Assembly: GCF_016734805.1 (NCBI RefSeq)
Contig: NZ_JAERQG010000003.1
Span: 124,001-188,000 of the forward strand
Direction of reading: 5' to 3'
DNA: 64,000 nucleotides
Source of the DNA: Marivirga atlantica
GTDB lineage: Bacteria; Bacteroidota; Bacteroidia; Cytophagales; Cyclobacteriaceae
A program made the position numbers and the translations under genes. Positions 1 to 64,000 of the stretch are shown in pieces. Every line of letters begins with the position of its first letter. Position 1 is the stretch's first letter. The notes below the pieces were generated by a model. That model saw only the letters and a program-made list of their open reading frames with translations, searched no databases and was not told the origin of the DNA.

Positions 1-462
1 AATTTTCCCTTCCTCATTGAAGCGGAAGACATTGATGATCGGAATCGTACCAGCACCATACATGATTTTACCAAGTAGGGTTTCAGGTATGTAGGTGGCT
101 TCCCAGCGGGTGGCTACCAAATCGCCTTCTGCTATCTGGTAATTAATTTTAGAATCCCAACTTCCATTTTCCCAGAATCTGTCGGCAGTTAATTTCTGTT
201 CTATAGCAGGCTCTGTTACATTCTTTCTGTCTCCAATATCATGGGCCACATAAGTATCGGCCACATATTGCGTGTATTTTTCAGTATTATTTGTAAACCA
301 GAGATCTTGATAGAAATTATTGGCTATTTGTTTGTTTCGTTGTTCACGAGAAATTTCAGAGCGTGATGAGACTGCTCTCCCGTTGATCTTTAAGCTATCC
401 TTCTGAGCAAAGGAGAAGGAAGTATGCAAACATAAATAAATTATTAAGGCAGGTTTTTTCAT
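1..462 (-). CDS. Exported SnoaL/NTF2-like protein, partial (3' end beyond window)
   Basis: An open frame runs on the minus strand from ATG at 462 to the left edge without a stop, giving 154 residues. Residues 1-19 form a signal peptide ending in FAQ. The rest (NNFYQDLWFTNNTEKYTQYV, then YVAHDIGDR) resembles SnoaL-like/NTF2-fold polyketide-cyclase-like proteins, which have varied small-molecule or unknown roles. The start overlaps the stop of the upstream amidohydrolase gene by 4 bases (ATGA), so the two are probably translationally coupled. The specific function is unknown and the C-terminus is not visible. Confidence 0.7.
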   Translation of the reverse strand, partial: MKKPALIIYLCLHTSFSFAQKDSLKINGRAVSSRSEISREQRNKQIANNFYQDLWFTNNTEKYTQYVADTYVAHDIGDRKNVTEPAIEQKLTADRFWENGSWDSKINYQIAEGDLVATRWEATYIPETLLGKIMYGAGTIPIINVFRFNEEGKI

Positions 463-1376
463 AGTTTTAAAAAGGTTTTAGCATTTAAATAGAATATTTT
501 TTCTTTGTCCTCATATGTGAGGAAGTCATATGAGTTTAATGTATTGATACTTTTTTCAATGGCATGTGGCCATACCATTTGGTCGGAACCATAAAGTACT
601 CTATCAATAAGCTTATATCTTTTAGCTTTTCTTAAGAAAGCTTCTGCATAGTCCATGGGCTGTTCTGCAACCCATAGTATAACTCCAAGATCTACATAAA
701 CTTGACTATACTGGGTCATTAGACGTAATGCATGTTCGTAATAAGCCTCACCAGCATGCATTAGATAAATTTTTAACTTGGGGTATTTGGCCAGAACATC
801 TTCAACAGTATAAGGATCTCCATATTTAAGGCGAAAGTTGGGGCAGCACTGATAAGTAATATCCATTCCACTACCTCCTGTATGAACACCAACAGGTATT
901 TCATAGCGCTCACATATTTTCAAAAAGTGATCAAATGCTGGATCAGAAAGTGTAAACCCTCCATAAACAGCACCAATTTCACCAAATACCTGAATAGCTC
1001 CGGATTCAATTTTCTTCTTGAATTCTATGGTATCAGTAGGTGGTTCACTGGTATAGTAACCAGGTATGATTACATCGTCTGCTTTAAACATACCTTCTCC
1101 ACCAATGGTGCTTACAACAGCTTTCTCAATCTTAAATTTCTTTATTTGCTCTAGTAGGGCCTGGTGGAATACTTGCAAAGATACAGGTGCTTGTGTGCCA
1201 TCTGGAGCTATTCTTGAGCCATAACTATTTTCTGAATAATCATGCATGTGCATATCTATAATTGGACCAGTATAGGCTGCGACTGATTTTTGGGAAGAAT
1301 TAGATATGCCCTGGCCGTAGGCATTGACAAGAAAAGCCCATAATAAGGTAGATGATATTAATTTTTTGCAGTTCAT
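459..1376 (-). CDS. Exported amidohydrolase-family (TIM-barrel) metal-dependent hydrolase
   Basis: 305 residues with a signal peptide ending near AYGQ. The mature protein opens with IIDMHMHDYSE, the HxH metal-binding strand of the amidohydrolase superfamily. Further ligand-like positions are GVHTGG (about residue 165), LMHAGEAYYEHA (about 207) and a late YGSDQMVWP Asp. This order fits Amidohydro_2 proteins related to decarboxylases and lactonases; the substrate cannot be read. It lies 17 bases after the DUF4440-like gene and overlaps the next SnoaL-like gene by 4 bases, suggesting a three-gene exported operon. Confidence 0.8.
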   Translation of the reverse strand: MNCKKLISSTLLWAFLVNAYGQGISNSSQKSVAAYTGPIIDMHMHDYSENSYGSRIAPDGTQAPVSLQVFHQALLEQIKKFKIEKAVVSTIGGEGMFKADDVIIPGYYTSEPPTDTIEFKKKIESGAIQVFGEIGAVYGGFTLSDPAFDHFLKICERYEIPVGVHTGGSGMDITYQCCPNFRLKYGDPYTVEDVLAKYPKLKIYLMHAGEAYYEHALRLMTQYSQVYVDLGVILWVAEQPMDYAEAFLRKAKRYKLIDRVLYGSDQMVWPHAIEKSINTLNSYDFLTYEDKEKIFYLNAKTFLKL

Positions 1377-1393
1377 AGTTCTGAAAATTTGGT

Positions 1394-1834
1394 TTACTTC
1401 ACTTGCCCGGATGCCACCTCTCTATGCAATAGCCAGTTACCTTTGTTGTCTTTTTTCAAAATCACCAGGTAGGAATTGGTAAGCAGTTTTTCTTCACCAG
1501 CCTCATTGGTATAATATACTTTGCTGGTTCCGTAATCGTAGGCTACGGTATCACTGACAACAACAGTCTCTTTAGGAGACATAATAATGCGATCATAAGG
1601 AAAAGCTCCCCTCGCCTGCCCCAGCTTATACATTTCTAAAAAGCCGGTAGAAGCTGGACCTATATTCTCCATATCTGAGGTAGTAAATTGGCTGAGGTCC
1701 TGATAGCGCTTTTCTTTGATAGCCAGCATAAAACCCTCGCGAGTTTCCTCTATTTTAGCTAGCTCTTTTTTAATATCCTGGGCATAGCTTGAAAACCCAA
1801 TAAGCATTAGAAATAGCGTGAATTTTAAGAACAT
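1394..1834 (-). CDS. Exported DUF4440/SnoaL-like protein
   Basis: 146 residues. The first 18 are a hydrophobic signal peptide ending SYAQ. The remainder has the helix-plus-curved-sheet pattern of DUF4440/NTF2-like proteins (TREGFMLAIKEKRYQDLSQF, later VAYDYGTSKVYYTN and NWLLHREVASG). Members are often small-molecule-binding or unknown proteins. It is probably the first gene of a leftward operon with the amidohydrolase and the edge SnoaL-like gene; two NTF2-fold proteins flanking one hydrolase suggests a shared exported pathway. No catalytic residue can be assigned. Confidence 0.7.
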   Translation of the reverse strand: MFLKFTLFLMLIGFSSYAQDIKKELAKIEETREGFMLAIKEKRYQDLSQFTTSDMENIGPASTGFLEMYKLGQARGAFPYDRIIMSPKETVVVSDTVAYDYGTSKVYYTNEAGEEKLLTNSYLVILKKDNKGNWLLHREVASGQVK

Positions 1835-1945
1835 ATTGATAGTGGTTTTTATTGAACATGCTCAAGGTAGCTGATCTCTAAAAATCACATTATCAGATAT
1901 ATCCCAAAAATTATAAGAAATGTAACATCATGGCCCTGGATTGTT

Positions 1946-4894
1946 TTAAGCCTGATTTTTATGGTAATCGGATGGAGCTATTCCATATTTATTTTTAAAG
2001 CATTGGGTAAAATAGCTTAAACTGTTAAAGCCTGATTGGTAAGCGGCTTCGGTCACCTGAATTCCATTAGCTTTCAATAGGTCTGCAGCTCTTTGTAGTC
2101 GGATGTCCCTTATAAATTCACTTGTTGAAAAGCCTGTCAAAGCTTTTAGCTTTCTGTGCAATTGCATTCTACTTACTCCCAGTTCGTTTTGAAGTTTTTC
2201 TACCGTCAGATCAGTATCAGAAATATGCTCTTCCACTATGGAAAGAATTTTTATGAGGAAGCGTTCATCAGGATTGTCAACATCTACCTTTGACGGTGAT
2301 AAAGCAATAGTTTTATTATATTTTAAACGCAATTGCTCTCGCTGATTTATCAGGTTTTGCATCCTAATGAGTAACTCATCCGTATTGAAGGGTTTTGCTA
2401 AATACTCATCGGCTCCAGTTTTCAGTCCATCTAACTTACTTTCTATGTCTACTTTTGCCGTTAACATTACTATGGGAATATGGCTGGTACGCTCATCGTG
2501 CCTTAGCAGCTTGCATAGTTCCAGTCCATCCATTTCAGGCATCATCCAATCTGAAATAATAATATCTGGAATTAGGTCAACGGCCTTAGCCATTCCTTCC
2601 TTACCATTATGTGCCTGAACCACTTTGTATTCGGCTTGCAGAATAGAAGTGATATGATGGATTAAATCTAAATTGTCTTCTACTATCAATGCAATGGCTT
2701 TCTTATTGTTCAGTTCTACCTCCTCTACCGGTTCTGGCATTGTAGTATCATGAAATGTTGTTGGTGTTTCCTGCTCTTGCTCTGCCATTTCAGCCTGATG
2801 GTATGCTCTTGCTGAAATAGGTATTTGTATGTCAAATCTACTTCCCTTCTCTGCCGTACTCTTAGCTGAAATTGTACCATGATGCAAGGAAACCAACTCC
2901 TTAGTTAATGTTAAGCCTATACCTGTTCCTCCGTAGGCCTCACTGCTGTCTACCTGATGAAAACGATCAAAAATATGCGTTAGCTGATCTGAAGGAATTC
3001 CCTTTCCATTATCTTCCACACTCAACACCAGGAATTCATTTTCTTTCAGCGCCTGCACCCTCACCATTCCTCCAGCCGGAGTAAACTTCAGTGCATTGGA
3101 GAGTAGGTTGTTCAATATCTTCTGTACACTATCAGAATCAAAAAAAGCCAAGTTTAGTTGCTCATCAATTTCACAGCTTAAATCAATATTTCTTGAAGCG
3201 GCTAATGACTCAAAGGCAGCTACATTCATCCGAATAAACTTAGCGAGATCATGCTGCTGAACAACTAATTTGAGTTTTCCCGCTTCCAGTTTCGATAGAT
3301 CCAAAATTTGATTGGTAAGCTCCAGTAAACGCTGAGCATTTCTTTGTACCAAATGAAGATCATTTTTGATAGCAGGATCATTCTCAGTTTTTAATATCTT
3401 TTCTACCGGGTTTAAAATGAGTGTAAGGGGTGTGCGAAACTCATGAGAAATATTGGTGAAGAAATTAGTTTTCACCTGATCAAGCTCTCTTAATTTAGTA
3501 TTTGCTCGTACTTTTATTTGATACCTGCTATAACCTACTGCCACCAGAATAATTAAAATTATGGCAATTGTAAGTAAGTAGTTCCTAAGGTTCTGCTGCT
3601 TTTGAAGCTGTAAATTTGCTACCTGATTTTCTGCACTTAACAGCTCTATCTCCTGCTCCTTTTGCGAAACCTCATATTTGGCTTCCATTTCAGCTACTAA
3701 TTTAGATTGCTCAATATTGGTTAAGCTGTCGTACAATACTTTATGAACCTTACTAAAGCTAAGAGCTTTACCTAAATCACCCTTACTTTCATAAAGTTGG
3801 CTCAGTAATTTTGTGATATTGCTTTTTGCTGGCAAGAGCTGTAATGTATCGGCCAACTGATCTGCTAAAAGAAGTGTGTCCTCGGCTGCATTTAACTGTT
3901 TGGTTGCCAATAGTACTTTGCCAATGGCTAAAAGGTTATTACAGATACCTACATCATGTTCAATCGTTTTTTGAATGGCAATACTTTCTCGAAACTCAAT
4001 CAGTGCCTTGCCGTATTTGGCTTGATCATAGTATAAGTTTCCCAAGTTTGTTTTAATATCTGAAACATTGTATCGCTCATTAATAGCATCAAAAATAGCA
4101 GATGCCTTATTGAAATATTCTACTGCCAGCGCATAGCTAGCCGACTGCTGCTCAATGGCTCCAAGATGCTGGTAAACAAAGGCCAGGGCATATTTATTAC
4201 CCGATTTTTCACACAACTCAATGGATTCCTGGAGATAACTTTTAGCTTTTTCAAAATTACCTAGTTGATTATGTACCAGGCCAATGTTAATCTGTGCTGT
4301 TTCCTTTATGGATAAGTTCCCCTTTTCCAGACTTTCCTGATAATGTTCTAAGGCTTTGGTATAAGCACCTTTAGAAAGGTAAATATTACCGATATTGTTA
4401 TTGGCACTAGCCACTAAAACATTATTCCCTGCTTTTCCGGCTCTTTTTATGACTATCTCAAAATGAGGAATGGCCTTCTCCCACTCCCCTAACTGATTAT
4501 AAGTATTCCCTAAACCTGTATGCGCATCTGCCATGCCTCCAAGGAAATCTATTTCTTCAGCCAGTTCCGCTCCTTCCTCAAAATAGTAAAGTGCAGAATC
4601 ATTTTCACTTCTGATGCGGTACATATACCCAAGGGTATTATAGGCATCAACCTCTCCTTTTTTATAAGCTATCTGCTTGCTTAAGCTGGCTGCCTGTTTT
4701 GCAAACTGAATTACTTCTTCAGGATTTGAATAGTATAAATCAGTATAGAAAAAACTTAAGTATAACTTCACTCTATTAGAGTCCACATTCTCCAGCTGAA
4801 GCTGCTTTCTTAGTGAATCAACCTCATCCTGAGCTTGTATTGCATTTATAAAGCTCAGGAAAGTGAAAAATAAAATGAGTCTTTTTAACGACAT
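1946..4894 (-). CDS. TPR hybrid sensor kinase / response regulator / AraC transcription factor
   Basis: One-protein two-component system of the Bacteroidota type. The ATG at 4894 (MSLKRLILFF) is preferred over the upstream GTG at 4912 because it begins a clean signal peptide ending IQAQ. From this start the order is: periplasmic TPR repeats (about 35-395), a coiled segment, one membrane helix (about 445-465), HisKA with phospho-acceptor His at about 484 (NISHEFRTPLT), HATPase (NNLLSNALKF; GGTGIGLTL), a receiver domain with Asp at about 782 (ISDWMMPEMDG) and a C-terminal AraC helix-turn-helix (about 870-980). It senses an unknown signal and should regulate genes directly. No obvious target (SusC/D or polysaccharide locus) adjoins it. 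Confidence 0.93.
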   Translation of the reverse strand: MSLKRLILFFTFLSFINAIQAQDEVDSLRKQLQLENVDSNRVKLYLSFFYTDLYYSNPEEVIQFAKQAASLSKQIAYKKGEVDAYNTLGYMYRIRSENDSALYYFEEGAELAEEIDFLGGMADAHTGLGNTYNQLGEWEKAIPHFEIVIKRAGKAGNNVLVASANNNIGNIYLSKGAYTKALEHYQESLEKGNLSIKETAQINIGLVHNQLGNFEKAKSYLQESIELCEKSGNKYALAFVYQHLGAIEQQSASYALAVEYFNKASAIFDAINERYNVSDIKTNLGNLYYDQAKYGKALIEFRESIAIQKTIEHDVGICNNLLAIGKVLLATKQLNAAEDTLLLADQLADTLQLLPAKSNITKLLSQLYESKGDLGKALSFSKVHKVLYDSLTNIEQSKLVAEMEAKYEVSQKEQEIELLSAENQVANLQLQKQQNLRNYLLTIAIILIILVAVGYSRYQIKVRANTKLRELDQVKTNFFTNISHEFRTPLTLILNPVEKILKTENDPAIKNDLHLVQRNAQRLLELTNQILDLSKLEAGKLKLVVQQHDLAKFIRMNVAAFESLAASRNIDLSCEIDEQLNLAFFDSDSVQKILNNLLSNALKFTPAGGMVRVQALKENEFLVLSVEDNGKGIPSDQLTHIFDRFHQVDSSEAYGGTGIGLTLTKELVSLHHGTISAKSTAEKGSRFDIQIPISARAYHQAEMAEQEQETPTTFHDTTMPEPVEEVELNNKKAIALIVEDNLDLIHHITSILQAEYKVVQAHNGKEGMAKAVDLIPDIIISDWMMPEMDGLELCKLLRHDERTSHIPIVMLTAKVDIESKLDGLKTGADEYLAKPFNTDELLIRMQNLINQREQLRLKYNKTIALSPSKVDVDNPDERFLIKILSIVEEHISDTDLTVEKLQNELGVSRMQLHRKLKALTGFSTSEFIRDIRLQRAADLLKANGIQVTEAAYQSGFNSLSYFTQCFKNKYGIAPSDYHKNQA

Positions 4895-5007
4895 AGTAAT
4901 GCACTTTAGCACTACAAAATATGAAATTATTCAGTTTTCCTCACCCTCAGTTGAAGGATATTATTTGCCAATACTTTTTACAATCTTTTTTATTATTCCT
5001 TGACCGA

Positions 5008-5601
5008 TTAATTATTTAAATCATTTTGCACCGCTGAAAACTCTCGTAAAATAGCCAGCTCTTTTAAAACACCTTTTCTGATCACATAAAAGACCGTAAG
5101 AGCAATGAATACAAAACCAATATCCATGAGCCATATCCATTTCATGTCAAGGTATTTCATAAACTCTGGTGTAAGCATATAAAACCCAATGATATAAAGT
5201 GCTACGATAGTGATTGTGAAAGCGCCATGAATTTTACTTCGGTAGTGATAATATGCCACCATCCTTTTGCTAAGCTCATCTGTTTTAAGGTTAATAGACA
5301 GCTGTGAAGCCTTAACTAGGCTGACTATTTCAATAATGATCCTGATTAGCAATCCTCCACACATTAATAATACTCCTACTCTACTTAATACTTCTTTAAA
5401 TGGTGCAACCTCGGTAAAGAAATATACCAATACCATTAAGGTGATGCTTAATATAGCTATGGTGCTTAGCTGGGCATTTCTGCTTTTATTCTTAGTAGCT
5501 CTGGCTTGAGCTACCAATTTTTCGGAATCAGCTGTTTTTGTTTGTCCCAAATCAGCTTTATCGTTTTTCCATTTATTTTTTAGTTCATCGAAATCATTCA
5601 T
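5008..5601 (-). CDS. Four-helix membrane protein paired with ECF sigma factor
   Basis: 197 residues. A hydrophilic N-terminal 45 residues starts MNDFDELKNKWKND, then about four membrane helices (about 47-68, 75-95, 125-145, 153-172). Its first codons overlap the end of the ECF sigma gene by 8 bases. This placement and topology match the membrane proteins commonly encoded after ECF sigma genes in Bacteroidota, some of which act as anti-sigma factors. No classical zinc anti-sigma motif is visible, so an anti-sigma role is inference from context. Confidence 0.6.
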   Translation of the reverse strand: MNDFDELKNKWKNDKADLGQTKTADSEKLVAQARATKNKSRNAQLSTIAILSITLMVLVYFFTEVAPFKEVLSRVGVLLMCGGLLIRIIIEIVSLVKASQLSINLKTDELSKRMVAYYHYRSKIHGAFTITIVALYIIGFYMLTPEFMKYLDMKWIWLMDIGFVFIALTVFYVIRKGVLKELAILREFSAVQNDLNN

Positions 5602-6076
5602 TGCTCATAATCTTTTTAAGCTTCTCTTTTACTCTGTGTATTTTCACTCTCAGGTTACCGGGGTTAATCCCCATAATATCTGCTATCTCATCATAGGATA
5701 ATTCATCTAACACCAGCATGATTAAAAGTCTATCTACCTCTGCCAACTTTCCTATCGCAGCATATAATTCATTGTAGTTGTGGTCTGCTACGGTGTCTGC
5801 TTCAGGATTGACCTTAACATTCTCTAAACGATCAGTTGGCATCCGTTTCTGCTTCCTAAGTTGCATAAGACAGGTATTCACGGTTATTCGATAAATCCAT
5901 GTTTTATGACTTGATTTTCCTTCAAAAGACGATAATGCATTCCAGGTATTGACAAAGACTTCCTGTGACAGATCCTGAGCGGCAGCACTATCGCCTTTGG
6001 TAAAACCAAGGCATAGTTGAAATACCATGCCTTGAAACTGGCGGTGAACTGATTCAAATTCGTTTTTAAGGCTCAT
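5594..6076 (-). CDS. ECF-type RNA polymerase sigma factor
   Basis: 160 residues, typical ECF length. Region 2 is seen in AQDLSQEVFVNTWNALSSF followed by KTWIYRITVNTCLMQLRKQ (core and -10 binding). Region 4 is LDELSYDEIADIMGINPG with NLRVKIHRVKEKL, the -35-binding helix-turn-helix. The ATG overlaps the TAA of the upstream hydrolase (TAATG), and the gene overlaps the downstream membrane-protein gene by 8 bases, so all three are probably translated from one mRNA. The signal is unknown. Confidence 0.9.
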   Translation of the reverse strand: MSLKNEFESVHRQFQGMVFQLCLGFTKGDSAAAQDLSQEVFVNTWNALSSFEGKSSHKTWIYRITVNTCLMQLRKQKRMPTDRLENVKVNPEADTVADHNYNELYAAIGKLAEVDRLLIMLVLDELSYDEIADIMGINPGNLRVKIHRVKEKLKKIMSNE

Positions 6077-6912
6077 TATTCCACTAAGAATTTATTCATT
6101 TGTGTACTTAGCCATTCAGGCTGATCAAACATGATAAAGTGTTTACTATTTTCGGCTATCAGTATTTCGGCACCTGCTAAGTTGGTAAATTGATCAGTTA
6201 AATTTTTTTCTACAAGGTCCCGATCCGGAAATGATGCCCCAAGCACTAAAGTTTTCGCCTTGATCTGAGCTAAAGTCGGTCTTAAATCTACTTTTAGTAA
6301 ATCAGTATAGCCATAAACATAGGTTTCCAGGTCTGCCTCCATACTCCACTGAACAAGTTCTTCTACTTTCTCATTTTTCATAGTCATATTCATTGACATC
6401 ATTTTAGCCATCGCCAATCTGGCACTATCTGTTTGCTGAAGCATTTGCTGATTATAAGGACTTTCATATTGAATGGCTTCTGCTGGTACACCGGGCATCA
6501 TTAAGGCACGCATACATGGCAAAGCATCCACTATTATCAATTTTGAAACCAGCTCAGGGGCTTCACTTGCAATCTCCATTGCCAGCATGCCACCCATACT
6601 ATGACCAATGATAATGACATCTTTTAGCTTTTCATTTTCAAGATACTCAATCAAATCATTTTTGATAGTGGAGTACCACGGCATTTCAATGGCCGGATGA
6701 CCATTAAACCCTGCATAAGAAATTTGTACAGTCTGATAATCGCCTTCAAGGCTATTAATGGTTTCATCCCAAACGGATCCTGGTGTTGTAAAGCCCGGAA
6801 GCATTAATACTGCTGCTCCCTTTCCTGACTTTACAGGATAAATAGAAGGATTTTGGGCATAAACAGAAACCACTAAAACTACTGCTACAAATAAAGAAAC
6901 TAATTTTTTCAT
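6076..6912 (-). CDS. Exported alpha/beta hydrolase
   Basis: 278 residues with a signal peptide ending VYAQ. It has the alpha/beta-hydrolase core: GKGAAVLMLPGFTTPGSVWD (oxyanion strand), the nucleophile elbow GHSMGG (about residue 104-109, Ser nucleophile), a later Asp in a FPDRD loop and the His in NSKHFIMFD. The substrate is unknown. It is the first gene of the hydrolase-sigma-membrane protein operon, coupled to the sigma gene by a TAATG overlap. The start is fixed by the signal peptide. Confidence 0.85.
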   Translation of the reverse strand: MKKLVSLFVAVVLVVSVYAQNPSIYPVKSGKGAAVLMLPGFTTPGSVWDETINSLEGDYQTVQISYAGFNGHPAIEMPWYSTIKNDLIEYLENEKLKDVIIIGHSMGGMLAMEIASEAPELVSKLIIVDALPCMRALMMPGVPAEAIQYESPYNQQMLQQTDSARLAMAKMMSMNMTMKNEKVEELVQWSMEADLETYVYGYTDLLKVDLRPTLAQIKAKTLVLGASFPDRDLVEKNLTDQFTNLAGAEILIAENSKHFIMFDQPEWLSTQMNKFLVE

Positions 6913-7013
6913 GATTTTTAAATTTAAAGTTTCCTCTTAGTATCAACATTGAGGCAGTTGTTACAACGAACTTCATCTTTTTTAGAAATTTCTTAAAATC
7001 GAGCTAAAACCTA

Positions 7014-7025
7014 TGACTTAAATCA
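7014..7025. promoter_or_regulatory. FNR-like operator (TGACTTAAATCA)
   Basis: TGAC-TTAA-ATCA matches TGAY-N4-ATCA, shared with six other sites in this window. It lies between the divergent hydrolase (start 6912) and the 192-residue paralog (start 7099), centred 79.5 bases before the latter. Flanks are less conserved (no CTG, no ATG) and only a weak promoter box (TGAACTTG, two mismatches, 54 bases from the centre) is seen, so this is the weakest of the seven. Confidence 0.5.
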
Positions 7026-7098
7026 CTTCTAAGGCTGCTATGGATCATAACCCTAATGACTAAACTTCCTGAACTTGTGAATTCAAAAGGAAGAAATT

Positions 7099-7677
7099 AT
7101 GCAGCGGATTGATTATAAATATGGAAAAGGAAGTAAAAAACTGAATAGTGATTCGTTAAAAACAACCAATAAGGCTGCACTAACAAAACTGATCACTCAG
7201 GCTAATATTCCCATCATACCGTTGAAGATTTTTAATGAAAAATTCTCTACTTCTTCACTCAATGAATTACATAAGCTCTTAAAAACCAACCATAAATGTG
7301 TAGTATTTGAGGGCAGTAAAGATAGCAACAAGCATACAGCCATTATTAAATATACAGGAGAAGAAGAGTATTTTGAAACGTTCAATTATTTCAACGCACA
7401 AGGTAAGAAATACGAGCAAGCAATAATTATTTCTCCCAATTCATTAAACAGGTATAAAAGAGAAAGAGAAGCTGATTTTGTCAAAAAGACTTCTCTGTTT
7501 TTTAGCAACACCAGTTTCATAAAATTGCAAATGGAAAGCGTACTGGAATTTTCTAATTTCGCCAGGCACGAATACAAGCCTATTCTTGTTTTGCCATACG
7601 AAGATTTGAAAGCTTATTTACAGCTATTGAATTCACAGCAAAACAGTAAAACAGCTATTGCAGCTTGCTTTGAGTAA
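7099..7677 (+). CDS. Unknown protein, paralog of the 14458-15078 gene
   Basis: 192 residues, soluble, no signal peptide or cysteine cluster, basic N-terminus. Not recognised as a named family. Its C-terminal 85 residues align with the 206-residue protein encoded next to ccoI: both share AIIISP, a KR pair, FIKL, a regular E/V/A pattern and LPYxxLxxYLQL near the end. Both genes follow an FNR-like site centred about 79 bases before the ATG. It therefore probably serves in low-oxygen physiology; the role itself is unknown. The N-terminal halves differ. Confidence 0.75.
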   Translation: MQRIDYKYGKGSKKLNSDSLKTTNKAALTKLITQANIPIIPLKIFNEKFSTSSLNELHKLLKTNHKCVVFEGSKDSNKHTAIIKYTGEEEYFETFNYFNAQGKKYEQAIIISPNSLNRYKREREADFVKKTSLFFSNTSFIKLQMESVLEFSNFARHEYKPILVLPYEDLKAYLQLLNSQQNSKTAIAACFE

Positions 7678-7686
7678 AACTCTGCT

Positions 7687-8283
7687 CTACAAATCGTAAA
7701 CACTAAAGCTTAAGGAAAACGCTACGGTAATATCCTCATTCACTTTTACCATTCCGAAGAACTTCTCGGGAGCTTCAATGCCAAAATCAGTAATGCATAG
7801 CTCAGGATTTCCCTCACATAGATAAGCTTCATCGGTTTTTTCAATATGGGTAGCTATGGTGAAATGCTTTTGAACACCTGCAATGTTAATAGCTATTTCT
7901 GCGTGGTTTTTAAGGCTCTCAATTTTATAAATGCCAATAAGCTTTATGTTAATGTAAGGATGTTCTTCAGCCTTTAGCAGTTTGCGAAAATCGCTTGTCA
8001 TGGGACTATTGTCACATTTAAAACTTTTAATTGGTAGCCGTAATGAAGCTCCTTTGATTTCAAGCATTTTTTCGGCATTCTTTAACGCTATCATTAAAGT
8101 ATCTTTGGGAAGACGTACATTGTAAGCACAACCAAAATCACTCACATTAGTAGTGCCCATTATTTCAATACTGCTTTTAGCATGATCAAAAACTATCATT
8201 TTTTGCTTTTGTGCTATCAAACCATTCTGAAAAGATGGCTGCAGCATGAGGTGAAAAAGAAAAGCAAATTGAAGAAATTTCAT
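7687..8283 (-). CDS. Exported YceI-like protein
   Basis: 198 residues from ATG at 8283 (MKFLQFAFLFHLM). The upstream ATG at 8310 is rejected because it lies in the hairpin that ends the preceding gene and adds a non-signal extension. The mature sequence (GTTNVSDFGCAY, SFKCDNSPMTSDFRKLLKAEEHPYI split over two stretches) resembles the YceI lipocalin-like family, including the 'MxxDxRxxLxxxxxP' pattern and a second strand near NIAGVQKHF. YceI proteins bind isoprenoid-type lipids in a beta-barrel. It is the last gene of the yceI-porin-yceI group. Confidence 0.7.
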   Translation of the reverse strand: MKFLQFAFLFHLMLQPSFQNGLIAQKQKMIVFDHAKSSIEIMGTTNVSDFGCAYNVRLPKDTLMIALKNAEKMLEIKGASLRLPIKSFKCDNSPMTSDFRKLLKAEEHPYINIKLIGIYKIESLKNHAEIAINIAGVQKHFTIATHIEKTDEAYLCEGNPELCITDFGIEAPEKFFGMVKVNEDITVAFSLSFSVYDL

Positions 8284-8299
8284 TGTTTTAAGGTAAATA

Positions 8300-8338
8300 A
8301 AAGCTGCCATAAATTATTGCTAATTAGATGGCAGCTTT
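8300..8338 (-). terminator. Hairpin terminator after the porin gene
   Basis: An 11-bp perfect inverted repeat (AAAGCTGCCAT at 8300-8310 and ATGGCAGCTTT at 8328-8338, loop 17). Read on the minus strand it ends in TTTTATTT. It sits 20 bases after the stop of the porin gene and before the YceI-like start, so it could attenuate the last gene of the operon. Confidence 0.65.
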
Positions 8339-8357
8339 CAATGACTATTGGCTTTGA

Positions 8358-9617
8358 TTAGAAGCTAATGCAGGCTTCTATGTTAATTCCACTAAATTCT
8401 GCTCCGGCATATTTAGTGTTATTCCATCCATCACCGCTATAGCTTTGATTAACATATTCTAATTTGGTTAAGATGTTGTTTGTAAGGAACCAGCCAGCAC
8501 CTACATTAATTCTGCTCGTACTCTTTTCTTGCGCAGCGTCTACGTTTTTGCCAGTAACGTTATTATATCTTCCACCAAGATAGAAGTTTTCGTTGCTACC
8601 AAATCTGTAGAGTAACTCAGCAGCAGTTTGAGTAAACGCACCACCTGCATCGTCACCGTTTGATGCTACTTCATATATTCCGAAGAATTCTAGGCCTTTA
8701 AACTTAATAAAAGGATTCACCTGTATAGCAGTCAATTTAGTAAACCTGGCATTAATTCTTGGTTCAAAATCACTGCCTCCCTCGGCCAAAGTGTGCAAAA
8801 CATTATAGTATCTTGCCCCTGCTCTATCACCACCGTATAACCATGTACCAGTAGTGGTTCCATTATTCATGTACCATGATCCTGTTAATCTTAATCGTAG
8901 ATCATCATTTAGTTGATTGTCATAGCCTAATTTACCAAAGAAAGACACCTTATTATCTGTATTATCATTTACTACAACATTCTGATTTAGCTTACCATTG
9001 GTTAGCCCAATCACCCCAATAATTCCATTAGTTTGGATGGTAAGATCTCCAAAAGCTTCAGTAGAAAAAGCATCCATAATATAATTCCCCACAAACGGGT
9101 TATAAATGGCGCGAGCATTATCGGATCTTCTGAAGTGGGCATCACCATAATTGAATTCATCTAAACCTATAGTAATGGTTGCTATGTCCATGAATCCTTC
9201 CATAAATCCATCTTTAATAAAATCAAGTTTATCCATTTGTAAATAGCCACCTTTAACCCATGACTCTTCATGGTGTCTGGCAGATAAGTAAGTTCTTAAA
9301 TGCATTCTTACACCATCATATAACTGAACATCCAGATTGAAATTAGCTGTTGGTAGGTTTAAATTGCTACCAAGCTCAACCAAACTATCTAAGTCATTGC
9401 TTTGATTAAGTGCCTGAAATTGCATAGCAAAGTCTCCGCCTACTCTTACTTTAACACCTTCATAAGGTATAGTATCAGCCTTACCAGTTTCAAATACATT
9501 GAGACCTGCTTGTCCTACTGGTCGGAAAAATTGTAAATTTCGTTGATTCTGTGCTTTCACACTTAAGCTTAGCATGACCAGAAGTAATACTAGAATTGAA
9601 TTTTTTAGCGTTTTCAT
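8358..9617 (-). CDS. Outer-membrane beta-barrel porin-like protein
   Basis: 419 residues with a signal peptide ending VKAQ. The mature chain is rich in alternating aromatic/polar strands separated by Gly/Asn/Asp turns (VRVGGDFAMQFQALNQ, FNLDVQLYDGVRMHLRTYLS, LRLTGSWYMNNGTT, FYLGGRYNNVTG) and ends in a C-terminal Phe, as in outer-membrane barrels. Likely a phosphate/oligosaccharide-type porin-like protein; the substrate is unknown. It is sandwiched between two YceI-family genes, 18 bases after the first, suggesting a shared envelope role. An FNR-like site precedes the operon. Confidence 0.75.
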   Translation of the reverse strand: MKTLKNSILVLLLVMLSLSVKAQNQRNLQFFRPVGQAGLNVFETGKADTIPYEGVKVRVGGDFAMQFQALNQSNDLDSLVELGSNLNLPTANFNLDVQLYDGVRMHLRTYLSARHHEESWVKGGYLQMDKLDFIKDGFMEGFMDIATITIGLDEFNYGDAHFRRSDNARAIYNPFVGNYIMDAFSTEAFGDLTIQTNGIIGVIGLTNGKLNQNVVVNDNTDNKVSFFGKLGYDNQLNDDLRLRLTGSWYMNNGTTTGTWLYGGDRAGARYYNVLHTLAEGGSDFEPRINARFTKLTAIQVNPFIKFKGLEFFGIYEVASNGDDAGGAFTQTAAELLYRFGSNENFYLGGRYNNVTGKNVDAAQEKSTSRINVGAGWFLTNNILTKLEYVNQSYSGDGWNNTKYAGAEFSGINIEACISF

Positions 9618-9635
9618 GGTTTTATTGTTTAGTAG

Positions 9636-10190
9636 TTAAATTGTGTATACTGTTTTAAATTTTATGGTAATCTCATCACCGGTTTTAATGGTGCCGAACA
9701 CTGCGGTTGGGGGATCTACCTTGAAATCCGTCATTTTGAATTTTATATCACCGCTAATTGATATCTCCTTATTGCTATTGGTGATAGTTGCTTTCATATT
9801 GACTATTTTGGTAGTTCCGGCAATAGTGAGTTTACCCTTAGTATTAAAGGTCTCTCCACTAGCCTGACTGATATCTGTAAGTTCATAGCTGATGTAAGGA
9901 TACTTATCACCCTTAAGCGCTTCAACTGTATTATCATCCATGGCTGATTTACCACTTTCCAATGAAGCCACCTCCACTTTAAATGTCAGTTGCTCTATTG
10001 TTGAGAACTTACCTTCTTCAAATTGTACAACTGCCCCTCCCTTACAATTAGTGGCTTCAATGTGCCAATCATGTATGGATGATGTTCCATAAATGGTGAG
10101 TTGCGTTTTCTCATTATTTACGCTCATATTTTGGCGCGTTGCAGGTAATATGAGTAAAATCGAGCTGATTAAAATTAGTATCGTTTTCAT
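9636..10190 (-). CDS. YceI family lipid-binding periplasmic protein
   Basis: 184 residues with an N-terminal signal peptide. YceI hallmarks are visible: GTSSIHDWHIEAT near the start (the S..HDW strand), the SAMDDNTVEALKGDKYPYI segment, GKLTIAGTTKIV and a terminal DEITIKFKTVY strand. Family members are about 170-190 residues and bind polyisoprenoid or quinone-like molecules in a lipocalin-type barrel. First gene of the YceI-porin-YceI operon; an FNR-like palindrome is centred 50.5 bases before its ATG. Confidence 0.85.
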   Translation of the reverse strand: MKTILILISSILLILPATRQNMSVNNEKTQLTIYGTSSIHDWHIEATNCKGGAVVQFEEGKFSTIEQLTFKVEVASLESGKSAMDDNTVEALKGDKYPYISYELTDISQASGETFNTKGKLTIAGTTKIVNMKATITNSNKEISISGDIKFKMTDFKVDPPTAVFGTIKTGDEITIKFKTVYTI

Positions 10191-10234
10191 TTCTTTTTTT
10201 TGGTAAAGGTGGGAATGATAAGCGCTCTAAACCC

Positions 10235-10246
10235 TGACATTTATCA
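10235..10246. promoter_or_regulatory. FNR-like operator (TGACATTTATCA)
   Basis: TGAC-ATTT-ATCA with the wider context CTGACATTTATCATGTT. It is centred 50.5 bases before the ATG of the YceI gene at 10190. A degenerate -7-like box (CACCTTTA on the minus strand, 10204-10211) is centred exactly 33 bases from the palindrome, the same distance as in three other promoters here. Confidence 0.7.
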
Positions 10247-10301
10247 TGTTTTAGGCTGATACTAACACAACATGAGTAATTCCATAAAACCAGCTTAAAA
10301 C

Positions 10302-10313
10302 TGACATAAATCA
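10302..10313. promoter_or_regulatory. FNR-like operator (TGACATAAATCA)
   Basis: TGAC-ATAA-ATCA, context CTGACATAAATCATGTT, almost identical to the site 67 bases away. It lies between divergent YceI (10190) and TonB (10421) genes. A box TACTTTTA (10359-10366, one mismatch to TAnnTTTG) is centred 55 bases downstream toward tonB, so this copy more likely serves the tonB-usp side. Confidence 0.7.
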
Positions 10314-10358
10314 TGTTTTTAGCTAATCTATGTTACGGAATACGGAGGTGAAACATGG

Positions 10359-10366
10359 TACTTTTA
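10359..10366 (+). promoter_or_regulatory. Putative -7 promoter box for tonB-usp
   Basis: TACTTTTA differs at one base from the Bacteroidota -7 consensus TAnnTTTG. It lies 55 bases (centre to centre) from the FNR-like palindrome at 10302-10313, two helical turns further than the 33-base spacing seen elsewhere. No clear -33 TTTG, as expected for an activator-dependent promoter. Confidence 0.4.
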
Positions 10367-10420
10367 TAGTATGAGAAACAGATCAGTTTTCTCGAATGTG
10401 CAACTTAAAAAGACACAGCC

Positions 10421-11119
10421 ATGGAAGCTAAAAAGAATCCTCAACTTGACATTTATAGAAAGTCTACCCTTTTCTTCAATATTGGTTTGTTCCTTTCTAT
10501 ATCATTGGTGTATGGCATCTTTCAGATAGAGTTTAAAGGTGATGAAGGCATTATGGATTTAGGTACTGTTAGTACGGAAAAAAATGAAATATTAGATATT
10601 CCACTTACACTACAACCACCGCCTCCTCCTCCTAAAATTCAACTGGCTGAAATAGTTGAAGTAGCCAATGAAGAGGTAATAATTGAAAACCTACCCATCA
10701 TAGATATGGAAATGCAGGAGAACGCAGAAATAGAAGAAGTAGCCTATCAGGAAATAGAATTAGATGCACCTGAAGAAGAAAAGGCAGAAGAAATATTTAG
10801 TGTAGTTGAAGTACAAGCAGAGCCCGTTGGAGGTGTAAAAGCATTCTATGCTTATGTGGCGGAAAGATTAGCAGGAAATTACCCACCAACTGCAGAACGA
10901 ATGAATATTCAAGGAGTGGTTTATATACAATTTGTAGTTGAAAAAGACGGCTCCATCACTGATGTTAAAGCTATGAAAGGCATAGGTGGCGGTTGTGACG
11001 AACTAGCCATAAAAGTGGTAGAAGAATCTCCGAAATGGATACCCGGAAAACAAAGAGGAAGACCGGTAAGAAGTTATAAAATGGTGCCGATCAGATTTAT
11101 CTTAAAGATGCGGGATTAA
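10421..11119 (+). CDS. TonB-family energy transducer protein
   Basis: 232 residues: short cytosolic N-terminus, one membrane helix (about 17-36), a Pro-rich stretch (LQPPPPPPK) and an acidic Glu-rich spacer, then the C-terminal TonB domain (about 140-232) with GVVYIQFVVEKDGSITDVK and a late ESPKWIPGKQRGRPV segment typical of Bacteroidota TonB proteins. It should couple the proton-motive force via ExbBD to outer-membrane receptors; no exbBD or receptor adjoins it. Followed after 41 bases by a universal stress protein gene, probably co-transcribed. FNR-like sites precede it. Confidence 0.88.
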   Translation: MEAKKNPQLDIYRKSTLFFNIGLFLSISLVYGIFQIEFKGDEGIMDLGTVSTEKNEILDIPLTLQPPPPPPKIQLAEIVEVANEEVIIENLPIIDMEMQENAEIEEVAYQEIELDAPEEEKAEEIFSVVEVQAEPVGGVKAFYAYVAERLAGNYPPTAERMNIQGVVYIQFVVEKDGSITDVKAMKGIGGGCDELAIKVVEESPKWIPGKQRGRPVRSYKMVPIRFILKMRD

Positions 11120-11160
11120 TGTCATTACCACTCAAATAACAACCAATAAATTTTAACAAA

Positions 11161-12069
11161 ATGAAAAAGATTTTAGTACCAACAGATTTTTCCAAACTAA
11201 GTGAATACGCCTTAGAGTTAGCAATTGAATTGGCTCAAAAGTTTGATGCCAAAATCACCCTAGTCACAAGCCTTCATTATGATTTCAATATAGAAATTCG
11301 AGAAGCAGCCTTAGTTACTAGCACCTTATTGAAGAAAGTTGAGGAGTCTGTTAGTCACAGCATGCAACAACTGGTAAATAAGTACAGCGATTCAGGGGTA
11401 TTAATCAATCATTATATCTCAGATAAAAGCTTAGTTGCACAGCTTAATAATAAAATTCATGATGAAAATTATGATTTGGTAGTAATGGGCACTAAAGGAA
11501 GCTCTGGCATTGATGAATTCTTTATAGGCTCAAATACTGAAAAGGTAGTTCGAAAGGCATCATGTCCGGTTATTTCAGTTTCCGGCAAAACCACATTAGC
11601 TGAGATTAAAAAGCTCATGATTCCAGTAGATTTGGAGGATATCAGAGAAAGCTTTTTACTTAAAATAGCAGAGCTTCAAAAGACTTTCGACTTAATGCTG
11701 GACTTTGTTTGGGTAAAAACTCCACATAATATTCAGAATGAAGTAGAAATTTCTAAGGAAATTTCTCTTACTCTAAAAGATAAAGGAATTACAAATTTCA
11801 GTTTCCATATCGTTAGAGCTGTTATACCTGCAGAAGGTATTTTAACTTATGTAAATGAAGCAAAAATAGATATGATTGCAATGGCTACTCATGCCAGAAA
11901 GGGCTTAGCCCATTGGCTAACAGGAAGTGTTACTGAAGACACTGTCAATCACGCCAAAATACCTGTATGGTCTTTTAAATTGGATTCGAAAGAAAAAAGT
12001 ATAAACCTTGAAAGTGCTAAAAACCTTTATGAAAGGTCATTTTACAGTGCGATAGAGATGCCTATTTAG
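11161..12069 (+). CDS. Universal stress protein, two UspA domains
   Basis: 302 residues made of two UspA-type halves. The first (MKKILVPTDFSKLSEYALEL, then VVMGTKGSSGIDEFFIGSNT) carries the G-x2-G-x9-G(S/T) nucleotide-binding-like motif. The second (about 145-280) ends MATHARKGLAHWLTGSVTE. Such tandem proteins respond to starvation and low oxygen in many bacteria. It follows tonB by 41 bases and ends at a strong bidirectional hairpin shared with the convergent CoA-transferase gene. The upstream FNR-like site supports low-oxygen induction, by inference. Confidence 0.9.
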   Translation: MKKILVPTDFSKLSEYALELAIELAQKFDAKITLVTSLHYDFNIEIREAALVTSTLLKKVEESVSHSMQQLVNKYSDSGVLINHYISDKSLVAQLNNKIHDENYDLVVMGTKGSSGIDEFFIGSNTEKVVRKASCPVISVSGKTTLAEIKKLMIPVDLEDIRESFLLKIAELQKTFDLMLDFVWVKTPHNIQNEVEISKEISLTLKDKGITNFSFHIVRAVIPAEGILTYVNEAKIDMIAMATHARKGLAHWLTGSVTEDTVNHAKIPVWSFKLDSKEKSINLESAKNLYERSFYSAIEMPI

Positions 12070-12090
12070 CATCTAACAATTGGATTAACT

Positions 12091-12120
12091 AATAAGAGGC
12101 AGTTAAAACTGCCTCTTATT
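12091..12120. terminator. Bidirectional terminator between usp and CoA-transferase genes
   Basis: Perfect 14-bp inverted repeat (AATAAGAGGCAGTT at 12091-12104 and its complement at 12107-12120, 2-base loop, so the real loop is slightly larger). It fills the 51-base gap between convergent genes ending at 12069 and 12121 and has A/T-rich flanks on both sides. Confidence 0.85.
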
Positions 12121-13398
12121 TTAGCTTTTTAATTCAAAAAAAGCCTTTTCTAAATTTTCTCTTTCCGAAGGATGAGCAATTGAAGTAAGCAGCTTAGCTC
12201 TTTCTCTCAAATTCTTACCAAATAAGTCTACAACTCCATATTCAGTTGCAATATAATGTACATGTGCCCTGGTAGTTGTTACACCAGCTCCGGGTTTTAG
12301 TGTAGGCACTATTTTACTTATTCCTTTGGCCGACTGAGAAGGCATGGCGATAATTGCTTTCCCACCCTGTGAAAGTGAAGCACCTCTTACGAAATCCATC
12401 TGACCACCTACACCTGAATACTGAAACCTCCCAATCGTATCTGCACAAACCTGACCAAATAAATCAATTTCAATAGCGGAATTAATAGCTGTTACTTTGG
12501 GATTTCTTCTGATAATGGCTGTATCGTTTGTATAGGAAGCTTCTTTCATATGCACAATAGGATTCTCGTGCATAAAGTCATAAAGCTTTTGAGAACCCAT
12601 AGCAAAACAACTTACTATTTTACCTTTCTTCACTGCTTTCATACTTCCGTTAATTACACCTGATTCCACTAATGGCAAAATACCATCAGAAAACATTTCA
12701 GTATGTACCCCCAGGTTCTTATGATTACCAAGCTTACTTAAAACTGCATTTGGAATAGCACCAATACCCATCTGAAGTGTAGCACCATCTTCAATCAATT
12801 CGGCAATAAAACCTCCTATTCTATCTTCTACTTCTGAGGCTGCTTTAATATCATGCGCAAAAATGGGGTTATCTACTTCAATAGCATGGTCAATATCTTT
12901 CATGTGAATAAAGCCATCACCATGCGTACGAGGAACTTGCTTGTTAATCTGTGCTACCACCATTTTTGCATTCTCCACTGCTGCCATACTTACGTCAATG
13001 GAACATCCAAGCGAACAATAGCCATGTGCATCAGGAGGTGAAACTTGAATAAAGGCTACATCTATGGGTAAGCGGTCATCCTGAAATAATTGATGTACTT
13101 CGCTTAAAAAAACAGGTATATAGTCTGCATAGCCCTGACTAATGGCAGTTCTCACATTACCAGCAACAAAACAACTGTTTAAATGAAATTTTTTACTAAA
13201 AACCTCCTGAACATAGGAAGCCTTCCCTTCTGTATGCAAATGCACTATATCCAGGTCTTCCAGCTCATCTGATCGGCTGATTAAGGCTTCAATTAAATCT
13301 GTAGGAGTCATAGCTGCTCCCTGAATAAAAATTCTATCTCCGGATTTAACACCAGCTACTGCTTCTGAGGCACTTTTTATTTTCGATTTATAATTCAT
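12121..13398 (-). CDS. Acetyl-CoA hydrolase / CoA-transferase family protein
   Basis: 425 residues, the usual length of the 4-hydroxybutyrate CoA-transferase/acetyl-CoA hydrolase family. Visible blocks: SGDRIFIQGAAMTPTDLIEA (N-terminal), DVAFIQVSPPDAHGYCSLG, the glycine-rich LQMGIGAIPNAVLS, the catalytic-Glu region VHTEMFSDGILPL and the C-terminal THARVHYIATEYG-like segment (TTRAHVHYIATEYGVVDLFG). It would move CoA between acyl groups, for example forming acetate or using carboxylates. Its promoter has a near-ideal FNR palindrome and a perfect TAnnTTTG box 33 bases apart, indicating strong low-oxygen control. Confidence 0.88.
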   Translation of the reverse strand: MNYKSKIKSASEAVAGVKSGDRIFIQGAAMTPTDLIEALISRSDELEDLDIVHLHTEGKASYVQEVFSKKFHLNSCFVAGNVRTAISQGYADYIPVFLSEVHQLFQDDRLPIDVAFIQVSPPDAHGYCSLGCSIDVSMAAVENAKMVVAQINKQVPRTHGDGFIHMKDIDHAIEVDNPIFAHDIKAASEVEDRIGGFIAELIEDGATLQMGIGAIPNAVLSKLGNHKNLGVHTEMFSDGILPLVESGVINGSMKAVKKGKIVSCFAMGSQKLYDFMHENPIVHMKEASYTNDTAIIRRNPKVTAINSAIEIDLFGQVCADTIGRFQYSGVGGQMDFVRGASLSQGGKAIIAMPSQSAKGISKIVPTLKPGAGVTTTRAHVHYIATEYGVVDLFGKNLRERAKLLTSIAHPSERENLEKAFFELKS

Positions 13399-13437
13399 GA
13401 TATATTTATGTATAGTTGACTACCAGTTAGATTGATA

Positions 13438-13445
13438 CAAAACTA
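13438..13445 (-). promoter_or_regulatory. -7 promoter box of the CoA-transferase gene
   Basis: CAAAACTA on the plus strand reads TAGTTTTG on the minus strand, a perfect TAnnTTTG box. Its centre is exactly 33 bases from the centre of the palindrome at 13465-13484, which would put the activator at about -41 from the start of transcription. The inferred leader is about 35 bases. Confidence 0.65.
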
Positions 13446-13464
13446 AATAGCAGTCCTTTCAATA

Positions 13465-13484
13465 AAGCTGATAATTATCAGCTT
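13465..13484. promoter_or_regulatory. FNR-like operator, perfect 20-bp palindrome
   Basis: AAGCTGATAATTATCAGCTT equals its own reverse complement and contains TGAT-AATT-ATCA (13469-13480), the classical FNR half-site pair. It lies in the gap between the CoA-transferase gene (start 13398, 76.5 bases from the centre) and the FNR-type regulator gene (start 13656, 181.5 bases). The promoter box at 13438 assigns it to the CoA-transferase. No T-tract follows, so a terminator is unlikely. Confidence 0.8.
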
Positions 13485-13655
13485 TAATATTTACTTTTTA
13501 CATTTTTGATTATTTTTATTTATCATCCTTGTTAAGCTAAAAAATGAACGAGACAATAAATAAAAAGTCGAAATTGCAGTAAAAAAATTAATGCAGGATT
13601 TTATATCACCAATCAAAATTTTACATTTATATCTGAAATTCTGAATTATTAGAAT

Positions 13656-14369
13656 ATGGCACAGAAAGTTAAAAGCACACCTTGTGAGTTATGCATCAAT
13701 AGAAGGAAGTCTTTATTAAAGGATGTACCGGATGAAGCACTTTGCAAACTAAGCCAGTCTAAAAAAACCATCGCACATAAGAAAGGTCAAATTCTGTTTC
13801 TGGAGGGTACTCAGCCAATGGGGCTATTTTGTATCAGTAAAGGCCATGTAAAGGTGTTTAAAACAGATGATTCCGGCCGAGAGCAAATTGTAAAATTGGC
13901 TAAAGAAGGAGAATTTCTTGGCTATAGAGCCCTTTTATCAGAAGATAACTACAACTCTTCAGCGGCTATTATTGATGAAGCAGAAGTTTGCTTTATTCCT
14001 AAGAGCAGCTTTACTGACCTGGTTGCTAAAGACACTGATTTTCAAAATAAACTCATGCAGGCGGTATGCAATGATTTAGGAGTGATGGAGCAGAAAATGG
14101 CTGATATGGCCAATAAAAATGTTAGACAGCGATTAGCTACTACATTACTTATGCTAAAAAGTTCTTACGGTGTGGAGAATGAAGGATTTACAGATATAGA
14201 GATAGCTCTCGCGCGCGAAGATATCGCCAAAATTGTAGGTACTGCCACCGAATCGGTTATACGATTACTGTCTGATTTCAAAAAAGAAGGCCTCATCGAA
14301 TTCAAAGGTAAAAAAATTAGAGTGCTTGATACTGAAGGTTTAGCCAAAGAAATAGACCTGTTTGCCTAA
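13656..14369 (+). CDS. Crp/Fnr-family regulator, FNR-like
   Basis: 237 residues: an N-terminal cyclic-nucleotide-type beta-roll (about 25-130), a dimerisation helix, and a C-terminal winged helix (ALAREDIAKIVGTATESVIR, about 184-205) whose recognition helix carries the E-S-x-x-R pattern that reads TGA half-sites. Cysteines are C10, C13, C30, C59, C112 and C138. By my alignment to E. coli FNR, C10/C13 match C20/C23 and C112 (AEVCFIP) matches C122; C29 is Ser19 here and C30 is extra. It is probably an oxygen or redox sensor controlling the TGAY-N4-ATCA sites around it. It stands just upstream of the unknown paralog and the cbb3 operon. Confidence 0.88.
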   Translation: MAQKVKSTPCELCINRRKSLLKDVPDEALCKLSQSKKTIAHKKGQILFLEGTQPMGLFCISKGHVKVFKTDDSGREQIVKLAKEGEFLGYRALLSEDNYNSSAAIIDEAEVCFIPKSSFTDLVAKDTDFQNKLMQAVCNDLGVMEQKMADMANKNVRQRLATTLLMLKSSYGVENEGFTDIEIALAREDIAKIVGTATESVIRLLSDFKKEGLIEFKGKKIRVLDTEGLAKEIDLFA

Positions 14370-14373
14370 AACC

Positions 14374-14385
14374 TGATTTATATCA
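14374..14385. promoter_or_regulatory. FNR-like operator (TGATTTATATCA)
   Basis: TGAT-TTAT-ATCA, context CTGATTTATATCATGTT. It starts 5 bases after the stop of the regulator gene and is centred 78.5 bases before the ATG at 14458. A one-mismatch -7 box lies 55 bases downstream. Confidence 0.75.
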
Positions 14386-14430
14386 TGTTTAGTCCTTAAG
14401 CATGTCAGCTTTTGATTAGCTAATATGTAG

Positions 14431-14438
14431 TTGTTTTG
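14431..14438 (+). promoter_or_regulatory. Putative -7 promoter box of the 206-residue paralog
   Basis: TTGTTTTG has one mismatch to TAnnTTTG. Its centre is 55 bases from the centre of the FNR-like site at 14374-14385, the same spacing as at tonB. It would give a leader of about 15 bases. Confidence 0.4.
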
Positions 14439-14457
14439 TCCATAAGACATTAAGCTT

Positions 14458-15078
14458 ATGGAAACATTACAAAGAAAATCTACTACAGTAAAGAGAAGCG
14501 ATTGGTGTAAAGCACTCTCCTACTATTCTGAAGATTCAAAAATATGCAGTGGTTGCCAATTATCTAAAAGTCTCTTAACAGACTTTGTATTACCCATCGA
14601 AAAAGCGAGCAAAAAACTAGAGAGTGTTGATCTGCAACTTTTTTCAAAATCTCTGGCTCAGGTTCAGAAACCTAGCATCATCAAAAAGCAAAAATCAAAA
14701 ACACCTACTTCCTATTTAATTTATCTTGATTCAAAGGCCAGCTTCTCACAGTTATTCGAAAGTTTAGCCTTACACCAGCAGGAAAAGAAGCCGGCAGCTA
14801 TCATCATTTCTCCTACCTATTTTTCAAAAAGCAAAAGGATAATTGAAACCAGGCTTGTAAGGGAGATTCAGCAGTATTTTGATCCAACAGGCTTTATTAA
14901 ATTACCCATTGAAGAGGTGGGTGAGTTATTAAAATATGCTAAAAGTCAGTCAGCTGAAATGATGATACTCCCCTATTCAAAATTAGCTGAATACCTACAA
15001 TTAGTTAAATCAACAGAATTAGAAGATGTAATGGCCGCAAGCTTCTACCCTATCCTTAGTAGCAAAGTCTCATCTTAA
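14458..15078 (+). CDS. Unknown cysteine-containing protein, paralog of the 7099-7677 gene
   Basis: 206 residues, soluble, no signal peptide. Not recognised as a named family. The N-terminus has C17 and a CSGC pair (C30, C33), a possible metal or redox site absent from the paralog. The C-terminal half (AIIISP, FIKLPIEEV, MMILPYSKLAEYLQLV) aligns with the 192-residue protein at 7099. Its position between the FNR-type regulator and ccoI, with FNR-like sites on both sides, suggests a job in low-oxygen respiration or its control; that is inference. Confidence 0.75.
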   Translation: METLQRKSTTVKRSDWCKALSYYSEDSKICSGCQLSKSLLTDFVLPIEKASKKLESVDLQLFSKSLAQVQKPSIIKKQKSKTPTSYLIYLDSKASFSQLFESLALHQQEKKPAAIIISPTYFSKSKRIIETRLVREIQQYFDPTGFIKLPIEEVGELLKYAKSQSAEMMILPYSKLAEYLQLVKSTELEDVMAASFYPILSSKVSS

Positions 15079-15082
15079 AAGC

Positions 15083-15094
15083 TGACAATTATCA
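15083..15094. promoter_or_regulatory. FNR-like operator of the cbb3 oxidase locus
   Basis: TGAC-AATT-ATCA, context GCTGACAATTATCATGTT, starting 5 bases after the stop of the preceding gene and centred 54.5 bases before the ccoI start. A -7 box lies 33 bases downstream. Confidence 0.8.
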
Positions 15095-15117
15095 TGTTTT
15101 ACTGAGAGTCTCAATAC

Positions 15118-15125
15118 TAACATTG
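15118..15125 (+). promoter_or_regulatory. -7 promoter box of the cbb3 operon
   Basis: TAACATTG matches TAnnTTTG at all but one position. Its centre is exactly 33 bases from the FNR-like palindrome, the same as at the CoA-transferase and hemN promoters. The leader would be about 13 bases. Confidence 0.6.
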
Positions 15126-15142
15126 CAGTAAGATATTTAATC

Positions 15143-17554
15143 ATGGAGCAAATTAACAACATAGCAGAAAAAACTACACACTGTAAACACTGTGGTGAAT
15201 TATGCACCGATATTGTTTACGATCACGAACAGCAATCCTTTTGTTGTTTGGGTTGTAAAACAGTGTACCAATTGCTTAATGAGCATGAGTTAGCTTGTTT
15301 TTATGATTTAGATAATAAGCCTGGTATCAGCCAGAAGAGTAAATTAAAACAGAATTTTGGCTTTTTAGAAGATCAGGAATTTGCCAACAGCTTACTTGAC
15401 TTTCAGAATGACAAAATTGCTAAGGTAACCTTTTCAATACCTGCCATACATTGTGCAGCCTGCATCTGGCTTCTGGAAAAGCTTTATAAATTCAATCCGC
15501 ACATAGAGCGCAGTCGGGTTAATTTTAATAGAAAAACAGTAAGCATCACTTATCTTAAAAACGAGCTCTCTTTAAAAGAATTAGTGGCTATACTGGATAA
15601 AATAGGGTATACACCAGAAATAGCAATTGATAATAAAACCAACCAAAAAAGTCCTTATAGAAAAATATGGATGCAGATAGGTATCGCTGGATTTGCCTTT
15701 GGTAATGCTATGCTATTTAGCCTTCCTGAATACTTCGGTATGAGCATTTTTGACGGTAGCATGGTAGCCCACTTTTTACCTGTACTTAATGCCATCTTAG
15801 CGATTCCGGTATTGCTATTCAGTGCACAGGATTACCTGAAATCGGCATGGAATGCTACGGTTACAAAAAAAATCAATATGGATGTTCCTATCAGTCTGGG
15901 CATCCTCACCTTATTCATTTACAGCTACTACCTCATTTTCTTTGAGCAGCAACTAGGTTATATTGATTCATTTACGGGGCTGATCTTCTTTTTGCTTTTA
16001 GGTAAATATTACCAGCAAAAAACTTTCGACCACCTCAAATTTGATAGAGATGTAAAATCTTTTTTCCCCTTAAGTGTAAGCAAACTCGAAGGCAATAAAG
16101 AACAAAATGTATTGCTTAAGCATATTTTACCCGATGACATTCTTAGAATAAGAAATGAGGAAATTATTCCAGCCGACTGCCTGCTACTTTCTGATGCTGC
16201 TTCTATTGACTACAGCTTTGTAACAGGTGAATCTATTTTAGAAGAAAAACAGAAAGAAGAACTGCTTTATGCAGGTGGCCGACTCAAGGGATCTTCCATT
16301 TTGGTTCAGGTAAAGAAAAGACCGTCTCAAAGTCATTTAGCCCAGCTATGGGACGATGAAAAAATGGGACAAAGCCATAGCCATATGCAGAGTATAGCCG
16401 ATGGAATCAGTACCTACTTTACCTTCATTATATTAGCTGTTGCCCTAATTGCCGGGCTTTACTGGATAATGAATGGACAGTATGCTACAGCTGTAAAAGT
16501 TTTCAGTACTGTCTTAATTGTGGCTTGCCCCTGCGCACTCGCATTGGCCACTCCGGTAACTTTGGGTAATGCTATGAGGGCATTAGGTAAGTTTGGGTTC
16601 TTTACTAAGAATACCCAAACCATAGAAAATCTGGCTCACATTGATACCATCATTTTCGACAAAACAGGCACACTTACTTACCCTGATAAAGCATTAGTAA
16701 ATTTTGTAGGTGAATTACCCGACCATAAACAGCTGGCAGCAGTGAGCACGCTACTGAATCAATCTCGTCACCCTTTGAGCCAGCTCATTTTCAACTGGCT
16801 ACCTTACTATCCAACTCAGGAGATTACTCATTTTAAGGAAACTGGCGGACAGGGTATTTCAGCCATTTGTGAAGGCCGCCTTATTAAGTTGGGGAAAAAC
16901 ACATTCGTTGGTGCTCAAGATGACACTGGCAATAATGGAGCTGTAGTTTATCTAAGTATTGATGAAGAAATATTTGGTTACTTCAAAGTTAAACATGTTT
17001 TCAGACAAGGTATATCCGGCCTGTTTCAAGAGTTAAATCACCAGTATGAAACACACCTCATATCCGGTGATAATGCCAATGATATGGCAGAGGTGAGTCA
17101 ATGGATAAACAACCAGAATATACAGTTTCAGCAGCTTCCGGGAAGAAAACAGCATTATGTAAAGGCACTCACTGAAGATAGAAAGAAGGTGTTAATGGTA
17201 GGTGATGGTCTGAACGACTCAGGAGCTTTGAAAGCAAGCCATGTAGGCCTGGCAGTTACTGAATCATCAAGTCAGTTTAGCCCGGCAAGTGATGCCATTA
17301 CACTCGGTAATGGCTTACTTCAACTGCCTAAGGTGCTTGGGTTAGCAAAACACAGCATAAAGGTTATTAAAGTCGCCTTTATAGTCTCCTTCCTATACAA
17401 CATTATTGGTATTTCTATGGCTGTACAAGGCTTACTATCTCCTGTTTTCGCAGCTATTTTAATGCCTATAAGTTCAGTTTCTGTAGTGCTCATTGGCCTT
17501 ACAGGAATAAGTATTGGTCAGAAAAAAATGAATTATAAAAAGCAGAAATCATGA
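15143..17554 (+). CDS. ccoI: Copper-transporting P-type ATPase CcoI/FixI
   Basis: 803 residues. A Cys-rich N-terminal domain (CKHCGELC, then CCLGC) typical of CcoI precedes an HMA metal-binding domain with CAAC (about 105-108). Then membrane helices, the TGES loop (VTGESILEEK, about 358), the CPC copper channel motif (ACPCALALATP, about 461), the phosphorylation site DKTGTLT (about 507) and the hinge GDGLNDSGAL (about 688). It loads copper for the CuB centre of the cbb3 oxidase. The stop overlaps the ccoS start by 4 bases. Nearest upstream promoter carries an FNR-like site. Confidence 0.95.
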   Translation: MEQINNIAEKTTHCKHCGELCTDIVYDHEQQSFCCLGCKTVYQLLNEHELACFYDLDNKPGISQKSKLKQNFGFLEDQEFANSLLDFQNDKIAKVTFSIPAIHCAACIWLLEKLYKFNPHIERSRVNFNRKTVSITYLKNELSLKELVAILDKIGYTPEIAIDNKTNQKSPYRKIWMQIGIAGFAFGNAMLFSLPEYFGMSIFDGSMVAHFLPVLNAILAIPVLLFSAQDYLKSAWNATVTKKINMDVPISLGILTLFIYSYYLIFFEQQLGYIDSFTGLIFFLLLGKYYQQKTFDHLKFDRDVKSFFPLSVSKLEGNKEQNVLLKHILPDDILRIRNEEIIPADCLLLSDAASIDYSFVTGESILEEKQKEELLYAGGRLKGSSILVQVKKRPSQSHLAQLWDDEKMGQSHSHMQSIADGISTYFTFIILAVALIAGLYWIMNGQYATAVKVFSTVLIVACPCALALATPVTLGNAMRALGKFGFFTKNTQTIENLAHIDTIIFDKTGTLTYPDKALVNFVGELPDHKQLAAVSTLLNQSRHPLSQLIFNWLPYYPTQEITHFKETGGQGISAICEGRLIKLGKNTFVGAQDDTGNNGAVVYLSIDEEIFGYFKVKHVFRQGISGLFQELNHQYETHLISGDNANDMAEVSQWINNQNIQFQQLPGRKQHYVKALTEDRKKVLMVGDGLNDSGALKASHVGLAVTESSSQFSPASDAITLGNGLLQLPKVLGLAKHSIKVIKVAFIVSFLYNIIGISMAVQGLLSPVFAAILMPISSVSVVLIGLTGISIGQKKMNYKKQKS

Positions 17555-17748
17555 ATATACTCATCATCCTCATAGTAATAAGCTTGTTAGTGGCAAGTGG
17601 ATTTGCTGTAGCCTTTATCTGGGCAGTAAAAAGTGGTCAATTTGATGACGCCTTTACACCATCTGTCCGCATTTTGTGGGAAGATGGTAGCAAGTCGAAA
17701 TCAATAAAATCTCAAAATAAAAGTGAATTAAACAATCCTAAATCATAA
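17551..17748 (+). CDS. ccoS: cbb3 oxidase assembly protein CcoS
   Basis: 65 residues with one N-terminal membrane helix and the family pattern AVKSGQFDDAF followed by a short polar tail. CcoS is needed to insert haem and copper cofactors in cbb3 oxidases. It overlaps ccoI by 4 bases and ends 4 bases before ccoN, as is common in these loci. Confidence 0.92.
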   Translation: MNILIILIVISLLVASGFAVAFIWAVKSGQFDDAFTPSVRILWEDGSKSKSIKSQNKSELNNPKS

Positions 17749-17752
17749 ACAA

Positions 17753-19912
17753 ATGGCAATAGAACAATTTCAGTACGATAACAAAATTGTCAAGTACTTT
17801 ACCATAGCAACAGTTGTTTGGGGGGTAATTGGCATGACGGTCGGCCTTCTGGTGGCTATCCAATTATTTCTGCCGGAAGCTAACTTCGGACTTTCCTTCA
17901 CCACTTTTGGTAGGATAAGACCTTTACATACCAATGCGGTGATTTTTGCCTTCGTGGGGAATGCAATTTTTGCCGGAGTTTATTATTCTATGCAGCGTCT
18001 GTTGAAAACACGAATGTTCAGCGATGCCCTGTCGTGGATCAACTTCTATGGTTGGCAGCTCATCATACTTTCAGCTGTATTAACCTTACCTTTTGGTATC
18101 ACCACTTCTAAGGAATACGCAGAGTTAGAATGGCCTATTGACATCGCCATTGCCTTGATTTGGGTGGTATTCGGTATTAACATGATTGGTACCATTATCC
18201 GCAGAAGAGAAAGACATATGTATGTGGCCATTTGGTTCTACATAGCTTCTTTCATTACAGTGGCTGTTTTGCACGTTGTAAACTCTTTTGAACTACCGGT
18301 TAGCTTCCTTAAGAGCTATTCAGCTTTTGCAGGTGTGCAAGATGCCCTGGTACAGTGGTGGTATGGACATAATGCCGTGGCATTCTTTTTAACTACTCCT
18401 TATTTGGGTCTGATGTATTACTTTTTACCAAAAGCAGCCAACAGACCTATTTATTCCTATAGGCTTTCCATTGTTCACTTCTGGGCATTGATATTCTTAT
18501 ACATCTGGGCAGGTCCGCACCACTTGTTATATACTTCCTTACCCGAATGGGCACAAGCTTTAGGTACCGCATTTTCTATCATGCTAATTGCTCCATCATG
18601 GGGTGGTATGGTAAATGGTTTACTCACCTTAAGAGGTGCCTGGGACAAGGTGCGTGAAGACCCTATCCTTAAATTCATGGTAGTGGCAGTTACTGCTTAT
18701 GGTATGGCTGTTTTTGAAGGCCCTATGCTTTCATTAAAGAATGTAAATGCTATTGCACACTACACCGACTGGATTGTAGCACACGTACACATTGGCGGTT
18801 TAGGCTGGAATGGTTTCCTAACCTTCGGTATCCTTTACTGGATGGTGCCAAAAATGTGGCAAACTAACTTATTCTCTAAAAAATTAGCCAATACACATTT
18901 CTGGCTTGGCACTATCGGTATCTTATTTTATGCCTTGCCAATGTATGTTTCTGCCATTACACAAGGCTTGATGTGGAAAGAGTTTACTGCAGATGGTATT
19001 CTTCAGTACCCTAACTTCTTAAGCACTACCCTTCAGATTATACCTATGTATATGCTTCGTGCATTAGGAGGTTTATTCTACCTCAGTGGTGTAATTGTGA
19101 TGGTTTACAACCTAATTAAAACTGCCAAAGCAGGAGATTTCTTAGCCAATGAGGCAGCGGAAGCACCAGCTTTAGAGAAAAAAGAAAGTGTGGCCAGCGA
19201 ATACTGGCACAGAGTATGGGAAAGAAAGCCGGTTTTCTTTACTGTACTTGTTACCATCGCCATTCTATTAGGTGGTCTCTTTGAATTGGTCCCTTCTTTC
19301 TTATTGAAAACAAAAGATGTGACCACCATCAGTTCTGTGAAGCCTTATTCTCCGCTTGAGCTGGAAGGTAGAGACATCTATATATCAGAAGGTTGTGTTG
19401 GTTGTCACTCTCAAATGATTCGTCCATTCAGGTCAGAAACAGAGCGTTACGGTGAATATTCAAAAGCCGGAGAATTTGTTTATGACCACCCCTTCCTATG
19501 GGGATCAAAAAGAACAGGGCCGGATTTACATCGTGTAGGCGGAAAATATCCAGACTCATGGCATTATAACCACATGTATGATCCAAGATCCATGTCGCCT
19601 GGTTCCACTATGCCTCGCTATACCTGGTTATTTGACACCAATTATAAGCTGGAAGGAATCCCTGCCAAGATTGAAGCTATGCAAACATTGGGAGTTCCTT
19701 ATCCGGAAGAGTATGCTGATCAGGCTATTGAAGATGCAAAAGAGCAAGCTTCAACAATAGTTGAGAGTCTTAAAAAGGATGGAATTGAAGTGATGCCTGA
19801 ACAAAAGATTGTAGCACTCATTGCCTACCTGCAAAGATTGGGAACAGATATTAAAGGTGAAGAGATAGTAGCTGATGAAACTGCTGGTAATTCCTCATCC
19901 GGAGGCATGTAA
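17753..19912 (+). CDS. ccoNO: cbb3 cytochrome oxidase fused subunits I and II (CcoN-CcoO)
   Basis: 719 residues. Residues 1 to about 480 are CcoN, with about 12 membrane helices and haem/CuB histidines in RPLHTNAV, WWYGHNAVAFF, AGPHHLLY and AHVHIGGLGWNG. From about 490 a new helix leads into CcoO with one haem c site, C548-V-G-C551-H552, and downstream SMSPGSTMPRY supplying the Met ligand region. In proteobacteria these are two proteins; the fused form is known in Bacteroidota. It reduces oxygen to water with high affinity and pumps protons. Confidence 0.96.
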   Translation: MAIEQFQYDNKIVKYFTIATVVWGVIGMTVGLLVAIQLFLPEANFGLSFTTFGRIRPLHTNAVIFAFVGNAIFAGVYYSMQRLLKTRMFSDALSWINFYGWQLIILSAVLTLPFGITTSKEYAELEWPIDIAIALIWVVFGINMIGTIIRRRERHMYVAIWFYIASFITVAVLHVVNSFELPVSFLKSYSAFAGVQDALVQWWYGHNAVAFFLTTPYLGLMYYFLPKAANRPIYSYRLSIVHFWALIFLYIWAGPHHLLYTSLPEWAQALGTAFSIMLIAPSWGGMVNGLLTLRGAWDKVREDPILKFMVVAVTAYGMAVFEGPMLSLKNVNAIAHYTDWIVAHVHIGGLGWNGFLTFGILYWMVPKMWQTNLFSKKLANTHFWLGTIGILFYALPMYVSAITQGLMWKEFTADGILQYPNFLSTTLQIIPMYMLRALGGLFYLSGVIVMVYNLIKTAKAGDFLANEAAEAPALEKKESVASEYWHRVWERKPVFFTVLVTIAILLGGLFELVPSFLLKTKDVTTISSVKPYSPLELEGRDIYISEGCVGCHSQMIRPFRSETERYGEYSKAGEFVYDHPFLWGSKRTGPDLHRVGGKYPDSWHYNHMYDPRSMSPGSTMPRYTWLFDTNYKLEGIPAKIEAMQTLGVPYPEEYADQAIEDAKEQASTIVESLKKDGIEVMPEQKIVALIAYLQRLGTDIKGEEIVADETAGNSSSGGM

Positions 19913-19942
19913 ATGAATTATTGACATTAAAAAATTAAAATC

Positions 19943-20134
19943 ATGTTTAAGCATTATTTCGAACAATTGGATAATTTTCAAATCTACCCAATCATTTCAT
20001 TAAGTGTATTTTTTGCCTTTTTCATTGGGCTCATTTGGTGGGTAGTAAGGGCAGATAAGCGCTATATAGCTGAAATGGAGCAAATGCCATTGAATAGTGA
20101 CGAACCTCAAAATCCAAAAAACAATAAATCATGA
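19943..20134 (+). CDS. ccoQ: CcoQ-like small cbb3 oxidase subunit
   Basis: 63 residues with one central membrane helix (IISLSVFFAFFIGLIWWVV) and a short polar tail, located between ccoNO and ccoP as CcoQ is. Its stop overlaps the ccoP start by 4 bases. Sequence alone is weak; the call rests mostly on size and position. Confidence 0.8.
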   Translation: MFKHYFEQLDNFQIYPIISLSVFFAFFIGLIWWVVRADKRYIAEMEQMPLNSDEPQNPKNNKS

Positions 20135-21108
20135 AAACTATAGCTAAACTATTCTTACTTATGCTATCTCTTGTTATTCCTTATGTAGGATTCGCACAAG
20201 AGGTAGCCAGTCAGGTGGATGTTGAGGTAGAACAGCAGGGCTGGTTTAAACAACTTCTATCTAACGAGCAAGGTCAGATTCTTCTACTTATAGGTGCTTT
20301 TCTAATATTACTAATATTTTTATTAATAATAATGGTAGTGCTTCTGGCCAGAACAGTTTCTATCATCACTTCTGAAGGTAAAGCCGAAAAGGTAAGCTGG
20401 ACAACCAAATTAAAGCAAAGATGGATCACTGGTAAGTTAAAACCTGTGGGACAGGATGGAGACATGTTACTTGACCACAACTATGATGGTATTCAGGAAA
20501 TGGATTACGGTATGCCCCCATGGTTAAGATATGTCTTCTTAGGTACATTCATATTTGCAGTTTTCTATGTACCTGCATTCCTGATTTTTAATATTATCCC
20601 TGATCAAAAAACAGAACTGGATAATCAGATTCAGCATGCTGCTTTATTGGCTGAAGCAAGAGCTAAGGCTGGTATGATGTCTATTACTGCTGAAACAGCT
20701 GAATTTAGTGAAGATGCAGGTATTATAGAAGCTGGAAATGCTATTTTTCAGCAAAACTGTGCCGTTTGCCACGCCAAAGATGGTGGCGGTGGTGTGGGCC
20801 CTAATCTTACTGATGAATATTGGCTACATGGTAATGATATCAAAGCTGTATTCAAAACAGTATCGGAAGGTGTTCCTTCTAAGGGTATGATTCCCTGGAA
20901 AGGTAAGCTCAACCCAAAAGACATTCAGGATGTATCCAATTACATTCTAAGTCTTGCTGGAACCACACCCGCTAATCCAAAAGAGCCACAAGGAGAACCT
21001 ATTAAAAGGGAACAAGCTGAAGAACGGATTGATGAGGCTGTTGAGAATCCAGATATGGAAACTCCAGGCCCAATTGAAGTAATAACAGATGAGGAAGTAA
21101 CTCAATAA
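20131..21108 (+). CDS. ccoP: cbb3 oxidase subunit III CcoP, mono-haem type
   Basis: 325 residues: an N-terminal signal-like helix ending GFAQ, a second helix (about 45-70), a cytosolic loop with DHNYDGIQEMDYGMPPW (typical CcoP/FixP N-terminal domain), a third helix (about 130-150) and a cytochrome c domain with C210-A-V-C-H214 and a Met ligand near SKGMIPWKG. Only one CxxCH is present, whereas proteobacterial CcoP has two. A Glu/Pro-rich tail of about 40 residues follows. It passes electrons to CcoNO. Confidence 0.93.
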   Translation: MKTIAKLFLLMLSLVIPYVGFAQEVASQVDVEVEQQGWFKQLLSNEQGQILLLIGAFLILLIFLLIIMVVLLARTVSIITSEGKAEKVSWTTKLKQRWITGKLKPVGQDGDMLLDHNYDGIQEMDYGMPPWLRYVFLGTFIFAVFYVPAFLIFNIIPDQKTELDNQIQHAALLAEARAKAGMMSITAETAEFSEDAGIIEAGNAIFQQNCAVCHAKDGGGGVGPNLTDEYWLHGNDIKAVFKTVSEGVPSKGMIPWKGKLNPKDIQDVSNYILSLAGTTPANPKEPQGEPIKREQAEERIDEAVENPDMETPGPIEVITDEEVTQ

Positions 21109-21112
21109 TAAA

Positions 21113-22516
21113 ATGGACTTAAGTCAGGAAAATTTCAGAGGTCAGTTAGCAACCGTTGGAGAGAAAGGGAAGCGTAACTGGATATACCCTAAAAAGCCTA
21201 AGGGTATATTTCATAACTATCGTAGAGTGGTGGCGTGGTTGCTGCTGGCCTTATTTTTCTCAGGTCCTTTTATAACTATTGGAGGGCATCCCCTACTGCT
21301 TTTCAATATTTTTGACAGAAAATTTGTGATATTAGGTAGTGTATTCTGGCCTCAGGATACACACCTTCTTATCTTCTTACTACTCATTTTCGTAGTATTT
21401 GTACTACTTTTCACAGTAGTTTTTGGAAGAGTTTGGTGTGGATGGGCTTGTCCGCAAACGGTATTCATGGAAATGGTATTTCGTAAAATAGAATACTGGA
21501 TTGAGGGAGATGCCAATCAGCAAAGAAAACTTAAAGCTGCACCATGGACTTTCAATAAAATATGGAAGAAGACGCTTAAGCAAGTGATATTCTTGCTCAT
21601 AGCCTTATGGGTTTCTCATACCTTTATGGCTTACCTGTTAGGCATAGAAGAAATGACGGCTGTTATCTCTTCTGGGCCTCAGGCTAATTGGAGTGGCTTT
21701 GTTGGTTTAATTGTATTTACAGGAATATTTTACTTTGTTTTTGCCTACTTCAGAGAACAGGCCTGTACATTGGTTTGTCCTTACGGAAGACTTCAAGGTG
21801 TTTTTCTCGATAGAAAATCCATAGTTGTAATATATGACTGGCTTAGAGGTGAACCTAGAGGAAAAATGCGTAAAAAAGAGCCTGTACCTGAAAAAGGAGA
21901 TTGCATAGATTGTAGTTTGTGCGTACAGGTTTGCCCAACAGGTATCGACATCAGAAATGGGACGCAGATGGAGTGTGTAAACTGCACTGCCTGCATTGAT
22001 GCCTGTGATGAAGTAATGACAAAAATTAATAAGCCTAAAGGCTTAATAAGGTTTGACTCAGTAGAAGGGGTAGAAAATAAAACCAAAAAGTTAATTAACG
22101 CCCGTGTGCTGGCCTATTCAGCTGTACTTGTGATCTTACTATGTTCTATGGGTTTCTTACTGCTTAGCAGAAGTCCTGTTGAAGCATCCTTAACCCGTAC
22201 GCCAGGCGCTATTTATCAAATGAAAGGTGATAGTCTGGTAAGCAATATGTATCAAATTGAGCTTATAAATAAAAGTTTCGACTCTCATTTAATTGCTATT
22301 GAACTAGAAGAAGAGCAGGCTCAGCTATTTATGCCCGCTGGTGAAATTGATTCACTCAACTCACAGGATAAAAAGACCATCTACTTCTTTATTGAAGTAC
22401 CTAAAAACATAGCCTATCAAATGAATGAAAAGGCTCATGTAAAAGTATTATTGGACAATACGGAAATGGAAGTAATCAAAACGAGCTTTCCTATTCCTCC
22501 ATCATTAAAAAAATAA
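21113..22516 (+). CDS. ccoG: cbb3 oxidase accessory ferredoxin CcoG/FixG
   Basis: 467 residues. Membrane helices with GRVWCGWACPQTVFMEMVF and EQACTLVCPYGRLQGVF, then two 4Fe-4S clusters (CIDCSLCVQVCPTGIDI and ECVNCTACIDACDEV), a last helix (about 330-348) and a periplasmic immunoglobulin-like C-terminal domain. This is the CcoG/RdxA/FixG arrangement; CcoG is implicated in copper reduction for cbb3 assembly. It begins 4 bases after ccoP and ends 5 bases before ccoH. Confidence 0.94.
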   Translation: MDLSQENFRGQLATVGEKGKRNWIYPKKPKGIFHNYRRVVAWLLLALFFSGPFITIGGHPLLLFNIFDRKFVILGSVFWPQDTHLLIFLLLIFVVFVLLFTVVFGRVWCGWACPQTVFMEMVFRKIEYWIEGDANQQRKLKAAPWTFNKIWKKTLKQVIFLLIALWVSHTFMAYLLGIEEMTAVISSGPQANWSGFVGLIVFTGIFYFVFAYFREQACTLVCPYGRLQGVFLDRKSIVVIYDWLRGEPRGKMRKKEPVPEKGDCIDCSLCVQVCPTGIDIRNGTQMECVNCTACIDACDEVMTKINKPKGLIRFDSVEGVENKTKKLINARVLAYSAVLVILLCSMGFLLLSRSPVEASLTRTPGAIYQMKGDSLVSNMYQIELINKSFDSHLIAIELEEEQAQLFMPAGEIDSLNSQDKKTIYFFIEVPKNIAYQMNEKAHVKVLLDNTEMEVIKTSFPIPPSLKK

Positions 22517-22521
22517 CAATC

Positions 22522-22944
22522 ATGAATTGGGGACAAAAAATCACGATAGGTTTCATCGGCTTCGTAGTATTTATCATTGGCATGGTTACCATTAGCATGC
22601 GTACAGATTTCTTTCTCGTAGAAGAAAACTACTACGAAGAAGAACTAGCATTTCAGGATAAAATAGAAAGCAGAACGAATGGAACAGGCTGGCAGAAAAA
22701 TGTAAGCATTGCCAATGAAGAAGAATTTATTGACATCAACTTTGAGGATGCCGAAAATGTACAATCAGGAAAGGTATATTTCTTTAGACCTTCAAACGCT
22801 GAGTTAGATTTTTCTTTCCCTTTGACTGAAAACTTAAAATTACCAAAAAAAGAAATTCTTCCTGGTAAGTGGATTGTCAATTTTGAGTGGCAGTATGAAG
22901 GGAAAAAATACGTGAAGGAAGAAACGATTTACGTGGGCTCATAA
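22522..22944 (+). CDS. ccoH: CcoH/FixH assembly protein
   Basis: 140 residues with one N-terminal helix (about 6-26), the FixH signature FFLVEENYYEEELAFQDKI soon after it, and an extracytoplasmic beta domain ending GKKYVKEETIYV. FixH family proteins stabilise cbb3 assembly. It sits directly between ccoG and the TauE-like gene, overlapping the latter by one base (stop and start share A). Confidence 0.92.
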   Translation: MNWGQKITIGFIGFVVFIIGMVTISMRTDFFLVEENYYEEELAFQDKIESRTNGTGWQKNVSIANEEEFIDINFEDAENVQSGKVYFFRPSNAELDFSFPLTENLKLPKKEILPGKWIVNFEWQYEGKKYVKEETIYVGS

Positions 22945-23660
22945 TGTTACTCGCATCATTACTCATAGGTTTAAGCGGAGGCATGCACTGTAGTTTAATG
23001 TGCGGTCCTCTTCAGACTGCGGTATTTCATCATCAAAAGATGAATTTATCCGTAGTGCTTTACCATGCAGGGAGAATTTTAACCTATGTTTTAATTGGCC
23101 TATTGTTTTACAGTTTGGGAGAAGGTATTTCATTCTTAGGATTACAGAAAGTTTTTATATATATCATCAGCGCCTATGTTATCTACTTTTATGTAATACC
23201 CAGCAAATGGAGAAAGCATCATTGGATAGAAAAAATAGAGTTGATGCCCTTCAGGTTTTTTGGTAAACATCTTAGAAAGTGGAAATATAAAAACACACCT
23301 GCTTTCCGCTTTTTCTCAGGTATGCTTAATGGATTATTGCCCTGTGGGCTGGTTTATATGGCTGCAGCGAATAGTTTATTGGCCAATAATCTCCTGCTCA
23401 ATATTTCAGCCATGGTGCTTTTTGGAATGGGTACTGTGCCTTGGTTAATTGGAAGCCAATGGCTATTGAAACTTCCTTTAAACTTCAAAAGCTTAAATAC
23501 GCAAAAACTGAAACCTTATTTAGCTGCTATTGTGGTGATTTTCCTGTTGGCAAGAACTGTAGAACTTCCTTTTCTACATCATCAGCATATGCAGGAAACT
23601 GAGACCAAAGTGATTACCAACTGTAATGGTGATAAAGAAATATTTCAATGGAATAAGTAG
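22944..23660 (+). CDS. TauE/SafE-like (UreH_2) membrane protein of the cbb3 locus
   Basis: 238 residues with about six membrane helices. It starts LLIGLSGGMHCSLMCGPLQT and has a second half GMLNGLLPCGLVYMAAANSLL, the two repeats of the UreH_2/SafE-type fold. His, Met and Cys in the helices would suit copper or haem-assembly work. Proteins of this kind close many Bacteroidota cbb3 loci. The transported substrate is not known. It ends 5 bases from a convergent small gene. Confidence 0.8.
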   Translation: MLLASLLIGLSGGMHCSLMCGPLQTAVFHHQKMNLSVVLYHAGRILTYVLIGLLFYSLGEGISFLGLQKVFIYIISAYVIYFYVIPSKWRKHHWIEKIELMPFRFFGKHLRKWKYKNTPAFRFFSGMLNGLLPCGLVYMAAANSLLANNLLLNISAMVLFGMGTVPWLIGSQWLLKLPLNFKSLNTQKLKPYLAAIVVIFLLARTVELPFLHHQHMQETETKVITNCNGDKEIFQWNK

Positions 23661-23665
23661 TGTTT

Positions 23666-23878
23666 CTATTTTATTTCGTAGAAATCCTCATCAAAAGTTT
23701 TTCCGCAATGCCTGCCATCCTTTAAAATGCGTATTACCATCCATACAGTAAATAATGGAAGTGCTCCAAAAAGGATAGAAATAAAAGGATAAGGAAAGTT
23801 TAGCGCTATACTTATCAAATACAGTAAAGCGATAAAAGAAGTGACTGAAATGGGCCAAATGAGCTTTTTCATACTCAT
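23666..23878 (-). CDS. Small two-helix membrane protein, unknown
   Basis: 70 residues with two predicted helices (WPISVTSFIALLYLISIALN and PFISILFGALPLFTVWMVIR) and a polar tail ending CGKTFDEDFYEIK. Not recognised. It lies 25 bases after hemN on the same strand order (hemN is read later), so it is more precisely upstream of the hemN stop and convergent with the cbb3 operon. Length and composition look like a real gene, though no family supports it. Confidence 0.55.
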   Translation of the reverse strand: MSMKKLIWPISVTSFIALLYLISIALNFPYPFISILFGALPLFTVWMVIRILKDGRHCGKTFDEDFYEIK

Positions 23879-23902
23879 TTAACCCAATTAATTCATGAAT
23901 GT

Positions 23903-25255
23903 TTATACCGACTGGCTAAAAACCTTTTTTTCACTAAGCTTATTATTAGCAAGATACGGATCAAAGACAACACAAATATTCCTGATGAAGAGCATACCTA
24001 ATTCAGTTACATTTAAAGTATTGCCCTCAATTATTAATAAGTTATCATCCTCCAATGGCTTCAAATTGGCTCTTGCTTCATCTAGCCTTTCTACTTTATC
24101 TTGAAAATCATAAAGCCCATTGCAAATCAACTTAGATATAATTTCACTGGTTTCAACCTCCTGAAAATTCATCAAATGTCCTTTAATAATAGGTAGCTTA
24201 TGGTTATTTATACTCTCCTGATAAGCTTCTACGGCCTTTTCATTTTGAACGAATGCATGCTCAGAGCTGCTGATGGAAGAACAACCTAATCCAATCATTT
24301 GCTTGCTATTATCAGTAGTGTAGCCCATAAAGTTTCTATTAAGCTTGCCTAGTTTTTTGGCAATAGCCAGCTCATCTGATGGTAAAGCAAAATGATCCAT
24401 ACCAATCTGCTCATAACCCAGATCTAGAAGTTGATCTTTTGCAAACAGATAAAAAGAAAGCTTTTCTTCGGGTGCTGGTAAGTTACTTTCATCGTAACCG
24501 CGCTGACTTTTACTTACCCATGGCACATGGGCATAACTGTATAGTGCTATTCGTTCAGGTTTGTATTCAGCCACTTTTTCTATAGTGGTAGCAATACTCT
24601 CTTTGGACTGAAAAGGTAAGCCATATACTAAATCAAAATTGACAGACTCATATCCCAGGCTTCTAGCATCCCTTACTACCTTTTCTACGTTTTCCTCTGG
24701 CTGAATTCTGTGAATAGCTTTTTGTACTTCGAAAGTAAAATCCTGTACGCCATAAGAAACCCTGTTAAAACCTAACTCTTTTAAAGTACTAAGATGCTGA
24801 TAAGTGGTATTATTAGGGTGTCCCTCAAAGCTGAAGGAATGATCTTGTACTAACTCCACATCTTTTAAAATATGGCTTATTAAATCCTTAAGGTTATCAG
24901 GACTGAAAAAAGTGGGTGTTCCACCACCCAGATGAAGATATTTCAATTGCGGCTTATGATTGAAGGAATTTTTGTAAATAGTCCACTCCTTTTTTACAGC
25001 CTCAATATAAGGATGCTCCATTTCATGCCTCTTGGTAATTCGCTTATTGCATCCGCAATAGGTGCATAAGCTTTCACAAAATGGCAAATGAATGTAAATA
25101 CTTAAAGACTTATCCTCAGCAATTCTAATATCCTTATTAAGCACACTCAGCCATGTTTTTTGGCTCATTACTGCATTATTCCATTGGGGTACAGGCGGAT
25201 AACTCGTATACCTGGGAATGGCCTTATTATATTTTGAAATAAGAGACTGAATCAT
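23903..25255 (-). CDS. hemN: Oxygen-independent coproporphyrinogen III oxidase
   Basis: 450 residues, usual HemN length. The radical-SAM site is C60-ESL-C64-TY-C67-G-C69, the HemN-type CxxxCxxCxC. GGGTPTFFS (about 108), the EGHPN strand and a C-terminal HemN domain follow. It makes protoporphyrinogen precursor without oxygen, so it fits beside a low-oxygen oxidase that needs haem. Its promoter has an FNR-like palindrome and a perfect -7 box. Confidence 0.94.
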   Translation of the reverse strand: MIQSLISKYNKAIPRYTSYPPVPQWNNAVMSQKTWLSVLNKDIRIAEDKSLSIYIHLPFCESLCTYCGCNKRITKRHEMEHPYIEAVKKEWTIYKNSFNHKPQLKYLHLGGGTPTFFSPDNLKDLISHILKDVELVQDHSFSFEGHPNNTTYQHLSTLKELGFNRVSYGVQDFTFEVQKAIHRIQPEENVEKVVRDARSLGYESVNFDLVYGLPFQSKESIATTIEKVAEYKPERIALYSYAHVPWVSKSQRGYDESNLPAPEEKLSFYLFAKDQLLDLGYEQIGMDHFALPSDELAIAKKLGKLNRNFMGYTTDNSKQMIGLGCSSISSSEHAFVQNEKAVEAYQESINNHKLPIIKGHLMNFQEVETSEIISKLICNGLYDFQDKVERLDEARANLKPLEDDNLLIIEGNTLNVTELGMLFIRNICVVFDPYLANNKLSEKKVFSQSV

Positions 25256-25269
25256 TTATCTTTTTTTAA

Positions 25270-25277
25270 CAAAGATA
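25270..25277 (-). promoter_or_regulatory. -7 promoter box of hemN
   Basis: CAAAGATA on the plus strand reads TATCTTTG on the minus strand, a perfect TAnnTTTG. Its centre is exactly 33 bases from the centre of the palindrome at 25295-25318 and it leaves a leader of about 10 bases before the ATG at 25255. Confidence 0.65.
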
Positions 25278-25294
25278 GATTTGCCATAAATGGA

Positions 25295-25318
25295 AAAACC
25301 TGATAAAAATCAGGTTTT
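25295..25318. promoter_or_regulatory. FNR-like operator of hemN, possibly doubling as a hairpin terminator
   Basis: Inverted repeat of 10 bases (AAAACCTGAT and ATCAGGTTTT) around AAAA; the core TGAT-AAAA-ATCA (25301-25312) fits the shared consensus. It is 51.5 bases before the hemN ATG. It also lies 31 bases after the stop of the upstream lipoprotein gene and, read on the minus strand, ends in TTTTT, so it could form a weak terminator as well. Confidence 0.7.
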
Positions 25319-25349
25319 AAAATGAGTGTATTTGAAAATTTAGAACTCC

Positions 25350-26018
25350 TTAATCGTCCTCCTCTTTAGTGGCTTCTTCGTTACCAGACTCTTCGTTTGG
25401 AGCATCTTTTTGTTTTTTCTTCTTATCAGCTTTATCCTTATTAAACAGTCTTTTGAAAAATCCCTTAGGTTTATTTTGAGTTGAATCAGTAGCTTGAGCA
25501 CTTCCCTTGCCTTCCTGCTTAGCCGCAGCCGAATCTCGCGCAGCTGATTGTGCCAGTAAGACATCATTTCCAACTAGCAGCATGTAATTCACGAAATCAA
25601 CATTGTAATTGAACCGCTTAGTATTAGCCCAAGGGTCTTCTGATACAGTAAGATTTACGGTGTCAGCAAGATCACGCAAAGTATCAGCGTCAAATTCTGC
25701 CCTTTCTTCGGGCGGTCCTACGTTTAATAAGGAATCTATTTCTTCACTATAAACATCAGATTGATCAACTACAAGCAGTCTCTCTTGCTGCCAATAGCCA
25801 TAATCTCTTTCTCGTAAGCCATATATATTCTTCTTGAGCTTTGTGGTATTAGAAGCTTCAAGTATTAACGAATCACCTTCAAAAAATGAAAATTTATTAG
25901 CTTGCTTTTTATCATCTAGTATGTATGTACTTTGATAGGCAGCACATACCATTTTATCTTTGCACGAGCTTAAGATAGTTAAAACTACTACTGATAATAT
26001 GGTAAATACCTTATTCAA
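25350..26018 (-). CDS. Lipoprotein of unknown function
   Basis: 222 residues from a TTG start at 26018, which directly abuts the TAA of the SGNH hydrolase gene; the TTG is chosen because it begins a good lipoprotein signal (VVVLTILSSC, lipid Cys at about residue 19). The middle is unremarkable; residues 160-222 are low-complexity, alternating Lys-rich (KKKKQKD) and Glu-rich segments. Not recognised as a named family. Translation is probably coupled to the hydrolase gene upstream. Confidence 0.7.
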   Translation of the reverse strand: MNKVFTILSVVVLTILSSCKDKMVCAAYQSTYILDDKKQANKFSFFEGDSLILEASNTTKLKKNIYGLRERDYGYWQQERLLVVDQSDVYSEEIDSLLNVGPPEERAEFDADTLRDLADTVNLTVSEDPWANTKRFNYNVDFVNYMLLVGNDVLLAQSAARDSAAAKQEGKGSAQATDSTQNKPKGFFKRLFNKDKADKKKKQKDAPNEESGNEEATKEEDD

Positions 26019-26708
26019 TTACTTTAATTGTCGATAGATAGCTGCATGCACATAATCTACCCATTCCTCATACATTTTTGCTGAAGGATGTAAACCATCT
26101 TTAGCTACATATAATTCACTAAACTGTGCTTTTAAAGAAATTGGAGTTATGTCGTAAAAATGAACCTCATATTTCTCACAAATTTCCTGAGCAAGCTTGT
26201 TGTAACTCTCCAGTTCTGTTTTAATTTTTTGAATATCTTTATCGTTTTCTTTTGCAAACGGAGTAACACCATAATCCGGTATGCTTAAAACAAATACTGA
26301 TTTACTTTTTTCACCTGCAAATGCTAAGGCCTTTTTCAATAAAACTTCAAATTCCTTCTTGTATTGTTCAATAGGATATCCTCTATACTGATTATTCACA
26401 CCGATCAACAAACTGACTACATCATAATCAGCCTCTAAAAGAGTTTCTTCTTCCTTTTTCACAGCATCAAGAAGCTCATCTGTAGTCCATCCTGTAGTAG
26501 CTATTATCTTGTCACAACTTACTTTTAAGCCGTTAGCTGATAATGTATTAGCCAAAACTACCGGCCATCTTTCATCTGATTCAACTGCTTCCCCTATAGT
26601 ATATGAGTCACCCAAAGCAAGGTATGACTGTTGGTTCTGAGACATACTTTTAAACGATACACCTGTTAAACACAAACATAAAAGTACACTTAGTATAAGT
26701 TTTTTCAT
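26019..26708 (-). CDS. Exported SGNH/GDSL hydrolase
   Basis: 229 residues from ATG at 26708 (MKKLILSVLLCLCL), preferred over the ORF's upstream start at 26768 because the signal peptide begins here. Block I is LALGDSYTIGEAV (Ser nucleophile), block III is LLIGVNNQYRG (Asn), and block V is KDGLHPSAKMYEEW (Asp and His). Family members are esterases or lipases on lipids or sugar esters; the substrate is unknown. Confidence 0.88.
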   Translation of the reverse strand: MKKLILSVLLCLCLTGVSFKSMSQNQQSYLALGDSYTIGEAVESDERWPVVLANTLSANGLKVSCDKIIATTGWTTDELLDAVKKEEETLLEADYDVVSLLIGVNNQYRGYPIEQYKKEFEVLLKKALAFAGEKSKSVFVLSIPDYGVTPFAKENDKDIQKIKTELESYNKLAQEICEKYEVHFYDITPISLKAQFSELYVAKDGLHPSAKMYEEWVDYVHAAIYRQLK

Positions 26709-26932
26709 AATTTTTGCTATCAATACTGTTAAGTCTGTCTGAAAATATTCATATTTAATTGCCAACAAATTACGTGATTATATATTTAAATGAATGCATT
26801 GGTATGGTATTTATATGCCTTTATCGAAAAAAAGCCTTGAAATAGTGTACTGATAGATATTTTAAAATTACAATTAGTTCAAAGTCCAAAGGAAATAATA
26901 TATTTACTTTGGTATTATAAGTAAATATATTT

Positions 26933-28510
26933 GTGAAGTACTTTTTTAGCATATTAATTTTATTTACATCAGCAGTTTGTACTGCGCAGGAAAAGATTAC
27001 TACAGAAGAACTACCCTCTACCGTAAACGGTCGATATCAGGATGTTAGACCCATTATTTCTGATGATGGCTCTGTGCTCTACATTAATAGACGGTTTCAT
27101 CCGGGTAATATTAAAGGTGAAAAAGACTTTCAGGATGTATGGGAAACCCGTTCAGGGGCAAACAACAGTTGGTCAAAACCAAAGAATCTGGGTGAACCTT
27201 ATAATGATAAAAAAGCCAATGACTTGGTACGGGCCAGTGCCAGTGGAGATTCATTAGTCTTTGTAAATGCTGATTATAAAGGTGTAGGCTCCACTTTAGC
27301 CCTTTTTTACAAAAACGAGAAAAGAGCTCAGGAGATGGAGATTGATGGTTATTATAATAAAAGTCCTTATGTAGATTTTGACGTCAACTTTAAGGACAAT
27401 GTTATTCTAATGGCAGTTGAAAGAAAAGACACTGAAGGTAATCAAGATTTATATTATAGCATTTACCAACCCAATTCTAAAACTTATAGTACCCCAATGA
27501 CCATGGGGAAAATCATTAATTCGAATAAAGCCGATTTTGCTCCTTTTTTAACAAATGATGGTTATACACTATTCTTTGCAAGTTATAGAGATGGTGGTCA
27601 AGGCGGTGCAGATCTTTACATGAGCCAGAGACAAAGTGATGCCTGGGATGACTGGAGCGAACCTGAGAATTTAGGAAACATCATCAATTCACCTTACGAG
27701 GAAACCTTTGTATCCATTGATCCTAGCTTAAACTATCTGTATTATGATTCTTATCCTTCTGGGGCATCGAACAGAAATATCTGGAGAGCAACATTGTCAG
27801 AAGAATTGAAAGCCAAGATCAAAAAGGGAGGCAAAAAGAAAAAAGTGAATATAGCCGGTGTTAACGCTTCAACCGATGCTCCATTAGTCGCTAATTTCGG
27901 ACAAATTGATTCTACAAAAAAAGATTCAAACATACCTGAAATCGATAGCACTACTATTACCGCCTCAGAAACATCATCTGTTTTTTCAGGATCAATTGCT
28001 AATAATGATGAAACCAGTGGTGCCCTTGAAGAGGATGTAGTAGCAGTTGAAGAGACTGAAGTTGCAGCTCAAGAAGTACCAGAAGATTTAACCTTCTTCG
28101 AAAAAATAGGTCAGAAATTAGGGATTGGCGTGGCAGATGAAACAATAGAATTACTTAACGCTGGTAAAAAAGGAAAAAAGATAAACAAGAATGTTTACTT
28201 CAAATTTGATTCAGACAAGCTGCAAAGCAAGTTTAACGGACTTCTAAGTGCCATAGCTAAAGAAATGGAGGCTAATCCTAATTACAAATTAATGATAGAA
28301 GGACACACCGATGGCATTGGTGGTGAAGATGTAAACAAAGACCTCTCTTGCCGAAGGTCAAGAAATGTTAAACAGGAATTGGTTGATTTAGGCATAAATG
28401 CTAACAGGCTAGAAATCAGTTGCGAAGGTAAGGAAAGGCCCATTGCCACCAACGATGATGAATTTGAAGGAAGGGAACTTAACAGAAGGGTTGAATTCTA
28501 TTTCTTTTAA
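26933..28510 (+). CDS. PD40-repeat protein with C-terminal OmpA domain
   Basis: 525 residues from GTG at 26933, needed to keep the signal peptide (MKYFFSILILFTSAVCTAQ). Residues about 30-290 contain WD40-like PD40 blades (DVRPIISDDGSVLYINRR; ADFAPFLTNDGYTLFFASY; EETFVSIDPSLNYLYYDSY). A low-complexity acidic linker follows. Residues about 415-525 are an OmpA-like domain (VYFKFDSDKL, IEGHTDGIGG, NRRVEFYF) that binds peptidoglycan. Its stop overlaps the stop end of the convergent 28507-29550 gene by 4 bases. Confidence 0.88.
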   Translation: MKYFFSILILFTSAVCTAQEKITTEELPSTVNGRYQDVRPIISDDGSVLYINRRFHPGNIKGEKDFQDVWETRSGANNSWSKPKNLGEPYNDKKANDLVRASASGDSLVFVNADYKGVGSTLALFYKNEKRAQEMEIDGYYNKSPYVDFDVNFKDNVILMAVERKDTEGNQDLYYSIYQPNSKTYSTPMTMGKIINSNKADFAPFLTNDGYTLFFASYRDGGQGGADLYMSQRQSDAWDDWSEPENLGNIINSPYEETFVSIDPSLNYLYYDSYPSGASNRNIWRATLSEELKAKIKKGGKKKKVNIAGVNASTDAPLVANFGQIDSTKKDSNIPEIDSTTITASETSSVFSGSIANNDETSGALEEDVVAVEETEVAAQEVPEDLTFFEKIGQKLGIGVADETIELLNAGKKGKKINKNVYFKFDSDKLQSKFNGLLSAIAKEMEANPNYKLMIEGHTDGIGGEDVNKDLSCRRSRNVKQELVDLGINANRLEISCEGKERPIATNDDEFEGRELNRRVEFYFF

Positions 28511-29550
28511 TTATTCTCAATCAATGGTGACTCTGGCAAATCGGGTTCAACAGCAGCAGCTTCCGGCTGAGCAACTATTAAATAAACAATTAAGGTAGTT
28601 ATTGCCACAGGAACTCCAATCGTAGCAACCACTGGAATTCTTCTTTTAACTTTAAAATATCTGCTTTTAAAAGGTTCTTCTTCTGAATCTAGTTTTTTGA
28701 TTTCAAAATAATAATTGCTTCCGACCTTTACTGATTTCGGAATAGTAAAACGTTGACGATTATTATTGAAAAATGTACTATCTATTGTAGCAATCTTTCC
28801 TCTTTTACCTAGCTGGTATAAATTCAAACTCAATCGTTCATAAACTTCTCCCCCATCCCATTTTAATTCATACTCCTTTCCTTTCTTAAACACCTGATTA
28901 CGATCAAGGTCTTCAATTATAATAGGGATTGATTTTTCCACTACTTTTACTTCCTCAAAACTTTGTAAATTATCTTCATGAAGAAACACTGAGTAGATTT
29001 TACTAACCGGTAGTCCGTTTTCTTGCAACTGAATACTTACATAGAAATCGATGGTTTCATTATAGTTAACAGCCTCTTTTTCATTTTTGTAGAAATAGGT
29101 TCCATCTATCACCCTATCCGCACTTACTTTTACAAAAAAGCGCTGGCGTTCTTTATCATTGTATATTTTACTGGTTTTGAAATTGCTAAACACCATCTTC
29201 AGGCCCTCCCTGTACCTTGAGCTAATATCGTCAAAATAAGTAGTCAGTGGATCGATATTTTGATCTCTCTCTGCAGGTCGTCTTTTAGGAGGAATAAGAT
29301 CATTGTAAACGTATATGCTATCCTTCTCAACTGATTTAAGCAATTCAGCTTTGTAAACATCAAGTAATTCGGCATCTGATTCTGATGCTAGTAATTCTAA
29401 GTATCTGGTATAGTTTTCTACTACTTGCTGAGAGGCATTAATGATAACAGTTTCATTTGCCTTACTGATAGAGTTTTGAGCCAACGATAAACGAACATTA
29501 ATAAGTAAGAATGCTTGTAATAAACCGATATAGATGATCTTTTTTCTCAT
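28507..29550 (-). CDS. Exported protein with C-terminal membrane anchor, last gene of caspase operon
   Basis: 347 residues: signal peptide ending SLAQ, an N-terminal domain (about 25-180), a beta-rich middle (ELKWDGGEVYERLSLNLYQ, RQRFTIPKSVKVGSNYYFEI) and one C-terminal membrane helix (VATIGVPVAITTLIVYLIV, about 308-326) followed by an acidic tail. Not recognised. Its N-terminal domain shares a TYFDxI/L motif and layout with the 209-residue gene of the same operon. Starts within the stop of the 2103-residue gene (ATGA). It may anchor or assist the surface protein. Confidence 0.7.
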   Translation of the reverse strand: MRKKIIYIGLLQAFLLINVRLSLAQNSISKANETVIINASQQVVENYTRYLELLASESDAELLDVYKAELLKSVEKDSIYVYNDLIPPKRRPAERDQNIDPLTTYFDDISSRYREGLKMVFSNFKTSKIYNDKERQRFFVKVSADRVIDGTYFYKNEKEAVNYNETIDFYVSIQLQENGLPVSKIYSVFLHEDNLQSFEEVKVVEKSIPIIIEDLDRNQVFKKGKEYELKWDGGEVYERLSLNLYQLGKRGKIATIDSTFFNNNRQRFTIPKSVKVGSNYYFEIKKLDSEEEPFKSRYFKVKRRIPVVATIGVPVAITTLIVYLIVAQPEAAAVEPDLPESPLIENN

Positions 29551-32500
29551 TTCTTAAGCAGTTTATAAGTTTCACTTATTGGTTTTCCATCTATTTCTAC
29601 CTGTAAGATGTACACACCTTTTATTAATTCCGTTATAGCCTCATCGTTAAAAATAACCTCATGATACCCTGAATTCAATACCATTTTACGCTTGTAAATC
29701 AAACTGCCATTTAAGTCGTAAAGCATAAATTGAAGATTAAAAGTCGAATTACGTTCTGGTAAACCTAAAACTGCAGTAAAGTCCTTTTCAAATGGGTTAG
29801 GATAAAGTTGTTGAAGATAAATGTCTAGAGGTTTCAAGTGTTTTATTACTTCATCTCTATCACCTTTAATCAATTGAATCTCAGCAATACCAGTTTTATG
29901 AATCTCATAAGTCGATATTTCTTTCATATTGATTAAGCTATTGGCACTAACATCATATAGCCAAAGATATGATTCTTCAGGTAAATAAGCCTGATCCCAT
30001 CTCAAAGTAACACTTTCCTTCCCCTGATTACTTACCTGGAAGCTCCACTCCTTAATATTCACAAAATCTATCCCTCTGAAGTCTTGAGAAAGTAGTTCAT
30101 TGGTGTTTTGACTGAAGAAAGCGCCAAAATCAAATAAGAAATCAGGTAATAAATGCTGATCATAGTTATCCAATCCCTCTTGAGCACTTTCCAATTCACC
30201 TATAGCAAATAAGTGATATGCCAAGTCTTTCTTTGAGACTGAAATTGGTAAATGCCATTCTAATGGATTGCTTAGTTTTGGAGTTAAGCTTGCCGCAAGT
30301 CTATTGGATGTTTGAGTTTGATAAGGGATAACTATTTCAACATCCGAACTTCCGTTATATTTAATAAAGCCTCCTTGGTAAACCTTAAGTACTGTACTAT
30401 TCGAAAACGTACCATCCTGATAAATGATTAATTCTTCCGCTTCGTTTAGTGAAGGATTAGCAGCTTCAACATTTCTCCAATCTAAATCAAACAAATAAGG
30501 GTTTCCTATTTGATTCCATCCTGGCTTTAAAGTGATTGTAAAAGGAGCTGAAGTAACATCTACAGTTTGCCCCTGAACCAAGTTGATACTTTGGGCTTCC
30601 TTCATAATTACCCAATAGCCTTCTCCGGGATTTACTTCATTAAATGTCGTTGGTCCATATTCTTCAGTAACGCCTTTATCATTACTGTAGCGAAACATTC
30701 GCCACTTTTTAATATTAGCTTGATTTCCATTACTCGGCAAATCTTTGAAAACGAAGCTTACATCATTTGGATTAAAAACATACGGAAGGCTAATTATCTG
30801 ATAATCTTCTATGCTCGTACCAAAGTTAAAAAATGATGAGGCATCGGTATTTACACTATCTGCTTCTTTTAAGTATTTACCTATCCTCTTGGTATCAGAG
30901 TAAATAGTATCACCAGAAACATCAATTATTTCAAAATAATATTGAATGCCCAATGGATCATCATCAAACTCCTCCTCGGTAATAGTAGATTGGTAAAAAC
31001 CATTTAAGAAAGAAATTTCACCTTCTCTAAATGTTCCAGATTCCGTAATTCCCTTTCTATAAAATTTAATAGCATCCATTGTACAGTCATCACGCAAGGA
31101 CACTCCAACATCTACTTTATCCGTTGCCTGGGTTAATTCAATATATGGTGGCGTTGACTCTTCCTGGATATCAATTCCTCTTAGTACGTTAAATTCAGTT
31201 CCAAATTCACTGGTTCTGTCATCTGTTGTTAAACTAATTGAGTATGTTCCTGATATACCTTCAGGAACTGTTAATCTTATCTCCTCAGCATTGGTTGAAA
31301 TAACATCAGAAGAAGCCACAGTTATATCTCCAAATTTTAAAGTCATTTGACTAAACTCATTTTCAAAGTTATTGCCACTGATAGTTACTTCAGTACAACT
31401 GGTGCCAGATAATGGTGAAATATTAGTGATTTCAGGAGGAATTATCTTTCTGAAATTCTCATTATTTAATAGTGTTTTACCGCGTAAGCTTGCAGAGATT
31501 GGATGTACGCCACGCTCCAGTTCAATAGGAACCTGAAAGGCAAAAGTTGAGTCAGTCATTTCAACAACATCACTTACACTAATCTGAGCATCACCTATTG
31601 ATACTTCCCATTCAAAGGGAGAACTAGACTTGCTGAAACGTCTACCCATGAATTTTACAGTATCACCACTCTCTCCTTCAAGACCTTGAATGGAAATAAA
31701 CTGCTGATAGTTTATTGTTAGTGTATCCGTTCTATTTGACAAGCCTGCTTTGTCAATTATTTGGAAATAATAGCGCAACATATCCTTTCCATTAAAGACA
31801 GAGCTATTAATTGTTCTCCTGATAGTTTCATCTTCAGCAACTATTCCAACACTATCCCACTCTTGATCAGTTGAAAAATGAAAGTAAACCGTATCGATGG
31901 CACACAATTCGCGTATTGTAAATCCCACATCAACACCAGCATCTAATTCTGCCTTACTCACATAATTTACGTGACTCTGATTAAGGATATCAGCACCAGA
32001 TAAGGCAAAGTATTTAATATTGAAAGTATCTATTCTATCATCAGTTTCTACTGAAACTGAAAGGCTATCACTAAGTCCTGCAGGCAAACGTAAAATAAGT
32101 GTATTATTACTGGTAGCCACTACATTTTCAGCTTCTACTAGTGTAGCATTTAATCTGATTTTAACATCTGATTGATTATTGCTGAAGTTATTACCTCTTA
32201 TAGTAATATTATCACAAGTTTTACCCGTTAAAGGACTCACTTCTGTAATACTTGGTGGAATAATCATCCGGAAAGTTTCAGGAGCTTCGACTGTTTGCCC
32301 CTGCACTGTCACACTTACTATGGCCTCTCCTCTTGGTAGATTATTAGGTACAACAAATTCAATAGTTGAATTACTTAAGCTAATTATATTGTCAACATCA
32401 ATAAGAATACTTCCTATTTTAACCTCGATCTCTTCTTTTAGATCAGGAAATTTATCTCCCGCAATTCCCAGAACATCTCCAGCTTCACCTTCAACAACTG

Positions 32501-35500
32501 TGAGTTCATTTATTGTCGGTAATGTTAAAGCTTCAAAAGTAAATATCTCTTCAGAGGTTCCTTCCTGATCATCATATATAATCCTGATAGGAACTGGTTC
32601 CCGGTTCAAGCCGGCCGGAACTTCTACAACCAATTGATTTCTACTATCGCCAGAACCAGTAATTTGCGCCTCAAATTGCCCGAAATAAACACGATTTAGA
32701 CTGGGTACCTTCCCAAAATTCTCCCCATAAATAGTAACGGTTTCACCAGCATATGCTTCATAATTATCCATTCCAGAAAGTGAGGGAGGATCATATTTTG
32801 GTAATACAAATCTCTGCCAATAAACATTACCAGCGTCCAACCATGATACCAGATAATTATTTTGATCACTATTATAGGCAACATCTTGAATTGAACGATT
32901 TAGGTTTGGTATAGGTATTTCATCATTATATACCAAATTGTTATCCACAACATCATAACCTTGGGCTAAACTTCCCAATATGAGATCATTAAACCAGAAT
33001 AAAGCATATTCATTTCTAGAAGCATTATATAAAGCGTGAGGTTTAGAGGAACCAATATCCACTCCACCTTGGTATTGTGCTACACTCAGATTATTAGGCA
33101 CCTTTTCGTACACTATACTAGGGGTAGATGAATTGATAACTGTTATATTTCCCCCCACAATTTCGTAGTTGAATAAGTAATTAGTACCTGAAGAACTTAG
33201 ACCTTGTGAGAAATACTGCTGAAAGGAAAGGAAAGCTTTTCTGGTAATTGGATTATAGGTAAGCTGAGGAGAAAAAGCATATCCATAATAATGAGAGTTT
33301 GCTGATGCCAGTTTATTGAGATTAGCATCTATTAAATCTAATTGAACAGCACTAGATTGTCCATTAACAAATAGCGATATTTCAAAATCAGAAGTTGACG
33401 GATCAGAATTTTCAAGCATAGCCACTAAATATTGTCTACTATGATCAAGCTTCAACACATCAAGGTCGTGTAAATGCTGTATCCCACTCATGTCTATTGG
33501 TTGATTATCAGATATTGCAAAGGTTGATCCAGAAACATCTAAATTTAGTTTAGCACCGACTGCGTCTTCGCTGTAGGCATTTCTCGCTAAGTATACTACT
33601 GGAAATTTGTTACCGAAACTTGATTCAGGGCAATCAAACTCAAGACCATTTATATCAAAAGGATCAGTGATTATTTCTGTTTCCGGAATGGCTACTGACA
33701 GATTACTTGTGTTATAGGTTTTTGCAAAAACATTATAATTATTGCTTGATATCCTTTCTTGCCATAGTATTGTCAGTTTAGTATTACTCTGATTAAGCAC
33801 CATTTTTGGCTTGCTAAAATCTCCGGTACTTTCGTTTACTTTAATGGAAACTGATTCCCGTTGTAAATTTTTACTATTTATTATATTTAAATAAAGATCA
33901 TTAGAAACCTCACTTATCATATAATACTCTTCAGCTCTTTTATCATAAATGGTTGTCACTTCACCACTGCCTTCAATAAAATTAACGGCTTCATCACCTT
34001 CTGTTACTTCAAAAGATTGTTCCGGTGCAAAGGCACTTCCTGAAAAGCCATTATTAATTGCTTGAACGCTCCAATGATACAATCCTATAGGCAAATCTTT
34101 AATTAAAGTGGAGGTAGCCGGATAAACATTACCATTCAAATACGTTTTTAATGTGCCATCATGATGGGCATTAACAGTTTTAATGGTATCCAAACCTCTT
34201 CTAATATAAACATTATAGAATAAGCTGGCTGAATTAGCCTTGGGATCATTTGAAGCACCCCATTCTAAAAGAACATTACCAGCTTCTGATTGGGTGCTTT
34301 TTAAATTGGCAGGGACAGATGGGGATTGAGCTGTATTTTCTGAAATATTTTTTAAGATCTTTGAAGATCCCCCTTGTAAACTAATTATGTCTAGTTTTCC
34401 ATGATTATAGAAATCACCAATAATTAATTTAGTGTATTCTTCAGCCAGTTCAATATACTGAACAGGTTGTAGTTCACCATCAACGAGATTTAATAGCTTT
34501 AAAACTGCATTTTCGAACACTACCTTTTCTATAACTATTACTTCCTGAACGCCATCATTATTCAGATCATAGACACCGTGTATGTCGAAAGCATCTGTAT
34601 CTATGTAAGACGCGTTAAGATAGATTTCATCTAAGCTTTCGAAAACATTATTTGTGTTTCTATAATACCAGTAATAATAAGGAGGTGCACCATATTCATA
34701 TTCAATTACTTTGTTAAGTAATTCAACTTCACCATCTCCATCAAGGTCAGATTCCCACATTTTACCGAAGTTGGTTCCTCCTGTGGCGTTAAACAATTCA
34801 TGAGTTCTTACAAAAGTGCCTGATCTATTGGTTGTAATGATATTATTGGCGATAATATCCAGATCACCATCCTTGTCATAGTCCGAAAAGAAGGTATTAA
34901 CTCCCAAGTCAGGGGTAGAAGCAACTTCAAAACTCTTAGACTCATTTTGGATATAAAGTTCTTCATTTAACACATCCAGATCACCATCCTGATCAATGTC
35001 TGCAACTGCAATATTATCATTATTACCTCCTAGCGCAGCAGCAGCATAGTTGAGTGTTCCATCTTCATTATAATAAATAGCATTATAAGTTATTAAATCC
35101 ATAAAGCCATTGCCATCTATATCTGCCCAGGTACCATTTCTACTTGTAGAAAAATAACTTGTGCTAAAACTTAGTGTATTCTCAATTCCATTATTTCTGA
35201 ATAGTGTATTTCCCATAAGGAAATCCATGTCTTTATCATTATCTATATCTACAGCAGTTGTAATGAGGGTATTGGCCAGCCCGGTACCAAACGGATTTCC
35301 ACTTTGTAATGCTAAAATTGGTTTATATTTAAGTTTGGCTGAATAATCCTGCGTCTCTCCATAACTATAGTTGCCACAGGCAATTACATTTGTAGTATTA
35401 TATGCTAAAACTACTCGAAGCATAAAAGCTTCATCATAATTCACATTATTGGGTACCTGTATTTCAAAATTTCGATTGTTTGTTACCGTACTGTTAGTTG

Positions 35501-35858
35501 ACTGGAAAGCCTTCTCGCCAACATCATCAAAGTCCTTATCAGCATTCCAATCAATGAAAATAGCCATATTAGCATTTGAAGAACCATTACAGGACCCTAA
35601 CTTTATGTAGCCTGATAATTTTTCACCAGGAATAATGTCTATAGTAATGTCTGTAAAATCCTGATAAGTTTGACAGCTACCGTCATTAACATAATCTACT
35701 CCCTTTAAATTAAATTTATCTATAAGCTCATAAGAAGCATTAGTAGCTGCAGATGCACAATAGTCCGAAGGGTTAACAGTTTGAGCCAGGAGGTTGAAAG
35801 AAACACCAATGACTAAAATAGAAGTTGTTACAAATCGAATATATTTATTTCTCGCCAT
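29547..35858 (-). CDS. Giant T9SS-secreted surface protein (GEVED, FG-GAP, IPT/TIG)
   Basis: 2103 residues with signal peptide ending LLAQ. Order: GEVED-like domain (about 30-180, FIDWNADKDFDDVGEKAF), FG-GAP/VCBS calcium-type repeats (about 185-505, DIDGNGFMDL; DIDQDGDLDVLN), a fibronectin-III-like domain (about 515-625), a beta-rich region (640-1035), IPT/TIG domains and a tandem duplicated module (about 1109-1385 and 1386-1658), a ESS-like segment (PGWNQIGNPYLFDLDW), and a C-terminal T9SS type A sorting domain (about 2015-2103, LYPNPFEKDF ... GVYILQVEIDG). Likely an adhesin or matrix protein on the cell surface. Member of the caspase operon. Confidence 0.85.
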   Translation of the reverse strand: MARNKYIRFVTTSILVIGVSFNLLAQTVNPSDYCASAATNASYELIDKFNLKGVDYVNDGSCQTYQDFTDITIDIIPGEKLSGYIKLGSCNGSSNANMAIFIDWNADKDFDDVGEKAFQSTNSTVTNNRNFEIQVPNNVNYDEAFMLRVVLAYNTTNVIACGNYSYGETQDYSAKLKYKPILALQSGNPFGTGLANTLITTAVDIDNDKDMDFLMGNTLFRNNGIENTLSFSTSYFSTSRNGTWADIDGNGFMDLITYNAIYYNEDGTLNYAAAALGGNNDNIAVADIDQDGDLDVLNEELYIQNESKSFEVASTPDLGVNTFFSDYDKDGDLDIIANNIITTNRSGTFVRTHELFNATGGTNFGKMWESDLDGDGEVELLNKVIEYEYGAPPYYYWYYRNTNNVFESLDEIYLNASYIDTDAFDIHGVYDLNNDGVQEVIVIEKVVFENAVLKLLNLVDGELQPVQYIELAEEYTKLIIGDFYNHGKLDIISLQGGSSKILKNISENTAQSPSVPANLKSTQSEAGNVLLEWGASNDPKANSASLFYNVYIRRGLDTIKTVNAHHDGTLKTYLNGNVYPATSTLIKDLPIGLYHWSVQAINNGFSGSAFAPEQSFEVTEGDEAVNFIEGSGEVTTIYDKRAEEYYMISEVSNDLYLNIINSKNLQRESVSIKVNESTGDFSKPKMVLNQSNTKLTILWQERISSNNYNVFAKTYNTSNLSVAIPETEIITDPFDINGLEFDCPESSFGNKFPVVYLARNAYSEDAVGAKLNLDVSGSTFAISDNQPIDMSGIQHLHDLDVLKLDHSRQYLVAMLENSDPSTSDFEISLFVNGQSSAVQLDLIDANLNKLASANSHYYGYAFSPQLTYNPITRKAFLSFQQYFSQGLSSSGTNYLFNYEIVGGNITVINSSTPSIVYEKVPNNLSVAQYQGGVDIGSSKPHALYNASRNEYALFWFNDLILGSLAQGYDVVDNNLVYNDEIPIPNLNRSIQDVAYNSDQNNYLVSWLDAGNVYWQRFVLPKYDPPSLSGMDNYEAYAGETVTIYGENFGKVPSLNRVYFGQFEAQITGSGDSRNQLVVEVPAGLNREPVPIRIIYDDQEGTSEEIFTFEALTLPTINELTVVEGEAGDVLGIAGDKFPDLKEEIEVKIGSILIDVDNIISLSNSTIEFVVPNNLPRGEAIVSVTVQGQTVEAPETFRMIIPPSITEVSPLTGKTCDNITIRGNNFSNNQSDVKIRLNATLVEAENVVATSNNTLILRLPAGLSDSLSVSVETDDRIDTFNIKYFALSGADILNQSHVNYVSKAELDAGVDVGFTIRELCAIDTVYFHFSTDQEWDSVGIVAEDETIRRTINSSVFNGKDMLRYYFQIIDKAGLSNRTDTLTINYQQFISIQGLEGESGDTVKFMGRRFSKSSSPFEWEVSIGDAQISVSDVVEMTDSTFAFQVPIELERGVHPISASLRGKTLLNNENFRKIIPPEITNISPLSGTSCTEVTISGNNFENEFSQMTLKFGDITVASSDVISTNAEEIRLTVPEGISGTYSISLTTDDRTSEFGTEFNVLRGIDIQEESTPPYIELTQATDKVDVGVSLRDDCTMDAIKFYRKGITESGTFREGEISFLNGFYQSTITEEEFDDDPLGIQYYFEIIDVSGDTIYSDTKRIGKYLKEADSVNTDASSFFNFGTSIEDYQIISLPYVFNPNDVSFVFKDLPSNGNQANIKKWRMFRYSNDKGVTEEYGPTTFNEVNPGEGYWVIMKEAQSINLVQGQTVDVTSAPFTITLKPGWNQIGNPYLFDLDWRNVEAANPSLNEAEELIIYQDGTFSNSTVLKVYQGGFIKYNGSSDVEIVIPYQTQTSNRLAASLTPKLSNPLEWHLPISVSKKDLAYHLFAIGELESAQEGLDNYDQHLLPDFLFDFGAFFSQNTNELLSQDFRGIDFVNIKEWSFQVSNQGKESVTLRWDQAYLPEESYLWLYDVSANSLINMKEISTYEIHKTGIAEIQLIKGDRDEVIKHLKPLDIYLQQLYPNPFEKDFTAVLGLPERNSTFNLQFMLYDLNGSLIYKRKMVLNSGYHEVIFNDEAITELIKGVYILQVEIDGKPISETYKLLKK

Positions 35859-35869
35859 TAGTCATTCGA

Positions 35870-36691
35870 TTAAAACATTCTTTGTTCCATTTTACTTTTT
35901 TCTTCAGATGTAACAGCTAACAAATTACTTATTAACCAACCTGAATTACTTCGTTCTCTTCTAAATTCATCTAAAACCATTACATAGCCTGGAATCTGGA
36001 AAAAGTAATACTTAATATCTTTTATATAAGAGAAACTTAACCTACCCTTTGCCACATATTCAAAGAATTCTTCCATTTCAGCACTCTTTCGCCTATTATT
36101 AAATTCAGCACTATTGGGCTTAATCAAATGTCTGAAATTTATAAAGTCAGTTCCCTCACTATTTGGGGGTAATAAAATATTGGGTTTGGAGGTAACGTAG
36201 TCCCAGCCTAAAGCTTCGCATTTAATGGCTTTGATAGTCCAGGCTGACCTATTGCCTTTAAAACTATGATTAGCCATAACAGCCTGCATACGGTATGATT
36301 TACCATCAAAACTAATATCCATCTCCAAGCTGGCATACCAGTGGCTATCATAAAAACTTAAGAACACGGCTTGCTCTTCTTGATTGGCTTCCTTTATGAA
36401 TGATTGAACATTTGTTAAATATTCTTCATTGGCACGCTCAATCATTTCTAAATCAAATAATGAAAGTAGTGCCTTACTTCTTCCGTCTGGCATTTCTGCA
36501 CCCATTGCTTTTTCATATGCAATTCTAAATGGGTCCTTTTCATCATAGTTAAATCTATCAATGAATTGATCAATACTTTTAATGCTGAAAGTAAAATCAC
36601 TTACAGTTTTTACATCATCTATTTGAGCCACGCTGCTAAATGAAGCAAGTATTAAAAGACTTAACACTATTTGCTTAATCCTTACAATCAT
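35870..36691 (-). CDS. Exported unknown protein of the caspase operon
   Basis: 273 residues with a signal peptide ending SVAQ. The body is mixed alpha/beta (DPFRIAYEKAMGAEMPDG, DSHWYASLEMDISFDGKSY, IKYYFFQIPGYVMVLDEF). No named family is recognised. The start overlaps the preceding gene by 4 bases and the giant surface-protein gene begins 12 bases later, so it is probably co-expressed with both. Function unknown. Confidence 0.7.
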   Translation of the reverse strand: MIVRIKQIVLSLLILASFSSVAQIDDVKTVSDFTFSIKSIDQFIDRFNYDEKDPFRIAYEKAMGAEMPDGRSKALLSLFDLEMIERANEEYLTNVQSFIKEANQEEQAVFLSFYDSHWYASLEMDISFDGKSYRMQAVMANHSFKGNRSAWTIKAIKCEALGWDYVTSKPNILLPPNSEGTDFINFRHLIKPNSAEFNNRRKSAEMEEFFEYVAKGRLSFSYIKDIKYYFFQIPGYVMVLDEFRRERSNSGWLISNLLAVTSEEKSKMEQRMF

Positions 36692-37317
36692 CGAGTCTCT
36701 TTTACATTAATATTACCTAGTTTAGCCGGATAGAGTACAACCGCTTTGTCACCCATTGTCACCGTATCAGGTTTGATGATTACATCAATAGCCTTGGTTG
36801 TTTTATCTTGATAATCAGGCACATCACTTTCACTATCATAGTAAATTTTAGTATCCTGAAAAATAAAGGCTGTTGCATAAAACTTGTCATCCATTCCTCT
36901 TCGGATATCTGTAAGCTGGGTAACTTCGTAAAAAGTAATATCTACTTTTTCTGCTTTTATAGCATATAGTCTATCAAAATAGGTTCTTACAGGATAATCC
37001 TTCACCTGTGTTTCTCCATTTCTGATGTATGAAACCTGAACAACATTGTTATTACTTTCAAATAACTCGATGGTCTGATCAATAGCGTCCCTTCTTAGCT
37101 TATCTTCTATCTCTTTATCGGCTATCATTGATATATAGTGTTCTAGCCGCTTAACTCTTTTAAGTACAGATTTTTTGAAGTAATTCATCAAATCTTCTGA
37201 TATAACTACTTCATCGGTTGAGCCAGACTCTTGCGCTTTTACTGAGTTAAAACTCAGAAAAGCCAAAAACACAATTAATAGCGCTTTAGGTAAGGGATTA
37301 TTCAGTTTATAATTCAT
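36688..37317 (-). CDS. Exported unknown protein of the caspase operon
   Basis: 209 residues with signal peptide ending VKAQ. A helical N-terminus (LMNYFKKSVLKRVKRLEHYI) precedes a domain with VRTYFDRLYAIK and an aromatic beta-strand pair. The TYFD motif and spacing resemble the N-terminal domain of the 347-residue protein at the end of the operon. It overlaps the caspase gene (start shared by 4 bases) and the next gene (4 bases). Not recognised as a named family. Confidence 0.7.
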   Translation of the reverse strand: MNYKLNNPLPKALLIVFLAFLSFNSVKAQESGSTDEVVISEDLMNYFKKSVLKRVKRLEHYISMIADKEIEDKLRRDAIDQTIELFESNNNVVQVSYIRNGETQVKDYPVRTYFDRLYAIKAEKVDITFYEVTQLTDIRRGMDDKFYATAFIFQDTKIYYDSESDVPDYQDKTTKAIDVIIKPDTVTMGDKAVVLYPAKLGNINVKETR

Positions 37318-38420
37318 TCACTTTCAATAAAAATGCTCTTAATTTTTTCGTTCTGGTCTAATTCCTGACTGATAACTTTTACTTCAATATCCTTTAATGT
37401 AGCCAACCGATCTAAATAGCTTTCTATACTGATAGATTCATCCAGCATGTTATCAATCAGTATATTTACCCTTACATTACTAGAGGCAAAATGACTTAAT
37501 ATCTCATTCTTAACTTCATCTTTCTCGGATGACAGCAAACCATAACCGGTAATTTCATTTACGCTAGTGGCAAAATTAAAAGGTATCTGGTTTTTAAATA
37601 CGATATTTTGATAACCAGCAGCTTCTTCCGGCTTAGTTTCTTCAGGAGATTTAATAAAGTAGAAGTCTCCTAAAAGACTGCTATTTTCCCACGGTATTTG
37701 CTTTTCCTGAGATATGGTAGCTACTTTTCTTCGAGTAGCTTTAAAAACTTGTTCAATGCTCAACCCAGGTGTTCTAATAGCTTTTATTAATTCTTGAGTA
37801 TACAATCCATTTTTACCTTCACCATCTGAAGCTACTCTTCCTGGTGCAGTTGAAAAAGCTATAATTGAACCTGTGGGTGCAGAAGCAGGCTGTGCTAAAC
37901 CACCACCGCTGAGACTTCTATAATCGGAAGGAAAAGGATTATTTCTACAAGCATCAAGAATGATAATATTAAGTGGGTTTTTCATAAATCCGAGCATGCG
38001 CAATACACGATCGCTTTCCATGCATTCATCCTCAATTTCATAGGAGGCTTCCATATCGGCATCAATAGGAACGAGATAATTAGTACCACTTTTTTGTAAG
38101 CCATGGCCTGAGTAATAAAAAAGAGCTATGCCAGGGTTTTCTTTTATCTTTTTCCCAAATTCTCTAACTGCCTCTTTCATGCCTTCATTGGTGAGGTCAT
38201 AGGCAACGATTACATCAAATCCCACTTTGGATAAAGTCTCCGCAAGGTCTTTGGCATCATTTACAGGGTTTTTCAAAGCTCCAACCTCATAATTGGTATT
38301 ACCGATTATTAAGGCCGTTTTGTTTTCATGATCTTGACAAAAAAGCAAAATTGGTGTTGCGAGAAACCACAACAGAAAGGTAATTGAATAGAGCTTATTA
38401 ACATGAAAACATGAATACAT
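37314..38420 (-). CDS. Exported caspase-family (C14) peptidase
   Basis: 368 residues from ATG at 38420; the ORF's upstream TTG at 38435 is rejected. An N-terminal hydrophobic segment (ITFLLWFLATPILLF) is a signal peptide or anchor. The caspase p20 fold starts KTALIIGNTNYEVG; the catalytic His is H106 in YYSGHGL and the Cys is C158 in ILDACRNNPF, with GGLAQPASAPTGSIIAFSTA after it. Both residues are intact, so it is predicted active on Lys/Arg- or Asp-type sites (specificity unknown). First gene of a five-gene operon that ends with the T9SS surface protein and an anchored protein. Confidence 0.88.
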   Translation of the reverse strand: MYSCFHVNKLYSITFLLWFLATPILLFCQDHENKTALIIGNTNYEVGALKNPVNDAKDLAETLSKVGFDVIVAYDLTNEGMKEAVREFGKKIKENPGIALFYYSGHGLQKSGTNYLVPIDADMEASYEIEDECMESDRVLRMLGFMKNPLNIIILDACRNNPFPSDYRSLSGGGLAQPASAPTGSIIAFSTAPGRVASDGEGKNGLYTQELIKAIRTPGLSIEQVFKATRRKVATISQEKQIPWENSSLLGDFYFIKSPEETKPEEAAGYQNIVFKNQIPFNFATSVNEITGYGLLSSEKDEVKNEILSHFASSNVRVNILIDNMLDESISIESYLDRLATLKDIEVKVISQELDQNEKIKSIFIESE

Positions 38421-38504
38421 GTTATAAAAATACAAATATTATTTTGTATTCATAGCGGAACATAATATTAAAATAATTGGTTAACAGCGAGTTGCAGCAG
38501 GAAA

Positions 38505-38864
38505 TTAATCTTTGAAACCAAACTCAGCTTTTACTTTTTTCGGCAAACTAGCTACAATAAGTTCATAACTATGATCTATTAATTCTTTAATAAGCTTATC
38601 TCCTACTGAGCCATCCATTAGAATAGTATTCCAATGCTGTTTATTCATATGGTAACCTGGAATAATTGAGCCATCATATTGTTCTCTTAACTGTACAGCT
38701 CTTTCAGGATCGCATTTCAGGTTTACACTGGTGAAAAGGTCTACATCTGCCAGGGCAAACATTTTATTGGCTACCTTGAACACCAGTGTATTATTGTCGA
38801 ATGGGAAGCCTTCAGTTGTGGCCTTTTTACTTAAACAATATGCTCTGTATTCTTCTATGTTCAT
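38505..38864 (-). CDS. MmcQ/YjbR-family protein
   Basis: 119 residues, the usual length. Pattern EYRAYCLSKKATTEGFPFD near the start and the ALADVDLFTSVNLKCDPE and WNTILMDGSVGDKLIKELI blocks match the MmcQ/YjbR (CyaY-like fold) family, which may bind DNA; the role is unknown. It overlaps the upstream 69-residue gene by 4 bases. Confidence 0.85.
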   Translation of the reverse strand: MNIEEYRAYCLSKKATTEGFPFDNNTLVFKVANKMFALADVDLFTSVNLKCDPERAVQLREQYDGSIIPGYHMNKQHWNTILMDGSVGDKLIKELIDHSYELIVASLPKKVKAEFGFKD

Positions 38865-39070
38865 CTCAGGAAAGCACGAGATATCATAATAATCAAAGCG
38901 ACTAGGAATAGAATGATTGATATCTTATTAATACCGTGCATCATTTTCAGGTTGGTATTACTTGGGGCATCAGGATCTTTCCTTATAAATAACCTTGTGA
39001 AATAATTAGTTACTTCTCCAAATTGAAAGTATGATTTCCAGCCTGCGTTCTTATTATTATCTTCTTGCAT
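38861..39070 (-). CDS. Small one-helix membrane protein, conserved type
   Basis: 69 residues: a polar N-terminus (WKSYFQFGEVTNYFTRLF) and one C-terminal helix (ISIILFLVALIIMISRAFL). It looks like the small DUF6728-type proteins of Bacteroidota, but that assignment is from memory and uncertain. It sits 27 bases after ispG and overlaps the MmcQ-like gene by 4 bases, so it is likely in one transcript with both. Confidence 0.6.
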   Translation of the reverse strand: MQEDNNKNAGWKSYFQFGEVTNYFTRLFIRKDPDAPSNTNLKMMHGINKISIILFLVALIIMISRAFLR

Positions 39071-39097
39071 GAATTCTTAATTTGTGTAGCAACAAGT

Positions 39098-41053
39098 CTA
39101 AGCCTTCTCAGGTTCAAGCCAGTTACCATCTTCTCTAATTATTTCTATTAATTCATCAACAGCCTTTTCTGAAGGCACTCCTCTTTTCATCACTTCCTGC
39201 CCTTTATAAAGCGTTATTTTACCTTTTCCGGATCCCACATAGCCGTAATCTGCATCAGCCATTTCACCAGGACCGTTTACTATGCATCCCATTATTCCAA
39301 TTTTCACACCTTTTAAATGATTTGTTCTGGCACGAATCATAGCAGTTGTTTCCTGCAAATCGAAAAGTGTTCGCCCACATGAGGGGCAAGAAATATATTC
39401 GGTTTTTGATATACGTGTTCTGGTCGCTTGAAGAATATTAAAAGCTGTTTCATTAACAACCTTATCTCCTCCACAATTTTCAGCAGCAATGAATATTCCA
39501 TCGCCCAAACCATCAATAAAAAGAGCACCTATATCGCTTGCTGATTTCAATTGCATTTCTTCAGCAGATAAATTCTGATAAGCTCTTCCTATAACCACAG
39601 GAGCCTTACAATCTCTATTCATAAGCTCCACAAACAACCTACGTTGTTCGGCCATCCCATGTTTGTTATAAGTATCAATGAGTAAAACTGCTGTATCATC
39701 ATTATTCAGTTTCTGAATAAGTGCTTCAGTTAGATCAGGAAGTGTGCAGTAAATAAAATTTAATTTAGGATGCTGCTCTACATCTAACAGATAATCTTTA
39801 GGATTGATGAAAGGATATCTTCTTTCCTTGTTCTTTTCCTCCAACCAGGTTTTATGCTCATGAACTAAACCGAGCGTTCCAGGAATTTCAAAATCAACCT
39901 TTAAGGTATTAGTGAAAACATAATCACAGGCAAAATCGGAAATTGACCATTTATCTAGAGGAACCGAATAATGATAACCAACTCCAAAGAGTGAAGCTGG
40001 GGTGATTTCCTTTTTTGTAGAAAAATCAGCCATTACAACAGGTACCTCGTGTGCACCCATATTTGCTACCTGTTTTGTTTCCCTTCTATGGTATTCAAAA
40101 GGATTGCATGGCATTCCTTCTATTTCAGGAATAGGCTCATGTTCAATTCTTTCTCCGTAGGGTGCTGCTAACATGCGAGCCACAGGAATTTCAAATTCAG
40201 GCTCTTCAGTGAGAGAAACTCTAATTGTATCACCTAAGCCGTCTTCCAACAGGGTGCCAATACCAACCGCAGATTTAATTCTACCATCTTCAGCCTCTCC
40301 TGCTTCTGTTACACCTAAGTGAAGCGGATATGGCTTTAATCCTTCTTCATCAAGCTTATTAACCAATAAGCGATAGGCCTGAACCATCACTTGCGGATTA
40401 CTAGACTTCATTGAAACAACTATATTATAAAAATCTAAATCTTCACAGATTCTTATAAACTCCAAAGCCGATTCAACCATGCCAAAAGGTGTATCACCAT
40501 AGCGGCTCATAATTCTATCAGAAAGAGAACCGTGATTTGTGCCGATGCGCATGGCTGTTCCATGTTCTTTACAAATCTTCACTAAGGGCTGAAAGCGTTC
40601 TCTTATTCTATCGAGTTCAGCCTGATAGCTCTCATCAGTGTATTCAATGTTTTCAAACTTCTTTTTATCAGCATAATTGCCCGGGTTCACACGGACCTTC
40701 TCCACAATCTTAGCCGCTAGCTCAGCTGCATTAGGTGTGAAGTGAATATCGGCCACTAAAGGTGTATCATAGCCCTTTGCTCTTAAACCTTTCTTAATTT
40801 CTCTGAGGTTCTCAGCTTCTTTAAGAGAAGGTGCTGTAATACGAACTAGTTGACAGCCAGCTTCAATCATCCTTATAGATTGCTCAATAGAACCCTCAGT
40901 GTCCATCGTGTCAACAGTGGTCATAGATTGCAACACTATGGGACTGTCTCCTCCTATGGTTACATTGCCAACCTGAACAGGAATTGTTTTCCTTCTACTA
41001 TATTTTACAAGGCTGTTACAGTAATTCTGTAAGTCTTTAACCGGAATATCCAT
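39098..41053 (-). CDS. ispG: 4-hydroxy-3-methylbut-2-enyl diphosphate synthase (IspG), long form
   Basis: 651 residues, the long IspG/GcpE form seen in Bacteroidota, chlamydiae and plants, with a central inserted domain (about 290-540). The N-terminal TIM-barrel half has SPIVLQSMTTVDTMDTEGS; the C-terminal 4Fe-4S half has CPSCGRTLFDLQ (about 560) and GIMGCIVNGPGEMADADYG (about 596). It makes HMBPP in the non-mevalonate isoprenoid pathway. The enzyme depends on an Fe-S cluster. Confidence 0.95.
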   Translation of the reverse strand: MDIPVKDLQNYCNSLVKYSRRKTIPVQVGNVTIGGDSPIVLQSMTTVDTMDTEGSIEQSIRMIEAGCQLVRITAPSLKEAENLREIKKGLRAKGYDTPLVADIHFTPNAAELAAKIVEKVRVNPGNYADKKKFENIEYTDESYQAELDRIRERFQPLVKICKEHGTAMRIGTNHGSLSDRIMSRYGDTPFGMVESALEFIRICEDLDFYNIVVSMKSSNPQVMVQAYRLLVNKLDEEGLKPYPLHLGVTEAGEAEDGRIKSAVGIGTLLEDGLGDTIRVSLTEEPEFEIPVARMLAAPYGERIEHEPIPEIEGMPCNPFEYHRRETKQVANMGAHEVPVVMADFSTKKEITPASLFGVGYHYSVPLDKWSISDFACDYVFTNTLKVDFEIPGTLGLVHEHKTWLEEKNKERRYPFINPKDYLLDVEQHPKLNFIYCTLPDLTEALIQKLNNDDTAVLLIDTYNKHGMAEQRRLFVELMNRDCKAPVVIGRAYQNLSAEEMQLKSASDIGALFIDGLGDGIFIAAENCGGDKVVNETAFNILQATRTRISKTEYISCPSCGRTLFDLQETTAMIRARTNHLKGVKIGIMGCIVNGPGEMADADYGYVGSGKGKITLYKGQEVMKRGVPSEKAVDELIEIIREDGNWLEPEKA

Positions 41054-41203
41054 AATAATTTATCAGCTAGCAGTTTAAACTTCAAAATAAGGAAATTGTT
41101 AGTATAACAACTATTTTTCAAAGCTGAATTTTAATGCACCAATTGATATTAATTTTAGAACAAAAAAGAGCTTGCTAGATTATTTAGCTGAACATTAGAT
41201 AAA

Positions 41204-41752
41204 ATGAAAATAGAATACATCAACCTTAACAATAAAAAAATTAAGAACTGTTTCAGCTCCGTTTATGAGCAGTTTAACGCTTTGCATCACCATCAAATGA
41301 TAGTAGAGCAAAAACGCGTAGGTAGTTCCACTATGCAGGCTCAGCCCAAAATTGCTTTGTCGGAAATATTTTCAAGTAGTAGAAATTATAAAATAACAGT
41401 AGGCATTTATATAAAAGACAGTAACAAAGCACATGTTCACGATTTGCCCGAGGAAGTACTTAAAGGATGGTTCGCTCATGAATTAGGACATGTAGTAGAT
41501 TATGAATCATACACTAACTTTGGTATGATCAGCTATGGCATTAAATATTTGACTTCTAAAAGCTTTAAAAAGGAAGTCGAACACAAAGCTGATGAATATG
41601 CCATTAATCATGGTTTTGGTCATGAGATCATTGAGGCTAAAAAATATATTTTAACTAGCCCTTTATTCAGCGAAGACTATCAAAATATTATCAGAACTTT
41701 TTATATGCCGGTAAAACTGGTTGAAGAAAAGCTGAGAAGTACCAAAAGCTAA
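41204..41752 (+). CDS. Small predicted zinc metallopeptidase (HELGH)
   Basis: 182 residues, no signal peptide. WFAHELGHVVDYESY contains HExxH (H-E-L-G-H) and KKEVEHKADEYAINHGF supplies a plausible third ligand about 38 residues later (the EHKADEYA Glu). This is a gluzincin-type arrangement in a small cytoplasmic protein. The family is otherwise not recognised; substrate unknown. Convergent with and directly abutting the exonuclease gene. Confidence 0.65.
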   Translation: MKIEYINLNNKKIKNCFSSVYEQFNALHHHQMIVEQKRVGSSTMQAQPKIALSEIFSSSRNYKITVGIYIKDSNKAHVHDLPEEVLKGWFAHELGHVVDYESYTNFGMISYGIKYLTSKSFKKEVEHKADEYAINHGFGHEIIEAKKYILTSPLFSEDYQNIIRTFYMPVKLVEEKLRSTKS

Positions 41753-42337
41753 TTAAGCCCAGCCTAATTTGAGAAACTCCTCGTACACTTTTAATCCTAA
41801 ATAGGCATCAGTGGCAGCATAGTCTAGCTGAGCTTGGGTAAGTTGCTCACGCTCCCAATTTGAGGTTTGTTGAGCTTTTGAGATTCGTTTCTTTAAGAAT
41901 ATAGCGGTAAGGTTCTTTGCTCCTATCTGCCTCACTCCATTTTCTGATGCTATCGTGCTTATATCTTCAAAACCCTCAGGTTTAAATTTCCGCAGTTTTT
42001 GTAAATCCTTTAAGTCATCACGAATGGCTGCACCAACTTTTATGATGGAGGGGTCTTCAAAAATTCTTACCAAATCACCAGGGAAGCCACATAATAAGTT
42101 TCTAATGATAAACACTTCATCGTCTGTGGCTAGCTGTATTACTGAAACGGGATTATAAACACCCTTCTTAAAAGCAGGTTTCGCTTCTGTATCGAAACCT
42201 AAAATATCCGCTTTCCACAATTTAGGAATTACTTCTTCCCAGTCCTTATCATCTTCAAGAATCGTAATCTCCCCTTCAAACTTCCATAGTGGAAGCTCAT
42301 TTATTTCCTCTTTGGTAATTTCCATTAATTCACTCAT
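41753..42337 (-). CDS. DEDD-type 3'-5' exonuclease domain protein
   Basis: 194 residues. Motif I is ILGFDTEAKPAFKKG (DxE), motif II KVGAAIRDDLKDLQKL (D), motif III QLDYAATDAYLGLKVYE (Y-x3-D), matching the RNase D/Werner-type DEDDy exonuclease core without an HRDC domain. Acts on nucleic-acid 3' ends; role unspecified. Start overlaps the stop of nhaC by 4 bases. Confidence 0.88.
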   Translation of the reverse strand: MSELMEITKEEINELPLWKFEGEITILEDDKDWEEVIPKLWKADILGFDTEAKPAFKKGVYNPVSVIQLATDDEVFIIRNLLCGFPGDLVRIFEDPSIIKVGAAIRDDLKDLQKLRKFKPEGFEDISTIASENGVRQIGAKNLTAIFLKKRISKAQQTSNWEREQLTQAQLDYAATDAYLGLKVYEEFLKLGWA

Positions 42338-43776
42338 TTATCAGTAAATCTTCTGATTTTGATGTTGAGGTATGCAAATAAGATAGTCATAAAAGGACTT
42401 ATGATGTTGAAGAAACAATAAGGAGCATAAACCCATGTTGATACTCCCAAAACAGAAGACTGCGTGGCACCACAGGTGTTCCATGGAACTAAAACACTTG
42501 TTACCGTTCCTGAATCTTCCAGTGTTCTACTTAACACCTCTGGTTTTAAACCTCTTTCTTTATAAGTATCAGCAAACATCCTTCCCGGTACCACAATGGC
42601 TAAATATTGATCTGATGCCGTAATATTGAAGAATACGCAAGTACCTGCTGTTGAAGCTACCAAAGAGCCTGTTGAATTAGCTAATTTAATAATACTACCT
42701 GTGATGACTTTAAGCATCCCTGTAGATTCCATAATACCTCCGAAAATCATAGCACACACGATCAACCATATCGTATTTAGCATGCCGTACATTCCGCCTG
42801 TTGAAAGCAGTTCATTCACCATAGCATTTCCGGTAGTAATACTTACATCTCCATACATAGCCACCATAACAGCTTTGTACGAAGCCTCAAAAAAGTTACC
42901 TGTAACACCTGATATCACTTCGATTATATTAGGTTGAAATATGATAGCAAAAACGCCACCGAGTAATGTTCCTATAAGTAGTGCAGGAATGGCCGAAACC
43001 TTTTTAACAATTAGAAAAATTACGGCTGCAGGCACTAAAAACAACCAGAAATTGATATTAAATTTTTCCTGAATTGACTGCTGAACGAGAGCGGTCTGCT
43101 CGATATCCGCTTGCCCGCTATTCATTAAACCCCATATCAAGAAAATAATCAATGTAATCACAAATGTTGGCCCTGTTGTAAAGGCCATGTATCTGATGTG
43201 GGTGAATAAGTCGGTTCCTGCCATTGCAGGAGCAAGGTTGGTGGTATCACTTAAAGGCGACATTTTATCACCGAAATAGGCTCCTGATATAATGGCTCCT
43301 GCTACCACTCCTTCACTCAACCCAAGAGTCTGTCCGATACCTAAAAGTGCCACACCTAAAGTAGCAATTGTACTCCATGATGAGCCAGTGGCTAGTGAAA
43401 CGATCGCACTTACAATACAGGCAGCAAACAAGAATATAGTAGGGTTAAGAATTTCTAAACCATAGTAAATCATAGCGGGCACTATACCACTAATGAGCCA
43501 GGTACCCGCCAATGAACCTATCAGTAATAATATAAGTATTGATGACATTGCGGAGCTTATGCTATCCACAATACCATCGAGCATGTGTGACCATTTATAT
43601 CCAAGCCTGAGAGCTACTATTGCTGCAATACCTGCAGATAATATAAGGGCGATTTGATTAGAACCATCTAAGGTTCCATCTCCGAAATAATATACATTTA
43701 AACTAAGTAGGACAATTAAAAATAATATGGGAATAAAAGCTTGAAATAAACTTGGCAGTCGCTGCGAATCCGTCAT
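42334..43776 (-). CDS. nhaC: Na+/H+ antiporter, NhaC family
   Basis: 480 residues with about 12 membrane helices. NhaC-type blocks: SLATGSSWSTIATLGVALLG, AIISGAYFGDKMSPLSDTTN (conserved ion-binding Asp region) and TGTCVFFNITASDQYL near the end. It exchanges Na+ for H+ to keep pH and sodium balance, fitting a marine-type habitat. It overlaps the exonuclease gene by 4 bases. Confidence 0.9.
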   Translation of the reverse strand: MTDSQRLPSLFQAFIPILFLIVLLSLNVYYFGDGTLDGSNQIALILSAGIAAIVALRLGYKWSHMLDGIVDSISSAMSSILILLLIGSLAGTWLISGIVPAMIYYGLEILNPTIFLFAACIVSAIVSLATGSSWSTIATLGVALLGIGQTLGLSEGVVAGAIISGAYFGDKMSPLSDTTNLAPAMAGTDLFTHIRYMAFTTGPTFVITLIIFLIWGLMNSGQADIEQTALVQQSIQEKFNINFWLFLVPAAVIFLIVKKVSAIPALLIGTLLGGVFAIIFQPNIIEVISGVTGNFFEASYKAVMVAMYGDVSITTGNAMVNELLSTGGMYGMLNTIWLIVCAMIFGGIMESTGMLKVITGSIIKLANSTGSLVASTAGTCVFFNITASDQYLAIVVPGRMFADTYKERGLKPEVLSRTLEDSGTVTSVLVPWNTCGATQSSVLGVSTWVYAPYCFFNIISPFMTILFAYLNIKIRRFTDK

Positions 43777-43832
43777 CTATATATGTTCAAATAGGTGTAT
43801 TCAAAAATTTCGATTCGAAATATAATAAAAAA

Positions 43833-44960
43833 TTAATATTGGCTGATAAGTAATTCGCTTATTTCCGCTCCTACCTGAGTACCAATCGCCACTCCCATTC
43901 CACCAAGTCTTACCCCCATGGCAATATCATCATTTATCATTTTCACAATTGGTGCTTTGGTTGCCCCGAAAGCCATGATACCTGACCACTCCATATCCCA
44001 TTCAACCTGTTGATCAGGCAGAATCATTTCTTTTACATCATTTTGGATCTGTTCTTTTATCTTGTTATTGATACCAAACTGATCAGTATTTTCAACGGCC
44101 ATATCCAGGTTTCTACCTCCACCTATCAACAACCTATTACCTACATCTCTGAAGTAAAAATAGCCCTCATCGTAATGAAATACACCTTTAACAGGTAGGT
44201 TGTCAATCGGCTGGGTAATCATCACCATCCCTCTACCCGGATTAATATCTTCCCGTGGATAAAATTTATGAGCAAAAGCATTTGTACATATGGCTAGTTT
44301 ATTTGCCTTAAAGTGTACTTCGTCCTGAACAGGCCCTTTGGCGATAACTTCACCATTTCCCTCCACTGATTTTACTTCAACTCCGGTATATATATTAATA
44401 CCCAACTCACCACAAAGCTTCCACCATGAGCTTATCATTTTTCCTGTATCTATCTGGCCTTCAAACTGATTACTCACAATGGTATGCACACTTTTTTTAT
44501 CAAACCCGAAAGACTTAACCAATTCAGGCTCGTTATTAAAAACTACAGATTTAAAGGTGCCTCTGAGTAGGTTGTTAAAATAATCTATTTGGTCTAATAC
44601 CGCTAACTCTTTATCTCTGATTAGCTCAAAACCTCTATTCTGTTGAAAATCTATATTTTCTTTACCAAGAATAGATTGAAGCTTCTGTAAACCATCCCAC
44701 CTTTTCTTCACCAGCTTCACAAGATCATCCTCACCAATATTGGGTAAATCATCAGCAAGTTCAGTTAAACTACCAAAGCAAGCAAAACCAGCATTTTTTG
44801 AACTGGCACCGCTAGGAAACATCCCACGCTCTAAAATAGCAATCTTAGCGTGAGGATAATTTTGTTTTAAATGGGAAGCTGTTGAACAACCCACTATTCC
44901 ACCACCAATGATTATAAAATCGTATTTTGTAAAGCTTTCTCTTTCCCAGAAACTCAGCAT
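43833..44960 (-). CDS. FAD-dependent oxidoreductase (DAO family)
   Basis: 375 residues. The Rossmann dinucleotide motif is DFIIIGGGIVGCSTASHL (about 14-31), followed by ASSKNAGFACFG, typical of D-amino-acid-oxidase-type amine oxidases such as glutamylputrescine oxidase. The C-terminal RLGGMGVAIGTQVGAEISE closes the FAD fold. Substrate is probably an amine or amino acid, not determinable. It stands alone, 57 bases before nhaC. Confidence 0.85.
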   Translation of the reverse strand: MLSFWERESFTKYDFIIIGGGIVGCSTASHLKQNYPHAKIAILERGMFPSGASSKNAGFACFGSLTELADDLPNIGEDDLVKLVKKRWDGLQKLQSILGKENIDFQQNRGFELIRDKELAVLDQIDYFNNLLRGTFKSVVFNNEPELVKSFGFDKKSVHTIVSNQFEGQIDTGKMISSWWKLCGELGINIYTGVEVKSVEGNGEVIAKGPVQDEVHFKANKLAICTNAFAHKFYPREDINPGRGMVMITQPIDNLPVKGVFHYDEGYFYFRDVGNRLLIGGGRNLDMAVENTDQFGINNKIKEQIQNDVKEMILPDQQVEWDMEWSGIMAFGATKAPIVKMINDDIAMGVRLGGMGVAIGTQVGAEISELLISQY

Positions 44961-45055
44961 GCTTTATAATTTTTGTCGTAAGTTTGAACAATTGTAAGTG
45001 AGTGTATTTTAAAAAACGTGCACTCATAACATATGATCATTAAAATAAGATACCA

Positions 45056-45562
45056 ATGAATTTAAGTGCCATTATAGAAAAGGCGAAAACCTCTAATTTC
45101 TATCTATGGGTTTTAAACAAAGGCCTAAATTATACGATACCTTTCAATAAACCACATGGTTTTAAAATTACATCAGTTGAAGATGATACCATTAAAACAA
45201 AGCTTCCTTTTAAAAGAAGAAATTTAAACCACATTAAAGGTATTCATGCCTGTGCAATGGCTACCATTTCGGAATACACTACAGGTTTAATGATCCTCTA
45301 TAAACTGGATAATAAAAAATACAGAATTATTATGCAGAAACTTGAAATGGAATATCATTTTCAGGCTAAGATGGATGCCATAGCTAGTTTTTCCATTGAT
45401 GAGAAGTGGGTAAAAGAAAAAGTTGAAGAACCTTTACAGAATGAAGATGCCGTAGTCATTCCGTGTGTAATTAAGTTGCATGATACTAAAGGCAATCATT
45501 TAAGTACAGGAACAATTTATTGGCAAATTAAGCCTTGGGATAAAGTGAGAACGAAGTTGTAA
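45056..45562 (+). CDS. DUF4442 hotdog-fold protein
   Basis: 168 residues, soluble. NLNHIKGIHACAMATISEYTTG carries the thioesterase-like helix of DUF4442 (hotdog) proteins, and the C-terminus TGTIYWQIKPW completes the fold. Relatives are acyl-CoA thioesterase-like; activity untested. Transcribed divergently from the FAD oxidoreductase and convergent with the TPR gene. Confidence 0.8.
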   Translation: MNLSAIIEKAKTSNFYLWVLNKGLNYTIPFNKPHGFKITSVEDDTIKTKLPFKRRNLNHIKGIHACAMATISEYTTGLMILYKLDNKKYRIIMQKLEMEYHFQAKMDAIASFSIDEKWVKEKVEEPLQNEDAVVIPCVIKLHDTKGNHLSTGTIYWQIKPWDKVRTKL

Positions 45563-45589
45563 TAAGGCGGCTGTATGAATGATGATTTA

Positions 45590-45621
45590 CGAATTACGGT
45601 TTTTGCTAAACTCGTAATTCG
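45590..45621. terminator. Hairpin in the convergent gap
   Basis: A 9-bp inverted repeat (CGAATTACG at 45590-45598 and CGTAATTCG at 45613-45621, 14-base loop) between the convergent DUF4442 and TPR genes. It may end transcription from either side; the T-tract is weak. Confidence 0.45.
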
Positions 45622-45639
45622 CAAATCTGCAATCTAAAA

Positions 45640-46287
45640 TCAGTTGTCTTCAGGAGGGCAACATCTGTCGTTGCAACGCTCTCTAATCATTTCATAAGCT
45701 TTCAGATCACCAAGCTCACCTGCTTTGCTTAAATCTAAACATCCTTGAGTTCGCTGTCCGTACTCTAGTCTTAAAACTCCTCTCAAGAAATAAGCATCCA
45801 CATTTTTTGGATCTTTCTCAATGATTTTTGTACAGTCATTAATGGCATCTTGATAAGCCTCTAATTGCTGCTTAGCCTGACCTCTTTTATAATAAGCTTC
45901 AAGGTTATTTTCGTTAAACTCAATGGCCTTGGTATAATCATTAATAGCACCATAATAATCCTGAAGCATGTATTTGATATTACCTCTTTCGAAGTAAGCC
46001 TCTGAAAAATCACTTTTTGCATCAAGTGCTCGGTTGTAATCTTGCATAGCACCGTGTATGTCAGAAAACTTCTGCTTGATGTTACCACGCATGTAGTAGG
46101 CTTGGTGCGATGAAGGATCAGTTTCTATAGCTTCATTGAAAGCCACTATCGCCTCCATGTATTCTTTTGCTTCGAACTTCTTAATTCCTAAGTCGATATA
46201 TTCTTCAGCAGTTTCTTGTGCTAAGGCTGATAGACTTACACTGAATAAACAGATTAGTAAAAAGGATGCTTTCAATATTTTTGTCAT
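45640..46287 (-). CDS. Exported TPR-repeat protein
   Basis: 215 residues with signal peptide ending ALAQ. About five TPR units follow (EEYIDLGIKKFEAKEYMEAI, SHQAYYMRGNIKQKF, SEAYFERGNIKYML, LEAYYKRGQAKQQL, VDAYFLRGVLRLEYG), then a short Cys-rich tail (RCNDRCCPPEDN). It is a protein-interaction scaffold of unknown partner. Possibly a periplasmic Sel1/TPR-like helper. Confidence 0.85.
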   Translation of the reverse strand: MTKILKASFLLICLFSVSLSALAQETAEEYIDLGIKKFEAKEYMEAIVAFNEAIETDPSSHQAYYMRGNIKQKFSDIHGAMQDYNRALDAKSDFSEAYFERGNIKYMLQDYYGAINDYTKAIEFNENNLEAYYKRGQAKQQLEAYQDAINDCTKIIEKDPKNVDAYFLRGVLRLEYGQRTQGCLDLSKAGELGDLKAYEMIRERCNDRCCPPEDN

Positions 46288-46380
46288 TGCTTAATTAAGT
46301 TTTTCTAGTCTTGGTTCATCAATAATGCTGCCAATCTATAAAAGAGCTAACAAATAAAAACTCCTTTCTTTTCTGATTTC

Positions 46381-46935
46381 TTACTTCAGTTTCGGAAAAG
46401 CCATTTTATAATCAGCTTTTACCTTGCCTTTACTGATGTTAGTCAACTTGCCTTTCAGTAAACGTTTCTTTAAAGCAGAAATATGATCGGTGAAAAGTAT
46501 TCCTTCAATATGATCATACTCATGCTGGATAACACGTGCAGTAAAGCCATCAAACTCCTCAACATGTTCGTTAAAGTCTTCATCGAAGTACTGAAGTTTA
46601 AGGTGCTCTTGACGGAAAACATCTTCTCTTATGTTTGGAATGCTCAGACAACCTTCTTCCATTGCCCATTCTTCTCCTGCCTCCTCAATAATCTGTGGAT
46701 TGATGAAAGCCTTCTTTACCTTCGGCTCATCACCATCATCAATAGGATCGGTATCAATTACAAAAAGTCGCAAACTTTTACCTACTTGAGGAGCCGCCAA
46801 GCCCACACCATTGGCATTATACATGGTTTCAAACATGTCATTAACCAATTGCTTGACATCTACCTCTTCAGGATCAATATCCTTGGCTTTCGTTTTAAGC
46901 ACCGGATGTCCGTAAGCTACTATAGGGTAAATCAT
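46381..46935 (-). CDS. def: Peptide deformylase
   Basis: 184 residues with all three deformylase motifs: GVGLAAPQVG (motif 1), EGCLSIP (motif 2, Cys metal ligand) and QHEYDH (motif 3, HExxH). It removes the N-formyl group from new proteins using Fe2+ or Zn2+. It lies 3 bases after ruvX. Confidence 0.96.
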   Translation of the reverse strand: MIYPIVAYGHPVLKTKAKDIDPEEVDVKQLVNDMFETMYNANGVGLAAPQVGKSLRLFVIDTDPIDDGDEPKVKKAFINPQIIEEAGEEWAMEEGCLSIPNIREDVFRQEHLKLQYFDEDFNEHVEEFDGFTARVIQHEYDHIEGILFTDHISALKKRLLKGKLTNISKGKVKADYKMAFPKLK

Positions 46936-46938
46936 AAA

Positions 46939-47352
46939 TTAATTCTCTTCTAAATATTGTTGCAAAATTATTGCTGCACTCACTTTATCAATGTTGCCAG
47001 ATTTTTTCATTCGTTGTTTCTTTCTGGAGCCGGCAGCAATCATGGATTGGACAGCCATTTGTGAGCTAAAGCTTTCGTCCTGCAAATGTAAGGGCATATT
47101 TGGAAATTTCTTCCTGAATAAATTAATAAATACCTTTACATGTCTGGTGGCATCGGTTGCCTCACCCTCCTCATTGGTAGGATATCCGCAAACCACTGCT
47201 TCAACATCCTCCTTATTAAAGTAATCTGTTAAAAATTGAATGATATCTTTTGAATGAATGGTATCTAAAGGGCTGGATATTATTTTCAGGGGATCAGTAG
47301 CAGCAAGTCCAACCCTTTTCGTACCATAGTCAATGGCGATTATACGTGCCAT
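46939..47352 (-). CDS. ruvX: Holliday-junction resolvase-like RuvX (YqgF)
   Basis: 137 residues, standard YqgF size. IAIDYGTKRVGLAATDPL is the N-terminal RNase H-like strand with the catalytic Asp; a GYP segment (VVCGYPTNEEGEA) and DESFSSQMA follow. Involved in pre-16S rRNA processing or Holliday-junction resolution. Starts 2 bases before the hemerythrin gene stop, 3 bases before def. Confidence 0.94.
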   Translation of the reverse strand: MARIIAIDYGTKRVGLAATDPLKIISSPLDTIHSKDIIQFLTDYFNKEDVEAVVCGYPTNEEGEATDATRHVKVFINLFRKKFPNMPLHLQDESFSSQMAVQSMIAAGSRKKQRMKKSGNIDKVSAAIILQQYLEEN

Positions 47353-47353
47353 A

Positions 47354-48103
47354 CTAATTCAGCTTTATCAAGTCATCAAAGTTACGCCTAACTTGTTTTT
47401 CTAGCATTAAAGCCTTTGGAAAAAGCACCTCATTTTCTATCTGAGCGTGAATCATTAACTTCCTTTCAAAACGTTCAAGAGCCGCATAGAGTACGTTGAA
47501 ATTTAGTTCTCCTTCACTTTCAGGCGGAAACTGCTCCATTATATACCTGATGCCCTTCATTTCATCATCATGCACTTCATGATCCATCGCAAATTTCTGA
47601 ATATTAAACTTCTGATGCTTATAAAAGAAGCCTGATGGATTTAGCCTCTCATCATTAATCTTCTTTAAACTTAAAATGTAGTCGAATAAGGTATCTTCTT
47701 CTTCGTAGATATGGTGTACAAAATCTTCTACAAATAAAGGGAAAATCTCCTGTAGGTCTTTTTGAACACCAAAGTAAGTTTGCGTTGCGGACTGCAGACG
47801 ATTAATCATTTTAACCAAAAAAGGAAGGTCTTTTTTGATGAACAAATAATGAGCATGCTTCAGGTATTCAACAATTAAATCAATAGGTAGACCTAGTAAC
47901 TTAAGGTTATCTATTTCCTGGTTTTCTTGTATCTGTTCTAATTCAGCTATTACCTTTTTGCAGTCTAAGCCTTTATGCTTACAAACCTTTTCAAGTGAAT
48001 CCTCTTCAAACTCATAGTATTCGATCCCTAAATAATACAGTACGGATGCAAATACATAATGCTCTGCCACTAATTCCTTAATCTTCTTTTGTGAGTAATC
48101 CAC
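47354..48103 (-). CDS. Hemerythrin-domain protein, RIC/ScdA-like
   Basis: 249 residues from a GTG start at 48103 (no ATG fits better). N-terminal residues 1-60 resemble the ScdA_N/DUF542 domain of iron-sulfur repair proteins (KIKELVAEHYVFASVLYYLG, then SLEKVCKHKGLDCKKV), but the usual CCGG is replaced by YYEFE. The hemerythrin part has HHIYEEEDTLF, HEVHDDEMKGI and HAQIENEVLFPKAL, supplying His/Glu ligands for a di-iron site. Likely an iron-sulfur repair or oxygen/NO-linked protein with an altered N-terminal site. Confidence 0.82.
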   Translation of the reverse strand: MDYSQKKIKELVAEHYVFASVLYYLGIEYYEFEEDSLEKVCKHKGLDCKKVIAELEQIQENQEIDNLKLLGLPIDLIVEYLKHAHYLFIKKDLPFLVKMINRLQSATQTYFGVQKDLQEIFPLFVEDFVHHIYEEEDTLFDYILSLKKINDERLNPSGFFYKHQKFNIQKFAMDHEVHDDEMKGIRYIMEQFPPESEGELNFNVLYAALERFERKLMIHAQIENEVLFPKALMLEKQVRRNFDDLIKLN

Positions 48104-48210
48104 TTTTACTTATTTTACTTTTTGTAACTTGATGTAAGATAAACTTTCGTCATTTTTTATCCAACGAAATCGCTTTTTTCTGCGTTACTTGTAACAAAAA
48201 ATCTTCAAAC

Positions 48211-49836
48211 GTGAATAAACATAAAAATAGTTCATTTCAGGTACGGTTGCCAATCATAATTTTTTCCACACTTGCCGCAGGTATTCTTATAGGTGCCACT
48301 ATGGCTAATCCTGAAGGAAAATCAAGCACTGTTTTAGATGGTATAACCAGAATTAAAGAAATATTTCTTCAGATTGATCAAAACTATGTAGACGAAGTAG
48401 ACAATAACGAAATAGTTAATAGTGCCATTGAGGGAATGCTTGATCAGTTAGATCCCCATACTTCTTACATTCCTGCCAAGGACTTAGAAATGGTTTCAGC
48501 TGACCTGAGAGGTAATTATGAGGGAATCGGAATAGAGTTTAACATTTTCAAAGATACACTGTATGTAGTAGCTCCTTTAAGTGGCGGACCTTCTGAAGCT
48601 GCAGGTTTGCAATCAGGTGATAAAATCGTTGAAGTAAATGGTGAGAATATAGCAGGTATTAATTTGACTAACCGACAAGTTCATGAAAATTTAAGAGGCG
48701 AAAAAGGTAGCGAAGTAGAAGTAACCATTTTACGAAAAAATGTAAAGGATCCTCTTAAATTCAATATTATCAGAGATAAAATCCCTCAGTTTTCCGTGGA
48801 TGTCAGCTACATGATTGATAACAAAATCGGTTACATTAAAATCAGCAGATTCTCTGCTACTACTTATACGGAATTTAAAGAAGCTTTGACAAAACTTAAT
48901 GAGGACGGTATGCAAAAGTTAATCCTCGATCTTCAAGACAATCCTGGTGGCTATATGGATAAAGCCATTAGCATTGCCGATGAGTTTCTGAAGGACAATG
49001 CGATGATTGTTTATACCAAAGGTAAAGAGAAACGCTACAACTCTGAAGCACGGGCCATAAAAGAAGGCGAGTTTGAAGACAAACCTTTGATTGTACTTAT
49101 TAATGAAGGTAGTGCTTCCGCATCAGAAATTGTTTCAGGAGCAATACAGGATAACGACAGAGGTTTAATTGTGGGTAGAAGATCTTTCGGTAAAGGCCTT
49201 GTTCAAATGCCAATCCCATTAAAAGATGGCTCTGAATTACGCTTAACAATTTCAAGGTATTACACTCCGAGTGGTAGATCAATCCAGAAGCCTTTCGGTG
49301 AAGATCCTGATGAATACCGAATGGAAATGAAAGAGAGATATGAGCATGGAGAGTACTTCAATGCAGACAGTATAAGCTTCGTTGATTCCTTAAAATACAC
49401 TACTACTGATGGCAGAATAGTATACGGAGGCGGAGGTATTATGCCGGATTATTTTATTCCGCTTGACACTACTTACCACTCAGATTATTTAAACAAACTA
49501 TTCTACAGCAATAGTCTGAGACAATATTCATTTTCTTTCTATGAAGAAAATCAGCAGATGCTCGAAAACATGAACCTGGAAGACTACATCCAGAAGTTTC
49601 AAATAACTGATGAGATGATTTCAGAAATGAATGAACTGGCAAAATCTAACGGAGTGGAAGCTAACTGGAATCAAGTAGACAGATCGGCTCCTCTTGTGAA
49701 GATATATTTGAAGGCATACATAGCCAGAAATGTTTGGAATAATGAAGGCTTCTACCCTATTTTCAACGAACAAAATGAAATTCTTCAAGGTGCTTTAAAA
49801 CTTTTTGATAAGGCAGAAGCACTAGCAAAAAAATAA
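48211..49836 (+). CDS. S41-family C-terminal processing peptidase
   Basis: 541 residues from a GTG start, with one N-terminal helix (about 8-28). A PDZ domain (about 90-170, VVAPLSGGPSEAAGLQSGDKI) precedes the serine protease core: GSASASEIVSGA (Ser nucleophile) and GRRSFGKGLVQ (catalytic Lys), as in CtpA/Prc. It processes periplasmic or envelope proteins. A homogentisate dioxygenase gene follows 4 bases later, but the two roles are not obviously linked. Confidence 0.9.
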   Translation: MNKHKNSSFQVRLPIIIFSTLAAGILIGATMANPEGKSSTVLDGITRIKEIFLQIDQNYVDEVDNNEIVNSAIEGMLDQLDPHTSYIPAKDLEMVSADLRGNYEGIGIEFNIFKDTLYVVAPLSGGPSEAAGLQSGDKIVEVNGENIAGINLTNRQVHENLRGEKGSEVEVTILRKNVKDPLKFNIIRDKIPQFSVDVSYMIDNKIGYIKISRFSATTYTEFKEALTKLNEDGMQKLILDLQDNPGGYMDKAISIADEFLKDNAMIVYTKGKEKRYNSEARAIKEGEFEDKPLIVLINEGSASASEIVSGAIQDNDRGLIVGRRSFGKGLVQMPIPLKDGSELRLTISRYYTPSGRSIQKPFGEDPDEYRMEMKERYEHGEYFNADSISFVDSLKYTTTDGRIVYGGGGIMPDYFIPLDTTYHSDYLNKLFYSNSLRQYSFSFYEENQQMLENMNLEDYIQKFQITDEMISEMNELAKSNGVEANWNQVDRSAPLVKIYLKAYIARNVWNNEGFYPIFNEQNEILQGALKLFDKAEALAKK

Positions 49837-49840
49837 TATT

Positions 49841-51004
49841 ATGGCGTATTACGTAAAAATGGGAAATATCCCTCCTAAGCGACACACACAATTCAGACAG
49901 CCTGATGGAAGCCTCTATGCAGAAGAATTGGTGAGTTCATTAGGTTTTTCGGGTGTATACTCAAACTTATACCACATCAATCCTCCAACGGAAGTTAAGG
50001 AGATAAAAAAATCTGTGCCTTATTCGCAGAAAGTGGATAAGGATTTCCCTTTACAGCAAATCCACCTGAATACTTCTAAAATAAAAGAGACTGGAGGTGA
50101 CTTTCTTGAAAGTAGAAAGTATCTTTTGATGAACGATGATGTGGCCATGGCGCTAAGCATGCCATCGCGCAAAAGCATGGATTATTATTACAAAAATGCT
50201 GAAGCTGATGAGGTGCTTTACATTCATGATGGAAAAGGAACACTTTACTCTCAATTTGGTAAGCTTGAAATTAAAAAAGGAGATTATGTAGTAATCCCAA
50301 GAACTACCATTTATAAAATTGAATGGGATTCTGCAGAAATCAGATACCTCTTGATAGAATCTTCCAGCCCGGTAGAAACGGTTAGCCGTTACCGTAATAA
50401 ACTTGGTCAACTAGAGGAACACTCACCTTATTGCGAAAGAGATATTCATCCTCCTCAAGAATTATATACTGAGGAAAGTAAAGGTGACTACCACGTGAAA
50501 ATCAAAAAAGGAGGATACATACATAACTATGTTTATGACCACAGCCCTTTTGATATTGTGGGTTGGGATGGCTTTTTATATCCTTATACCTTCTCTATTT
50601 ATGACTTTGAACCTGTAACAGGACGTATTCATTTGCCACCTCCTGTTCATCAGACTTTCCAGGCACATGGCTTTGTCATTTGCTCTTTTGTTCCAAGGTT
50701 GTTTGACTATCATCCGCTTTCAATTCCTGCTCCATACAATCATAGCAATATTGATTCAGATGAAGTTTTATACTATGCTGAAGGGAACTTTATGAGCAGA
50801 AAAGGCATTGACAGAGGGTCTTTTACTTTGCACCCTGGTGGTTTGCCACATGGACCGCATCCGGGTACGGTAGAGAAAAGTATTGGCGCTAAGGAAACCA
50901 AAGAGTATGCTGTAATGGTGGACACTTTTAAACCGCTATATGTTACAGAAGATGCGAAAGAGTTCCTTGACCCCAACTATCCTATGAGCTGGACTGAGAA
51001 GTAA
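49841..51004 (+). CDS. hmgA: Homogentisate 1,2-dioxygenase
   Basis: 387 residues, the expected length for a bacterial short-form homogentisate dioxygenase. The cupin core is seen in DEVLYIHDGKGTLYSQFG and, near the end, PGGLPHGPHPG and EVLYYAEGNFMS, whose His/Glu residues bind Fe2+. It opens homogentisate in tyrosine and phenylalanine breakdown. No other tyrosine-degradation genes are in the window. Confidence 0.88.
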   Translation: MAYYVKMGNIPPKRHTQFRQPDGSLYAEELVSSLGFSGVYSNLYHINPPTEVKEIKKSVPYSQKVDKDFPLQQIHLNTSKIKETGGDFLESRKYLLMNDDVAMALSMPSRKSMDYYYKNAEADEVLYIHDGKGTLYSQFGKLEIKKGDYVVIPRTTIYKIEWDSAEIRYLLIESSSPVETVSRYRNKLGQLEEHSPYCERDIHPPQELYTEESKGDYHVKIKKGGYIHNYVYDHSPFDIVGWDGFLYPYTFSIYDFEPVTGRIHLPPPVHQTFQAHGFVICSFVPRLFDYHPLSIPAPYNHSNIDSDEVLYYAEGNFMSRKGIDRGSFTLHPGGLPHGPHPGTVEKSIGAKETKEYAVMVDTFKPLYVTEDAKEFLDPNYPMSWTEK

Positions 51005-51028
51005 CTCTCAGTCCTCAACTTTTTATTA

Positions 51029-51895
51029 ATGATTATTAGAGGCTTTTTAATAACCCTTTTTCTATTTCAATTTACCGCAAAAGCACAAGTACCTGCTCCT
51101 CCTAATACCATTCCATTTGATTCATCTCTTTATGTGGATAAATCTGAAGTGGCCAACATTCATTGGTTAGAGTATTTGCACTATGTAAAGAAAGATTCCT
51201 CAGATAAATTCTACAAAAGCTGCATTCCTGATACTACATTAATCATTAAATTTTTTCCAAAAGGTGAAGTGTTAAACAACGCTGATTACATTAAAATTAA
51301 GGAATTCAGATACTTCCCTATTGTTGGCATCAGCTACCAACAGGCTATCAATTATTGTAAGTGGCGCTCAGAAGCAGTCAATATTAAATGGGCTCAGGAA
51401 AAAATAATAGACACATCAGAAGTCAAAGTACAATTTAGACTACCTACCATCGAGGAATGGATTAAAATTGCTTATGCCGGTAATTACTCGGTCAATATTA
51501 CCGACAGCTTGAGCTGGGAAGAAGATTCCTTATCAGCCATACTTGACAATATGGGGCTACTATCTGATAATACCGATGAAAATAAACTACTCCTCCAATA
51601 CTTTGATAACAATCCAATTCATCTTGTAGAAAACCTAAAATATAAAAATGTTCCTACAGCATTAAGTGGAAAATTGCCCATGATCTTCCCAGCTACCACA
51701 GTTAAGAAAAACGCCAATTATATTTATGACTTAAGGGGTAATGTTAGTGAGATGACACTCACAGAAGGGATAGCAAAGGGAGGCAACTGGAAGAGCACGC
51801 CCGGAGAAATTAAACTGATGGATAACGTCAGATATCAGTATCCTTCGGAATTAATTGGCTTCAGATGTGTTTGTGAATTTATAGAAAGGGAATAA
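51029..51895 (+). CDS. Exported SUMF1 (formylglycine-generating-like) protein
   Basis: 288 residues with signal peptide ending TAKAQ. The SUMF1/FGE-sulfatase fold is visible in VDKSEVANIHWLEYLHYV, FPIVGISYQQAINYCKWRSE, VQFRLPTIEEWIKIAYAG, YDLRGNVSEM and GGNWKS. Bacteroidota use this fold in gliding/T9SS components (GldJ, GldK); the catalytic Cys pair of true FGE is not evident, so it is probably a binding or structural protein. It lies 25 bases after hmgA and 3 bases before the next gene. Confidence 0.78.
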   Translation: MIIRGFLITLFLFQFTAKAQVPAPPNTIPFDSSLYVDKSEVANIHWLEYLHYVKKDSSDKFYKSCIPDTTLIIKFFPKGEVLNNADYIKIKEFRYFPIVGISYQQAINYCKWRSEAVNIKWAQEKIIDTSEVKVQFRLPTIEEWIKIAYAGNYSVNITDSLSWEEDSLSAILDNMGLLSDNTDENKLLLQYFDNNPIHLVENLKYKNVPTALSGKLPMIFPATTVKKNANYIYDLRGNVSEMTLTEGIAKGGNWKSTPGEIKLMDNVRYQYPSELIGFRCVCEFIERE

Positions 51896-51897
51896 AC

Positions 51898-53295
51898 TTG
51901 AATTATGCCATTGTAGATATTGAAACCACTGGTGGCTATGCTGCACGTAACCGCATATGCGAAATAGCCATTATCATCCATGATGGAGAAAAAGTGGTTA
52001 AAGAGTACCAATCTTTGATAAACCCTGAACGCAGCATTCCAATTGGTGTACAAGCTATACATGGAATTTCAGATACCATGGTAGCCGATGCTCCTAAGTT
52101 TTATGAAGAAGCCAAAACCATTCTGGAGCTTCTCGAAGGTAACATCTTTGTAGCACATAGTGTCAATTTTGACTACTCCTTTGTAAAAGCAGCCTTTTCC
52201 GATTTAGGATATAATCTGAACTGCAAAAAGCTTTGTACTGTCCGCTTAAGCCGAAAAATACTTCCCGGCTATAAGAGTTACAGTTTAGGAAACTTATGTG
52301 AGCAGCGTGGTATTAGAATCCAGGACAGACACCGTGCTTATGGAGATGCTTTAGCCACCGCAGAACTCTTTACGCAGCTTGTTCAGCATGATGAACAACA
52401 GATCATTGAGAAATCACTCAAGCGCAATGCTTCCATAGTAAATATTCCTGACAACCTCGATAAAAAGGAATATGATCAACTACCTGAAAAGGCCGGTGTA
52501 TATTACTTTCTTAACAAGAAACACCAAATCATTTATGTGGGTAAAGCCAAGAATATAAAAAAGAGAATCACTTCTCATTTTGGAGGCAGCAAAACCGAAG
52601 TAGCCAAGCAGGCTTTTCAACAAGAAATTTACCACATCGATTACCTCGAAACAGGTAATGAACTGATAGCTTTATTACATGAATCTTATGAAATAAGAAA
52701 GAACTGGCCGCGATATAATCGTGCACAAAAGAATAATAATCCGGGCTATTGCATATTCATTTATGAAGATAGATCAGGTTATAAAAGGCTGCAAATTGGT
52801 AGAAAGCAGGGTGGGATGAAAACACTTATTCGTTTCACCAATCATGCTACAGCTTTTCATTTCCTTACCACCACTAGCAGAAAGCTAAACATTTGTCCTA
52901 AGTTGGCAGGCTACCAAAATAGCACAGGTGCTTGTTTTGATTATCAGGTTGGTACTTGTGAGGGCGCTTGTGTGGGAGAAGAATCACCAGAGACACACAA
53001 TGATAAAATAGCACAATTTATAGATGCTTGTGATGAAGAAAAAAGAGATTACATTCTAATAGGTGCTGGAAGATCACAGGACGAAAAAACCATAGTAATG
53101 GTAGAAAACGGCACTTATCTAGGCTACGGTTTTTTTGAAGAATCTGAAACTGTTAATGATTGGGAAGGATTGAAAAACCTAATTCAAAGATTCCCTGATA
53201 ACCCAGAAGTCTATAGAATTTTAGCCAGTGATTCTGCTACCAAAGGCAATAAAAAGGTAAAGAAAGATAAGTGGAAAACTGAAGTGGGTAGTTAG
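51898..53295 (+). CDS. Exonuclease and GIY-YIG fusion (PolIII epsilon-like / UvrC-N-like)
   Basis: 465 residues from a TTG start at 51898, preceded by AAGGGA; no ATG in frame keeps the first catalytic strand. Residues 1-170 are a DEDDh exonuclease (AIVDIETTGG with DxE; HSVNFDYSFVKAAF; HRAYGDALATAEL with H-x4-D). Residues about 200-285 are a GIY-YIG domain (AGVYYFLNKKHQIIYVGKAKNIKKRI), as in UvrC/Cho. The C-terminal part has a Cys-rich GACFDYQVGTCEGACVGEE segment. Likely a DNA-repair nuclease; fusions of this type are known in Bacteroidota and others. Confidence 0.87.
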   Translation: MNYAIVDIETTGGYAARNRICEIAIIIHDGEKVVKEYQSLINPERSIPIGVQAIHGISDTMVADAPKFYEEAKTILELLEGNIFVAHSVNFDYSFVKAAFSDLGYNLNCKKLCTVRLSRKILPGYKSYSLGNLCEQRGIRIQDRHRAYGDALATAELFTQLVQHDEQQIIEKSLKRNASIVNIPDNLDKKEYDQLPEKAGVYYFLNKKHQIIYVGKAKNIKKRITSHFGGSKTEVAKQAFQQEIYHIDYLETGNELIALLHESYEIRKNWPRYNRAQKNNNPGYCIFIYEDRSGYKRLQIGRKQGGMKTLIRFTNHATAFHFLTTTSRKLNICPKLAGYQNSTGACFDYQVGTCEGACVGEESPETHNDKIAQFIDACDEEKRDYILIGAGRSQDEKTIVMVENGTYLGYGFFEESETVNDWEGLKNLIQRFPDNPEVYRILASDSATKGNKKVKKDKWKTEVGS

Positions 53296-53367
53296 GTATA
53301 TTCTGAGCTCATAGTTTTGAGTTACAAGCTACGAATCTTAAGACTTTATATTTCTATCAGAAATTAT

Positions 53368-54789
53368 TTAGACTTTCTTCATCTTGAAGCGTTTCTTTAA
53401 ACCTTCAACCTGCTCCTTAAAGTTCTTGTCTACATGCATCATATCATTTACAGATTGTACAGCATGTATTACTGTAGAATGATCTCTCCCTCCAAAATGG
53501 TAACCTATAGATTTAAGTGAGTGGTTAGTATGTTCTTTACAAAAGAACATAGCTACCTGACGAGCTATTACGATTTCCTTCTTTCGGGTTTTAGCTTTTA
53601 AATCATCAATGGAAACCGCAAAATGTTCAGCGATAGTTTTCTGTATATAGTCGATACCTACCTCAGACTCAATATCATGGACAATATTTTTAAGCGTTTG
53701 CTTAGCAAGCTCAAGGTCAATTTCTTTTCTATTAAGTGAAGCATGTGCTATTAAAGAAATCAGTACTCCTTCAAGCTCTCTTATATTAGTATCTATGCTG
53801 TAAGCCAGATATTCAATTACATCTTCAGGTATGTTGATACCATCGCTCTCCATTTTATTCTGGATAATGGCAATTCTGGTCTCCAAATCAGGCTGTTGCA
53901 AATCTGCAGTTAAACCCCATTTGAATCGGGAAAGCAATCTATCTTCAAGACCTTTCAAATCTCTTGGAGGTCTATCACTTGTCATGATAATCTGCTTACC
54001 GTTTTGATGTAAGTGGTTGAATATGTGGAAGAAAATTTCCTGAGTTCTTTCCTTACCTCCTAAAAACTGAACATCATCAATGATAAGTGCATCTACGTGC
54101 AAATAGTAATTAGAGAAATCCTGAATCTTATTATTCCTCAGCGCATCAATAAACTGATTGGTAAACTTTTCAGATGATACATAAAGCACAAATTTACCCT
54201 CAAGCGTCTGCTTAATCTCGTTCCCAATTGCTTGCACAAGATGTGTTTTTCCGAGACCAACACCGCCATATACCATTAAAGGATTAAAAGAAGTTATTCC
54301 AGGCTTTTTGGCTACTGCGTAACCTGCAGAACGAGCAAGTCTATTACAATCTCCTTCAATAAAGGTATCAAAAGTATAATTAGGATTAAGTTGAGAGCTT
54401 TGCTGACTTAGATCAATACCGTTAAGCGTAAAAGGATTGGCAAAACCATCAACAGTTTTCTTGGCCTCTTTAGGCCTGTCACTTTTATTGTTGTTTGGCA
54501 GGTTAATGGTGAAAGGTTTATAACTCTCATTTCCCCTATCCATAATTACCGAATACTCTAACCTGGCATCTGTACCAAGCTCTTGATGAATGACTTTTCT
54601 AAGGATATGCACATAATGCTCTTCTAACCATTCATAGAAAAACTGACTAGGAACCTGTATGGTAAGGACGTTATTTTCCAGCTTTACGGGCTCAATAGGA
54701 GAAAACCATGTATTGAAGCTTTGTTCTCCAACGTTCTCCTTAATTGTACGCAGACAATTATCCCACACTGATTTACAGTCTTTTACCAT
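53368..54789 (-). CDS. dnaA: Chromosomal replication initiator DnaA
   Basis: 473 residues. N-terminal oligomerisation domain (WDNCLRTIKENVGEQSFNTW), AAA+ core with Walker A GGVGLGKTH (about 175-183) and Walker B LIIDDVQFL, and a C-terminal domain IV with the DnaA signature FGGRDHSTVIHAVQSV for DnaA-box binding. It starts replication at oriC. Adjoining gaps have no cluster of TTATCCACA boxes that I could see. Confidence 0.97.
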   Translation of the reverse strand: MVKDCKSVWDNCLRTIKENVGEQSFNTWFSPIEPVKLENNVLTIQVPSQFFYEWLEEHYVHILRKVIHQELGTDARLEYSVIMDRGNESYKPFTINLPNNNKSDRPKEAKKTVDGFANPFTLNGIDLSQQSSQLNPNYTFDTFIEGDCNRLARSAGYAVAKKPGITSFNPLMVYGGVGLGKTHLVQAIGNEIKQTLEGKFVLYVSSEKFTNQFIDALRNNKIQDFSNYYLHVDALIIDDVQFLGGKERTQEIFFHIFNHLHQNGKQIIMTSDRPPRDLKGLEDRLLSRFKWGLTADLQQPDLETRIAIIQNKMESDGINIPEDVIEYLAYSIDTNIRELEGVLISLIAHASLNRKEIDLELAKQTLKNIVHDIESEVGIDYIQKTIAEHFAVSIDDLKAKTRKKEIVIARQVAMFFCKEHTNHSLKSIGYHFGGRDHSTVIHAVQSVNDMMHVDKNFKEQVEGLKKRFKMKKV

Positions 54790-55100
54790 TTATCTTTAAG
54801 CCTTCTTGGATTGTATTATGTTCCCGAATTTTTAATGCGGTCGACAAAAATGATAAAAAAATAGAGAACAAAAAAATGCTTTTTTACTTGACACAAGCAT
54901 AAACAGAATTAGGTCAATTTATGTACTTATATTTCGTAAAATTTCTTTAAAAAATCACATTGTCATTATTAACTATTTCCCTATCAGCCACTTAAACTTT
55001 TTAAACCTTTTTTGAAACAGTCTATACCAACTAGCATTTATACAAATGACTTTTATGGTAACAGCCAAATTAACTAAATTAGCAAAAAAATAAGCTTTTT
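54790..55100. other. 311-bp gap between divergent dnaA and mutA
   Basis: AT-rich gap. No gene of size and no TTATCCACA-type DnaA boxes were found, so oriC is probably elsewhere. A weak candidate promoter for mutA is TTTG at 55011-55014 and TAGCATTT at 55032-55039 (17-base spacer), resembling TTTG-N19-TAnnTTTG but imperfect. Nothing else was recognised. Confidence 0.4.
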
Positions 55101-56906
55101 ATGCAGCAGGACAATCTCTTTAAAGACTTTCAGCCATCATCAGCAGCTGATTGGAAAGAATTGATAATCAAGGATTTGAAAGGTGCTTCTTTTGAATCGC
55201 TCGTAACGCAAACATCAGAAGGTATAGATATACAGCCTTTTTATCATAAAGAGCTTGACAACAATACTATTAACATTGCTAATCCTGCACAGCAAACCCA
55301 CGAAGCTTTAGCTATCAGGAACTGGATCAATAATTTCGCTATAAAGGTGACTGATGAAAGTGAGGCTAATAAATTGGCATTAGAAGCTTTAAACATTGGT
55401 GCTGACGGATTGATTTTCGAGTGCTCGTCAATTCCAGATTTCAAGAAATTATTAAAAGACATACAGGCTGAATACTGTAGCATTTCTTACAAAACGGAAG
55501 CTTCTAGTTATGAACTTGCAAAAGCTTATTTTAACTATTTAATAAGTGAAAAAGTTGATTTAAGTAAAATTAGCGGATCCATTCTAACAGACACACTTGA
55601 ACTTAGAGATGCTGGCGTTGTAGAACTTGCAGAAAGTAATTTTAAAGACTTAGCCAAATTGATTAATTCAATTAAGGAAGTTCAGAATTTTAAAGTTGCT
55701 AACATTAGTGCTGATTTATTTCACAATGCAGGAGCTAACATTGTTCATGAACTAGCTTTCACTGTTTCAAAAGCCGTAGAATATTTTGACAAACTCACGG
55801 AGGAAGGCCTTTCTATATCAGACATCTTTAAGCATACAGTTTTCTCATTTGCTTTTGGTAGAAAATATTTCTTTGAAATTGCCAAGATAAAGGCATTTAA
55901 GATGATCATGATCAAAATAGCCAAAGCCTATGACTATGAGTTAAATCCTGATGATATTTTTATACATGCTGAAGTAAGTAAAAGAACTAAATCAGCTTTA
56001 GACTTTCATGTTAATCTTTTGCGCAATACTACAGAAAGCATGTCTGCTATTCTTGCGGGCTGCCAATCATTGTACGTAGCTCCTCATGATGATACCAAAG
56101 CAGCTGAAGAGCAAAAACAAACCTTTAAACGTATCGCACTAAATCTTTCCAACATATTAAAGGAAGAAGCTCATCTTGATAAAATCACTGATCCTACGCT
56201 AGGTAGCTATTATATAGAATCATTGATTGAAGAAATTGAAAGCAAAAGCTGGGAGGTATTTCTAAGTCTTGAAAAACAAGGATCGTATAGCGAGCTTTTT
56301 AAATTACAGCTGGTGAAGTCCTTTATTGATCAGGATGAGAAACTTGGTTCTGACGCAGCACTAGGTAGAAAAGATGCATTTATCGGAGCTAATATGTTCC
56401 AAAATGTTGGTGAGCCTTTAAAATTGAAAGCTATACCTACCGAAAGCAGTGATTTTCTAAGTTCAAAGCGTGCAGCCTGGAAAATTGAGAAGTTAAGAAA
56501 GCGTACGGAAGACTTTGTTTTACAAAATGGAGAAGATTCACGACCTAAGGCTACAATCATTCTATTTGGAACAGATGCTGTTGCAAAAGCAAAGTCAGAC
56601 TTCACCTACTCTTTTCTTGGGATGGCAGGTATCAAAATTGAGGAAGAAATTTTCCTGAAAGATTTCGCCAAACTTGAAACAGTTAAAAAGAATCTCAACT
56701 CAGATTTGATCATTTATTGCTATAAGGAAAAGCCTGATTTTCATGAAGCAAACTTTAAGCATGACAATGCCAAAATTATGATTGCAGGACAAGAGGCTAA
56801 TGAAGAGGAAATGTGTTCAAAAGGACTTTATGCCTGCATTCACAGACATTCAGAAGCTTTCAGTTTCTTAAACGATTTATTGAACGACTTAAAGATTACG
56901 CTATAA
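55101..56906 (+). CDS. mutA: Methylmalonyl-CoA mutase small subunit
   Basis: 601 residues. The TIM-barrel part is recognisable ([57 protein letters not shown]) but the C-terminal cobalamin-type domain lacks the DxHxxG motif, as in the non-catalytic MutA subunit. It pairs with MutB to convert succinyl-CoA and methylmalonyl-CoA. Stop TAA and mutB start overlap (TAATG). Confidence 0.93.
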
Positions 56907-59032
56907 TGAGACCTGATTTCAGTAAAGTAGATTCAAAGATTGATATTAAGTCAGTTGAAATAAAAGATAGAAGCAATTGGGAAACACCTGAAGGAATAAG
57001 TGTACCGCCATCTATCTCTGCAAACGACATAAAAACGCTTAAGCATCTTAATTTTATAGCCGGTAAAGCTCCCTATCTGAGAGGACCTTATAGTACCATG
57101 TATGTGAAAAAGCCATGGACTATCAGGCAATATGCCGGATTCTCGACAGCAGAAGAATCAAATGCTTTTTACAGAAGAAATTTGGCTGCCGGCCAAAAAG
57201 GCCTATCTGTTGCCTTCGATTTAGCCACACATAGAGGTTATGATTCTGATCACCCTCGGGTAGAAGGTGATGTGGGGAAAGCAGGAGTTGCCATCGACAG
57301 TATTTTAGACATGAAAGTGCTATTTGATCAGATTCCTTTAGATCAGATGTCTGTTTCAATGACCATGAATGGCGCTGTAATTCCGATCATGGCATTTTAT
57401 ATAGTGGCAGCTGAAGAGCAAGGAGTTCCACCAGAAAAGCTTTCAGGGACAATTCAAAATGACATTTTGAAGGAATTCATGGTGCGTAATACTTACATCT
57501 ATCCGCCCGAGCCTTCTATGAAAATCATCTCTGATATTTTTGAATATACAAGCAAGCACATGCCGAAATTCAACTCTATCAGTATTAGTGGTTACCACAT
57601 GCATGAGGCAGGTGCTACAGCGGATATTGAATTGGCTTATACCCTTGCAGATGGTTTGGAATACATTCGCGCTGGCTTAAAATCAGGTTTGAAAATCGAT
57701 GAGTTCGCTCCTCGCCTATCTTTCTTCTGGGCTATTGGCATGAACCACTTTATGGAAATTGCCAAGATGCGCGCAGGTCGTTTATTGTGGGCTAAAATAG
57801 TGAAACAATTTGATCCACAGAATTCTAAATCTTTAGCATTAAGAACACATAGCCAAACATCAGGCTATAGTTTAACTGAGCAGGATCCATATAATAATGT
57901 AAGCAGAACTTGTGTAGAAGCCATGGCTGCCGCGCTTGGGCATACACAATCATTACACACTAATGCACTGGATGAAGCCATTGCCTTGCCAACCGATTTC
58001 TCTGCAAGAATTGCCCGTAATACGCAGCTATTTTTACAGAATGAAACAGGAATCACCAAAACGGTTGACCCTTGGGGAGGTTCCTATTATGTAGAATACC
58101 TCACCGATCAATTGGTGCAGAAAGCCTGGAAACTCATTGAAGAAGTAGAAGAGTTGGGCGGTATGGCCAAAGCAATAGAGACAGGCTTACCAAAAATGCG
58201 TATTGAGGAAGCTTCTGCCAGAAAGCAAGCACGCATTGATTCAGGCAGAGATATTATTGTTGGTGTAAATCGCTACCAAACAGAAGAAGAAAGTGACATT
58301 GAACTGCTGGAGGTAGATAATACGGCTGTACTCAAATCGCAAATTAAAAGAATTGAAAAACTCAAAGCAGAGCGCGACCAGGCAAAAGTAGATGCTTCTT
58401 TAGCTAAACTCGAAGAGGCGGCAAAAACTGGTAAAGGCAACTTATTAGCTCTAGCCATAGATGCGGCTAGAGACAGAGCCACTTTAGGAGAAATATCAGA
58501 TGCTATGGAAAAATCATTTGGAAGGCATAAAGCCACTATCCGATCTATATCAGGCGTTTATTCTGGTGAAGTAGGCACTTCAGATGAATTCAAAGCGGCA
58601 CAAAAACTAGCTAATGATTTTGCCGAACTGGATGGTAGAAGACCTAGAATCCTTATTGCCAAGATGGGTCAGGATGGGCACGATAGAGGTGCTAAAGTGA
58701 TAGCTACCAGCTTTGCTGATTTAGGCTTTGATGTAGACATTGGGCCGTTGTTCCAAACGCCTGAAGAAGTAGCAATGCAGGCAGCTGAGAATGATGTTCA
58801 CATGGTTGGGGCTTCCAGTTTGGCAGCAGGCCATAAAACATTGATTCCAAAGCTAATAGCTGAACTCAAGAAAATTGGCAGAGAAGATATCATGGTCATT
58901 GCAGGTGGGGTAATTCCACCAAAAGATTATGATTTCTTGTATGATGCTGGAGTAAGTGCCGTATTCGGGCCAGGAACCAACATCGCTAAAGCAGCAGGTG
59001 AAATATTGCAAAAGCTGATGGAAGAAGAGTAA
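56906..59032 (+). CDS. mutB: Methylmalonyl-CoA mutase large (catalytic) subunit
   Basis: 708 residues from ATG at 56906 ([10 protein letters not shown]). An upstream in-frame ATG at 56813 lies inside mutA in another frame and is rejected. TIM-barrel: [37 protein letters not shown] and [13 protein letters not shown]. The cobalamin domain has D590-G-H592-D-R-G595, the lower axial His. Catalyses methylmalonyl-CoA to succinyl-CoA with adenosylcobalamin, in propionate metabolism. Confidence 0.95.
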
Positions 59033-59076
59033 GAAACATAACACCTCTTGTCCATATATTATTAGCTAAGAACAGA

Positions 59077-59205
59077 CTCTCCCTTAGAAAAAGGGGGGAC
59101 TAAGGGGGATTTTATATTGTATTAATCAATCCTCCCTAACTCCTTCTCCAAGGAAGAGAGTTTGTAAGAAACTTATCCAATTGTTGGTATTATCACCAAC
59201 AAATA
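59077..59205. repeat. Palindromic intergenic repeat, copy 1
   Basis: 129-bp element repeated at 59344-59471 (identical over the last 60 bases or so). The first part CTCTCCCTTAG and the part ending GGAAGAGAG are roughly inverted; the end has a perfect hairpin TTGTTGGT (59181-59188) / ACCAACAA (59195-59202) with a 6-base loop. No coding frame. Confidence 0.8.
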
Positions 59206-59226
59206 CCAATTACCGTCATACCAGAA

Positions 59227-59258
59227 TTTTTTGACCTATTTTTCCAAAGGTCAAAAAA
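59227..59258. repeat. Hairpin between the two repeat copies
   Basis: A perfect 11-bp inverted repeat (TTTTTTGACCT at 59227-59237, AGGTCAAAAAA at 59248-59258, 10-base loop) with T-rich and A-rich ends, so it could terminate transcription from either strand or belong to the repeat element. Confidence 0.55.
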
Positions 59259-59343
59259 TATCAGGTATCTCTTAAACCAATAACCGAAAGTACTAAAGGA
59301 GATTCCTGATAAATAAAGTCCTTTAAAGTTTAGCGAAGAGAAT

Positions 59344-59471
59344 CTCTCCCTTAGAAAAAGTGGGATTTAGGGGAATTTTATTATGAATTAATCAATCCTC
59401 CCTACATCCTTCTCCAAGGAGGAGAGTTTGTAAGAAACTTATCCAATTGTTGGTATTATCACCAACAAATA
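59344..59471. repeat. Palindromic intergenic repeat, copy 2
   Basis: 128-bp element, direct repeat of 59077-59205, spaced 267 bases start to start. It retains both the long imperfect palindrome (CTCTCCCTTAG ... AAGGAGGAGAG) and the TTGTTGGT/ACCAACAA hairpin (59447-59454, 59461-59468). Confidence 0.8.
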
Positions 59472-59549
59472 CGCGCTAACTCTAAGTTTTAACTAATTTC
59501 AATCAAACAACTCTTTTTACAATCAGTTAGCTAACAAACCCATAATAAA

Positions 59550-60743
59550 ATGAACAAAATCAAATATTTATTCGGACTCATATCTCTACTGATTATAGCC
59601 TGCTCATCTTCTAATGAAGATAAGCCGAAGGAAAATCAGCCAACATCAGCCGAAATACTGGCATCGGATTCAACTTCCAGCAATGTCCAATATAGCGGTG
59701 ATGAAAGATTAGCCAGCATCAACTTACCAGATGGCTTTCATATTTCTGTATTTGCAGAAGTAGATAATGCACGCTCCATGACGCTCTCTCCCAGCGGAAC
59801 TTTTTATGTTGGTAACAGAAAAGGAGATAAAGTCTACGCTGTGCGAGATTCCGATAATGATAATATCGCTGATGAGAAATATATAATTGCCGAAGGTCTG
59901 GACATGCCTAATGGTGTAGCTTTTAAAGATGGTGATTTATATGTAGCTGAAAACAGCCGCATCATCAAATTTACCAATATTGAAAGTCAACTAGCCAATT
60001 CACCAGCTTATGAAGTGATTTATGATAAATACCCTACAGATGATCACCATGGCTGGAAGTATATTGCTTTCGGTCCTGATGGGAAATTATACGTGCCTGT
60101 GGGTGCACCTTGCAATATTTGTAACAATCCTGATAAGCCGATTTATGCAAGTATTACTCGAATGAATGCCGATGGTAGCAATATGGAAATATTTGCCGAA
60201 GGCGTAAGAAACACCGTAGGTTTTACATGGCATCCTGAAACTGGTGACATGTATTTTACTGACAATGGTCGCGATATGCTGGGTGATAATATCCCTCCAT
60301 GTGAGTTAAATGTAGCATCCGCTAAGGGACAACATTTTGGTTATCCTTACTGCCATGGTGGAACTATTGCTGACCCACAGTTTGGAGAATTAAGAGGCTG
60401 TGAAGAATTCAAAAAGCCTTATAGAAATTTAGGCCCTCATGTGGCACCACTAGGGGTGAAATTTTATACGGCCAATATGTTTCCTGAGCAGTACCAAGAT
60501 CAGATTTTTATTGCTGAGCATGGTAGCTGGAATCGCTCTACCAAAATTGGCTACCGCATACAAATGGTATCAAACACGCAAGACGGACAACCAACATATG
60601 AAACCTTTATTGATGGTTGGTTAGATGATGAAGAACAAGAAGCCTGGGGCCGCCCTGTTGATGTATTGATTGCACCTGATGGAGCAATGCTCATTAGCGA
60701 TGATAAAGCAGGATTAATTTACAGAGTTACCTACAAAGGATAG
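59550..60743 (+). CDS. PQQ-type sugar/sorbosone dehydrogenase lipoprotein
   Basis: 397 residues. Lipoprotein signal with lipobox LLIIAC (Cys at about residue 18) and a Ser/Glu-rich linker. The beta-propeller that follows (LPDGFHISVFAEVDNARSMTL, DGKLYVPVGAPCNIC, FAEGVRNTVGFTWHP, AEHGSWNRSTKIGYRI) matches soluble aldose/sorbosone dehydrogenases. It probably oxidises a sugar or related alcohol in the periplasm; the cofactor is not proved. A strong terminator follows 23 bases after the stop. Confidence 0.86.
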   Translation: MNKIKYLFGLISLLIIACSSSNEDKPKENQPTSAEILASDSTSSNVQYSGDERLASINLPDGFHISVFAEVDNARSMTLSPSGTFYVGNRKGDKVYAVRDSDNDNIADEKYIIAEGLDMPNGVAFKDGDLYVAENSRIIKFTNIESQLANSPAYEVIYDKYPTDDHHGWKYIAFGPDGKLYVPVGAPCNICNNPDKPIYASITRMNADGSNMEIFAEGVRNTVGFTWHPETGDMYFTDNGRDMLGDNIPPCELNVASAKGQHFGYPYCHGGTIADPQFGELRGCEEFKKPYRNLGPHVAPLGVKFYTANMFPEQYQDQIFIAEHGSWNRSTKIGYRIQMVSNTQDGQPTYETFIDGWLDDEEQEAWGRPVDVLIAPDGAMLISDDKAGLIYRVTYKG

Positions 60744-60765
60744 AGAAAAAATTCCTGATGAATAT

Positions 60766-60791
60766 AAAGCAGCTAAAATTTTAGCTGCTTT
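60766..60791 (+). terminator. Rho-independent terminator after the dehydrogenase gene
   Basis: A perfect 26-bp inverted repeat AAAGCAGCTAAAA/TTTTAGCTGCTTT, followed by TTTT, 23 bases after the stop at 60743. Confidence 0.85.
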
Positions 60792-60865
60792 TTTTGTTGG
60801 TAGCTGCTAGTTTTCCGTATCATCATTATATTTTAAGCTTATAATTAATTGAACTGAAAACTAAT

Positions 60866-61657
60866 ATGATGAATTCACACGAAATTGACTACACCATTCA
60901 TGGAGATGACATGCAGGTTGTTTCAATAGAATTAGACCCACAGGAAACCGTTATAGCTGAGGCCGGCTCTATGAACTGGATGGACAGAGATATTCGCTTT
61001 GAAGCCATGATGGGTGATGGCTCCAAACCAAGTCAGGGCATATTCAGCAAGTTGTTAGATGCTGGCAAGCGAGTACTCACTGGCGAATCTATTTTTATCA
61101 CACATTTTACCAATGTGGGAGTGGGCAAAAGAGAAGTAAGCTTTGCCGCCCCCTACCCCGGTAAGATTATTCCTGTTGATTTAAGTGAAATGAATAAGAA
61201 CATTCTTTGTCAAAAAGATGCATTTTTATGTGCTGCCAAAGGAACTGAAGTTTCCATTGCACTCAACAAGAGACTCGGTTCAGGTTTTTTTGGTGGTGAA
61301 GGTTTTATACTACAAAAGCTCAGAGGTGACGGACTAGCTTTTTTACACGCTGGTGGCACTGTCATTAAAAAAGAACTGAATAATGAATCTATATTGATAG
61401 ATACAGGCTGTATTGTTGCTTTTACTGAAGGTCTGGATTTTAATATTGAAAGAGCAGGAAATTTAAAATCGATGTTTTTTGGTGGTGAGGGCTTATTCCT
61501 GGCAACACTACAAGGAACAGGAACGGTTTATTTACAAAGCTTACCTTTCTCACGTTTGGCCGATAGAATTATACAGCATGCCCCTAAAATGGGAGGCTCA
61601 TCAAAAGGTGAAGGCTCTATATTAGGTGGTTTCGGAAGGTTAATTGATGGAGATTAA
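60866..61657 (+). CDS. TIGR00266/AIM24-family protein
   Basis: 263 residues. [26 protein letters not shown] at the start, [17 protein letters not shown] and [23 protein letters not shown] are signatures of the TIGR00266 (AIM24) beta-helix family, whose role in bacteria is unknown. Two consecutive ATG codons make the exact start uncertain by three bases. Confidence 0.88.
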
Positions 61658-61687
61658 TCACCCATAAATAGCCTAATATTTTACCAG

Positions 61688-61716
61688 TCATCCTATGACT
61701 TCAAGTCATGGGATGA
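61688..61716 (+). terminator. Hairpin after the AIM24-like gene
   Basis: TCATCCTATGACTT (61688-61701) pairs with AAGTCATGGGATGA (61703-61716) with one G:T-type mismatch; A/T-rich sequence follows. It could be a terminator or part of a common Cytophagales intergenic repeat. Confidence 0.5.
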
Positions 61717-61739
61717 ATATTTTATAAACAATCTCCCTG

Positions 61740-61888
61740 TTGCGTCACATAGGTAAAATATTTAGTTTGCTTTATGTGAATCATCAAATCGATTCAAAGC
61801 CTCCATCCTAAACGATAACAAACGCTCACAATCTGTTATTAAAATATAATGCGGATATAACAACTTGCGTTTCTATATTCGGATGTTA
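61740..61888 (+). repeat. Accessory-gene upstream element, copy A
   Basis: About 149 bp, diverged direct repeat of 63221-63382. Shared blocks include TTTAGTTTGC, AACAAACG, GATATAACAACTT and CTATATTCGG, ending in GATGTTA 43 bases before the ATG at 61931. The element is intergenic and non-coding. Confidence 0.75.
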
Positions 61889-61930
61889 GAGTGAATAGAA
61901 ATATAATTTCTATAATAAATCAGAAAGACA

Positions 61931-62497
61931 ATGTGGCACAATAGAATTTTAATTGCATTTATAGCGTTCATTATAATCTCCTGTTCAGATAGAAAAGCCG
62001 AGGTTACAATTGATAACCCAACTGGTTCTAAAATAGTCTTGCAATTTGAGGGAGAAGAACATATAATCGACTCGTTAAGTCAGAAAATCATTTACTTCAA
62101 AGTAGGAAAGAATGAAATAACATATAATGATTCTACTATTACATACGATTTAACTGAATTTGATAATGACTACAATAAACCTGATTTCCTACTAAATCCA
62201 ACCGCTAGCACTTATATACTCGAACAAATCAACTACACAAACCGTAGTCCAAACGGAAATATAGATTTATATAAAGATAAGATTCCATATGACACGATAC
62301 GTGTTATGAACGCTTTTGATATTTCAGGAAATTATTTGAAGACAAATGACTTTATAATTAGGGAAAAATGGGATTATGGAATTAACGAAAACATCCCAAG
62401 AAAACTACAGATAAAAGATGTTAATAAAAATGTATATCGCGTAAAGATCTATAGGGAAGCTGATTTTATTGATAAATTAATGGAGCAAAATAAATAA
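61931..62497 (+). CDS. Predicted lipoprotein of unknown function
   Basis: 188 residues. N-terminal signal with FIIISC lipobox (Cys at about residue 17), then a small beta-rich domain (VTIDNPTGSKIVLQFEGEEH; LLNPTASTYILEQINYTN; IPRKLQIKDVNKNVYRVKIY). Not recognised. It lies downstream of repeat copy A and has no partner gene in the same transcript. Confidence 0.65.
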   Translation: MWHNRILIAFIAFIIISCSDRKAEVTIDNPTGSKIVLQFEGEEHIIDSLSQKIIYFKVGKNEITYNDSTITYDLTEFDNDYNKPDFLLNPTASTYILEQINYTNRSPNGNIDLYKDKIPYDTIRVMNAFDISGNYLKTNDFIIREKWDYGINENIPRKLQIKDVNKNVYRVKIYREADFIDKLMEQNK

Positions 62498-62823
62498 TAA
62501 ATGCTCTGAAAAAAGGGCTATATAACTTATAAATAAAGTAAAACCTGTTGATTAAAAAATGAAACTTGATATGATGAAATGAAAATCACTCTAACAAATG
62601 CTACGAATGAATGGGGTTTCATCGGTCAGGAAATTTTGGTTGCACTTGGAAAGTCCACCACAAGTTTTAAATTTAAATCAAGGCGTGGCTATGTGCGAGA
62701 TAGGAGGTTAGTGCTTTCTAATCCCCACTCATCATAGCTCAACGTTAAAATCATAACTCAACCTCTCCTAAAAATTCTTTATATTGAGTAAAAGCAATTA
62801 TTCAAAAACTAAAACTCAATCTT
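62498..62823 (+). other. 326-bp gap with a possible 52-residue ORF
   Basis: No convincing gene. One small ORF, 62579-62737 (52 codons plus stop, starting MKITLTNATN, ending LVLSNPHSS), overlaps a GTTAG-containing stretch (62706-62710) and GCTCAAC (62737-62743). I do not recognise it. It may be a gene remnant or a repeat remnant rather than a real protein. Confidence 0.25.
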
Positions 62824-63195
62824 ATGCAATTAGGTGCCTTTTCTGTAAGTCTCAATGTCAAGGATATTGAGGCCTCCAAAGCTTTTTATGAAAAACTAGG
62901 CTTTAGCGTATTCGGTGGTGACCTCAACATGAAATATCTCATCATGAAAAATGGTGATACGCTTATCGGGTTATTTCAAGGCATGTTTGAAGGCAACATA
63001 TTAACCTTTAACCCCGGCTGGGATCAAAATGCTCAAACGCTTGATCAATACGATGACGTTAGAGATATCCAGAAAAGCCTAAAGTTAGCTAATATCAAGC
63101 TGGAAAAAGAAGCGGACAGCTCCACATCAGGCCCTGAAAGCATTACACTTATTGACCCTGACGGCAATGCTATTTTGATTGACCAGCATATTTGA
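62824..63195 (+). CDS. VOC-family (glyoxalase-like) protein
   Basis: 123 residues, standard size for one VOC module. It opens [20 protein letters not shown] and ends [15 protein letters not shown], the paired beta-alpha-beta halves. Members bind small molecules or metals; the substrate is unknown. It lies between copies A and B of the accessory-gene upstream element. Confidence 0.88.
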
Positions 63196-63220
63196 GTAAC
63201 AACCGATTGGCAAAAACCTA

Positions 63221-63382
63221 TTGCTTCATATAGGCAAAATGTTTAGTTTGCCTATATGTTAAACCAAAGCCGATACAAAGCCCCTTCACTAAACGACAAC
63301 AAACGTTTACAAACGCTTACAATCGGTTATCCAAAAAATATAAGCCGGATATAACAACTTTGGTTACTATATTCGGGTGTTA
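63221..63382 (+). repeat. Accessory-gene upstream element, copy B
   Basis: About 162 bp, diverged direct repeat of 61740-61888, with AAACGACAACAAACG, GCCGGATATAACAACTT and CTATATTCGGGTGTTAT. The end (GCCGGATATAACA ... TGTTATCGGC) is an imperfect palindrome. It ends 16 bases before the ATG at 63399. Confidence 0.75.
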
Positions 63383-63398
63383 TCGGCAATAAACCAAA

Positions 63399-64000
63399 AT
63401 GAGAACAGCAACTGCACCTAAAAAAGAGAAGTTTAAGCCAATAGAAATAGAACATTGGGTTGAATCTGACATTAGGTTGAATGAAGAAGAGTATCAGAAA
63501 GTCCTGCTTGGTTTAATGCCTGACTCCATGGACGATAAATGGTACATCTTTTTTGATGATAACCAATTACATATGCATCGTTCTTGGACAGGAAAGGAAA
63601 TATATCGAGCCGAATTCCACCAAGATGGTGATTATTACTTAGCCCATGGGTTCTTTGTCGAAAGAAATAATGAAGTGTACAAAAATGAAGATGACTCAAT
63701 AGATATTAAACTTTTTAATAATCTCTTAAAACATCTAAAGGATAGGAAGCTATGGAATCATCCAAAAAACGCTATTTTGGGATTAATTGTAGGTGATGCT
63801 CTTGGAGTACCAGTCGAATTTCAAAATAGAGAATCCCTTTCTAAACGCTCTGTTAAAAAGATGATTGGATATGGGACACATAATCAACCTGCAGGTACTT
63901 GGTCTGACGATAGTTCTCTAACATTATGTTTAGCGGATGAACTCACAAAAGGGTTTGATCTTGATAAAATCGGTAAATCATTTGTTTCATGGCTAGATGA
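63399..64000 (+). CDS. ADP-ribosylglycohydrolase with N-terminal extra domain, partial
   Basis: ATG at 63399, open to the right edge (200 codons seen, no stop). Residues 1 to about 120 form a domain I do not recognise (KWYIFFDDNQLHMHRSWTG, FHQDGDYYLAHGFFVER). From about 125 the sequence NAILGLIVGDALGVPVEF then PAGTWSDDSSLTL is the ADP-ribosylglycohydrolase fold with its metal-binding Asp pair. It should remove ADP-ribose from a substrate, or a related sugar. Repeat copy B ends 16 bases upstream. The C-terminus is not visible. Confidence 0.85.
   Translation, partial: MRTATAPKKEKFKPIEIEHWVESDIRLNEEEYQKVLLGLMPDSMDDKWYIFFDDNQLHMHRSWTGKEIYRAEFHQDGDYYLAHGFFVERNNEVYKNEDDSIDIKLFNNLLKHLKDRKLWNHPKNAILGLIVGDALGVPVEFQNRESLSKRSVKKMIGYGTHNQPAGTWSDDSSLTLCLADELTKGFDLDKIGKSFVSWLD

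Follow-up and report, generated by a model that had tools for sequence, protein, structure and literature searches.

Genes for a cbb3 oxidase, for an oxygen-independent heme synthesis enzyme and for a Crp/Fnr-type regulator lie close together in the 64-kb stretch of Marivirga atlantica DNA analysed here (the window), and short palindromes precede several of them. This raises the question of whether the palindromes are operators of that regulator. Sequence comparison makes it likely that they are: the protein encoded at 13656-14369 would bind them, respond to oxygen and activate low-oxygen genes. The first-pass annotation had proposed FNR-like palindromes marking an oxygen-response island. The Crp/Fnr-type regulon stood, whereas the canonical FNR box and the FNR cysteine spacing did not, the site at 7014 turned out to be weak, and binding by the regulator and dependence on oxygen are presumptive.

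Seven palindromes and the genes they precede

A pattern scan found exactly seven matches to TGAYWWWWRTCA in the window, with cores at 7014, 10235, 10302, 13469, 14374, 15083 and 25301. Their coordinates and sequences had been annotated without error, the N4 spacer consists of A and T only in all seven, and comparison with the open reading frames (ORFs) placed every one in an intergenic gap. The claim that the other gaps are free of sites also holds, because the remaining six TGAY-N4-RTCA matches of the window (19320, 28895, 46434, 54404, 55903 and 57241) lie inside ORFs. A C before TGA, annotated for five sites, is a genuine feature, but the number is six; ATCATGTT follows in four of these and ATCAG in two. 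Counted strand-wise, TGAYNNNNATCA occurs 19 times in the window compared with 6.92 ± 3.11 in shuffled sequence, and none of 100 shuffles reached 19. Under a scoring matrix (PWM) derived exclusively from other genomes, these are the seven highest-scoring sites of the window. Six of them score 18.3-21.6, compared with a maximum of 16.8 over 20 simulated windows; the site at 7014 scores 14.4, a level met 0.75 times per simulated window. Sites (unstranded, with PWM scores) and genes are arranged as follows.

7009..7030, unstranded: weak site TGACTTAAATCA, 14.4, chance level
7099..7677, + strand: para1, paralog of para2 by sequence comparison
7687..10190, - strand: yceI (7687-8310), porin-like gene (8358-9617), yceI (9636-10190); PF04264 in both YceI
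10230..10251, unstranded: strong site TGACATTTATCA, 21.1, between yceI-porin-yceI (-) and tonB-usp (+)
10297..10318, unstranded: strong site TGACATAAATCA, 21.1, before tonB-usp (+)
10421..11119, + strand: TonB (PF03544)
11161..12069, + strand: tandem universal stress protein (PF00582, two stretches)
12121..13398, - strand: acetyl/butyryl-CoA transferase family (PF13336/PF02550; TIGR03948 below cut-off)
13464..13485, unstranded: site TGATAATTATCA, 18.3, in the divergent gap between CoA-transferase (-) and regulator gene (+)
13656..14369, + strand: Crp/Fnr-type regulator, 237 aa (Pfam cNMP_binding, HTH_Crp_2, Crp)
14369..14390, unstranded: strong site TGATTTATATCA, 21.6, before para2
14458..15078, + strand: para2, divergent universal-stress-protein-like, 28% identical to para1 (E 3e-16)
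15078..15099, unstranded: strong site TGACAATTATCA, 20.8, before ccoI
15143..17554, + strand: ccoI of the cbb3 operon, heavy-metal (copper-type) P-type ATPase, named from neighbouring genes
17753..19912, + strand: ccoNO, fused cbb3 oxidase subunits I and II (NF011053 above cut-off)
20131..21108, + strand: ccoP-like cytochrome c subunit (TIGR00782, below cut-off)
21113..22516, + strand: ccoG (TIGR02745 above cut-off)
22522..22944, + strand: ccoH-like ORF, named by operon position; homologs adjoin ccoG in relatives
22944..23660, + strand: DsbD_2-family membrane protein (PF13386)
23903..25255, - strand: hemN, oxygen-independent coproporphyrinogen III oxidase (TIGR00538 above cut-off)
25296..25317, unstranded: strong site TGATAAAAATCA, 21.4, before hemN (-)

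The middle gene of the yceI set (8358-9617) is without a Pfam match, and 'porin' is a label taken from the earlier annotation. Para2 has no match in Pfam or NCBIfam and is linked by profile to Usp relatives via an intermediate family; direct comparison of para1/para2 with Usp is weak (16.9%), and the iterative search behind their initial linkage could have drifted.

Promoter geometry and genomic background

Of 113 site-gene rows, 24 have the -7 element TAnnTTTG starting at +29 and 20 have it at +51, compared with a mean of 0.52 per offset, and 25 of 32 close site pairs are spaced 22 bp. Measured from this box, which stands at fixed distances, the sites would be centred near -41, and many are accompanied by a second one 22 bp upstream, an arrangement that would represent class II activator geometry. 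In the window, a good box at +29 exists for only three of 11 site-orientations. It is perfect on the CoA-transferase side of site 13464..13485 (TAGTTTTG) and at the hemN site 25296..25317 (TATCTTTG), and has one mismatch at the ccoI site 15078..15099 (TAACATTG). Degenerate second cores at +22 (two mismatches each) accompany sites 10297..10318, with the -7-like TACTTTTA at +51, and 14369..14390, with TTGTTTTG at +51. The weak site 7009..7030, which precedes para1 (+) and an alpha/beta hydrolase gene (-), has a second core with one mismatch 22 bp downstream (+). Upstream of the regulator gene in relatives, the box position varies: of 41 rows, 18 have TAnnTTT at +15/+16 and 10 have it at +29, so that self-control of the regulator may be repression.

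The first-pass annotation had also proposed a genome-wide scan. Enrichment by the core alone proved weak: TGAYWWWWRTCA occurs at 65 sites in 4.19 Mb and the reversed pattern at 42, and the majority of core copies is therefore background. The extended palindrome AANNMTGAY-N4-RTCAKNNTT, in contrast, has nine exact matches genome-wide, six of them within the 18-kb block. Seven of the 65 core sites fall into 18.3 kb where 0.28 would be expected, and the corresponding Poisson P of about 2e-8 is optimistic because the block borders are set by the sites themselves. The strict FNR box TTGAYNNNNATCAA, with up to two mismatches, was uninformative (277 matches versus 223 expected).

Scores were determined for 20 stretches of the same genome around the candidates closest to the pattern, the core candidates being drawn from 50 of the 65 sites. 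In these stretches, sites outside the window reach 15.6-19.0, so that only the five sites of at least 20.8 are distinct by score alone. One strong site (19.0) faces a usp gene outside the island (contig C6, about 1,455,033), which is likely a further target. Two weaker gene-facing sites score 14.5 and 12.6, and the remaining sites of at least 12 are intergenic and face no gene, or lie in ORFs. Since nine in-ORF sites score 15.6-18.5 and the composite of operator and -7 box, with up to one mismatch, is near background genome-wide (12 versus 8 in the reversed control), score alone is insufficient to define targets. Genome-wide, the composite is matched without mismatch at the hemN and CoA-transferase sites alone.

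The regulator, its relatives and competing readings

The spacer length is conserved in relatives. In 80 loci around regulator orthologs, intergenic TGAY-N4-RTCA occurs 9.05 times per 10 kb; its density in coding DNA is 1.03, and nine alternative spacers give 0.38-1.06. A site precedes the regulator gene itself in 39 of these loci. Among 29 family genomes, a site is found before hemN in 18 and before ccoI in 15 (other spacers, 0-5), and of 24 loci of the phylum outside the family, 17 contain intergenic N4 sites, 20 in all (0-2 for other spacers); family and phylum loci are mutually related, and these counts are not independent. The base preceding TGA is A in 0.49, C in 0.25, G in 0.11 and T in 0.15 of 120 sites, and A in 34 of 40 half-sites of the 24 non-family loci. 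Clustering, N4-specific enrichment in the 80 loci, recurrence at hemN and ccoI and the fixed promoter geometry together argue for a real Crp/Fnr-type regulon. An equal site density in random gaps, named beforehand as the outcome that would speak against the island, was not found within the limits of the analysis.

The regulator (PF00027, PF13545, PF00325) has a match in 51 of 60 family genomes (E<=1e-30). NCBIfam NF008365 (FNR) is the best of its 14 NCBIfam matches, yet reaches only 94.3 bits compared with a cut-off of 228, and the best PDB sequence match is 2gau (E 1.4e-31). Foldseek matched CRP/FNR structures, with 5e44 at rank 20 (E 1.9e-16, TM 0.53); the AlphaFold model (pLDDT 71, pTM 0.51) is too coarse for cysteine distances. 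The six cysteines are C10, C13, C30, C59, C112 and C138, of which C10, C13, C59 and C112 are the only strictly invariant ones (80 of 80 rows). A third N-terminal cysteine is located at position 30 or 38, some N-terminal extra cysteine being present in nearly all 80 family rows, and 14 of 24 phylum-wide rows have a cysteine at neither position. The canonical CX2CX5C is absent from the regulator, while CX2C and a central cysteine, C112, which aligns with that of Aliivibrio fischeri FNR, are present. In the recognition helix, E199 and R203 are kept, and all 80 rows have Ile in place of Ser.

According to the proposed mechanism, low oxygen would cause the regulator to dimerise, and the dimer would recognise half-sites AAAA(C/G)(A/C)TGAY. 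From a position near -41 it would activate sigma-A promoters, whose -7 box is TAnnTTTG, in some cases together with a second dimer bound 22 bp upstream, about two helical turns away. Predicted targets are the cbb3 oxidase operon, hemN, the CoA-transferase gene, tonB-usp and the Usp-like gene, with the yceI set as a probable addition; many relatives would also have the regulator gene itself under this control. Oxygen would most likely be sensed by an N-terminal Fe-S cluster held by C10, C13 and C112 together with C59 and/or the position-changing cysteine. Alternatively, the regulator could act on the same operators and sense redox by thiol/disulfide chemistry or by heme. The missing FNR cysteine spacing and the mere four strictly invariant cysteines would fit such a sensor, and a further Crp/Fnr protein of the phylum, PgRsp of Porphyromonas gingivalis, is reported as heme-binding (PMC6955866). 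The combination of CX2C, FNR-aligned central cysteine and extra N-terminal cysteine, however, favours a cluster over a simple disulfide pair, which leaves thiol or heme sensing the less probable option, albeit one to be reckoned with.

The operator is also found beyond the range of the cysteine protein. Some relatives without it carry REC-CRP, a receiver and a CRP part in one protein, and retain the operator; REC-CRP encoded near the operator shares the recognition E and R, but among 30 REC-CRP relatives none has C59 and 8 have C112. The operator does not track the cysteine protein: the hemN operator occurs in 9 of 16 genomes with the protein and 9 of 13 without, the ccoI operator in 11 of 20 and 4 of 9. 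In 60 genomes, 9 have both regulator types, 18 only REC-CRP, 23 only the cysteine FNR and 10 neither at the cut-offs applied (Fisher P 0.009, with the cysteine-FNR cut-off of E<=1e-58 chosen after viewing the list and cysteines read only in the loci returned); mutual exclusion is only partial. In a tree of 58 rows, which are CRP parts cut by tblastn, REC-CRP and cysteine proteins separate on either side of one branch.

Such genomes, and a second Crp/Fnr protein of M. atlantica (contig C6, 1422846-1423457; 26% identical), could mean that another regulator of the superfamily is the main reader of the sites. This is improbable, as REC-CRP was not found in the M. atlantica genome at E<=1e-70, the paralog is distant (E 1.6e-16), too dissimilar to give a row in the tree, and the operator flanks orthologs of the island regulator gene in family and phylum. 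That part of the palindromes are transcription terminators is more improbable still: the cores at 14374 and 15083 start 5 bp past the ends of the preceding genes, and similar palindromes elsewhere in the genome directly follow gene ends and face no gene (loci L175 and L182), but the strict N4 spacer, the conserved position before start codons and the fixed distance to the -7 box speak against it. Accidental clustering of AT-rich palindromes, to which the core counts (65 versus 42) and the chance-level site at 7014 might be held to point, is scarcely credible in view of the clustering of the extended palindrome, the N4 enrichment, the PWM ranks, the recurrence at hemN and ccoI and the Poisson P, and is contradicted for the six higher-scoring sites.

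With the palindromes read as operators of a Crp/Fnr-type regulator, the distribution of the two protein types suggests that oxygen sensors are exchangeable on one operator. Tentatively, and with slightly less than even confidence, we propose a single old Bacteroidota operator for low-oxygen genes, ATGAY-N4-RTCAT (with a 22-bp tandem form), on which the sensor has been swapped. In one form the sensor would be a stand-alone FNR-like protein whose ligand set is new (CX2C plus two cysteines of the beta-roll, and a third N-terminal cysteine that changes position); in the other it would be a kinase-driven REC-CRP, the kinase carrying a FixL-like heme-PAS domain in part of the genomes. DNA-reading residues and promoters would remain largely unchanged. 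In genomes that lack the cysteine protein, FixL-like PAS kinases are encoded close to some REC-CRP genes. A kinase match exists at 27 of 30 REC-CRP loci, via PAS at 13 and via the kinase core only at 14; three loci have none. The aligned His is kept in 12 of the 13 PAS-matching kinases, three of these 12 being the examples that prompted the heme-PAS idea, and the Arg in 11 as well; the heme-PAS claim therefore covers under half of the REC-CRP loci.

Bacteroidota are a large phylum of marine and gut habitats, and a consensus, a promoter geometry and a named regulator would allow low-oxygen regulons to be read from their genomes. If true, the interchange of FNR-like and FixL-like sensors at a shared operator would provide a clear example from nature of a regulatory network whose sensor has been swapped.

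Comparison with known systems

In Flavobacterium psychrophilum under oxygen limitation, cbb3 oxidase and heme synthesis genes are reported to rise jointly in a study in the main text of which 'fnr' and 'palindrom' have no occurrences (PMC9723704). Among the matches listed by a literature search, with subscription journals and preprints outside its range, no Bacteroidota oxygen-control operator was described. CrpPg (2gau) and PgRsp of P. gingivalis resemble the island regulator as Bacteroidota Crp/Fnr proteins; they differ in that CrpPg is described as a cAMP-independent Crp homolog and PgRsp as heme-binding.

In the rhizobial FixL-FixJ-FixK system, an oxygen-sensing kinase feeds a CRP-type activator that controls the cbb3 oxidase. 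FixL-like PAS kinases also occur in relatives of M. atlantica; unlike in rhizobia, receiver and CRP part are fused in these relatives, and the REC-CRP protein is one not detected in the window genome (E<=1e-70).

FNR of Escherichia coli has an N-terminal CX2CX5C and a central cysteine, a recognition helix with E-x-x-S-R and the operator TTGAT-N4-ATCAA, and in FNR of this type an oxygen-labile 4Fe-4S cluster governs dimerisation. FNR proteins have cbb3 oxidase and hemN as targets and activate from a class II position at about -41.5. The island regulator differs in that CX2CX5C is missing and the recognition Ser is replaced by Ile. The base before TGA is mostly A or C instead of T, and the T before and A after the core that mark an FNR box are together found at none of the window's 13 TGAY-N4-RTCA sites; the Bacteroidota -7 element and the 22-bp tandem sites are further differences. 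In common with FNR of E. coli and A. fischeri (5e44), it has CRP/FNR domains, an alignable central cysteine (C112) and the recognition E and R, and the palindrome likewise has a 4-bp spacer. The cbb3 and hemN genes are predicted targets here as they are targets of FNR, and the position predicted from the -7 box would be close to the class II position of FNR.

The putative operator in the window and in relatives

A recount over the 64-kb window recovered the seven TGAY-N4-ATCA palindromes at 7014, 10235, 10302, 13469, 14374, 15083 and 25301 with the positions and sequences described in the first-pass annotation, all of them intergenic. Its statement that the remaining gaps hold no such site also stands, as TGAYWWWWRTCA has no further match in the window, and each of six additional TGAY-N4-RTCA matches lies within an ORF. 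A genome scan, proposed in the same annotation, showed that the core sites are clustered: the core occurs 65 times in 4.19 Mb (14 contigs) versus 42 for the reversed pattern, and 7 of the 65 fall into one 18.3-kb block, where 0.28 would be expected. The outer palindrome common to the sites, AANNMTGAYNNNNRTCAKNNTT, has nine exact matches in the genome, six of them within this block.

With a matrix built from intergenic sites of 80 relatives' loci, the window sequence being left out, the seven sites score 21.6, 21.4, 21.1, 21.1, 20.8, 18.3, and 14.4 and take ranks 1-7 in the window; the next match (13.2) is in coding DNA. In 20 simulated windows (first-order Markov) the top score was 16.8, with a mean of 0.75 matches of at least 14.4. 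By score, site 7014 cannot be told from chance. It stays plausible because a second core with one mismatch lies 22 bp downstream and because the gene that follows, para1, has a paralog, para2, with a strong site of its own. The two proteins are 28% identical (E 3e-16). Profile comparison connects them to a family encoded downstream of usp in relatives (96.8%), and this family to Usp (98.7%). Direct comparison of para1 and para2 with Usp is weak (16.9%), and both are best called divergent Usp-like proteins. Elsewhere in the window, the start of the ORF at 37314-38435 resembles caspase-like (metacaspase) proteins by eye; a 2103-aa secreted-looking protein is encoded close to it at 29547-35858.

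Twenty stretches of the same genome were fetched around further candidate sites. The only strong gene-facing site among them (19.0; contig C6, about 1,455,033; position 2533 of locus L174) is located far from the block, upstream of a 277-aa Usp-like gene. In two other gaps, sites that face genes were weaker (14.5 and 12.6). Nine ORF-internal sites reached 15.6-18.5, and there are intergenic sites that face no gene; thus, score alone does not mark a target, and position and a -7 box are needed as well. Operator-like long palindromes facing no gene directly follow gene ends at L175 position 2004 (18.6) and L182 position 1964 (16.4); these are probably terminators.

Relatives were sampled as 80 loci around regulator orthologs (up to 10 kb per side, genes delimited by a simple ORF script), the best 80 of 527 confirmed relatives; the closest ortholog is from Marivirga arenosa (74% identity). 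TGAY-N4-RTCA is found 120 times in their intergenic DNA (9.05 per 10 kb) versus 1.03 per 10 kb in coding DNA. When N4 is replaced by N0-N3 or N5-N9, each spacer gives 5-14 intergenic matches (0.38-1.06 per 10 kb), and the reversed pattern gives four. In 60 family genomes, the looser pattern AANNNTGAYNNNNRTCANNNTT has 390 matches versus 109 for its reversed control and is present in all 60. Outside the family, a phylum search matching in 67 of 296 genomes supplied 24 loci, 17 of which carry together 20 intergenic N4 sites (other spacers 0-2). As A precedes TGA in 34 of 40 half-sites of these loci, the aligned sites give ATGAY-N4-RTCAT as operator consensus, with C common before TGA in the family of the window organism.

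Promoter geometry and putative target genes

The -7 box consensus of Bacteroidota is TAnnTTTG, as given in a passage of PMC9723704. In 113 site-gene rows this box starts at +29 from the site centre in 24 and at +51 in 20, compared with a mean of 0.52 per offset. If the first base of the -7 box lies at about -11, the site centre would be near -41. The +51 peak results from tandem sites, since 25 of 32 close site pairs show a distance of 22 bp. Within the window, the box at +29 is exact for hemN and the CoA-transferase gene and has a single mismatch for ccoI; for tonB (10302) and para2 (14374), a two-mismatch second core lies at +22 and the box, with one mismatch, at +51. Neither arrangement was found at the other six of the 11 site-orientations in the window. 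Mismatch-free composites of operator and -7 box occur twice in the genome, both in the window; with one mismatch allowed there are 12 versus 8 in the control. This geometry favours activation at the putative promoters of hemN, the CoA-transferase gene, ccoI, tonB, and para2. Upstream of the regulator gene in relatives, TAnnTTT lies at +15/+16 in 18 of 41 rows and at +29 in 10, which suggests that self-control may be negative in many of them.

Among the 80 loci, the operator lies upstream of the regulator gene in 39, usp in 17, a Usp-like gene in 8, para2-like genes in 4, genes read from sequence as hemA-like in 3, ccoNO in 3, and ccoI in 2; 5 of the 120 sites have no facing gene start within 450 bp. 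Because these loci had been selected by the regulator, hemN and ccoI were tested separately. They have matches in 47 and 52 of the 60 family genomes, respectively, from which the best 30 loci each were taken (29 after removal of the window genome). An N4 site is present within 300 bp before hemN in 18 of 29 genomes and before ccoI in 15 of 29, with totals of 20 and 17 versus 0-5 for other spacers. In a genome of the same genus (G055), the regulator is encoded on contig C15, and ccoI and hemN lie about 67 kb apart on contig C24; both have the operator, and at +29 the -7 box is exact. The regulon is conserved, but genes are not generally packed as tightly as in the window.

The regulator and a possible exchange of the sensor in relatives

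The regulator (237 aa, 13656-14369, + strand) is a Crp/Fnr protein by its Pfam domains. Its best NCBIfam model is Fnr, at 94.3 bits far below the cut-off of 228, and among PDB sequences CrpPg (2gau) matches best, followed by A. fischeri FNR and GlxR/CRP proteins. C10, C13, C59, and C112 are present in all 80 family rows; across the phylum, 24 of 24 rows have C10 and C13 and 23 have C59 and C112, the exception being one incomplete row. C138 occurs in 48 of the 80. Alongside these four fixed residues, a further N-terminal cysteine shifts between alignment positions 30 and 38: exactly one of the two is occupied in 78 family rows and both in one, and the last row has a cysteine adjoining position 30. 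Phylum-wide, it is at 38 in 10 of 24 rows and at 30 in none, with several elsewhere and some rows having none. From this pattern, C10, C13, C59, and C112, with or without the moving cysteine, are the best guess for candidate ligands. E199, I202, and R203 of the recognition helix are invariant in the 80 rows.

The operator at hemN and ccoI is also found in genomes without this cysteine protein. Three of them (G011, G032, G035) have, near ccoI, an FNR-like gene that encodes a receiver domain ahead of the CRP part (REC-CRP) and adjoins a PAS histidine kinase gene. The PAS regions of the three kinases match FixL heme-PAS structures (best FixL E 4.9e-18, 1.5e-11, and 1.1e-17), the top match of the second being another kinase. 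A search of the 60 family genomes detected REC-CRP in 27, the window genome not being among them. A kinase match lies within a 4-kb stretch at 27 of 30 REC-CRP loci, for 13 of the 27 through the PAS. The residue aligned with the heme His of FixL is kept in 12 of these 13 and the Arg too in 11. The 30 loci contain 29 intergenic N4 sites (other spacers 0-6), 22 of them in genomes without the cysteine protein. The REC-CRP recognition helix has E and R in 30 of 30 and Ile in 22, while C59 is present in none and C112 in 8. Thus, the DNA-reading part and the operator are common to both forms and the cysteines belong to the free form. Both forms separate cleanly in a tree and are partly exclusive across genomes (Fisher P 0.009, for related genomes and an analyst-chosen cut-off for the cysteine protein). 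Taken together, the sensor seems to have been replaced in some relatives.

Most of the REC-CRP genes (L254, L255, L256, and L260-L289) have histidine kinase genes nearby, and some of these kinases contain a FixL-like PAS. In G009 (L257, 15962-16708), a Crp/Fnr protein 44.6% identical to the cysteine form, without the N-terminal CX2C, is encoded near cco genes and operators.

The proposal of the first-pass annotation that the sites mark an oxygen-response island is probably right. With respect to FNR, the regulator's C112 aligns with the central cysteine, whereas the recognition-helix Ser is Ile in the regulator family, and the T before TGA of the canonical FNR box is a minority here (15% of 120 sites in the 80 family loci). 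The system represents a variation on FNR, distinct in operator, cysteine set, and promoter spacing.
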